From positions 1 through 28,669 of IMG/VR virus record IMGVR_UViG_3300031569_001292: a DNA stretch of 28,669 nucleotides. The stretch is one strand, 5' to 3'. Made by a program: the position numbers and the translations under genes. The DNA is from a virus. The notes beneath the pieces were generated by a model. It had not been told where the DNA came from and did no database searches. It was given only the letters and a program-made list of their open reading frames with translations. This document shows, one piece after another, positions 1-28,669 of the stretch. Position 1 is the stretch's first letter, and each line of letters opens with the position of its first letter.

Positions 1-334
1 GTGCTTCACTTATTACAAACTGATCACCCATACTTGCTGGATCAGCATACCGTTGACTAAATTCTTGAAACGCAAAACTACGATGTCGAACAACCTGGTG
101 TGCAATATCTCGAGTGGTATCAATTTCCAATGTGGCGTTAACCATTTCGAGTGGTGACCAATGTTGGTGTTTAATCAAATACTTAATTAAGCGTTCGCTA
201 GTTTCCATATTGATTTGTGCTGTAGGATTTGAAACCTTTGCACAAAATGCAATAAGTTCCTGTAGATCTGTTAAACCTTCTGCTTCAAAATCATCCGTTG
301 CTTTTGAATAGCATACTAGACGTACTGCTGTCAT
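1..334 (-). CDS. thyX: Flavin-dependent thymidylate synthase ThyX (partial, C-terminus outside window)
   Basis: ThyX makes dTMP from dUMP using FAD, NADPH and methylene-tetrahydrofolate; phages use it to supply thymidylate for DNA synthesis. About 111 codons are visible, starting at the ATG 334-332 and running off the left edge. The diagnostic ThyX motif RHRx7S is present at residues 83-93 (RHRSFAFQEFS), followed by QRY, and it is preceded by the family-typical HWSPLEMV stretch near residues 58-65. The start is fixed by an AAGGA Shine-Dalgarno about 8 nt upstream. The gene lies downstream of the Hc1-like gene on the same strand, with a hairpin terminator between them. This is family recognition from a motif, and the assignment is firm. 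Confidence 0.95.
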   Translation of the reverse strand, partial: MTAVRLVCYSKATDDFEAEGLTDLQELIAFCAKVSNPTAQINMETSERLIKYLIKHQHWSPLEMVNATLEIDTTRDIAHQVVRHRSFAFQEFSQRYADPASMGDQFVISEA

Positions 335-355
335 TTACTTTTCCTTTATGTGTAG

Positions 356-383
356 ATAAAATGTAGGGCGCAAAGGCCCTACA
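356..383 (-). terminator. Rho-independent-like hairpin terminator between Hc1-like gene and thyX
   Basis: A perfect 8-bp inverted repeat (TGTAGGGC at 362-369, GCCCTACA at 376-383) encloses a 6-nt loop. Read on the minus strand the stem is followed by TTTTAT (361-356), a short U-tract. It lies just after the stop of the histone-like gene and before the thyX start, so it would attenuate or end that transcript. No U-tract follows on the plus strand. Confidence 0.65.
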
Positions 384-396
384 CGTTTATGGGTGG

Positions 397-591
397 TTAC
401 TGTCCTAATGCTGTATCTTTCCGTGCATTTTTTGTGTCAGTAATTTCTTTTCTAATTTCTTTAGCTGCCTTAGTGATTTCTTGTAGTGCCTTGCGAGCTC
501 TTGTACCAGCTGCGCCGTTGCCTGCTTCAAATTTTACGTTCTCTTCCAAAAACGCCTCAAAGTTTGTTTTGAGGTTTTCTAAATTACTCAT
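397..591 (-). CDS. Small histone H1-like (Hc1-type) DNA-binding protein
   Basis: A 64-residue basic protein. Residues near 31-55 contain the GNxAAGTRARKAL stretch followed by a lysine-rich K.IRKEI helix, resembling the chlamydial Hc1 histone family (PF07432), of which short homologues occur in marine phages. The expected role is non-specific DNA binding or nucleoid/phage-DNA compaction; this is inferred from the family, not shown here. The frame stays open upstream to 669, but the ATG at 591 is preferred: it has an AAGGA Shine-Dalgarno 7-8 nt upstream, and the upstream extension would run into the promoter at 637-665. A hairpin terminator follows, then thyX. Confidence 0.8.
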   Translation of the reverse strand: MSNLENLKTNFEAFLEENVKFEAGNGAAGTRARKALQEITKAAKEIRKEITDTKNARKDTALGQ

Positions 592-636
592 ACTATTTTT
601 CCTTTTAAAATGCGGCATTCGTTTGCTGCATGTTCT

Positions 637-665
637 ATTATATAAGCCTAGACTGTGTTTGTCAA
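637..665 (-). promoter_or_regulatory. Consensus sigma70-type promoter for the Hc1-like gene and thyX
   Basis: Read on the minus strand: perfect -35 TTGACA (665-660), a 17-bp spacer, and perfect -10 TATAAT (642-637). Initiation would fall near 630, giving a leader of about 39 nt with a Shine-Dalgarno before the ATG at 591. This is a host-type early/middle promoter, unlike the late-type motifs that head the operons to the right. Confidence 0.85.
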
Positions 666-678
666 GCATTAAAGTGGT

Positions 679-684
679 TAAATA
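679..684 (+). promoter_or_regulatory. Late-type promoter motif (TAAATA) ahead of operon A
   Basis: TAAATA lies 8 nt before the ATG at 693. With T4 late-promoter geometry (initiation 6 nt after the motif) transcription would begin at 690, three bases before the start codon. It resembles the six exact TAARTA-N5-ATG sites elsewhere in the window, but the spacing is 3 nt longer. A TATAAT at 689-694 overlaps the start codon and has no good -35, so it is less likely to be the promoter. Confidence 0.5.
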
Positions 685-692
685 CGTATATA

Positions 693-1673
693 ATGAATGA
701 TTTTACTTTAATACCGTTTCACAATATTGTTAAGTTTGGGCAAAAGACCATGCTTGACCAGCCATTGTTTAATGTTAGCTGGATATTAGGCCGCTTTTGT
801 AATTACAGTTGTAGCTACTGTTGGCCGTATGCAAACACAAATGTACCGGATCATCAGGAGTTTGAAATATATACTAATGCGCTTGATGAGATAAAACGTC
901 AGGCTAGAGATAATGGCTTTACAGAATTCCACTTTAGCTTTAGTGGTGGTGAGCCTACTGCGTATAAGAAGTTTGGTGATTTAATAGAACACTATGCCAA
1001 CGATGATGATGCTAAGTATCTAAGTTTGCATCTAACAACGAATTTAAGTCCAGGTAGTAAATGGTGGAACAGATTTATTGATGCTACACAGCATTTACAC
1101 CGTCGAAGTATTACTGCAAGTTATCATGCAGAGTTTGCTAATGAACAAGAGTTTGGAGATAAATGTCTTCAGCTTATGAAAGGAGGAGTTTATGTTACGA
1201 TCAATCAAGTTATGGTTCCTGAAATGTTTGAGGAACTTTACGAACGCCTGGAACGATTTGCCACCAGAGGTATCAATGTCACTCTCAAACCCCAATCTGA
1301 CCCCACCGCATCTTTCGTTGTACATGGATACACTGAAGAACAAATCACAAGAATGCAAAGAGGATTCCCACAGCACTGGAAAGAAAAAGAAGTAATGCAA
1401 ATGTACATGGAAGATGCCAAAGGCAACGACTATGGGTTGGACCAAGCTGAACGCATGAACGCTTTTGGATTTAATAAATTTAAAGATTGGACATGTAACG
1501 CAGGATATCAAAGCTGCATTATAAGCGGTGATACTGTCAAGAGAGCATATAGTTGTAGCGATAAACCATTAGGTACGCTACAGGGCGGTTTTACGCTGTT
1601 TAAGACACCAACTAAATGTATTACCGATACATGTGTAAGTAGTGCAGACAGTAAGATACCAAAGGTAAAGTAA
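693..1673 (+). CDS. Radical SAM enzyme with C-terminal Cys-rich (SPASM/twitch-like) region
   Basis: A 326-residue radical SAM protein. The cluster-binding motif is C36-NYS-C40-SY-C43, and the SAM-binding GGEP motif is at 85-88 (FSFSGGEP). The C-terminal third has W-TCNAG, further cysteines (CSDKP, CITDTC) and a final D..IPK, suggesting a second Fe-S cluster. It shares this tail pattern (GW.CNAG, then a C...C pair and a late D..K) with the proteins at 4757-5767 and 5745-6659, so the three look paralogous. Substrate unknown; auxiliary-cluster enzymes of this kind often modify peptides. The start at 693 is preferred over an upstream in-frame ATG at 630 because the TAAATA motif at 679 would initiate at about 690. 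No Shine-Dalgarno is visible. First gene of operon A; its TAATG stop/start overlaps the next gene. Confidence 0.88.
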   Translation: MNDFTLIPFHNIVKFGQKTMLDQPLFNVSWILGRFCNYSCSYCWPYANTNVPDHQEFEIYTNALDEIKRQARDNGFTEFHFSFSGGEPTAYKKFGDLIEHYANDDDAKYLSLHLTTNLSPGSKWWNRFIDATQHLHRRSITASYHAEFANEQEFGDKCLQLMKGGVYVTINQVMVPEMFEELYERLERFATRGINVTLKPQSDPTASFVVHGYTEEQITRMQRGFPQHWKEKEVMQMYMEDAKGNDYGLDQAERMNAFGFNKFKDWTCNAGYQSCIISGDTVKRAYSCSDKPLGTLQGGFTLFKTPTKCITDTCVSSADSKIPKVK

Positions 1674-2275
1674 TGAAGATTGATATTCAAGATATAAAGT
1701 TTTGGATGGACGCTATTCGCAACAGCGAAGATAGAGACCGTACACTTGAAAGTTTTTGGGGAGGCCAGTTAAAATCAAAAACTTGGTTAATTGAAACTTT
1801 AGAAAAGTCTAATCATGTTGCCAATGCTGAAGTAGTTATATTTGGTGGATGGAATGGAGTGTTAGCTAACATGCTGTTTAATAGTAGCATAGGGTTTAAA
1901 CATATTACAAGTGTAGACATTGATCCTGTATGCGAAACCGTTGCATTGACAATTAACAAACGTCAAGAAATGGAAGGACGTTTTATAGCAGTAACATCAG
2001 ATATGTGTGATTACGAATATACAAATAAACCTTATTTTGTTATTAATACAAGTTGCGAACATATTAGTCAACAACAATATAATAAATGGTTAAGTAATGT
2101 TCCAGAAGGCTCGAAGATAATATTACAATCAAATAACTATTTTGACCTTGAAGAACATGTTAACTGTAGTGCATCATTAGAAGAATTTGCAAGAAAGTCT
2201 AAGTTAAAAGTATTACACTCAGCTGAATTAGAATTACCTAAGTACAAAAGATTTATGATTATAGGAAACCTTTAA
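1673..2275 (+). CDS. Class I SAM-dependent methyltransferase-like protein
   Basis: A 200-residue Rossmann-type protein. The glycine-rich motif I is VVIFGGWNGVLA (about residues 54-65), followed by an acidic strand end VDIDPVC (about 81-87) that would bind the SAM ribose, then TSDMCDY and a post-motif strand VINTSCEHIS. These fit a small class I methyltransferase; the acceptor is unknown. It is translationally coupled on both sides (TAATG with 693-1673 and with 2275-3357) and has an AAAGG Shine-Dalgarno inside the previous gene. Being sandwiched between radical SAM genes suggests that it methylates an intermediate or product of those enzymes; that is inference. Confidence 0.75.
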   Translation: MKIDIQDIKFWMDAIRNSEDRDRTLESFWGGQLKSKTWLIETLEKSNHVANAEVVIFGGWNGVLANMLFNSSIGFKHITSVDIDPVCETVALTINKRQEMEGRFIAVTSDMCDYEYTNKPYFVINTSCEHISQQQYNKWLSNVPEGSKIILQSNNYFDLEEHVNCSASLEEFARKSKLKVLHSAELELPKYKRFMIIGNL

Positions 2276-3357
2276 TGTTTGACTTTAATGATCTAAAAAC
2301 TATTCACATTGAGCTAACAACAAACTGTCAAGCAAAATGTCCAATGTGTTCAAGAAACATACACAGCGGAGTAGAAAATCCGCTATTACGAATAGTACAA
2401 TGGACATTGGACGATTTTAAAACTATTATTAACAAAGAAGTACTAGACACAATTAACCGTGCGTACTTCTGTGGTAACTTTGGCGATCCATTACTAAATG
2501 ACAGTCTTATTGATATGTGCAGATATGTAAAGGACACCAGTCCTAAGACAGCAATAGGTATACATACAAACGGTAGTTTAAGGAATGCAAAATGGTGGTC
2601 AGATCTAGCAAAAGCATTACCAGAAGACCATTGCGTTTACTTTGCTCTTGACGGACTAGAAGACACTCATAAATTATATAGAGTTGGCACAGATTGGAAT
2701 CGTATTATTGAAAATGCAAAAACATTTATTGCAGCCGGAGGCCGTGCTAACTGGACATATATCAAATTCAAACACAACGAGCACCAAGTTGATAAATGTA
2801 GACAAATTGCAAAAGATTTAGGCTTCCAAGATTTCACAGTTAAAAACACATCAAGATTTTTAGTTGAGCCTAAGTATGATGTATGGGATAAAAATAAAAT
2901 TCCACTGTATAGTTTAGAAGCACCATCTGATACCGAAACACACTTTTTACCTAAAGAAGTTATTGACAATTATAAATCAGTTTTAGACGAAGCAGAAATA
3001 GATTGTCATGTACAACAAATAAAAGAAATATACATTGATGGTTCTAAAACAGTATTACCATGTTGTTGGTTAGCACAAACTCCAATGACTCATTATGATC
3101 CTGCACATGTTTGCGAAGATGTTATAGATATGTTAAGAGGACAATATAGTAAAATGATAAGTGACTTTGGCGGTATAAGCAATCTTGATGCAACTAAAGG
3201 AATAAAAAATATTATTGACTCTGACGTTTGGCAAAACATATGGAAAAAGAAATGGAATGAAGATAAAATGCTAATGTGTGCAAGAACATGTGGTAAGTTT
3301 AAAACATTTAATATCTCACAACCACAAGATCAATTTATTGAAAGAGAAATGTTATGA
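2275..3357 (+). CDS. Radical SAM/SPASM-type enzyme
   Basis: A 360-residue radical SAM protein. Motif C18-QAK-C22-PM-C25 begins right after ELTTN; the GGEP position reads CGNFGDP (66-72), a variant seen in SPASM-type radical SAM proteins. The C-terminal half has a twitch/SPASM-like signature: YIDGSKTVLPCCW near residues 251-263 and a late C..TCGKF near 340. This layout usually binds one auxiliary Fe-S cluster. The substrate cannot be read from the sequence. Third gene of operon A, with TAATG coupling upstream and ATGA overlap downstream to 3354, implying co-translation with two other radical SAM genes. Confidence 0.85.
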   Translation: MFDFNDLKTIHIELTTNCQAKCPMCSRNIHSGVENPLLRIVQWTLDDFKTIINKEVLDTINRAYFCGNFGDPLLNDSLIDMCRYVKDTSPKTAIGIHTNGSLRNAKWWSDLAKALPEDHCVYFALDGLEDTHKLYRVGTDWNRIIENAKTFIAAGGRANWTYIKFKHNEHQVDKCRQIAKDLGFQDFTVKNTSRFLVEPKYDVWDKNKIPLYSLEAPSDTETHFLPKEVIDNYKSVLDEAEIDCHVQQIKEIYIDGSKTVLPCCWLAQTPMTHYDPAHVCEDVIDMLRGQYSKMISDFGGISNLDATKGIKNIIDSDVWQNIWKKKWNEDKMLMCARTCGKFKTFNISQPQDQFIEREML

Positions 3358-4760
3358 CAGATTGGCACTACGATAAAGAAGATACTAGATTAGGCAAGTT
3401 TCAAAGAGAGCTTGAATCTGTTTCTAGTAGTACGTTTTGTGTACTTCCGTGGATACACATGGCAACTAGGCCTAACGGTGATATGCGCTTATGTTGTACT
3501 GCTAATGCTAGTGGAGCTGGAGACGATCACGAAGTTGGTCTTGTAAAAATGGAAGATGGCAAACCTGCAAACTTTGGCAAACATACTCCAATGGAAGCAT
3601 GGAATAACGATTACATGAAAAGTGTACGTACAACTATGCTTAAAGGAGAGATCCCTGCAAGTTGTAAAGGATGTTTCAAAGAAGAGTCACAAGGCATTGT
3701 TAGCAAACGTATATGGGAAAGTGCAACATGGAAAAATGATGAAGGTATTGATATACCAGAACTTATTGCACAAACACAAGAAGACGGAACCGTGCCTGAA
3801 CAATTAAAATATCTGGATCTAAGATTAGGACATACATGCAATATTAAGTGTGTAATGTGTAGCCCGCATGATTCAAGTAAGTGGGTTGCGGACCATAAAA
3901 AACTTATTCCTGTACTACAAGACCCAGAAGTTAAAAGACAAATGCAATGGGATAAGAAACTTTTTAACAACAAATGGCACGAAAAAGATGCTTTTTGGCA
4001 AGAACTCAATGCGCAAATACCTTACCTTAAACAAGTATATTTTGCTGGAGGAGAGCCGTTAATGATCAAAGAGCATAAACGCTTTCTTAAAGAAATTATT
4101 ACACAGGGCTATGCTGACAAAATTTTAGTAAGGTACAACTCCAATGGTTTGCTAGTTGACAACGAGTTAATTGATATATGGAGTAAGTTTAAGAAAGTTA
4201 AATTTGCAGTAAGTATCGACTCGTATAAAGAGCGTGACGAATACATTAGATTTCCAACTAACTTTAAACAAGTTGAAAGCACATTACATTTACTAGATAA
4301 CACTCCCGACAACATTCATGTTAGCATTGCAACAGCAGTACAAATATTCAATATAAAAACTATACCCGAATTTATTAAATGGAAAGTTAATAGTAATTTT
4401 AAAAAGATGAATGTTGGTTTGATTGATGGACATATTATGGGAGGCGGCCTTTTAAATGCACACTTAGTACACATACCAACATTTTTAAATATTACAATAC
4501 TGCCTGAAAAAGACAAGCAAGAAGTACGTGAAAAGTTCGCTGAACTAAAACAATGGTTATGGAATAACTTTACACAAGACGATGAGTTTTGGAAACACAA
4601 TCCTAAAGGTTGGCGCCAATGGGAAGGGTTACTAAAGCACATGGATAGTTGTGATAACAGTCATATGTTACCTGGCTTTAAAGAGTATGTAAATAAATTA
4701 GATGCAATCCGTGGCTTGAATGCCGCATCAGTATTTCCGGAGTTATCACATTTACTATGA
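3354..4760 (+). CDS. Twitch-domain radical SAM protein with N-terminal Cys-rich domain
   Basis: A 468-residue two-part protein. Residues about 23-115 form an N-terminal cysteine-rich unit (FCVLPWIHMATRPNGD, then LCC, then CKGCFKEE), of the type that precedes the radical SAM core in 'twitch domain-containing' phage and marine bacterial proteins. The core motif is C162-NIK-C166-VM-C169 with FAGGEPL near 229-235. It is closely related in layout to 6652-7980 (minus strand) and, in shortened form, to 23113-24027. Reaction unknown. ATGA overlaps at both ends place it tightly in operon A. Confidence 0.87.
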   Translation: MTDWHYDKEDTRLGKFQRELESVSSSTFCVLPWIHMATRPNGDMRLCCTANASGAGDDHEVGLVKMEDGKPANFGKHTPMEAWNNDYMKSVRTTMLKGEIPASCKGCFKEESQGIVSKRIWESATWKNDEGIDIPELIAQTQEDGTVPEQLKYLDLRLGHTCNIKCVMCSPHDSSKWVADHKKLIPVLQDPEVKRQMQWDKKLFNNKWHEKDAFWQELNAQIPYLKQVYFAGGEPLMIKEHKRFLKEIITQGYADKILVRYNSNGLLVDNELIDIWSKFKKVKFAVSIDSYKERDEYIRFPTNFKQVESTLHLLDNTPDNIHVSIATAVQIFNIKTIPEFIKWKVNSNFKKMNVGLIDGHIMGGGLLNAHLVHIPTFLNITILPEKDKQEVREKFAELKQWLWNNFTQDDEFWKHNPKGWRQWEGLLKHMDSCDNSHMLPGFKEYVNKLDAIRGLNAASVFPELSHLL

Positions 4761-5767
4761 CAGATATTATTAAGATTGTTAATACTAGAGAAGAAGATTA
4801 TATAGCAATTACATACTTCCCTACAGATATTTGTAATTTTGATTGCACGTATTGTTTTCCAGGAAGTCACCCATCTAAATATAGATACAGAAAAGACACA
4901 GACTTTGTCATTGACAACTTTAAAAAATTATTTGCTTTTTATAAATTAAAATTTAATAAATCTAAAATATATTTTGAAATTGCCGGTGGCGGCGAACCAA
5001 CACTATGGCCGGATTTATTAAAATTTTGCAAAGAAATTAAAAAAGTTCCAGACTTATCTATAGCACTAGTATGCAACGGATCAAGAACACTTCGTTGGTG
5101 GGACACTATTATTCCCTATATTGACGAAGTTATGTTAAGTTACCATAACGAATTTACAAAAACAGATCATTACATCAATGTAGCAGATTTGATTTGGGAG
5201 AATGGTAAGAAAGTAAATGCTATGGTATTAATGGATTATCCTAATTGGGATAAGTGTATCGATGCAATTGAACAAATGAAACAAAGTAAATACAACTGGT
5301 TTATAAATGCAAAAGAAGTAGTAACTGCTCCAGGGCACGATGTAGAATCATATACTTTAGAACAAAAAGAATATTTAAAACAACCTATTAAGCGGTTGCC
5401 TGATTCAAGTTATATACTAAACAATCTACAAGATTATAGAATGGTCGAAAGTGTTGCAATACTTAATAACGACAAAGTAGTTACAGCAGGTCCTAATTAT
5501 TACTTAATAAACTCTATTAATAATTTTAAAGGATGGGCATGTAACGTAATATCTGAAAAAATAACTATTTTTCCTTCTGGCAAAATAACAGGATCGTGTA
5601 ATATAGACTTTGATTATGATTTAAATTTATACTCGACCACGTTAGAAAAAGACTTAAAACAAGTTACATTACCTTATGTAACATGTACTATGAATTGTTG
5701 TGCTTGTCTAAGTGATAATCACATTACAAAATCAAAGCCAGCTATTATTCCTGCAGTACCTTTGTAA
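4757..5767 (+). CDS. Radical SAM enzyme with C-terminal Cys-rich region
   Basis: A 336-residue radical SAM protein. Motif C26-NFD-C30-TY-C33 lies near the N-terminus; the SAM motif reads AGGGEPT at about 77-83. The C-terminal part has GWACN, GSCNIDFD and the cluster CTMNCCAC with a final D..ITKSKP, matching the tails of 693-1673 and 5745-6659. These three probably share an auxiliary cluster and perhaps related substrates. The start ATG overlaps the previous stop (ATGA). Last gene of operon A; its final 23 bp overlap the 3' end of the opposite-strand radical SAM gene, so no terminator fits between them. Confidence 0.87.
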   Translation: MTDIIKIVNTREEDYIAITYFPTDICNFDCTYCFPGSHPSKYRYRKDTDFVIDNFKKLFAFYKLKFNKSKIYFEIAGGGEPTLWPDLLKFCKEIKKVPDLSIALVCNGSRTLRWWDTIIPYIDEVMLSYHNEFTKTDHYINVADLIWENGKKVNAMVLMDYPNWDKCIDAIEQMKQSKYNWFINAKEVVTAPGHDVESYTLEQKEYLKQPIKRLPDSSYILNNLQDYRMVESVAILNNDKVVTAGPNYYLINSINNFKGWACNVISEKITIFPSGKITGSCNIDFDYDLNLYSTTLEKDLKQVTLPYVTCTMNCCACLSDNHITKSKPAIIPAVPL

Positions 5768-6659
5768 GAGGTATATCAGCAGCACACGTACACCATTTAC
5801 GAGTACAAGTTATCCATTCTTCAGGCTGCTCAAAACTGCCATCATAGATGTTACCTATACTTCCACCTACTCTACAAGTAGCACGATGTACATCGCCATC
5901 CCAATTAATCATTAGGCTTTCAATTCCTGCACTGCATTTCCAACCTTTAAATTGATTTAGGTGTTGTTTAATAACATCGTTGGCATGCATCTTAGTTGTG
6001 TCGTCAATAATTACATTAGGATTTACGGTAGACGTTCTGTCTAATATCCATTCTAAATCTTTACCTTCATATTTCAAATCATCAAACACATCATGGTCAC
6101 CTTCTGTCCATCGTATTCGTCTTACAACATAAGGAATACAGTGTCCATCAAACATTGTAGCACACTCTTTTACTCTATCCATAAATTGATGATGTGCCAT
6201 TAAGTTAACTTGAAATGGCTTTTGTGTATACGCACCTTCATTTAATTGAGAAAACAATAATACTGTTTCTGCGCATCGTCTCCAATTTTCAGTATCTTCT
6301 ACGTGCAAACTAAACACAATGTGACTTACATTAAGATCGTTGTAGTACTCGGCTGTGCGGGTTCCGTTGGTAGTTACGTTAACCCACTCAAGCTGTTGAC
6401 CTTGCATTGCATGATCAACTAGTTCTACAAACTGTGGATGAACACACGGCTCACCGCCTGTGAAACTTACACGTATTGGCTTGCCAATTTCCCCTAGTGC
6501 ATCAACTGCATCTAACAATACTTTAATATTTGTGTGTGGGCTAGTGTTGTCATGAATTGCTGCTGGGCAATAACTACAATCTAAGTTACAGCGTTTACCT
6601 AAATTCCATTCAACATGAACGCTATCTTGTCGATCATAACTAGAAGCTATTTTAAACAT
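5745..6659 (-). CDS. Radical SAM enzyme with C-terminal Cys-rich region
   Basis: A 304-residue radical SAM protein of operon B. Motif C24-NLD-C28-SY-C31 and FTGGEP near residue 70 are intact. The C-terminal region has GWKCSAG, ATC, and CTRKWCTCAADIPLTK, the same tail layout as 693-1673 and 4757-5767. The ATG at 6659 is preferred over an in-frame TTG at 6668; either start overlaps the upstream gene's stop. A general likeness to GGEP-type radical SAM enzymes that activate small molecules or peptides is clear, but it is not a recognisable QueE despite the QueC-like protein in the same operon. It is convergent with, and overlaps by 23 bp, the end of operon A. Confidence 0.87.
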   Translation of the reverse strand: MFKIASSYDRQDSVHVEWNLGKRCNLDCSYCPAAIHDNTSPHTNIKVLLDAVDALGEIGKPIRVSFTGGEPCVHPQFVELVDHAMQGQQLEWVNVTTNGTRTAEYYNDLNVSHIVFSLHVEDTENWRRCAETVLLFSQLNEGAYTQKPFQVNLMAHHQFMDRVKECATMFDGHCIPYVVRRIRWTEGDHDVFDDLKYEGKDLEWILDRTSTVNPNVIIDDTTKMHANDVIKQHLNQFKGWKCSAGIESLMINWDGDVHRATCRVGGSIGNIYDGSFEQPEEWITCTRKWCTCAADIPLTKVLQE

Positions 6660-7980
6660 ACGGCGCAAACTCTGGATTTATAACTTCAAACGGTCCTTGC
6701 TTACGACTTTTGTCTAAGTTACGATTAAAGTTAATACAGTCTTGCCATAACTCGTCGTGTAAATCGTCTGCTTGTAAGAAGTTAATATTATCCTGAATCT
6801 GCGTTAATGTAAAATCTTTAATTCTGCTATCACTTTTTACAAGTTTGTAATCTAAAACTTTTTCTTTCATTGCTTCTAGTTTATCAATTACTTGTAGTTT
6901 TAGTTCATTAGGAATAACCTGTGCTGATAACGCCTTAGGATATTGTACTCTATGACTGTAGAATATAATTTCCATGTTCTCCATAAAGTACTCAATTACT
7001 TTATCAATTTGCATTATATTGTTTGACTGTACAGTAAATGCTCCAACAATTCTACTAACTGTAGGAATTGTTTTCATAATTTTAATATTTTCTTCAATCT
7101 CAATAAACTTGCCATTGCCTCTAATGTATTCATAGATATCGTGTATACCGTCTATGCTTACATTAACAGCAACACTTTTAAACTTAGGCCAATATTCGTG
7201 TACAGTTCGACCGCCCTTAATACCAAGTGTAGTTCCGTTAGTAGCATACTTTAATTCAATGTTCTCTCCATACGGTGCTAACATATCTAAAATTTTATAA
7301 TGTTGAGGATCCATTAATGGTTCGCCGCCTGCAAACTCTACTCGTCTAAAGTAGGGCAATAGTTTCTTAAAACTACTCCACCAATTATCTGTATCTTCAA
7401 ATGCATCAATATATTGACCTGGCTTTTTAACCAGTGCATTAACTGTTGGAATGAGAAAGTTATTTTCTTTTTTGTAAAATTCTGTAACTTGATCCCAGTC
7501 TTTCCATTGTGTGCTATCTAACGGGTTACACATACGACATTTAAGATTACATAAGTTGTTTAACTTTACTTCCATTGTAGGTATTTCAAATGGCATTGAA
7601 TAATCATCTTCTAAGGCGTCTAATGCATTGGGATATAAATTAATCCTAGCTTCTGGTATGACACCTTCTATATGTCGCTGACGTAAACTTTGAACTCCTT
7701 GGTCTTCTAACCTAAAACAAGGTGCGCATACTTCAGGTCGTTCGTCATTCATTACCTGCCGGCGTACCTCTTTAATCTTGTCTCCGTTCCAAATTTCTTC
7801 TAGTGTGTTATCTTTGATATCGCCAATAGGAGCACTGCGGCAACAAATCTTAATTGCGCCATCTTCTCTAGTTGCTAATCCTGTAAAAGGATGCATACAA
7901 AAAGTTTTACTGTTGCATGGCATTGGTAACTCCCCATTGTCTTTCTTGGCACCAAAAACATTTTTTACATGTTGGAACAT
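6652..7980 (-). CDS. Twitch-domain radical SAM protein with N-terminal Cys-rich domain
   Basis: A 442-residue protein built like 3354-4760: an N-terminal cysteine-rich unit (FCMHPFTGLATREDG, then ICC, then CAPCFRLED, about residues 27-95), then the radical SAM motif C144-NLK-C148-RM-C151 and FAGGEPL near residue 219. The start at 7980 has an AGGA Shine-Dalgarno five bases upstream. The gene begins inside the last 74 bases of the PP-loop gene, a long overlap for a phage operon; a later in-frame ATG at 7923 would shorten this. Function unknown. The PP-loop protein and two radical SAM enzymes of operon B are expected to act together. Confidence 0.87.
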   Translation of the reverse strand: MFQHVKNVFGAKKDNGELPMPCNSKTFCMHPFTGLATREDGAIKICCRSAPIGDIKDNTLEEIWNGDKIKEVRRQVMNDERPEVCAPCFRLEDQGVQSLRQRHIEGVIPEARINLYPNALDALEDDYSMPFEIPTMEVKLNNLCNLKCRMCNPLDSTQWKDWDQVTEFYKKENNFLIPTVNALVKKPGQYIDAFEDTDNWWSSFKKLLPYFRRVEFAGGEPLMDPQHYKILDMLAPYGENIELKYATNGTTLGIKGGRTVHEYWPKFKSVAVNVSIDGIHDIYEYIRGNGKFIEIEENIKIMKTIPTVSRIVGAFTVQSNNIMQIDKVIEYFMENMEIIFYSHRVQYPKALSAQVIPNELKLQVIDKLEAMKEKVLDYKLVKSDSRIKDFTLTQIQDNINFLQADDLHDELWQDCINFNRNLDKSRKQGPFEVINPEFAPYV

Positions 7981-8647
7981 ATTGTCCTGGCTTGTATGTT
8001 GCGTAGTCTAATCCTTTAAACACTTCCGGATATTGCTCATTATCACCTTCGCAACTTCTTGTTATATTGAGTAACTCGGCAATATCATATTTTATAAATT
8101 GCCCAATAATCCAATCTTTTCTAGTTTCTATAAATGGGTGACAAACTGTAACTCCCATATGTAACATTATAGCATCTATTGATGGTGTTTGTCTATCATT
8201 TAATGCACCTTCTAACTCTACATCGGGGTTTAATGTTACTCCTGCAAACCATGCATCTAACTTTTCCTTGTGTGCTAGATACTCATTAAACGATCGTAAA
8301 ATAATTCTGTTTCCAGATTTCATTTTACCATTTTCGTCTTTGATCATAGTTGTGTGTGGTTCTTCTAGATCGGGTGGTATAAAGTTTGTGTGTCTTATAA
8401 ATTCAAGTTCTGGAAATTTAGCAATAAACCAATCAAACACTTCAGCTGAAATGTGTTCTTGCCATGGCCTTGTTTTCCAACAGCGTATCTGTGTACTAAT
8501 ATGTACCCTGCAATTTACAGGTAAATTTTTACATACCAAATATGTTAATAATGCACTGTCTGCGCCACCGCTAAGGCTTATGCCAATATTTCTCCATTTT
8601 GGATCAATGGGGAAATCTACATGATCTATTTTAATCCACTTACGCAT
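7907..8647 (-). CDS. PP-loop ATP pyrophosphatase, QueC-like
   Basis: A 246-residue N-type ATP pyrophosphatase. The PP-loop SGGADS is at 26-31, adenylating its substrate and releasing PPi. The C-terminal region carries HPFIETRKDWII, then RSCEGD, then CKKCFWCQER, i.e. a lone Cys followed by CxxCxxC, the zinc-site layout of QueC (7-cyano-7-deazaguanine synthase). True QueC converts carboxy-deazaguanine to preQ0; no QueD, QueE, GTP cyclohydrolase or DpdA partner is seen here, so another amidation or thiolation chemistry is equally possible. The ATG at 8647 is chosen over a TTG at 8662 because it lies exactly 5 nt after TAAATA on this strand, in mirror symmetry with the divergent gene. Head of operon B. 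Confidence 0.78.
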   Translation of the reverse strand: MRKWIKIDHVDFPIDPKWRNIGISLSGGADSALLTYLVCKNLPVNCRVHISTQIRCWKTRPWQEHISAEVFDWFIAKFPELEFIRHTNFIPPDLEEPHTTMIKDENGKMKSGNRIILRSFNEYLAHKEKLDAWFAGVTLNPDVELEGALNDRQTPSIDAIMLHMGVTVCHPFIETRKDWIIGQFIKYDIAELLNITRSCEGDNEQYPEVFKGLDYATYKPGQYVPTCKKCFWCQERQWGVTNAMQQ

Positions 8648-8652
8648 GATAA

Positions 8653-8658
8653 TATTTA
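8653..8658 (-). promoter_or_regulatory. Late-type promoter motif TAAATA, 5 nt before the operon B start
   Basis: On the minus strand TAAATA (8658-8653) is followed by five bases (TTATC) and the ATG at 8647. No Shine-Dalgarno is visible. Under T4 late-promoter geometry the transcript would begin at the A of the ATG. Confidence 0.65.
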
Positions 8659-8690
8659 CCAAGTTCTGTACGCAGTTAATACAGTTCCGG

Positions 8691-8696
8691 TAAATA
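8691..8696 (+). promoter_or_regulatory. Late-type promoter motif TAAATA, 5 nt before the operon C start
   Basis: TAAATA is followed by five bases (TTAGT) and the ATG at 8702. No Shine-Dalgarno precedes this ATG. Together with its mirror copy at 8653-8658, it decides the start choice for both divergent genes. Confidence 0.65.
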
Positions 8697-8701
8697 TTAG
8701 T

Positions 8702-9364
8702 ATGCTAGAAAAAACAACATACACAGTCCCCTTGGAAATGCTTAGTTTGGTTGATGTTAACGAGCTTAACGGCAAAACTTCAATTAACAAGCCAACTGGA
8801 AATTTCTTTTACGATCCGTGGATTATATCTGCTGATTATAGAGACACTGTATGGCATAAAATTTTACAAACACTAGATTGCTCTAATATTGGTGAAGCAC
8901 GAGTTATAGTTTTAAATTCTCCAAGCTGCTATACCAAACATGCAGACATTGACGATCGCTGGCATTTAAATATATTTGGCGATCAAGGATATCTAATTGA
9001 TCTTGACACTGAAATAATGCACAAAACAGAACAAGATGGCATTTGGTACAAAATGGATGCTGGTGTTATGCATACTGCTATAAGTGTTGGCGAGCATAAA
9101 AGAGTCCAACTAATTGTAAGAGAACTTTTAGAACGTAACAAATTAGTTGACCCAGTAAAAGTATGGATATCATTAGTAGGTAACAATCCAAGATACGTGT
9201 TTGATAACACACTAAGTCCTTGGCTTAACAAAATACATAAACAAAAACTAATGTCAAATTTTGAAGCAGGCAGCACTATGGTTAAATTTGATATTGAAAA
9301 AGAATTACTTGCAGAACTTAACAAAGTGAAGCCAGTGCAATTTACAATAGGAATATATGAATGA
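8702..9364 (+). CDS. Fe(II)/2OG-dependent oxygenase-like protein (Asp/Asn hydroxylase type)
   Basis: A 220-residue protein. A candidate metal triad is H80-x-D82 (KHADIDD) and H124 (GVMHTAI), with R134 (HKRVQL) placed like the 2-oxoglutarate-binding Arg of aspartyl/asparaginyl beta-hydroxylases (PF05118). The remaining 85 or so C-terminal residues are unrecognised. The frame is open to an ATG at 8621, but that start would lie inside the divergent PP-loop gene; 8702 is chosen for the TAAATA-N5-ATG unit. Head of operon C; its ATGA overlaps the epimerase gene. Likely a hydroxylase of a peptide or small molecule; the substrate is not inferable. Confidence 0.65.
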   Translation: MLEKTTYTVPLEMLSLVDVNELNGKTSINKPTGNFFYDPWIISADYRDTVWHKILQTLDCSNIGEARVIVLNSPSCYTKHADIDDRWHLNIFGDQGYLIDLDTEIMHKTEQDGIWYKMDAGVMHTAISVGEHKRVQLIVRELLERNKLVDPVKVWISLVGNNPRYVFDNTLSPWLNKIHKQKLMSNFEAGSTMVKFDIEKELLAELNKVKPVQFTIGIYE

Positions 9365-10275
9365 AAATACTAATGACAGGAAGTTCCGGTTTTATCGGAC
9401 AACACTTAACTGCTAGATTAAAAGATCACAACGTACATCACATGGTAAGTGACCTTCGAGATCATAAAGCAGTCACTGACGAAGTAATAGCTGTTAAGCC
9501 TGACATCATTGTACATCTAGCAGCACGTACAGAAGTTGAACAAAGTTTTTATGAACAGATTACTTTCAGTGAGATTAATTACGTTGGTACTGTTAATTTA
9601 ATTGAAGCAGCAGCAAAAGTTAAAAATTTAAAAAACTTTGTATTTGCTAGTACTATGGAAGTTTATGGGTGGCAACCTATTAGTGACGAAGTTGAAAAAC
9701 ATACTATACCAGATAACTTTGTAGCCTTTGATGAAAATACACAACCTAATCCAAATGCTCCATATGCAGTTGCTAAGTACGGATGTGAAAAATATTTAGA
9801 ATACGCACATCGTTGTTTGGATCTTCCGTTTACTGCATTTAGACAAACTAACTGCTATGGTAGAAAAGACAACGACTATTTTGTAACGGAACAAATTATT
9901 AGCCAGATGCTAGTTAGTGATGAATGTAACTTAGGGTACGCAGAGCCATATCGTAATTTTATACATGTAACTGATATGCTAGATGCATGGCAAACTGTAA
10001 TAGAAAACCCGGACAAATGCAATGACGGAATGATATTTACAATTGGTCCTGACAACCCTATCAAGATCAAAGACTACGCAGAACTAATTGCAAAGAAGAT
10101 TGGGTTTACAGGTAAGATTAACTGGAACACAAAACTTTTCCGTGCAGGAGAAATTTATTGGTTAAACAGTAACAACACCTTAATTACTGAACGATTAGGA
10201 TGGGAACCTAAAGTTAGCCTAGACGAAGGTCTAGATAAAACAATTGACTATTGGAGAAGTAAACTTGAAGGATAA
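9361..10275 (+). CDS. NAD(P)-dependent nucleotide-sugar epimerase/dehydratase (extended SDR)
   Basis: A 304-residue extended short-chain dehydrogenase. The N-terminal dinucleotide motif TGSSGFIG is at 6-13; HLAAR follows near 53-57; an active-site Ser/Thr lies in FASTMEVYG; the catalytic Y135-AVA-K139 is intact. Length and motifs fit the UDP-glucose 4-epimerase / GDP-sugar dehydratase superfamily, which acts on nucleotide sugars in the cytoplasm. The exact sugar cannot be told. Its presence, with a glycosyltransferase-like protein and an aminotransferase in operon G, argues that the island handles a carbohydrate. ATGA-coupled to the upstream oxygenase-like gene; its 3' end overlaps the kinase-like gene by 11 bp. 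Confidence 0.88.
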   Translation: MKILMTGSSGFIGQHLTARLKDHNVHHMVSDLRDHKAVTDEVIAVKPDIIVHLAARTEVEQSFYEQITFSEINYVGTVNLIEAAAKVKNLKNFVFASTMEVYGWQPISDEVEKHTIPDNFVAFDENTQPNPNAPYAVAKYGCEKYLEYAHRCLDLPFTAFRQTNCYGRKDNDYFVTEQIISQMLVSDECNLGYAEPYRNFIHVTDMLDAWQTVIENPDKCNDGMIFTIGPDNPIKIKDYAELIAKKIGFTGKINWNTKLFRAGEIYWLNSNNTLITERLGWEPKVSLDEGLDKTIDYWRSKLEG

Positions 10276-10957
10276 TTGGAAACCATATCTTAAGTTTGAT
10301 CCAGTTGGGTGGCCGTGTATGGCTCAACAAACTTATGAACCACTTGTAAGCGAAGACGGCACAACGTTTTGTAAAAACTATGATGTTGATAGCGAATATC
10401 AAAAGATGGAAGGTAAAGACCGTCCTCTATACACCAAAGAAGTTGTTGATTGGTTTTTTCAAAACGAACTAACATATCTTGAACTTTTTAAAGACAAACC
10501 GTATGCTCCGGAAGTTAAAGACATTGATTACAAAAATCAAAAGATTTATCTCAAATGGTACGGTAAAAGTTGTAATCAAGTAATATACGATAAACAAAGC
10601 GAAGGCTGGCCAGAGTATATGTGGCGCCAACAAATTAGAGATATTATAGTTGATCAGTATGATGAAGGTATCTATAAACTAACAATGTATCCACATTGTC
10701 ATTACATAGACAATCACAGACAGATGAGAGCTATCGACTGGTATGGGTGTGTTCCTATTGACGACCCATATATTGAATTAAAATACATGGATGGTATTAT
10801 ACATGATACAGCACAATTTAGATTAGATGAAACAGGTGCACCTATTGACGATAAAGTAAATTTAGAAATTATGTTTAAGCGTAGTTTGAGTACACATGTG
10901 TTATGGGGAGATGAAAACATGAGTTACATACACAAGGAAATATTTGGAGATGGCTAA
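10265..10957 (+). CDS. Kinase-fold-like protein, paralogue of 15224-15919
   Basis: A 230-residue protein of unknown function. It aligns along its length with the protein at 15224-15919 (231 aa): FCKNYD vs FCQWYY near the N-terminus, IYLKWYG vs IYLEIDG mid-protein, then YKLTMYPHCHYI vs YKYSMHPSSYFI. The last element, followed by MRAIDWYG, resembles a diverged protein/small-molecule kinase catalytic loop plus the metal-binding Asp; the FCK lysine and the ELTYLEL helix could be the kinase beta3 Lys and alphaC. This is a weak structural analogy. The start is a TTG at 10265, chosen because GGAGA lies about 8 nt upstream and because it matches the paralogue's N-terminal length; a TTG at 10244 is the alternative. 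It overlaps the epimerase gene by 11 bp. Confidence 0.6.
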   Translation: MKDNWKPYLKFDPVGWPCMAQQTYEPLVSEDGTTFCKNYDVDSEYQKMEGKDRPLYTKEVVDWFFQNELTYLELFKDKPYAPEVKDIDYKNQKIYLKWYGKSCNQVIYDKQSEGWPEYMWRQQIRDIIVDQYDEGIYKLTMYPHCHYIDNHRQMRAIDWYGCVPIDDPYIELKYMDGIIHDTAQFRLDETGAPIDDKVNLEIMFKRSLSTHVLWGDENMSYIHKEIFGDG

Positions 10958-11528
10958 ACTAGTTGGACTTACAGAAAATATAATCGACTGGGATCCTATT
11001 GTTGATCTTTGTGCCAACTGCACAACAGGCGATTACAATTCTGTTAAAACAGTTGTTGATCGTTCAGAAGGCAACTGGAGAGAAAATCCTGAATTACTAG
11101 GATCGTATCATGACGTTATCGATACTTGGGATAACGCAGGTTACAATTTAGATGAAATCGAATGGTGGGATTATTATCCAGGAGACCATTTTGATATTGA
11201 TATACAAAACAAGTTTGCAAAAATTATAGATGCAGAACCGTTAAGAGTGTTTGTTAGCGATGTTAGACCAGGCACAAATGTTCCATATCATTGGGATGTA
11301 GAAGATAAAGAAGAAGAATGGTTAGCACTTGGCGAACTTAAACGTTGGGTATGTTTTATGGATAAGCCACGATGGGGTAATGTGTTAATACTAGAAGACC
11401 AAGCATTTCATAATGTAGCTCAAGGCGAGATATGGGAATGGGATAGTTATCGTAGTCATCATGCTGGAACAAGCTGTGGTATACATCACCAATACTTGTT
11501 TCATTTTTTAGGAAGGCCAAACAAATGA
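10950..11528 (+). CDS. Cupin-fold Fe(II)/2OG oxygenase-like protein
   Basis: A 192-residue protein. H114-W-D116 (YHWDVED) and H171 (HHAGTSCG) form a plausible Fe(II) triad. The segments RPGTNVPYHWD and QGEIWEWD match its neighbour at 11525 closely (PGRFAPIHWD; QGTTWEW), so the two are tandem paralogues. More distant relatives are 16764-17264 and 25620-26114. The fold class is Asp/Asn beta-hydroxylase-like; such enzymes hydroxylate protein or amino-acid side chains. The ATG at 10950 is preferred over the TTG at 10944. It overlaps the kinase-like gene at its start and, by ATGA, the next gene at its end. Confidence 0.68.
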   Translation: MAKLVGLTENIIDWDPIVDLCANCTTGDYNSVKTVVDRSEGNWRENPELLGSYHDVIDTWDNAGYNLDEIEWWDYYPGDHFDIDIQNKFAKIIDAEPLRVFVSDVRPGTNVPYHWDVEDKEEEWLALGELKRWVCFMDKPRWGNVLILEDQAFHNVAQGEIWEWDSYRSHHAGTSCGIHHQYLFHFLGRPNK

Positions 11529-12052
11529 AAAACTTAGGCGTATGTGATACAATAGATTGGAACAACGTTATTGCACAATGTGCTAGTGTTGATCCTGAGT
11601 TTGTAGGTCCAAGCCACAAACGTGGAGATACAATACCTGGACTAGATCCTATACTAGATATGTGGGAACAAGCAGGATATAAAACTGTACACGAAGGTGG
11701 CACAGCAGGATGGGATATGTTTATGCCCGGCAAGCAATTTGATCAAAGTGTAGCAGATGCATGGAATGAATTTTATGGATTAAAGTGTGAAAACATTTGG
11801 ATAAGCAGAGTATGGCCCGGACGGTTTGCTCCTATACATTGGGACGTACACGATGACGAAGTTAACTTGCCCGACTGCCCAAGATATCATAGCCATATAG
11901 GAGAACCGCAATGGGGCCACATTTTTATTGCAGATGAAGAAATATTTTATAACCAGCCACAAGGTACAACTTGGGAATGGACTGATAGAAAGATATGGCA
12001 CGCCGGAACTAATTGCGGGTTAGTGCCTAAGTATATATGGAACGCATGGTAA
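11525..12052 (+). CDS. Cupin-fold Fe(II)/2OG oxygenase-like protein (tandem paralogue)
   Basis: A 175-residue protein. The metal-site candidates are H105-W-D107 (IHWDVHD) and H159 (WHAGTNCG), in the same places as in its upstream neighbour, with which it shares N-terminal (IDWNNVI vs IDWDPIV) and mid-protein (WDMF.PG..FD vs WDYYPGDHFD) elements. Divergence is large despite the tandem arrangement, so the two probably have different substrates or act in sequence. The start overlaps the previous stop by ATGA; the end is TAATG-coupled to the prolyl-hydroxylase-like gene. The product is inferred to be a hydroxylated peptide or small molecule. Confidence 0.68.
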   Translation: MKNLGVCDTIDWNNVIAQCASVDPEFVGPSHKRGDTIPGLDPILDMWEQAGYKTVHEGGTAGWDMFMPGKQFDQSVADAWNEFYGLKCENIWISRVWPGRFAPIHWDVHDDEVNLPDCPRYHSHIGEPQWGHIFIADEEIFYNQPQGTTWEWTDRKIWHAGTNCGLVPKYIWNAW

Positions 12053-12651
12053 TGGAAAATATTTTATATTTAGATCATCCATGGATCATGGTTTACAAAG
12101 ATGTGTTAGACGATGAAACTTGTGATAAGTTTGTTAAAAAGTATGACGAGTTAGGAATGAATCCAAACGCAGGATTAGAATCTAGAGAACAAACATACGG
12201 ACAGATTACAGAAGAAGTAGAACAGCGCAGTATTAGTTGGGACACTTCACCTGAAGATAGACAGTTTTTTAGAGATAAAATTTGCGAAGTATTAAAGATA
12301 CCTGACAGCCATATTGAAGCTGGTGACATTTATAGATATGATACTGGGCAGTACTTTGGCCTACATCATGACTTTCCGTACACACCTGAAGATATTGCGT
12401 ACTATGCCAAAGGCGGCGATAGAAAAGCAACTGCAATCTTTTGGTTGAATGACGGATACGATGGTGGAGAATGCAAGTTTCCTGAATTAGCCGTTAGTGT
12501 TGTACCTATGAAAGGCGGCATGATGTATTTTGAATACGACTACGATGATGAAATAATCAATAAAATGACAATACACGAAGGCATGCCAATTACCAAAGGC
12601 GCAAAATGGATAGCAGCTTTCTTTATTGCCAACGGTCCGAGGGTAGAATGA
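12052..12651 (+). CDS. 2OG-Fe(II) oxygenase, prolyl 4-hydroxylase type
   Basis: A 199-residue protein of the P4H-like 2OG-Fe(II) oxygenase family that is common in marine T4-like phages. The triad H105-H-D107 (GLHHDFPYT) and H175 (TIHEGMP) is present, with K185 (GAKWIAAFF) ten residues on, the Lys that binds 2-oxoglutarate in this subfamily. The core strands TAIFWLNDGYDGGECKFP and VPMKGGMMYF are typical. It hydroxylates a proline or other side chain using O2 and 2-oxoglutarate; the target is unknown, but phage members often lie near tail-fibre genes. In-frame ATGs exist at 12037 and 12046; 12052 is chosen as the TAATG-coupled start. Confidence 0.85.
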   Translation: MENILYLDHPWIMVYKDVLDDETCDKFVKKYDELGMNPNAGLESREQTYGQITEEVEQRSISWDTSPEDRQFFRDKICEVLKIPDSHIEAGDIYRYDTGQYFGLHHDFPYTPEDIAYYAKGGDRKATAIFWLNDGYDGGECKFPELAVSVVPMKGGMMYFEYDYDDEIINKMTIHEGMPITKGAKWIAAFFIANGPRVE

Positions 12652-13106
12652 AAGTTGTAGTATTAGGCGGATCAAAAGGTTTAGGGCAACTCCTTTCAGC
12701 ATATTTCAAACTTAAAAATTCTGATGTAAAAGAGTTTAGTAAAAACAGTTCGTTTGATGAAGTAATTGCAGTTGCTAAAACTTGTGATGTTTTTGTTTGT
12801 AACGCTTACGCAGACGGCATGCAAATAAACTATATAGAAACACTAAAAGACTATAACATCAAAATTATAGTAAGTGGTAGTATTGCAGCAGACTCTCCTG
12901 ATCCTAATATGCCTGTGTATAGTCTAGACAAAAAGAACCTGCGTGAAAGAGTAATTGAATTATCACAATCTCGTAATACATGTAAAGCAAGTATACTGTT
13001 ATTAACACTAACAGGAACAGCAGTAAAAGAATATCAAACAATACACAATACATTAGACTATTGGCTGGAAAATGACACAATTAACGAAATTAGGTTTACA
13101 ATATAA
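12648..13106 (+). CDS. Short SDR-family oxidoreductase (tandem copy 1)
   Basis: A 152-residue classical short-chain dehydrogenase core, well below the usual 240-260 residues. The cofactor motif GGSKGLG is at about 7-13, the NNAG-equivalent reads VCNAYADG, the catalytic Ser lies in VSGSIA, and Y-SLD-K is present. It ends soon after the fifth to sixth strand, so the substrate lobe is missing or supplied by a partner. The next gene is a paralogue. The true start is the ATG at 12648 (ATGA overlap with the P4H gene, GAGGG upstream). It likely oxidises or reduces a hydroxyl/keto group with NAD(P); a heterodimer with the second SDR is possible. Confidence 0.75.
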   Translation: MKVVVLGGSKGLGQLLSAYFKLKNSDVKEFSKNSSFDEVIAVAKTCDVFVCNAYADGMQINYIETLKDYNIKIIVSGSIAADSPDPNMPVYSLDKKNLRERVIELSQSRNTCKASILLLTLTGTAVKEYQTIHNTLDYWLENDTINEIRFTI

Positions 13107-13709
13107 ATGACTAAAAAAATAGTAATCACAGGACACACTAGCGGTATTGGTAAAGCAATTTTTGATAAGTTTAGCGAACGCTACAGAAGCCATGAGATTA
13201 TAGGTATGAGTCGTAGCAACGGATACGACATTGAAAAAGATTTTGATAAAGTTGTAGATGAATCCGTCGGTGCAGAAATTTTTATTAACAATGCTTATAG
13301 AGATCAGCAGCAACTAAAATTATTTAATGCACTCAAAGACAAAGTAGATATGATGGTTGTTATGGGCAGTGTAAGTAGACTTTACCCTGAACTTATTCCC
13401 ACAGACTATGTACAAGATAAACAAGCTCTTGCAGAAGCATGCCGCTTAGAAAGTATTAATCCTAATGGTATTCCTGTGTTGCATTTAGACTTAGGCTTTC
13501 TCGAAGGAACTACAGTAAGTGGAGATGATCCTGCAGAATTTTTAAGTGACTCTACTACTCCTTTAGAAGATGTAGTAGATACTATTATCTTTTGGGCAGG
13601 CAAGCCTACTATTAGACAAGTTGAATTTCGTTGGAAGCTGACAGATCATCTACGTGCAGAACTAGAGCGTATTAATCCTAACTTAGACCCATCTCGGATA
13701 CAGTTCTAA
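13107..13709 (+). CDS. Short SDR-family oxidoreductase (tandem copy 2)
   Basis: A 200-residue short-chain dehydrogenase. TGHTSGIG (about 8-15) is the cofactor motif, INNAYRD replaces the usual NNAG, VMGSVSRL holds the catalytic Ser, and Y-VQD-K follows. It is about 50 residues longer than its upstream paralogue, having a C-terminal segment (EFRWKLTDHLRAEL) that the other lacks. The ATG directly follows the previous stop. Last gene of operon C; its 3' end overlaps the GNAT gene on the other strand by 27 bp, leaving no terminator. It probably acts with the epimerase and upstream SDR in a sugar or polyol pathway (inference). Confidence 0.8.
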   Translation: MTKKIVITGHTSGIGKAIFDKFSERYRSHEIIGMSRSNGYDIEKDFDKVVDESVGAEIFINNAYRDQQQLKLFNALKDKVDMMVVMGSVSRLYPELIPTDYVQDKQALAEACRLESINPNGIPVLHLDLGFLEGTTVSGDDPAEFLSDSTTPLEDVVDTIIFWAGKPTIRQVEFRWKLTDHLRAELERINPNLDPSRIQF

Positions 13710-14240
13710 ATTTTCATAAAACTTTTCAGGATGTATTTCCCACACAGTTTGATCAGTGTGTCTGTAATGCACTTCTTTTACTTTACTAACAATACCTATC
13801 TTTGCTAGTGTAGGAAAGTAATAACTGTGAACAAGTCGTTGACTTGCTTCTTTACTAGCATTTGAAGTAGCAAACACTCTACCTTTATCCCCAACCCATT
13901 TTAAACATTGCGGAAGTAAAAATTGATCAGTTAAGTTTTGATGTTGTGCTACAAGACGTTTGGGTGTAATAAGGCCTTTGTCTTTACGTGCTTCTGCAAA
14001 GGTGCATACACGAGTTAGTATACGATAGCCTCCTGGAACAACATCGTCAAATGAATGTGCAGCAACACTACCTATAGCTTGTCCATCTTTATATAATATC
14101 CATGCTTCCCACTCACGCTCACTGCGAAAGCAGTCAATCATTGCTGCCTGACTACTGTTATTTTTAAATCCTCTACGCTCTGCTTCTGCATAAAAGTTAG
14201 ATAAGTCTAACAGGTCGTTCCACTTAGATAGCTTGTACAT
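13683..14240 (-). CDS. GNAT-like N-acetyltransferase family protein
   Basis: A 185-residue protein with the feel of a GNAT fold: an EAWILYKDGQAIGS beta-strand pair near 49-62, a central region with VPGGYRILTRVCTF, and a late segment with ATSNASKEASQRL near 120-135. A clear acetyl-CoA loop (Q/RxxGxG/A) is not visible, so the call is tentative; similar proteins are annotated as acetyltransferases or hypotheticals in marine phages. Third gene of operon D; its start overlaps the radical SAM stop by 17 bp. If real, it would acylate an amino group, which would fit the aminotransferase and amidinotransferase in the island. Confidence 0.5.
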   Translation of the reverse strand: MYKLSKWNDLLDLSNFYAEAERRGFKNNSSQAAMIDCFRSEREWEAWILYKDGQAIGSVAAHSFDDVVPGGYRILTRVCTFAEARKDKGLITPKRLVAQHQNLTDQFLLPQCLKWVGDKGRVFATSNASKEASQRLVHSYYFPTLAKIGIVSKVKEVHYRHTDQTVWEIHPEKFYENLELYPRWV

Positions 14241-15234
14241 TTATTTTTCTTTTGTTAGGCAACACCATCTCCGGTGTTTTAGTAAAGTCGTCGCCGTTCT
14301 TAGGACACATTTGACATTGTTTAACAGATCTATATTTGTCTAAGTTAAACTGTGCTACTTCCTCGTCTGTACAAGTTTCTAAATCCAACGGCTTGTACTC
14401 TAAATACATTTGCCAATCAGGGTCATCTAAACTATTATGATGTGATAAGAATCTATGTAGTGTTCCTAGTGAGCCACACTTCCATAGCTTCTTGTCGTGC
14501 ATATATGTACACCATGGACTACAACACCCTCTTTTATACGATGAAGTGGGATCACCTTCGTTATATGGTTTAGGCTTTCCAAACTCATCAATATAATGAT
14601 GTTTTTGAAATGTGCCGTATTGTTTGTAGTATAGACCGTGCTGTTCTTTTAAGAAAAACAAATCATGTTCTAACCCACCGTTTATATCTTCGTGTGTAAC
14701 ACTTAACAGGTCCAGCCAACCTTGAAACAAAGGATCTTGCTTTTCATTCTTAAAGTCAAATATTTTGTAAAACCAATCTACAGGATCTAACTGAGGATAT
14801 TGAATTCTTTCTTGAACTTCAATTGCTGCCTGCCTAACTTTATTTGATAATTTTTTATCTTCAAACTGTGCAAAGTGATCACTAACAATTAGTAATACCT
14901 TGTATTTTTCAATTAACTCTACGCACCATTCTCTATTCTTTGATAATAATGCTCCATTAGTAGGACACATAATAACTGTATCAGGTGCAATAGACCTAAT
15001 GTATTTTGCTAGTTCAATAATCCTGTCCATGTATAAAAGAGGCTCGCCACCTAGCAGTGTATAGTTTTCAATTTCAAACTTTTCACTTGCAAGTCTTATG
15101 CCTTCTTTGATATTTTCTAAATCTTTGTCATACTCGCCCTTTCTAAATATATCGCTACGTACATCACATTGTGAACAGGTAAGGTTACACATGTTTCCAT
15201 AGAACACATCAAGTATTTTTAATTTAGGCTGCAT
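14224..15234 (-). CDS. Radical SAM enzyme with C-terminal Cys-rich cluster region
   Basis: A 336-residue radical SAM protein. Motif C16-NLT-C20-SQ-C23 and LGGEP at 61-65 are intact. The C-terminal half has CCSPWCTYMHDKKLWKCG and CQMCPKNGDD, the auxiliary-cluster pattern also seen in 19238-20206 and 20178-21014 (a C..GQ.C or CSPWC pair, KC, then C..C). These three form a subfamily in which the first element often reads CNLTC. Its length exceeds its two relatives because of an insertion between GGEP and the C-terminal cysteines. Reaction unknown. The ATG at 15234 overlaps the kinase-like stop by 11 bp (operon D). Confidence 0.87.
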   Translation of the reverse strand: MQPKLKILDVFYGNMCNLTCSQCDVRSDIFRKGEYDKDLENIKEGIRLASEKFEIENYTLLGGEPLLYMDRIIELAKYIRSIAPDTVIMCPTNGALLSKNREWCVELIEKYKVLLIVSDHFAQFEDKKLSNKVRQAAIEVQERIQYPQLDPVDWFYKIFDFKNEKQDPLFQGWLDLLSVTHEDINGGLEHDLFFLKEQHGLYYKQYGTFQKHHYIDEFGKPKPYNEGDPTSSYKRGCCSPWCTYMHDKKLWKCGSLGTLHRFLSHHNSLDDPDWQMYLEYKPLDLETCTDEEVAQFNLDKYRSVKQCQMCPKNGDDFTKTPEMVLPNKRKINVQAI

Positions 15235-15919
15235 ATATTTGTTTTGCCTTTTCCATTACATCGTCACGAAAGTTAGTTTTAAAACTTTCAAACGCCAGCT
15301 GTTGTATAGCATTATGATTAGTAGGTGCATCGACATCAATGCCCATTGTTTCCATTTTAGGAAATAAGTCTGCTTGTCTATCTTCACTGATATGACTCAT
15401 TACACTACGTAAGCTAATATTAACATCATTATTATCATATGTAAAGAAGTAATTCATACTTTTTAGTTTACCGTCTACAATAAAATAACTGCTAGGGTGC
15501 ATACTGTATTTGTATAATCCTAAGTCTTTGTGTGCTTGAATAATTTCTAACATTTGTATGTCCCAGTCTGGTAGTACAGATGTATAATCATTTGTATTAC
15601 AGCCCGCTAATTCCCACATGTCTGGTCCGTCAATTTCTAAATATATTTTACGCCATTCGTAATCTACAGTATATGCAGGTATGTGCTGAGGATACTCTTT
15701 ACGCATTATACTAAGGAATTTTATTTCACGTTCAAACTTTTCATCCATTAAATTAGGATCAACTACTTGATTGTGTCCTTTGTGATAGTCAGTATCATTG
15801 TAGTACCATTGACAAAACTGTTTCTTGTTATTGTCAACAAGACTGGTGTATATTAAGTTATTGCGGCAAAGGCCTTTTCCGGGAACGTTGTTGTAGTAAT
15901 ATTCAAAGTTAGTGTTCAT
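15224..15919 (-). CDS. Kinase-fold-like protein, paralogue of 10265-10957
   Basis: A 231-residue protein aligning with 10265-10957 over its whole length. The putative catalytic loop reads MHPSSYFIVDGKLKSMNYF; the Asp found in the paralogue (AIDWYG) is Asn here (SMNYF), so if the fold is kinase-like this copy may be inactive or a scaffold. REIKFLSIM near 62-70 would be the alphaC helix, and IYLEIDG the hinge. None of this is more than structural analogy. Head of operon D: the ATG lies exactly 5 nt after TAAATA on this strand and there is no Shine-Dalgarno. Its neighbour across the 26-bp divergent gap is the oxygenase-like gene at 15946. Confidence 0.6.
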   Translation of the reverse strand: MNTNFEYYYNNVPGKGLCRNNLIYTSLVDNNKKQFCQWYYNDTDYHKGHNQVVDPNLMDEKFEREIKFLSIMRKEYPQHIPAYTVDYEWRKIYLEIDGPDMWELAGCNTNDYTSVLPDWDIQMLEIIQAHKDLGLYKYSMHPSSYFIVDGKLKSMNYFFTYDNNDVNISLRSVMSHISEDRQADLFPKMETMGIDVDAPTNHNAIQQLAFESFKTNFRDDVMEKAKQIYAA

Positions 15920-15924
15920 GCTGT

Positions 15925-15930
15925 TATTTA
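15925..15930 (-). promoter_or_regulatory. Late-type promoter motif TAAATA, 5 nt before the operon D start
   Basis: On the minus strand TAAATA (15930-15925) is followed by ACAGC and the ATG at 15919. The 26 bp between the two divergent start codons hold only this motif and its plus-strand counterpart. Confidence 0.65.
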
Positions 15931-15934
15931 ACGA

Positions 15935-15940
15935 TAAGTA
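15935..15940 (+). promoter_or_regulatory. Late-type promoter motif TAAGTA, 5 nt before the operon E start
   Basis: TAAGTA is followed by TTACT and the ATG at 15946. It is a one-base variant (A to G) of the consensus, shared with the operon F site. No Shine-Dalgarno is visible. Confidence 0.6.
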
Positions 15941-15945
15941 TTACT

Positions 15946-16761
15946 ATGATTAGAGGAATTGGCGGCAAGCCTTATATTAACTTAGACCCATACTTAGACA
16001 TCACAGGTTTCAAAAATTTGCATCCGGAGATTGCTAAAGGATTTGCATTAGCAAGAGATTATGCTAAAGAAGGCACCTGGATGGCCCCTGGTTTTGATTG
16101 GAAAGATTCTAGTTACATACTAGATTGGAAACCAATTTATAAAGCCATGGAAGAATACGAAGCATTGCCTGATGACGATCCTATTAAAGTACAAGGACAA
16201 CTAATACTTCCTAAAGATTTTGGCGACTACAAACAGCGTAATATTTTTACTCGCTATCTTAAAGCTACTATGGGAGCAAATGATCCTTACATTTATTACT
16301 TTTTATGGAACGAAGGAGATTGGAATGAGCGTAATGCAGAAAGACAATTAACTGAAGAGTCAAAGTATTTTCCGGGTGTAGTTAACTGGGTGCAAAGTAT
16401 GCAAAATGAAGGTATTATTGATCGTATTGGTAGAGTTATATTTTTCCATTGCGACCATAATGGCAAAGCATTTGAACACAGAGACTTGGACGCTAATAAT
16501 GGAGTACACGATGATAAGCAATACAGTCCGCACAATAATGAATTCATACATATACGCTATCGCACAAAGAGAGGATTTTATATTTGGGATCCCGAGAGTG
16601 AAAACAAACAGTACCTCAACTGCAACGCAGCATTTTGGAACGACCAAGATTGGCATGGCGGTGAAAGTTCTAAAGAAGTAGAATACGGCTTACGTATTGA
16701 TTGCAAATTTTCAAATGCATTTCGCAAACAGCTAGGTATTGACACACTGGATCATTATTAA
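15946..16761 (+). CDS. Asp/Asn beta-hydroxylase-like Fe(II)/2OG protein
   Basis: A 271-residue protein. The candidate Fe(II) ligands are H178-R-D180 (EHRDLD) and H237 (DWHGGESS), with an Arg in YGLRID near residue 252 as the probable 2-oxoglutarate anchor. Larger than the other hydroxylase-like proteins in the island, with about 140 N-terminal residues unrecognised. An enzyme hydroxylating a peptide or amino-acid side chain is the best guess. Head of the two-gene operon E; the next gene begins two bases after its stop. Confidence 0.65.
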   Translation: MIRGIGGKPYINLDPYLDITGFKNLHPEIAKGFALARDYAKEGTWMAPGFDWKDSSYILDWKPIYKAMEEYEALPDDDPIKVQGQLILPKDFGDYKQRNIFTRYLKATMGANDPYIYYFLWNEGDWNERNAERQLTEESKYFPGVVNWVQSMQNEGIIDRIGRVIFFHCDHNGKAFEHRDLDANNGVHDDKQYSPHNNEFIHIRYRTKRGFYIWDPESENKQYLNCNAAFWNDQDWHGGESSKEVEYGLRIDCKFSNAFRKQLGIDTLDHY

Positions 16762-16763
16762 AT

Positions 16764-17264
16764 ATGGATTGGGTAGGTAACTTTAATAACACACTAGCTC
16801 CTGAAATAAATGATCTTGTAATGATCTCAACTGGTCAAGCTCGACCTGGTGATTGGGAACCTATTAATGCTGTTGAAGAAGATCTTTGGAAACAAGGCCA
16901 AGAAACATTTAACTTTGATAAAGTAATGTGGTATGTATATGAACAGCAAGACTTACAAATTGATCTAAAGTTTCCTTGGACAACTGGAAACTGTCATTGG
17001 TGGATCACTAAACTACTACCTGGGCAAATGATGCCTATGCATACAGATCCACACACTCACGATGATGGCACATGCAAACGATATTGGGTACCTTTACAAG
17101 ATTATATTCCTGGGCATGTTTTTATATACAATGATGTAATGGTATCAGATTACAAAAGAGGTGATGTGTTTCAATACTCACATTCGCAAGACGAACACGG
17201 TGCAGCAAATCTTTCTTTTGTACCAAGGATAGTGCTACAAGTTACTGAGTACACCAATCATTAA
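16764..17264 (+). CDS. Cupin-fold Fe(II)/2OG oxygenase-like protein
   Basis: A 166-residue protein. H93-T-D95 (MHTDPHTHDD) and H145 (DEHGAANLS) are the candidate metal ligands; an Arg follows in VPRIVLQVT. The stretch GHVFIYND...YKRGDVFQYSHS parallels GHMVEFEQ...WKKGDVWTFTHD in 25620-26114, marking these two as closest relatives in the window, with 10950 and 11525 further off. Start two bases after the previous stop. Its last 23 bp overlap the 3' end of the opposite-strand gene of operon F. Confidence 0.66.
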   Translation: MDWVGNFNNTLAPEINDLVMISTGQARPGDWEPINAVEEDLWKQGQETFNFDKVMWYVYEQQDLQIDLKFPWTTGNCHWWITKLLPGQMMPMHTDPHTHDDGTCKRYWVPLQDYIPGHVFIYNDVMVSDYKRGDVFQYSHSQDEHGAANLSFVPRIVLQVTEYTNH

Positions 17265-18480
17265 TATGCCAAGTAGGGCATTTAAATTCATCAATATTAT
17301 ATACAAGAATATCTTTTGCAGTCCCATATAAGTTATAAGGTGTAAACGCTTCTGAAGTTCTTGAGCTAAAGTTTATTTGTGCGTCTGGCATTTCTTGCTT
17401 TAAATAATTGATTAAATGGTTCTCTTTTTGCAGTTTATACTTAATGTTGTATAGTGTATTAGTGCCTTCATAGCAAAAAATGTTGCTTATGTTGTACAAT
17501 GTATACTTTATGTAACGTTTTTCCAGGTAATCACATATATTAACATGCTCTCCTAGTAAATCCCATTTAACAAATTTGTATGTTACGTTAGGCAAACGTT
17601 CAACATTTTCTTTCCAGTAAGCTAAACTGCTTTCATTGTAATCATAAAGTACAACAGTTACAGGCTTAGTTTTGTGTATCCATGATTTATACATTTCACC
17701 ACTTGCTGGAGCAACTACTTGTCTTAGATTTTCGTAAATCCTATTATGATGTTCAGTGTGATCTGTATGTATATGCTCGGTCCTGCAAAAATTATCTTTG
17801 TAATATACATACTCCAACTGCTTGTAAAAGTCAGTAGGACTTTCAGGATAAAGATGTTTTTTATTGTTTCTAATATCTTCAGGAAATGCTTTAACATGAA
17901 ACCCTTTTTTTAATGCAACACTAATAATATTCCATCCGTGACATTTATGATTGTATTTGGTGTTTCCAGACGGCGTATCTAGTTTAATCCAATGAGGAGT
18001 ATAGCTGTCATGAAAGTTATTAGTTGAACGTTGTACTGCTAGTTGTGTGTGCTGCTCACCAAGTTGCTGTTGTCCAATTTTTGGACACCCTAGGTCTTTA
18101 TAGTTTGTTAGGTTAACCAAAAAACACTGTTGGTGCAGTTCGTAATATGCATCGCCTCTATCCAAAATATGCCCTTTAACTAGATAGTCAGGTTGGCATT
18201 CTTTGAGCAGCGCATCTATTGCTGTTGTGCCATTAGTAAATTCAGTACCCGTAGACAGCATACAAGCGTGTTTAAAGCGTTTCATTGCTTCCTGTAGTAG
18301 TAAGTCCCCACTTGTGCCTTGCAGCACTGTATAGCCCTTAGAGAAGAGGTTCTGTAGTGTAAAGTCAGCTTGGTTCTTAGTAAGCTCTTTGATCCACGGA
18401 TCAGTTATTTTGGTAGTTGTATCCAAAATACAAAATACTAGTTCGTTGTCGCCATTAGGATTATATTCAACTATGTTCAT
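17242..18480 (-). CDS. Two-domain protein of unknown function (possible glycosyltransferase-like plus methyltransferase-like domains)
   Basis: A 412-residue protein. The N-terminal half (to about residue 240) contains GHILDRGDAYYELHQQC then NLTNYKDLGCPKIG, a pattern I associate with uncharacterised marine phage proteins possibly of GT-A glycosyltransferase type. The C-terminal half has VVAPASGE, then VTVVLYDYNESSLAYWKE and KWDLLGEH, which resemble the second and third strands of a class I SAM methyltransferase, but no clear glycine motif I is visible. Both assignments are tentative. The ATG at 18480 overlaps the upstream stop by 14 bp; an AAGGAG lies about 14 nt upstream, farther than ideal. 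It shares the 13-base string AACAGCATGAACA at its start with the operon D head gene. Confidence 0.5.
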   Translation of the reverse strand: MNIVEYNPNGDNELVFCILDTTTKITDPWIKELTKNQADFTLQNLFSKGYTVLQGTSGDLLLQEAMKRFKHACMLSTGTEFTNGTTAIDALLKECQPDYLVKGHILDRGDAYYELHQQCFLVNLTNYKDLGCPKIGQQQLGEQHTQLAVQRSTNNFHDSYTPHWIKLDTPSGNTKYNHKCHGWNIISVALKKGFHVKAFPEDIRNNKKHLYPESPTDFYKQLEYVYYKDNFCRTEHIHTDHTEHHNRIYENLRQVVAPASGEMYKSWIHKTKPVTVVLYDYNESSLAYWKENVERLPNVTYKFVKWDLLGEHVNICDYLEKRYIKYTLYNISNIFCYEGTNTLYNIKYKLQKENHLINYLKQEMPDAQINFSSRTSEAFTPYNLYGTAKDILVYNIDEFKCPTWHINDWCTQ

Positions 18481-19198
18481 GCTGTTTTCGATAACTCCTT
18501 GCTACAAGCTCTGCAAAATCTTTTTTACTCTTTCCTGGAATGCCATGCGATATTAAATGTATCCTTGATTGATTAGATGGATTAATAACACTATGATAAT
18601 TTCTAATGTTTATAATAAATGCTTTGCCTTCTTCAAAGGGAACACAGCCATATCCTTCGAGAGTCATTACACAATCCTTAGGGTGTATAATTGCTATGTT
18701 AATAGGAACCCCAAACTCTAATATATCTAAGTTATCTTCTCCAGGTAATTTACCAGGTGCGTCACTATGTGGGCTAATATAACCTTTTGGCTCTATCTGC
18801 ATAAGTCGTATTCTTCGATAAGTTTCATATGGAAACTGTTGCCAAAAACTTTTTATACTTGGGGTGGATTCACTTAGCGTAGTCCATTTGTAAGGAACAT
18901 CTTCTTCACGCTCATACCCATAATTTGTCCATGCACCTGTCTTGTCAACATCGATGCCATGAATGCAGGCACTATTCCAGCCTGGGTGATCATTTCCTCT
19001 ATGGTTATAGAATCTAGCATGTTGCACATCTAACTTCCATGAGTCTATAGGAATATCAATGTCTAATTCTAGCCAACCAAAGGCGGCCTCGTTTAACAAC
19101 CAATGTGCTAGTTCTACATCATTGCTGCAATTGGCAGGTGCCGCAGGCATTTTCCATGTACAATTTTTATTCTTTTCGTAGAAATTTACAGCATTCAT
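18467..19198 (-). CDS. Aspartyl/asparaginyl beta-hydroxylase-like Fe(II)/2OG oxygenase
   Basis: A 243-residue protein, the clearest aspartyl/asparaginyl beta-hydroxylase-type sequence here. H144-S-D146 (SPHSDAPGK), H202 (NYHSVIN) and R212 (QSRIHLISHG) match the metal ligands and 2-oxoglutarate Arg of PF05118, with the strand GVPINIAIIHP between. These enzymes hydroxylate Asp/Asn side chains of proteins or peptides. The first 100 or so residues form an extra unrecognised region. Head of operon F; the ATG is exactly 5 nt after TAAGTA on this strand, without a Shine-Dalgarno. Confidence 0.78.
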   Translation of the reverse strand: MNAVNFYEKNKNCTWKMPAAPANCSNDVELAHWLLNEAAFGWLELDIDIPIDSWKLDVQHARFYNHRGNDHPGWNSACIHGIDVDKTGAWTNYGYEREEDVPYKWTTLSESTPSIKSFWQQFPYETYRRIRLMQIEPKGYISPHSDAPGKLPGEDNLDILEFGVPINIAIIHPKDCVMTLEGYGCVPFEEGKAFIINIRNYHSVINPSNQSRIHLISHGIPGKSKKDFAELVARSYRKQHEHS

Positions 19199-19203
19199 AT
19201 AGT

Positions 19204-19209
19204 TACTTA
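19204..19209 (-). promoter_or_regulatory. Late-type promoter motif TAAGTA, 5 nt before the operon F start
   Basis: On the minus strand TAAGTA (19209-19204) is followed by ACTAT and the ATG at 19198. No Shine-Dalgarno is visible. Confidence 0.6.
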
Positions 19210-19224
19210 TGTGCGTAGTTAACT

Positions 19225-19232
19225 TATAAATA
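19225..19232 (+). promoter_or_regulatory. Exact T4-type late promoter TATAAATA, 5 nt before the operon G start
   Basis: TATAAATA is followed by GTAAT and the ATG at 19238. It is the only exact copy of the T4 late consensus that I found in the window, and it sits at the head of the longest operon. Known T4 late promoters initiate 6 nt after this octamer, i.e. at the A of the ATG. Confidence 0.75.
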
Positions 19233-19237
19233 GTAAT

Positions 19238-20206
19238 ATGGATAATAGATTAAGCCTGCCTGATAATGAATTCGGCCAAGCAGCAGTATGCATTATCATA
19301 AACAATACTTGTAATCTTACATGTAATGAATGTGGTACATTGCAAAATTATAACTTTGCAGGAGTAATGTCTTGGAAGGAAGAAAAGCATCTTTATGAAG
19401 AATGGGCTAAGAAAGCAAACTTCCCAGATATTGACATACTAGGAGGAGAGCCATATCTTAATCCTGAACTACTAGATTGGGCGTTAGGTATTAAAACCCT
19501 ATGGCCAGAGAGCCGAGTGAGTGTTGTAACTAACGGAACACTATTAGGATTGAAAAAGAATGTCGAAGCAACTCGTACATTTTTAGAAGCAGGTGTGTGT
19601 TTAAATTTATCAGGCCATGCTCAAAAAGATGTTCCTAAATTTAAAATGTTCATTGATAAAATTCTAGAACCATTCGGCGACAGAGCTCAAAGGATAAATC
19701 CAGATTATGATGATCCACACGGAATTGAACATCTAGATATGTGGCAGATTGATGGACAGTATGCTATTGGACACACTCTTGTAGATAAGATGTTTCCTAA
19801 TTATATAAAAGAAGTAAAAGATAACACAATAATTTTAGATGATGGCGATAGAGAAAAGAGCCACGATGCGTGTATATACGGACAACACTGTCATACGCTA
19901 CAACGAGGCAAACTATTTAAATGTCCTCTAGTGTTAAACTATGACGAATTAAAAACACAAACATACTACGAAGAAAGAGCATATCCATTATTAGAAGATT
20001 ATAAAGCGTTAACAGTGGATCAAGACAAAGAAACAATGCAAGACTTTTTTAACAATATAGGAAAGTCAATTCCAGCATGTTCTTTGTGTGCTATGCATAA
20101 AAAAACAGATCCAAAAAAACTTTCAGTTGATGTAAAATTTGATAAAAACAGAAAGAAAGCATTCAAAGGAGTAGATCTTGTCAAAGTTAAAAATCTCACA
20201 TCTTGA
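19238..20206 (+). CDS. Radical SAM enzyme with C-terminal Cys-rich region (tandem copy 1)
   Basis: A 322-residue radical SAM protein. Motif C25-NLT-C29-NE-C32 and ILGGEP near 68-73 are intact. The C-terminal half has CIYGQHCHTLQRGKLFKCP and a late CSLCAMHKKTDPKK, the auxiliary-cluster layout also seen in the next gene and in 14224-15234. It and its downstream neighbour share a 23-nt identical stretch over the GGEP motif and a 15-nt one over the CNLTC motif, so they are tandem duplicates that have diverged. Head of operon G, starting directly after a TATAAATA-N5 unit. Its 3' end overlaps the next gene by 29 bp. Substrate unknown. Confidence 0.88.
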   Translation: MDNRLSLPDNEFGQAAVCIIINNTCNLTCNECGTLQNYNFAGVMSWKEEKHLYEEWAKKANFPDIDILGGEPYLNPELLDWALGIKTLWPESRVSVVTNGTLLGLKKNVEATRTFLEAGVCLNLSGHAQKDVPKFKMFIDKILEPFGDRAQRINPDYDDPHGIEHLDMWQIDGQYAIGHTLVDKMFPNYIKEVKDNTIILDDGDREKSHDACIYGQHCHTLQRGKLFKCPLVLNYDELKTQTYYEERAYPLLEDYKALTVDQDKETMQDFFNNIGKSIPACSLCAMHKKTDPKKLSVDVKFDKNRKKAFKGVDLVKVKNLTS

Positions 20207-20368
20207 GTGGCACGTAGCTCACTCATGTAATCTTACATGTGTAGGGTGTGGGCATTTTAGTAATCATAGACATACAGGTATAGTAAAATATGACGAATTA
20301 GAATCTTGGTACAAGAGTTGGGCTCATAGACTTGATCCGAAAACAATTGACATACTAGGAGGAGAGCC
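19430..20368 (+). repeat. Direct 23-nt repeat over the GGEP motif of two tandem radical SAM genes
   Basis: An identical 23-base stretch occurs at 19430-19452 and 20346-20368, encoding the shared (I)DILGGEP segment in the same frame. A second identical 15-mer (TGTAATCTTACATGT) covers the CNLTC codons of both genes. Identity at synonymous positions points to a recent duplication or gene conversion. The entry spans both copies. Confidence 0.85.
20165..20171 (+). promoter_or_regulatory. Strong ribosome binding site deciding a TTG start
   Basis: AAAGGAG ends six bases before the TTG at 20178 and lies inside the upstream radical SAM gene. It fixes the non-ATG start of the second tandem radical SAM gene; no ATG is available before the cysteine motif. 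Confidence 0.75.
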
Positions 20369-21014
20369 TCTACTAAACAAAGACATTTATAACATTCTTT
20401 TCTTAACAAGAAAGTATTGGCCAGACTGTGAAAATTTAAATTTACAAACTAATGGCTTTTTGCTTTACAAGTATCCTGACTTACCTAAAGTGCTAGAAGA
20501 AACTAATATATCTATTAGCCTTAGTAAGCACAGTACTAAAGAAGCATATATGAAAAAGTTTACGCCTGCAGAAGAATTACTATTACAATGGAAAAAAGAT
20601 TATAATATTAAAGCAGAAGTTTCCCCATGCCATACATATTGGTTTGAAATATATAAAGGGTATGGAAACAACATGATGCCCTATGAAGATAATGATGCAC
20701 AGAAAAGTTGGGATAATTGTATTACCGGACAAGATTGTTTCCAACTACTAGATAACGAAATATACAAATGTTCGCCACTAGCATATCTTCCGTTTCAAAA
20801 GAAATTATACAACTTATCTCCTAAGTGGGATCCCTATTTAAAGTATAAGCCAATAACAGCAGATTGCACAGATCAAGATCTAGCAGAGTTTTTTGCTAGA
20901 GGATGTGAAAGTTTTTGCTCAATGTGTCCTACTAATCCAAAGCGTATGGATCAACAAGGTGATCCAACAACACCAAGATCACACTACGAAAACATAAAAA
21001 TTCAACAGGTATAA
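20178..21014 (+). CDS. Radical SAM enzyme with C-terminal Cys-rich region (tandem copy 2)
   Basis: A 278-residue radical SAM protein. Motif C17-NLT-C21-VG-C24 and ILGGEP near 58-63 are intact; the C-terminal part has CITGQDCFQLLDNEIYKCSP and CESFCSMCP, so it probably binds an auxiliary cluster. It is about 45 residues shorter than its tandem neighbour, mostly before the C-terminal cysteines. Initiation is at TTG 20178, supported by AAAGGAG six bases upstream. The 29-bp overlap with the previous gene implies coupled translation, and the pair may form a complex or act in sequence. Next comes the PLP aminotransferase gene after one base. Confidence 0.87.
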   Translation: MSKLKISHLEWHVAHSCNLTCVGCGHFSNHRHTGIVKYDELESWYKSWAHRLDPKTIDILGGEPLLNKDIYNILFLTRKYWPDCENLNLQTNGFLLYKYPDLPKVLEETNISISLSKHSTKEAYMKKFTPAEELLLQWKKDYNIKAEVSPCHTYWFEIYKGYGNNMMPYEDNDAQKSWDNCITGQDCFQLLDNEIYKCSPLAYLPFQKKLYNLSPKWDPYLKYKPITADCTDQDLAEFFARGCESFCSMCPTNPKRMDQQGDPTTPRSHYENIKIQQV

Positions 21015-21015
21015 T

Positions 21016-21951
21016 ATGCAAAAGTTTCCATACGATAAAAAACATTTACCATTTGGACATTCAGGAGCAGTCCTCGATCAAGAAGTAATGAACTTTTTGA
21101 ACATGATACCTCTTAGATTCACAGAACACATGTATGATGTAAATGTAACTGAAGAATATTTAGAAAGATATCATGCTTGGATTAGAATGTCAGCTCTAAA
21201 TTTAATAGCAGGGCTAGATGATTTTCCTTACAAATGTTACTCTCATGGTACTACTGAATCATTTGATAAGTTTTACATGAAGCACAAAGATAGAAGATTT
21301 AGATGCTTTAGAGGTGAATATCTATATCATCAGTTAGCATGGCGTGATAAATTTAATTGGTTGTATGCCGATGATGATTGCTTAGATGCTAATGACGCAC
21401 TAGTTATTAGTTTACCTTTTAGTAATACAGGAAACAAACACAAGTTACACGAAGCAGCATTAAATGAATGCGATAGACTAGGTATACCTGTTTTACTTGA
21501 CTGTTGTTACTTTGGTATATCGTCTGCTATAGAATTTAATTTTAAGCATGAATGTATAACTGATATTGTTTTTAGTTTATCAAAAACATTTCCAGTAGCA
21601 CATGCAAGGATAGGTATGCGTTTAAGCAAATACGATGACGATGATACTTTATTTGTTTATAACAAAAATAGTTACGTGAATAGACTAGGTGCTTATATAG
21701 GTTTACAATTAATGGAAAACTATAGTCCTGATTTTATCTATAAAAAGTATAAATCACAACAATTAGAATTTTGTAAACATTTAGGTGTCGAGCCTAGCAG
21801 CACGGTATTATTTGGTATTGCACCTCAAGACAAGTATGTAGAATACGATAGAGGTGGCGGCAGTCCTGATGCTGAACTGAATAGGCTCAGTTTTCATAAA
21901 TTTCTGCCTATGTCAATTGAGGAGTTCGTACAATGCATAAAGCAAGAGTAG
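21016..21951 (+). CDS. PLP-dependent aminotransferase-like protein (fold type I)
   Basis: A 311-residue protein. The Schiff-base lysine is in FSLSKTFPVAHARIG (about residues 192-206), with an Arg-Ile-Gly shortly after as in class I/II aminotransferases; LLDCCYFG near 160-167 supplies the PLP-pyridine Asp and a nearby Tyr, and SLPFSNTGN resembles the NPNNPTG strand end. It is shorter than the usual 370-400 residues, with a reduced small domain. The likely reaction is amino transfer from Glu to a keto group, perhaps a keto-sugar or keto-acid made by the SDRs or epimerase (inference). It follows two radical SAM genes and overlaps the glycosyltransferase-like gene by 19 bp. Confidence 0.75.
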   Translation: MQKFPYDKKHLPFGHSGAVLDQEVMNFLNMIPLRFTEHMYDVNVTEEYLERYHAWIRMSALNLIAGLDDFPYKCYSHGTTESFDKFYMKHKDRRFRCFRGEYLYHQLAWRDKFNWLYADDDCLDANDALVISLPFSNTGNKHKLHEAALNECDRLGIPVLLDCCYFGISSAIEFNFKHECITDIVFSLSKTFPVAHARIGMRLSKYDDDDTLFVYNKNSYVNRLGAYIGLQLMENYSPDFIYKKYKSQQLEFCKHLGVEPSSTVLFGIAPQDKYVEYDRGGGSPDAELNRLSFHKFLPMSIEEFVQCIKQE

Positions 21952-23120
21952 TTAATATTGAATGGACGCCTGATAATAACAGATGGAATCTTGATAAAAC
22001 GGTATTCAGCGAATTAAAACTAAAGTGGATATTCAAAGAATTTAAACAAGCAGCCAAAGACGGATGTAATACTGTTATTGCAGTAATGATGATCGATGGT
22101 GTTCTAAACCCAGAGCCAGATATTTGGCCAGGTGAAGTTGCTAGAATGAAAGAACGTTGTACAAAACTAGGAATAGAAAAACTAGTGTTTGTTTCGGGTC
22201 ATGGCGGTTACGAATATATAGTACCTTTAGCATTTGATAAAATATATGCTATTGATTACACACTCCAATTTACTTATAAGTCTTACGAAGATAGAATTAC
22301 CAAAAACAAACTAACTGAATATAATCCACATGCAGATAAATTTCTATTTCTTGGCGGCGTGCCATCGAGGATGAATCGTATAGGATTGCTTTACAAGTAT
22401 TATAAACTTGGAATGTTAGACTACAATGCTATTTGGACATTCTTTGTTCCATGGACAGAAAGTGAACGCAAAGTGTGCAAGGATTTAATGCACATGTTAA
22501 CAGACGAAGATCTAACCAAGTTTTACAATTTTGCCAAAAGAAGAATAGGCGATGAGTACGAACATGCTAAACAGTTTTTTGCAGATAACACAAGTGACTG
22601 GCATGATGTTGGAGAAACTGATTGGGCTAGAGCACCTGCACTGATTAACAGTAGTATATTTCCAGAAACGTGTTTAAGCATTATTAGTGAAGGTCCTAAC
22701 TATTGGGATCACAATGCAAACAATTCTTTTGTAACAGAAAAGTTTTGGAGAGCAGCATTTCACAAACATCCGTTCTTGTTTGCGGGCGACTTAGATCAAT
22801 TTAAATATATGGAAACTCTTGGGTTCCGAACCTTTGCAGAATATATGACTATACCAGAGTATGCATACCTTGAAACAGAGGAGCAACGTCTTGATGCAAT
22901 TGTAACCAATACAGCAGACTTTTTAAAACTTCAGAAGCCACAAAAATTAATTGATGATATAGAACACAACTATCAATTAGCAAAGCGTTATGTTGATAAG
23001 CAACATTTACTTCTTGATCATCTAGTTGATCATTATGGGGCACCAAGAAATGAAGTAAATTATTATCTTAATCAAACAGGATATACTAATCTAGTACAGA
23101 GGCCGCCATCGTATGAGTAA
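21933..23120 (+). CDS. Glycosyltransferase-like protein (GT10-like C-terminal motif)
   Basis: A 395-residue protein. The C-terminal part has FVTEKFWRAAFHKHPFLFAG followed by KYMETLGFRTF, resembling the donor-site region of alpha-1,3-fucosyltransferase-like (GT10) and related phage/viral GT-B proteins. Preceding it is CLSIISEGPNYW, usual for that family. The N-terminal half (VFVSGHGGYEY, FLFLGGVPSRMNR) looks like the first Rossmann domain. It would transfer a sugar from an NDP-sugar to an acceptor; neither is known. GAGGAG eight bases ahead of ATG 21933 fixes the start inside the aminotransferase gene. The most direct evidence that the island's product includes a glycosidic bond. Confidence 0.65.
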   Translation: MHKARVVNIEWTPDNNRWNLDKTVFSELKLKWIFKEFKQAAKDGCNTVIAVMMIDGVLNPEPDIWPGEVARMKERCTKLGIEKLVFVSGHGGYEYIVPLAFDKIYAIDYTLQFTYKSYEDRITKNKLTEYNPHADKFLFLGGVPSRMNRIGLLYKYYKLGMLDYNAIWTFFVPWTESERKVCKDLMHMLTDEDLTKFYNFAKRRIGDEYEHAKQFFADNTSDWHDVGETDWARAPALINSSIFPETCLSIISEGPNYWDHNANNSFVTEKFWRAAFHKHPFLFAGDLDQFKYMETLGFRTFAEYMTIPEYAYLETEEQRLDAIVTNTADFLKLQKPQKLIDDIEHNYQLAKRYVDKQHLLLDHLVDHYGAPRNEVNYYLNQTGYTNLVQRPPSYE

Positions 23121-24027
23121 ATGTGCAGCATTTTATAAGCATACTAATGTGCGTAGCGGAAATAGAATATTTCCTTGTTGTCGCTATAAAGAACCTATAG
23201 CTGTGTTCGACGGTAATTTAAACAGGGTACTTGACTTACCAGAGATGCAAAAGTTAAGAGAAACACCTGTTGAAGATAACCCTAATTGTGCAAAATGTGT
23301 ACACGAAGAGTCGTTAGGAAAAAACAGTTTGCGTGAACGCTTTAATGCTGAGTATAACACACAAGAAGTAAAATTAGAATATTTAGAAATAGGGTTTGAT
23401 AATATTTGTAATGCAGCCTGTGATGGGTGTTATCCAGAGTTTAGCAGCGAGTGGGGTAAGATACTAGACCCAAACAAAAAGAATCATATTGTAAGCAGTG
23501 ACGAAATAACTTCTATTCCAGATACTGTAACAAAGATATTATTCTTAGGAGGCGAACCATTAATGACTAACAGACACAGACGCCTATTAGAAATGGTAAC
23601 CGACCTAAGTAACATGACAGTAATATACAACACCAATGGTACATTTATGTTAGACAAAGAAACTATAATACAACTTGAAAAATGTAAAAGTGTTGAATTT
23701 ATTCTAAGTCTTGATGGCTATGGTGAGCTAAATGAGCGTGTAAGAAAAAACTGTAAATGGAGTAAGATAGAACGCTTTATTGATCAAGTAAAGATATGTG
23801 GTTATAAATTAAGTGTAAACACTGTACTCCACAAAAATAACTATCACGGACTTGTTGATTTAGAAAACTATATTAACAGTTTAAAAGATGTTGAATGGTC
23901 AGTAAACATACTTACATTCCCTCAAACATTAGATGTTAATACGGTTGAAAATAAACAAGCAGTAATAGATAGTATAGTGAAAACAAATATAGCAAACAAG
24001 GAAGCACTTATTAAACATGTTACATGA
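23113..24027 (+). CDS. Radical SAM enzyme with N-terminal Cys-rich domain, shortened C-terminus
   Basis: A 304-residue relative of the twitch-type proteins at 3354-4760 and 6652-7980. An N-terminal cysteine-rich unit (FPCCRYK, then CAKCVHEE, residues about 20-65) comes before the radical SAM motif C99-NAA-C103-DG-C106 and FLGGEPL near residue 140. It ends about 140-160 residues earlier than its relatives, after IANKEALIKH, so a C-terminal region that the other two have is absent. No frameshift is visible; the next gene starts immediately, overlapping by 11 bp, and may supply the missing function. Start ATG overlaps the glycosyltransferase-like stop by 8 bp. Confidence 0.86.
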   Translation: MSKCAAFYKHTNVRSGNRIFPCCRYKEPIAVFDGNLNRVLDLPEMQKLRETPVEDNPNCAKCVHEESLGKNSLRERFNAEYNTQEVKLEYLEIGFDNICNAACDGCYPEFSSEWGKILDPNKKNHIVSSDEITSIPDTVTKILFLGGEPLMTNRHRRLLEMVTDLSNMTVIYNTNGTFMLDKETIIQLEKCKSVEFILSLDGYGELNERVRKNCKWSKIERFIDQVKICGYKLSVNTVLHKNNYHGLVDLENYINSLKDVEWSVNILTFPQTLDVNTVENKQAVIDSIVKTNIANKEALIKHVT

Positions 24028-24568
24028 TATTAGATTATACGCTGACTATGACAAGTTTTTACAAGTAGTAGAAGCAGCAAAGACTGCTATACCAAATAAG
24101 TTTTGTATTGTAGAACATCTAGTTAATGTAACAGAATATGATGACAGCCCTGACTTGACAGATATACACCCAAAAGATAGAAATAACGTAGACTTCCGTG
24201 TCTGTATATTTTATCCAGACAAAGATAATACAATACCAAGACTAAAACCTGTGTGCGATATACTTGAAAATATGCAAGGAGTTGAACGTGCTGCAATTAT
24301 CAACATAGGTCCTAAGTCTATTATGCCAAAGCACATTGATGATATGGAAAGACCTTTATACGAAGAAACTCCATTCTATAATGTGTTTACAGGTTTTCAA
24401 ATTCCACAAGGAGATTTAGGTGTTAAAGTTGGAGAAGATTTAGCAGACGTTAGCAACCCGATAGTTTTTAATGCACAAATACCACACGAAGCATGGAATC
24501 AAACTTCGCAAGACTGGTTATCTTTACTGATATATATTAATAACGATACATTTAAAAAGGAACAATAA
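24017..24568 (+). CDS. Cupin-fold Fe(II)/2OG oxygenase-like protein
   Basis: A 183-residue protein. H106-I-D108 (KHIDDME) and H157 (IPHEAWN) are the candidate Fe(II) ligands; no clear 2-oxoglutarate Arg follows (the strand reads DWLSLLIYIN), so activity is uncertain. Overall size and strand order match the other small cupin-type proteins of the island. The gene overlaps the end of the shortened radical SAM gene by 11 bp and is TAATG-coupled to the amidinotransferase gene, implying stoichiometric expression of the three. Confidence 0.58.
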   Translation: MLHDIRLYADYDKFLQVVEAAKTAIPNKFCIVEHLVNVTEYDDSPDLTDIHPKDRNNVDFRVCIFYPDKDNTIPRLKPVCDILENMQGVERAAIINIGPKSIMPKHIDDMERPLYEETPFYNVFTGFQIPQGDLGVKVGEDLADVSNPIVFNAQIPHEAWNQTSQDWLSLLIYINNDTFKKEQ

Positions 24569-25620
24569 TGAAAGTATCTACTCACAACCATTGGGATCCC
24601 TTAGAAGAGATAGTAGTTGGAATAGCTGACCATGCTAGAGTACCAACTGTAGATCGTAGCACTATGAGCATGAGCTACACTAATCATCCTATGGATTTGA
24701 TTAAACCTTTAGAGGGTGAATATCCTAAATGGCTTATTGATGAAGCAAATGAAGATCTACAAGGGTTAAGTGATGTACTATCTAAAGCAGGTATAAAAGT
24801 ACACAGACCTATTCCAATTGATCACAGCAAAGAATTTAGTACTCCTGAATGGAAAACTACAGGATGGTATACATGGTGTCCTAGAGATTTACTATTGCCT
24901 ATGGATAACTTAGTTATTGAAACTCCTAGTGCTTGTCGTGCAAGACAGTACGAAACTAGAGCATACAGAGATATTATGTTAGAAGCAATTGCCGACGGTG
25001 TTGAATGGATTGCTGCGCCTAAACCAACCCTACCGGATGAAGGCTATCAGTTTGATGACATTGAGGGTAAACCCAGTTTGTTAAATCTAGAGCCTATCTT
25101 TGATGCACCTAACTGTGTACGTCTGGGCAAAGACATATTGTTTCAAATTAGCAACACAGGAAACCATTGGGGATTAAAATGGTTGCAAAATGTACTAGAG
25201 CACAGAGGGTATCGTATACACCCTGCAGAACACATTTATAGTTACGGACACTTTGACAGCACAATAGTACCTCTACGTCCTGGATTAGTATTATTAAACA
25301 GTTCAAGAGTAACCGCAGAAAACTGTCCTAAAGTATTTGAGAAATGGGATAAAATTTGGTTTGATGATTGTGTTGCCCAAGGCAGCAAAATTCCAGGAGG
25401 AGTTGCACCATGCAGTCCTTACATTGGTATGAACATTTTAAGTATTGATCATAATACAGTTGTTGTAGACGATACGCAAGAACCTCTAATGCGTGAGTTA
25501 GACAAGCACGGTATTACTAGTGTACCTGTACGCTTTAGACATGCTATGACTTTAAGTGGTGGGTTGCATTGTGCAACACTTGATTTAAAACGTAAAGGCG
25601 TATTGGAGGATTATACATAA
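24568..25620 (+). CDS. Amidinotransferase (glycine / inosamine-phosphate amidinotransferase family)
   Basis: A 350-residue pentein-fold enzyme. The catalytic Asp-His-Cys set is visible: D179 (FDAPNC), H228-x-D230 (GHFDS) and C335 (GGLHCATLDLKRKG). The N-terminus STHNHWDPLEEIVVG is typical of glycine amidinotransferase and the StrB1-type inosamine-phosphate amidinotransferase. It moves the amidino group of arginine to an amine acceptor, giving ornithine and a guanidino compound. Length matches the family (about 350-390). The acceptor is not readable; an amino sugar or aminocyclitol made by the adjacent aminotransferase is attractive but inferred. AAGGA six bases ahead of the ATG is one of the best ribosome sites in the island. 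Confidence 0.9.
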   Translation: MKVSTHNHWDPLEEIVVGIADHARVPTVDRSTMSMSYTNHPMDLIKPLEGEYPKWLIDEANEDLQGLSDVLSKAGIKVHRPIPIDHSKEFSTPEWKTTGWYTWCPRDLLLPMDNLVIETPSACRARQYETRAYRDIMLEAIADGVEWIAAPKPTLPDEGYQFDDIEGKPSLLNLEPIFDAPNCVRLGKDILFQISNTGNHWGLKWLQNVLEHRGYRIHPAEHIYSYGHFDSTIVPLRPGLVLLNSSRVTAENCPKVFEKWDKIWFDDCVAQGSKIPGGVAPCSPYIGMNILSIDHNTVVVDDTQEPLMRELDKHGITSVPVRFRHAMTLSGGLHCATLDLKRKGVLEDYT

Positions 25621-26114
25621 TGTTAAAGTATTGGGGCAATGTAACTGACTTCTGGAAAGAAGATTTACAGAATTACACATGGCCTGAGTCTGTAAGTACA
25701 GGACAGAACGAAAATTTTCATGATGCTTACTTTGATGAATCTAATAATTTAATGCAAGGGTTTGATGGGCAATTGCCAACCTGCTGTGATAGATTCTTTA
25801 AAGAACTATACATTGAAAAAAAAGAAATTAGCAGCATAAGTTGGACACAAATTAAACCGTCAGGGACTATTCCTGTACATGCAGATAAATTTTTTAAACT
25901 TAGAACAAAACATAATTTAGATATTGATGATTGTGTAAGATATCTTATATTTTTAGAAGATTGGACGTTAGGTCATATGGTTGAGTTTGAGCAACAACCA
26001 GTTACTAAATGGAAAAAAGGTGATGTATGGACATTTACACACGACGATTTACACTGTGCTGGAAATGCCAGTAACCATAACTTTAACACATGCCAAGTAA
26101 ACACGAGGAAATAA
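25620..26114 (+). CDS. Cupin-fold Fe(II)/2OG oxygenase-like protein
   Basis: A 164-residue protein. H87-A-D89 (PVHADKF) and H145 (DLHCAGN) are candidate Fe(II) ligands. Its second half (GHMVEFEQ, WKKGDVWTFTHD) is the closest match in the window to 16764-17264. No obvious 2-oxoglutarate-binding Arg lies after the distal His until the very last residues (NTRK). The start is TAATG-coupled to the amidinotransferase stop with GGAGG about 10 nt upstream; the end is TAATG-coupled to the fusion gene, so these three form a co-translated unit. Confidence 0.65.
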   Translation: MLKYWGNVTDFWKEDLQNYTWPESVSTGQNENFHDAYFDESNNLMQGFDGQLPTCCDRFFKELYIEKKEISSISWTQIKPSGTIPVHADKFFKLRTKHNLDIDDCVRYLIFLEDWTLGHMVEFEQQPVTKWKKGDVWTFTHDDLHCAGNASNHNFNTCQVNTRK

Positions 26115-27241
26115 TGGAACTAACTTCTCTACAAAAAGAATGGAATAACTGTACACTTGAGTACGATCTAGAAAGATTTAATTGGCCTGCATGGGCTTTA
26201 AGTGTTGTACAAGAAGTAGCGCCAACTGTTACTAAATTAGAAACACTACACGAAGTGCTATCTCCTAAAGAGATTGTAACAGTTAGTAAGCATGTACAGA
26301 ATGCGTGTAGCCGTAAAGACTTTATGGAACGCTTTGATGCGTTTGTTGCTGAATACATTCCGCAGCGTATTGACGGTAAACGATTTATGATACAGCGCCA
26401 AGGAACATTGCGTGTTGTTATTCCAAATCAAGCAAAAGTAGGCAGACGTTTGCAGTTTCATCAGGGCATTTTTGTAGGCAACGGTAGAGGTTGTAGAACT
26501 ATATGGACACCGTTCACTGAAGCTCGTGGCACTAATACAATGTGGATGGTTGACCTAGAAAACAGCCGCCGTATTACTAAAGACTTTGTTACAGAAAAAT
26601 GGAGTCTCGAACGTATGGAAGATGAATGTTTAAAGGTTGCGTTTCCTGTTACTCTTAAACCAGGACAAAGTCATTTATTTTTCCAAGAAATGTTACACGG
26701 CAATGTCAACAACGAAGAAGGATATACTCGTGTTAGCATGGATATGCGTATCTTAATTGAAGGTGAAGAATACGGACGCAGACATCCAGGAGGCTTTATG
26801 CGATTGCCTGGCGATCATGAAGTAGCAGAACTAGGAGACTATTCCGGCAAGAGTGCAATTACATATGCAGGATGGGCTAGTGATTTTTCTAGGAATGTTA
26901 CACTACCTATGCAAAGAGCAATTATTGATCAGTACTGCGAAAGAACAAATATACAATACACTAGTTATGAATTTGAGAATGATCATTGTGATTGGCAGCC
27001 AAGTTTAGAATATTTTATTAAACAACAACCTGATGTGATTGTTCTTAACAGTATGTACAGCCTTACTGATGATGCAGAGCGCAGAACAGAATTATTAAAT
27101 TTAGCATTAAGATTAGGTGTAGAGTTGCATTTTGCAAACGAATTGACAGTTCTTAAAACACAAGATGATTTAGATAAAATTGAAACCTATCTCAATTTTG
27201 CAGTAGAAAAATTAGAACCTTATGTTTGGGAATTAGTGTAA
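26114..27241 (+). CDS. Fusion: 2OG-Fe(II) oxygenase-like domain plus LIC12192-like 'sporadic carbohydrate cluster' domain
   Basis: A 375-residue two-domain protein. Residues about 60-225 resemble phytanoyl-CoA-hydroxylase-type 2OG-Fe(II) oxygenases of 'sporadic carbohydrate clusters': LQFHQGIFVGNGRG, then WTPFTEARGTNTMWM, then QEMLHGNVNNEEGYTRVSMD. The proximal site is H116-Q-G118, lacking the carboxylate of the usual HxD, while H195 and R206 are in place. Residues about 245-375 resemble the LIC12192 family: YAGWASDFSRNVTLPMQR, YCERTNIQY, then IVLNSMYSLTDDAERR and VELHFANE. Those two families are usually separate genes in surface-carbohydrate loci. The ATG at 26114 has AGGA five bases upstream and is TAATG-coupled; an in-frame ATG at 26090 is less likely. 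Its last 9 bp overlap the structural gene. Confidence 0.7.
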   Translation: MELTSLQKEWNNCTLEYDLERFNWPAWALSVVQEVAPTVTKLETLHEVLSPKEIVTVSKHVQNACSRKDFMERFDAFVAEYIPQRIDGKRFMIQRQGTLRVVIPNQAKVGRRLQFHQGIFVGNGRGCRTIWTPFTEARGTNTMWMVDLENSRRITKDFVTEKWSLERMEDECLKVAFPVTLKPGQSHLFFQEMLHGNVNNEEGYTRVSMDMRILIEGEEYGRRHPGGFMRLPGDHEVAELGDYSGKSAITYAGWASDFSRNVTLPMQRAIIDQYCERTNIQYTSYEFENDHCDWQPSLEYFIKQQPDVIVLNSMYSLTDDAERRTELLNLALRLGVELHFANELTVLKTQDDLDKIETYLNFAVEKLEPYVWELV

Positions 27242-28669
27242 GTTAACCCAAGTGCTACCAGCATACGCCTGTATCTTACTATCAGTAGTATTATAAATCA
27301 TTTGACCGTTTACTGCTGTAAGAGCATTACGTTCTGTAGTGGACAAAGATTTAAGCTGTGCTGGTCCACCAAATACTGTTTCTTGTTTTGAGTTAAATGT
27401 AACTGCTGTTTGTAGGGCACCTGCTGCATCTGCTGTTTGTACTTTATATCTACCTGGAACTTGGTTAGCTGCAATAGCACCATCTGCTTCAGCGTCGACA
27501 ACCACTGCTACACCAATTGATGATTCAGCTCCTGTGCCGTAGCCCATATAAGCAATTCTAAAGATACCGTCGCCATTTTGAATAGCTGCTGGACTTGCTT
27601 TTGTACCACGTGTTTTAACAACCTGTTGTGCCGGTGCATCTGCGCCAGTGTTGTAGGCTTTGAATGTGAATAGATCGTAATTATCTTCACCGTCACCTTC
27701 TGTTTCAAGGAATAAACCGCCAGCTGCAAGATCACTGTTAATAATAATATTAGAAGTAGTTACACTGTCGTTAACAACATTACCTTGTACTGTACCGCTT
27801 GTTGAATCAATAATAGCAGAGCTATCATCACCAAAAACACTACCTCTTAAATCACCGTAGATATTAGCTGCAACAATTTTTCTGTCAATGGCATCAACCA
27901 TAACTGAACTATCATCACCATACAAACTACCTCTGAAATCACCAACAACTTGGTTTGCAGTTACCGTATTAAAGATACCACTGTTAGTAGATGTATTAAT
28001 AATAAGACTTGAATCGTCACCAATAATATTTGCATTAACGTTTGCACCTGGCTCAGCAACACCACCTAGTGTTAAACCGCCTACAGTTGATCCTGCAGGT
28101 AATTCAATTGCTCCGCCATTGTTTGCCATCTTTGCGCCACCAATCCATACACCGTCACCGGCATATACATTGGCAAATGTTGTTCCTGGTGCACCAACGT
28201 TACGTGTATTAGTAGCATCTGGAATTACGTTATCTTTAATAGTGCCGTTTAAGTTAATTGCACTGTCTACTGCATTAATAAGAATAGAAGAATCGTCACC
28301 AAATACTGAACCTGTATAGTCTGCTACAATTTTACCTGTAACAGTTAAGTTGCCACCAATTGTGCTGTTTCCAGCAATATCCAATCCACCACTGCCAGTA
28401 ATGTTATATGAATTTAAATCTAAATTTTGTAGTAATTGAGGTGGGCTAACTGTTGCGCTGATAGTGTTTGCGCCATCGTTGTAAGCAAATGTAATTCCTG
28501 TATTGGGGCCTGCTACTAGCATGTTCCCAACTGCATCTTGTGCATCTTCTGCATTAAAACCTGTTACTGGCTCTAGCGCATTTAATAATGTTGTACCGTC
28601 TCCGACGTACAATTTGGCCTGATCTGTAATCCAAATAAGCTCTCCTGCCTGTGGTGCAGTGGCTAGCGT
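27233..28669 (-). CDS. Phage virion structural / tail-fibre-like protein (partial, N-terminus outside window)
   Basis: At least 478 residues of a long structural protein, open through the right edge; the first visible codons read APQAGELIWITDQAKLYVGDG, a usual opening block of marine T4-like fibre and neck-region proteins. The middle holds four diverged repeats around GDDSS (see the repeat entry), and the end (ALTAVNGQMIYNTTDSKIQAYAGSTWVNLH) is the small C-terminal motif common to tail-fibre-like proteins. Low-complexity Asp/Gly/Ser/Thr-rich beta structure is expected. It could be a receptor-binding or decorating protein. Its 3' end overlaps the fusion gene on the other strand by 9 bp. It is the only clear structural gene beside the island and thus a candidate substrate for its modifying enzymes (inference). 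Confidence 0.85.
   Translation of the reverse strand, partial: TLATAPQAGELIWITDQAKLYVGDGTTLLNALEPVTGFNAEDAQDAVGNMLVAGPNTGITFAYNDGANTISATVSPPQLLQNLDLNSYNITGSGGLDIAGNSTIGGNLTVTGKIVADYTGSVFGDDSSILINAVDSAINLNGTIKDNVIPDATNTRNVGAPGTTFANVYAGDGVWIGGAKMANNGGAIELPAGSTVGGLTLGGVAEPGANVNANIIGDDSSLIINTSTNSGIFNTVTANQVVGDFRGSLYGDDSSVMVDAIDRKIVAANIYGDLRGSVFGDDSSAIIDSTSGTVQGNVVNDSVTTSNIIINSDLAAGGLFLETEGDGEDNYDLFTFKAYNTGADAPAQQVVKTRGTKASPAAIQNGDGIFRIAYMGYGTGAESSIGVAVVVDAEADGAIAANQVPGRYKVQTADAAGALQTAVTFNSKQETVFGGPAQLKSLSTTERNALTAVNGQMIYNTTDSKIQAYAGSTWVNLH
27800..28322 (-). repeat. Four diverged GDDSS repeats in the structural gene
   Basis: Four units with the core GDDSS followed by a hydrophobic strand (ILINAVDS, LIINTST, VMVDAIDR, AIIDSTSG), three preceded by (G)D-x-x-GS-(V/L)-(F/Y). 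They lie at about 28261-28321, 27985-28038, 27878-27944 and 27801-27861. Similar 'GSVFADDST' units occur in T4-like cyanophage structural proteins and probably form a repeated beta-strand shaft. Confidence 0.8.

Follow-up and report, generated by a model that had tools for sequence, protein, structure and literature searches.

The window, by which we mean the whole stretch of DNA analyzed (28,669 nt, positions 1-28,669 of IMG/VR record IMGVR_UViG_3300031569_001292), holds an enzyme island at 693-27241. This island was found to be 99.6% coding, with a longest gap of 39 bp, and 26 of the 34 junctions among its 35 listed genes overlap or share one base. Phage-like genes are few in the window: a thyX (Thy1) gene cut by the contig end (2..334, minus strand; PF02511, E 1.1e-21) and a gene for a histone H1-like protein Hc1 (397..669, minus strand; PF07432, E 2.7e-18) on the left flank, and a gene for a fibre-like protein on the right flank (27233..28669, minus strand), read as such partly by eye since its Mtd_N match (E 0.0012) is below the cut-off. 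The DNA is assigned to a phage because its source is a virus record and because its relatives carry gp23. Indeed, we observed the gp23 major capsid protein, which is absent from the window itself, in 9 of 10 related records of at least 145 kb; the large relatives of the island-bearing virus are T4-like phages.

An earlier note on this DNA had counted ten radical SAM genes. This count was confirmed, since all ten proteins (R1 to R10) exceeded the PF04055 cut-off in single-protein scans (nine of them were listed by a six-frame scan of the record) and all ten contain CxxxCxxC. PF04055 scores were 47.1 bits for R1 (693..1673, plus strand), 34.4 for R2 (2275..3357, plus), 48.3 for R4 (4757..5767, plus), 49.6 for R5 (5745..6668, minus), 43.7 for R7 (14224..15234, minus), 33.8 for R8 (19238..20206, plus) and 38.4 for R10 (23113..24027, plus); R9 (20178..21014, plus) was recognized in the Pfam scan. 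R3 (3354..4760, plus) and R6 (6652..7980, minus) are of the twitch/SPASM type, with NF033640 scores of 397.8 and 319.7 bits against a cut-off of 170, which R10 just missed (164.8 bits). A relative of R5 at 57-70% identity was present in 10 of 10 large related records. Most of the radical SAM proteins matched general models alone, peptide-modifying models among these. Viperin-type defence was considered and rejected: viperin_w_prok scores did not exceed 45.9 bits against a cut-off of 180 (values listed for nine of the ten proteins), and PADLOC pVip gave at most 54.1 bits in the seven proteins scanned (all but R7, R8 and R9).

The ten oxygenase-like genes of the earlier note were likewise recovered, with two metal-binding His in 10/10, HxD in nine and HQG in the protein encoded at 26114-27241 (O10). 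Alignments with relatives revealed HxD and a distal His in O1 to O9. The Pfam cut-off was passed by O4 (12052..12651, plus; PF13640, 2OG-FeII_Oxy_3, E 3e-11) and by the Asp/Asn beta-hydroxylase-like O7 (18467..19198, minus; PF05118, Asp_Arg_Hydrox, E 1.5e-6) only. The Asp/Asn hydroxylase-like O8 (24017..24568, plus; HID..H) fell just below it (PF05118, 21.2 bits, cut-off 22.6), and its metal-site Asp is kept in 11 of 15 aligned sequences. The other 2OG oxygenase-like proteins, all encoded on the plus strand, are O1 (8702..9364; HAD..H..R in 8/8 sequences, window included), O2 (10950..11528; HWD..H in 11/11), O3 (11525..12052; HWD..H in 7/7), O5 (15946..16761; HRD..H..R in 18/18), O6 (16764..17264; HTD..H..R in 22/22) and O9 (25620..26114; HAD..H in 22/22).

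Several further enzymes lie among these genes. We found an NDP-sugar epimerase/dehydratase (9361..10275, plus; PF01370, E 1.2e-37; the nearest NCBIfam is LegB, under its cut-off), two short-chain dehydrogenase-like proteins (SDR1, 12648..13106, plus, profile match to SDR2 with probability 100; SDR2, 13107..13709, plus, FabG-like PHROG, E 1.5e-4), two kinase-fold-like proteins (K1, 10244..10957, plus, profile match to K2 with probability 98; K2, 15224..15919, minus, profile match to protein kinase TTK, E 5e-5) and a PP-loop/QueC-like protein (7907..8662, minus; phrog_1550, E 4e-6; no Pfam or NCBIfam match). A PLP aminotransferase-like protein (21016..21951, plus; weak PDB matches, E 0.02-0.03) has an invariant SLSK (187-190) and D162, presumably PLP-type motifs. 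That no unrelated gene intervenes, as had been claimed, holds insofar as none inside the island is clearly unrelated; three genes, however, lack a family assignment. These encode a protein that is methyltransferase-like by eye (1673..2275, plus; no Pfam, PHROG or NCBIfam match; relatives at 48-58%), one that is GNAT-like by eye (13683..14240, minus; no family match; relatives at 58-67%) and the conserved protein U (17242..18480, minus), which has many invariant residues and no family or fold match.

The one fair glycosyltransferase candidate in the island is the GT-B-like protein GT (21933..23120, plus), and no sugar nucleotidyltransferase or transporter was recognized within the island. The best VIA alignments of its AF2 model (pLDDT 87.8) were GT-B glycosyltransferases, led by that of phage HY126 (Z 11.0); Foldseek gave no match below 1e-3 for this model, and the profiles of U and GT matched nothing useful among PDB sequences. 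The HY126 enzyme presumably acts on DNA, and this match, together with thyX at the island border, would suit hypermodification of phage DNA bases. We regard this as very improbable: PF00303 was found in only 3 of 14 records, in a search that cannot separate thymidylate synthase from hydroxymethylase, and the nearest cellular relatives of the island amidinotransferase lie in polysaccharide loci, as described below.

The earlier note had viewed the genes as a dedicated biosynthetic system and had proposed searching viral metagenomes for conserved neighbourhoods. In viral contigs, O5 matched 405 stretches. Among the O5-anchored loci, 55 span 18 kb or more, and the median number of window gene families in these is 18 out of 35; clustering was weaker in the O10-anchored survey (median 11 families, minimum 1). 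R6 adjoins the PP-loop gene in 64/64 loci holding both, and O2 adjoins O3 in 37/37. The shared content and recurring adjacent pairs bear out the proposal of a dedicated system, and homologues are not scattered without a shared neighbourhood. Moreover, in a 364-kb related record, nine listed of the ten radical SAM places all fall within 240.8-263.9 kb. Survey counts are non-independent, as the same contigs turn up in more than one survey and certain records (G007, G011) are close kin, and the alignments leave out near-identical or cut sequences (L027, L045, L032, L065). Relatives differ in the order of these genes and in which of them are present, which would be expected of a chance accumulation of unrelated cargo in a variable region. 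This explanation is scarcely credible, being contradicted by the surveys and by eight off-island stretches of related records, of which five had no window-protein match at 1e-4 (L054, L058, L063, L067, L073) and three had one each (L062, L071, L072). Large aquatic phages have in common a set of some thirty enzyme genes whose order varies. Among named phages, no match was obtained by megablast with window positions 1-25000 or by protein searches with O5 and O10.

The amidinotransferase (24568..25620, plus) is StrB1-like and matches PDB 1bwd over its full length (E 1.4e-95). Among proteins of solved structure it scores highest against inosamine-phosphate amidinotransferase (323.6 bits, the runner-up reaching 212), and its nearest kin is StrB1, an enzyme of streptomycin biosynthesis. 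Both have the GG-x-HCATLD and H-x-DSTIVPLRPGLVL segments, which we take to have active-site roles. Judging from this kinship, the substrate is most likely the amine of a sugar or aminocyclitol, with arginine as the donor. Aminocyclitol biosynthesis uses amidinotransferase, PLP-type and kinase-type enzymes, and the StrB1-like, PLP-type and kinase-fold proteins of the island recall it; the island might therefore make a diffusing small molecule, for example an aminoglycoside-like inhibitor of competitors, or a ribosomal peptide. We consider this improbable, since no exporter or self-resistance gene was recognized and the gaps between genes, at most 39 bp long, are too short for a precursor gene. 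A RiPP cluster was set aside on the latter ground, in a check that covered the gaps and not overlapping or distant precursors.

Three SAR11 genomes (AG-359-D09, AG-919-I10 and G513) were found to carry an island-type amidinotransferase (39-46%) inside surface-polysaccharide loci that also hold radical SAM genes within ~15 kb, NeuB-like genes and further sugar genes, the sugar functions being assigned by eye. Of 297 SAR11-order genomes sampled, two had an amidinotransferase match of at least 40% among the matches listed, and in both the contig also bears a SpoChoClust_2 scoring over its cut-off, at distances of ~11 and 26 kb; such a SpoChoClust_2 occurred in 22 of the 297 overall. Some amidinotransferase was detected at 1e-20 in 225 of the 297 genomes (those listed mostly 33-36% identical), so that the class does not belong to surface loci alone. 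Like the island, the SAR11 loci combine an amidinotransferase, radical SAM and SpoChoClust_2, the last being only a weak relative in AG-919-I10. They differ in having SpoChoClust_1 as a separate gene, one or two radical SAM genes and, by eye, nonulosonate-type genes. No paper joining guanidino sugar or amidinotransferase, surface polysaccharide and radical SAM was found in the open-access literature searched.

That a phage has one or a few enzymes of this kind, as the earlier note put it, fails for radical SAM: 11 such genes are found in Campylobacter phage CP220 and 12 in CPt10, with an amidinotransferase in one cluster (PMC2853527). These phages are likewise distantly T4-like, and five radical SAM genes and the amidinotransferase form an exchangeable cluster; in CP220, nucleotide-diphospho-sugar transferase domain genes lie beside the amidinotransferase. 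However, the module is smaller, with 10-12 genes; what it shares with the island is limited to the amidinotransferase (23-30%) and a general radical SAM likeness (23-28%), and no 2OG gene is annotated in the CP220 stretch examined around the amidinotransferase. Synechococcus phage S-SCSM2R (PQ898602) has an amidinotransferase (35.5%), an R9-like protein (42%, ~2 kb from the amidinotransferase) and an O9-like 2OG protein (26%) within ~3 kb, beside annotated glycosyltransferases and a gene of aminotransferase type whose annotation reads AHBA synthase. In contrast to the island, the 29.6-kb stretch examined contains one radical SAM gene and several glycosyltransferases, and no further window family matched there at 1e-4. 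The host recognition cluster of pelagimyophages (PMC7029224) resembles the island in being large and variable and in combining tail fibre and sugar genes with radical SAM cassettes. It lies between vrlC and gp14; a gp14 model, applied to place the island, matched nowhere. Islands of this kind are partly known already from the Campylobacter phage modules (PMC2853527); new here are the size of the system, its ten oxygenases, the modules that recur, and an HxG site like that of halogenases, present in the window and 15/15 aligned relatives. Radical SAM modules of phages have been reported since 2010, no function having been assigned to them, and literature searches on phages and radical SAM in an open-access library found no paper.

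O10 (26114..27241, plus) is a single protein in which a SpoChoClust_2-like (2OG) domain is joined to a SpoChoClust_1-like one, as judged by NCBIfam profiles. Its match to TIGR04324 (E 1.5e-21) scored 77.1 bits against a curated cut-off of 150, which makes it a relative of SpoChoClust_2 and not a member, and its match to TIGR04323 (E 1.8e-10) was also below the curated cut-off. In cells, SpoChoClust_1 and SpoChoClust_2 are separate adjacent genes, as in a SAR11 polysaccharide locus; in six further cellular loci, a frame beside the SpoChoClust_2-type gene matches the C-terminal part of O10. Neither "SpoChoClust" nor "sporadic carbohydrate cluster" was found mentioned in the open-access literature searched.

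We propose, with a probability of roughly 55%, that the island is a modular sugar-tailoring pathway of large T4-like aquatic phages, because its amidinotransferase is StrB1-like, O10 is carbohydrate-cluster-like, GT is GT-B-like, the epimerase/dehydratase is of an NDP-sugar family, the SAR11 relatives lie in polysaccharide loci and sugar-transferase genes adjoin the amidinotransferase in S-SCSM2R and CP220. Against this reading stand the single glycosyltransferase candidate with its lack of a Foldseek match below 1e-3, the failure to recognize a sugar nucleotidyltransferase or transporter, the mostly general radical SAM matches, the wide spread of amidinotransferases in SAR11, the O10 scores under the NCBIfam cut-offs and the weaker clustering of the O10 survey. 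The order of steps that we infer would start from a host sugar nucleotide or cyclitol, which would be changed by the dehydrogenases, the epimerase/dehydratase and radical SAM enzymes. The PLP-type protein (21016) would add an amino group, which the StrB1-like enzyme (24568) would convert to a guanidino group with arginine as donor. The 2OG enzymes would oxidize several carbons, O10 possibly halogenating, and GT would transfer the modified sugar. The decorated glycan might be carried by the tail fibre, the baseplate or the host envelope. The benefit could be changed recognition, virion protection or exclusion of other phages. Such islands would render virions or infected hosts chemically distinct, with a bearing on host range and phage competition in water, and the conserved, shuffled set with its StrB1-like and carbohydrate-cluster-like proteins offers concrete, testable chemistry (a guanidino sugar) and candidate enzymes that are short.

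The earlier note had named either a complex sugar or a multi-step protein modification; the sugar part is supported, given the sugar-type closest relatives of several enzymes, and the protein part is less supported. Direct modification of a virion protein, for instance the neighbouring fibre-like one, with cross-links or epimers made by radical SAM enzymes and side chains hydroxylated by 2OG enzymes, would fit the two Asp/Asn-hydroxylase-like proteins (O7, O8), the twitch/SPASM proteins with weak peptide-maturase matches, and the fibre-like gene at the right border, which has a match in 20 of 41 amidinotransferase-anchored loci. We hold it to be rather unlikely, as the amidinotransferase, epimerase, GT-like and SpoChoClust-like proteins indicate sugars, and the fibre-like neighbour varies widely (26-75% identity) and lacks a match in 21 of the 41 loci, many of them short.

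The possible halogenation step concerns the metal site of O10, which consists of HQG at 26459-26467, a distal His at 26696 and an Arg at 26729; neither this site nor the two-domain fusion appeared in the earlier note. HQG was observed in 16/16 aligned sequences (the window and 15 relatives, partly non-independent: L044 and L055 are one record, and L038, L039 and L042 are nearly alike). Across 201 loci, HQG was read in 95, with 5 unread at first pass; on re-reading, L191 has HQG, L040 begins past the motif, and L188, L190 and L192 stayed unread. The 80 O10-anchored loci were seeded with two patterns, one of which includes FHQGIF, so that only the 16-sequence alignment, reached through the amidinotransferase, is free of this bias. 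Cellular relatives have HxD/E in 20/20 rows readable at the motif (9 from a first set of 20 rows; 11 added, L299-L308 and L311, some repeats; L082-L086 nearly alike), and the SpoChoClust_2 proteins of AG-359-D09 and G513 have HxD.

In Fe/2OG halogenases, Gly or Ala replaces the iron-binding acid (PMC8407142), and O10 resembles CurA Hal and SyrB2 in this respect. Foldseek with the O10 model ranked CurA Hal first and SyrB2 tenth. The 50 VIA rows listed were hydroxylases and other oxygenases (FtmOx1, PtlH) and no halogenase, which counts against a halogenase short of excluding it. Some Asp/Asn hydroxylases also lack the acid, and HxG alone is thus no proof of halogenation. From its motif, O10 is possibly a halogenating enzyme. 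A bolder proposal, which we hold only tentatively and think doubtful, is that aquatic T4-like phages make a guanidino-bearing, multiply oxidized, halogenated sugar, O10 being a phage Fe/2OG halogenase derived from a carbohydrate-cluster hydroxylase by an Asp-to-Gly change at the iron site and fusion to its partner protein. We know of no earlier viral halogenase of the non-heme iron type, none was reported among the papers listed by an open-access literature search, and the known viral halogenase VirX1 is flavin-dependent, in contrast to the Fe/2OG site of O10. If it halogenates, O10 would represent a new viral enzyme class and, so far as we know, the first viral non-heme iron halogenase, possibly a sugar halogenase. 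In places, gene starts differ slightly from those in the earlier note (12037/12052, 10944/10950 and 26090/26114).

The window, 28,669 bases long, comprises an entire virus record. Among the 35 window genes scanned, Pfam identified ten radical SAM proteins, all over the curated cut-off, and every one of them contains one or two CxxxCxxC motifs, which bears out the count of ten in the earlier note. Radical SAM pairs matching over long stretches shared about 20 to 30% identity, indicating that they are not recent copies. Two of them, R3 (3354) and R6 (6652, minus strand), scored 397.8 and 319.7 bits against NF033640 (twitch-domain radical SAM; cut-off, 170) over nearly the full model length. From the oxygenase-like set, Pfam placed two proteins over cut-off and one just under. 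When each was aligned with its own relatives, nine showed HxD and a distal His, and the tenth, O10 (26114), showed HQG with a His and an Arg (sequence counts in these alignments include the window protein). The oxygenase-like set is real, though mostly invisible to Pfam, and the observation in the earlier note is confirmed. Profile comparison grouped O2 (10950), O3 (11525), O6 (16764) and O9 (25620) in one remote family; the kinase-fold-like K1 (10244) and K2 (15224, minus strand) paired up, as did the short-chain dehydrogenase-like SDR1 and SDR2.

The earlier note had proposed a search for conserved neighbourhoods, and the window families were indeed found to share loci. With the amidinotransferase AMD (24568) as query, we obtained 41 loci in viral contigs, on which the window proteins mapped as the same families in shuffled modules (median of 14 families per locus, minimum of 3, in the 22 loci of at least 18 kb). 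This result was tested with an independent anchor, the oxygenase-like O5 (15946; 80 loci out of 405 matching stretches), which gave a median of 18 window families out of 35, counting the anchor itself, with no locus below 6 (55 of the 80 loci, those of at least 18 kb). Anchoring on O10 (80 loci out of 182 matching stretches) yielded a median of 11 families and a minimum of 1 (21 loci of at least 18 kb), and this lower median indicates that O10 is less tied to the other island genes. Four short contigs of 4.7 to 12.9 kb (L035, L038, L039 and L042) carried AMD at 62% and O10 at 45 to 47% identity, the latter with HQG, and no further window family; they possibly represent a minimal version.

Several gene pairs stayed together across the 201 loci of the three surveys, whose records overlap, such that the counts are not independent: R6 adjoined the PP-loop gene in 64/64 loci with both, O2 adjoined O3 in 37/37, R5 (5745, minus strand) R6 in 51/53, K2 O5 in 85/96, AT (the aminotransferase-like gene, 21016) GT (the glycosyltransferase-like gene, 21933) in 54/68, and AMD O9 in 45/61. 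The GT-like gene was present as two tandem or near-tandem copies in L013, L014, L026 and L070. Sixteen records of our choosing had 9 to 16 radical SAM matches each, and a relative of R5 (57 to 70% identity) was found in 10/10 large records.

The T4 capsid protein gp23 was found in 4 of 20 records, mostly short ones, in 9 of 14 records of a second set, and in 9 of 10 among the records of at least 145 kb, with sizes up to 357 to 364 kb. This places the large island-bearing relatives among the T4-like phages. In the window, the island is flanked by the gene of a fibre-like protein, which had a match in 20 of the 41 AMD loci. At the left border lies an Hc1 histone-like gene (397-669), also seen near the island in G006, G012 and G013 (L055, L059 and L064). 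The window border carries thyX (2-334), whereas a thyA-family gene lies close to the island in G006 (143296-144132), so that the thymidylate synthases are swapped.

Streptidine biosynthesis comprises oxidation, transamination, phosphorylation and amidino transfer. AMD aligned over its full length with the inosamine-phosphate amidinotransferase StrB1 (323.6 bits), followed by HsvA (212 bits) and SxtG (206 bits). The K2 profile matched a protein kinase at 5e-5, and AT showed invariant PLP-enzyme-like motifs, with weak PDB matches. The predicted model of 21933 (pLDDT 87.8) had no Foldseek match below 1e-3, and in VIA-align 2 its top matches were GT-B glycosyltransferases (Z 11.0, 259 residues, rmsd 4.3). 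The N-terminal part of 26114 matched TIGR04324 and its C-terminal part TIGR04323, both 'sporadic carbohydrate cluster' families and both below curated cut-offs. We infer that all four streptidine steps have a candidate enzyme in the island. Since such a candidate is present for every step, the favoured product would be an amino- or guanidino-sugar or cyclitol. The interpretation in the earlier note is partly supported: the results favour its dedicated biosynthetic system and its complex sugar, and multi-step modification of a protein less so.

HQG occupied the position of the iron-binding acid in 26114 and in all 15 aligned relatives. Cellular relatives readable at this site had HxD or HxE in 20/20 cases (nine and eleven from two readings), 18 of them over the family cut-off. 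According to a review (PMC8407142), non-heme iron halogenases usually have an alanine or a glycine in place of the carboxylate. Foldseek on the 26114 model (pLDDT 82.2, weaker around the motif, with residues 120-122 below 50) gave the CurA halogenase as its top match, with SyrB2 in tenth place. However, the 50 VIA-align matches listed for this model were hydroxylases and other oxygenases (Z 12-13.5), with no named halogenase, and halogenation by 26114 is accordingly rated only as possible. Separately, Synechococcus phage S-SCSM2R has a gene (L052:27686-29095) annotated PrnA, a flavin halogenase name, about 7 kb from its amidinotransferase.

A scan of bacterial genomes with AMD, which detects close relatives only, returned two loci, both in SAR11 (41% and 39%). 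By eye, both are surface-polysaccharide loci with NeuB-like, CMP-sugar-synthetase-like, sugar-epimerase and deacetylase-like genes. One has an over-cut-off SpoChoClust_2 (TIGR04324) gene about 11 kb from the AMD relative; a SpoChoClust_1-like (TIGR04323) gene adjoins it, and upstream lies the terminal portion of a radical SAM protein. An amidinotransferase was found at 1e-20 in 225 of 297 SAR11-order genomes sampled; among the matches listed, identity to the phage protein was mostly 33 to 36% and reached at least 40% in G021 and G513 alone. Both of these carry an over-cut-off SpoChoClust_2 on the contig of the AMD relative, and any such gene occurred in 22/297 genomes. A radical SAM gene lay within about 15 kb of the amidinotransferase in G513, G021 and G022 (3/3). 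Together, the AMD relative, SpoChoClust_2 and the nearby radical SAM gene indicate that cells have this same enzyme kit in their loci for surface sugars.

Our searches of a library of open-access papers found no description of this set of families. The Campylobacter phages CP220 and CPt10 were described with 11 and 12 radical SAM proteins, and an exchangeable cluster there comprises five radical SAM genes and a putative glycine amidinotransferase, to which the authors, where they describe it, assign no function (Timms et al. 2010, PMC2853527). Pelagimyophages were reported to have a variable host recognition cluster with fibres, glycosyltransferases and, for one pair of genomes, radical SAM cassettes, and a change of the host surface was proposed (Zaragoza-Solas et al. 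2020, PMC7029224). From these descriptions, the kind of island is already known in outline. Small radical SAM clusters were also seen in Vibrio phages of about 253 to 255 kb (L009 and L010), and the cluster of Vibrio phage D484 lies with QueC-like and nicotinamide phosphoribosyltransferase genes.

Follow-up and report, generated by a model that had tools for sequence, protein, structure and literature searches.

A phage-encoded oxygenase-like domain with glycine at the HxD position, fused to a LIC12192 domain: a tentative Fe(II)/2OG halogenase

A 28,669-nucleotide window, representing a virus record of 28.7 kb from IMG/VR, encodes an oxygenase-like protein with glycine where the aspartate of the metal-binding HxD motif should be. 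Is this glycine the mark of a decayed active site, or of a site refitted for a different reaction? The gene is located at 26114..27241 on the forward strand and is an uninterrupted open reading frame of 375 amino acids, which NCBIfam matches and alignment divide into an HxG oxygenase domain and a LIC12192-like domain. Its ATG at 26114 overlaps the stop codon of the preceding gene; an alternative, longer start from the ATG at 26090 is less likely.

Domain organization of the fused protein and its cellular counterparts

The Fe/2OG oxygenase domain (residues 42–213, 26237..26752, forward strand), assigned from TIGR04324, hhalign, and the structural model, has the PhyH-type double-stranded beta-helix fold. 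The LIC12192 (TIGR04323) domain (residues 246–361, 26849..27196, forward strand) is predicted to have the serine-recombinase catalytic fold without the catalytic serine and arginine. In the NCBIfam search, TIGR04324, the sporadic carbohydrate cluster 2OG-Fe(II) oxygenase family, matched residues 38–213 (E-value 1.5e-21, 77.1 bits), and TIGR04323/LIC12192 matched residues 263–361 (E-value 1.8e-10, 40.8 bits in the whole protein and 42.5 bits for the C-terminal domain alone). Both scores are below the curated cut-offs of the families (77.1 versus 150 bits and about 41–42 versus 55 bits, respectively). Nevertheless, the two-domain reading proposed in the initial annotation is secure, because the profile–profile comparisons gave an E-value of 1.5e-11 for the oxygenase domain against cellular oxygenase families only, and a probability of 98% with an E-value of 4.5e-14 for the C-terminal domain against cellular LIC12192 rows only. 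The search against PF05721 (PhyH), which the same annotation had suggested, gave no match at E ≤ 1, and neither did the rest of Pfam or PHROGs. TIGR04324 and TIGR04323 were the only NCBIfam matches at E ≤ 1, with no chlorinating-enzyme model among them, and sequence searches of the PDB gave nothing informative.

The cellular families were reached using a TIGR04323 consensus probe, which scored 163 bits by HMM beforehand. In the resulting sample of 80 genome loci and one IMG/VR locus, the TIGR04324 gene is located directly upstream of the TIGR04323 gene at 80 of the 81 loci, the exception (L065) ending at a contig edge. The two frames overlap at 63 of these 80 loci, usually by 4 or 8 nucleotides, with start codons picked mechanically. 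The order of domains in the fused protein is the same as that of the cellular gene pair. No fused copy was detected in 398 genomes from the Pelagibacteraceae phylum or 292 genomes from the cyanobacterial phylum, and the fusion is real and phage-specific within this sampling. The suggestion that it is a Rosetta-stone fusion linking the two families thus holds for the fusion itself but not for the novelty of the link, since the genes are already neighbours in cells; NCBI naming also places both families in one cluster.

Genes recurring next to the cellular pair encode HldE-like, GmhA-like, two-subunit transketolase, sugar-nucleotide dehydratase, and RmlD-like proteins, as well as PseC/WecE-like aminotransferases and methyltransferases. 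Because these recurrent neighbours are sugar-nucleotide genes, the pair can be placed in a nucleotide-sugar pathway. Three loci (L098, L112, and L114, at about 7992–9068) contain LIC12192 genes with approximately 220 extra C-terminal residues, and in L143, from a genome of the same order as Pelagibacteraceae genome G001, the TIGR04324 domain is part of an 1874-residue open frame.

The C-terminal domain modelled alone has a pLDDT of 82. The best 31 rows of the VIA comparison all have the serine-recombinase catalytic fold, with Z-scores from 13.1 to 8.1, and the next row, with a Z-score of 7.1, is unrelated. Foldseek matched the domain to serine recombinases with a best E-value of 5.4e-6. The comparison of LIC12192 with three resolvases by hhalign was not significant, and the fold is visible only by structure search. 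Columns corresponding to the recombinase residues were read from a hand-anchored alignment with 20 cellular rows. The Ser10 column contains arginine in 20/20 cellular rows and alanine, asparagine, or serine in phages (alanine in the window copy). The Arg68 column contains glutamine, methionine, or leucine in cells and serine or cysteine in phages (serine in the window copy), and the Arg71 column retains arginine in only three of the 20 cellular rows. The model and these columns together suggest that LIC12192 is a serine-recombinase fold devoid of recombinase catalysis, which provides a structural hint for a recurrent bacterial sugar-cluster family. This reading refers to positions 26840–27238 of the window and to the cellular loci L044–L124. 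Most residues of the GYI.SR and PQ.VQN motifs of TIGR04323 have been lost from the phage domain, in which mainly the tyrosine and the second glutamine are kept. Because of the constant pairing in cells and the fusion in phages, we infer that the C-terminal domain works physically with the oxygenase.

Among the papers searched, none mentions LIC12192 or "sporadic carbohydrate cluster". The poxvirus protein F16 has been described as an inactivated serine recombinase of viral origin (PMC4304020). It resembles LIC12192 in having a recombinase fold with lost catalysis, but has no oxygenase partner and belongs to a different biology. Two LIC12192 rows gave weak matches to Pox_F16, with a best E-value of 0.026.

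The glycine motif and its fixation in the phage family

The metal-binding motif H116-Q117-G118 (26459..26467, forward strand) has glycine at the position of the aspartate of cellular relatives in the alignments. The predicted second iron ligand, H195 (26696..26698, forward strand), is invariant in phage and cellular rows. The R206-V-S208 segment (26729..26737, forward strand) is expected from the alignment to clamp the C5 carboxylate of 2-oxoglutarate. In the nucleotide halogenase AdeV, this carboxylate is held by R263 and S265 (PMC12766721), which have the same spacing as R206 and S208. The HxG motif, with H195 and R206 kept, is found exactly where the initial annotation had placed it, and these residues are invariant in all rows of the 18-member phage alignment. 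H116, H195, R206, S208, and R212 are identical in the phage and cellular copies. The phage domain and TIGR04324 therefore share the profile-level domain, the same histidine, arginine, and serine residues, and the TR.S...R strand, whereas they differ in the aspartate, which TIGR04324 keeps, and in the fusion of the phage version to its partner.

The changes fixed in phages relative to cells cluster just past the motif. Besides the aspartate replaced by G118, an aspartate is replaced by N123, a serine–proline pair by G124-R125, and a glutamate by C127; a further change, lysine to N141, is located downstream. The phage-fixed stretch N123-G-R-G-C-R128 (26480..26497, forward strand), identified by comparing phage and cellular copies, corresponds to D-S-P-x-E in cells, which changes the local charge from negative to positive. 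R111, R112, and R125 are new near the site in the phage proteins. The gain of arginines and loss of acids would favour an anion, and the phage active site looks refitted rather than abandoned.

Relatives of the fused protein were collected from IMG/VR in two scans. The first scan, using patterns that do not contain the HQG motif, identified 37 relatives that are 72–94% identical to the fused protein. The second identified at least 119 relatives, of which 80 were kept, and is a biased set because one of its two patterns includes HQG. In both scans together, HQG is present in all copies that cover the site (113 loci, 56 distinct proteins), and two incomplete copies do not extend to it. G118 is encoded by GGC, GGA, or GGT, and at 109 of the 113 loci the frame of the oxygenase domain also contains the C-terminal HFA signature of LIC12192. 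Across 15 diverse phage copies, pS is approximately 0.7, and pN/pS is lowest, 0.075, in the HQG segment (residues 110–135), followed by 0.081 in the H195–R206 segment (residues 183–214), compared with 0.204 for the whole oxygenase domain and 0.222 for the LIC12192 domain. G118 is thus selected rather than a product of decay, because no stretch of the gene is more constrained than the one around it, while synonymous sites are near saturation. Sequencing error or decay as the source of the glycine is ruled out by the 56 distinct proteins and the saturated synonymous sites. As read from these alignments, the Gly118 signature and its fixation in the phage family are solid.

The aspartate is equally constant in cells. 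The HxD motif is present in 82/82 cellular TIGR04324 rows, and additional cellular copies also have it, except for one interrupted copy with HxE; a few partial alignments do not include the motif. Glycine as a trait of the entire TIGR04324 family is therefore ruled out. The question of whether glycine is family-wide, raised in the initial annotation, receives a divided answer: the phage family always has glycine and the cellular rows always aspartate, as would be expected if the function had switched. An unfused module of the cellular type with an HGD motif is present in one phage contig (L158:2312-6006), which contains a terminase-like gene, and comprises genes for the N and C halves of transketolase, the HGD oxygenase, LIC12192, and a methyltransferase.

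The fused family is absent from INPHARED phages. The 216.7 kb contig of one relative also encodes portal and baseplate proteins, and its SbcC-like protein is nearest to those of the jumbo phages Phosso and PA5oct, and DnaB from the contig of another relative is nearest to that of PA5oct. The first scan of genome contigs with the phage-family alignment and the search for Terminase_6N among large relatives were unproductive.

A candidate halogenase and the alternatives

The AlphaFold2 model of the protein (m9f0867428667) has a PhyH-type barrel, with a pLDDT of 86.9 and a pTM of 0.84. By E-value, for the phage model alone, the best five Foldseek rows are the CurA halogenase (best 1.7e-10), and SyrB2 is ranked eighth. 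By Z-score, VIA places the HxD hydroxylase PtlH first (Z-score 14.2, rmsd 3.6, 214 aligned residues); the Z-score of 12.8 for PHYHD1 agrees with the PhyH-type double-stranded beta-helix. No halogenase is among the best 50 VIA rows, an absence that excludes nothing. The search of BFVD structures returned mostly generic PhyH/2OG folds. Since the Foldseek E-values favour the CurA halogenase and the VIA Z-scores favour PtlH, the ranking of modelled folds does not discriminate a halogenase from a hydroxylase.

The defining change of Fe/2OG halogenases is the replacement of aspartate or glutamate by glycine or alanine, which leaves a site for the halide (PMC12346261). The phage protein has the same signature, with glycine in place of the HxD/E carboxylate and the histidine and arginine kept. 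To our knowledge, all characterised natural Fe/2OG enzymes with glycine or alanine at this position are halogenases. The phage protein shares the HxG/A...H...R residues and PhyH-type fold with the aliphatic halogenases SyrB2, CurA Hal, BesD, WelO5, and AdeV, but differs from them in its identity of only about 15%, its phage origin, and the attached recombinase-fold domain. In the leading reading, to which we give a close to even chance, the protein is a phage Fe/2OG enzyme with a facial dyad of two histidines, probably a halogenase or another anion-transferring enzyme. In such an enzyme, Fe(II) would be bound through H116 and H195 only, and 2-oxoglutarate through R206 and S208. G118 would leave the coordination site of the aspartate open, with chloride or bromide the likeliest external anion to occupy it. 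Reaction with O2 would generate a ferryl species, and once this had taken a hydrogen from a small metabolite, the resulting carbon radical would receive the anion. As substrate, a sugar, amino-sugar, or nucleotide-sugar intermediate is probable; a sugar-type substrate is perhaps indicated by the sugar-nucleotide genes accompanying the cellular pair and the epimerase and amidinotransferase genes next to the phage gene. The recombinase-dead C-terminal domain, which in cells is the separate product of the next gene, would probably have a role as a partner or in substrate handling.

The same residues could serve an active Fe/2OG enzyme with a reaction other than halogenation: the open site would take water or the substrate's own phosphate, carboxylate, or hydroxyl group, and the reaction would be hydroxylation, epimerisation, or desaturation. 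All iron- and 2-oxoglutarate-binding residues other than the aspartate are kept and strongly constrained, the new arginines might just as well bind a substrate bearing a phosphate or carboxylate group, and the Foldseek neighbours include the epimerases and cyclases SnoN, SnoK, and HygX. However, glycine or alanine at the HxD position is the halogenase rule (PMC12346261 for the general rule), and we regard such an enzyme as unlikely, though a serious candidate. Rather improbable is a non-catalytic derivative, the oxygenase domain of which binds a ligand or partner after the loss of redox chemistry. Of three iron ligands, only two remain, and the fold of the attached domain is that of an enzyme with lost catalytic residues, which makes repurposing plausible; however, H116, G118, H195, R206, and S208 are among the most constrained positions, and a protein that only binds need not retain the second histidine and the 2-oxoglutarate clamp. 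It is quite improbable that the third iron ligand has moved, most likely to E192, making the protein an ordinary hydroxylase: this acid is located three positions ahead of H195, does not vary among the aligned phage copies but does in cellular ones, and could in principle bind metal; however, it is in the stretch just before H195 rather than at the HxD position, and we know of no earlier example of this set of ligands.

Weak tblastn matches over residues 12–218 identified StrG-like plasmid proteins from Azospirillum and Burkholderia, which differ from the phage protein in keeping an HRD motif and in having no LIC12192 domain. D210, another acid fixed in phages, is ruled out as compensation for the aspartate because a StrG-like protein with an intact HRD motif also has it.

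Returning to the halogenase reading, it is plausible but doubtful that the family constitutes a clade of Fe(II)/2OG halogenases confined to phages and derived from a sugar-cluster-type oxygenase by the aspartate-to-glycine change, with a repurposed partner domain of serine-recombinase fold. We know of no halogenated product from these phages and of no Fe/2OG halogenase from a virus, and the enzyme would be the first if its chemistry were confirmed. The described phage halogenases known to us are flavin enzymes, such as VirX1 from a marine virus; 20 of 153 cyanophages have been reported to carry genes resembling tryptophan halogenases (PMC10452541). If the reading is true, this family, widespread in aquatic phages and bearing the signature of Fe/2OG halogenases, would represent a different halogenation chemistry in viruses, and provide a natural pair of HxD and HxG homologues for studying the evolution of the switch from hydroxylase to halogenase.

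Genomic context of the fused gene

The gene upstream of the fused gene and overlapping it (25620..26114, forward strand) encodes a small 2OG-oxygenase-like protein, recognised from its sequence, which keeps an HxD motif (HAD); it has no Pfam match, and relatives also have it next to their fused gene. An amidinotransferase-like gene of the glycine/inosamine-phosphate amidinotransferase type (24568..25620, forward strand) is a frequent neighbour, found near the fused gene in about twelve contigs. About ten other contigs have a homologue of the window's NAD-dependent epimerase/dehydratase (9361..10275, forward strand) near the fused gene, in most of them directly upstream. In some contigs, none of the other genes of the window are near the fused gene. 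Unlike TIGR04324 clusters, the window has no recognisable transketolase gene.

Adjoining a fibre-like gene, positions 630–24027 of the window contain about ten radical SAM-like genes and at least seven that resemble 2OG oxygenases, a dense modification cluster in a 28 kb phage fragment. A similar cluster of amidinotransferase, radical SAM, 2OG-oxygenase, and sugar-transferase genes is present in Synechococcus phage S-SCSM2R, and in Campylobacter phage CP220 an amidinotransferase gene accompanies radical SAM and sugar-transferase-like genes. A gene of S-SCSM2R annotated as PrnA, the name of a flavin halogenase (L155:16686-18095), is located approximately 7 kb from the amidinotransferase, 2OG-oxygenase, and radical SAM cluster.
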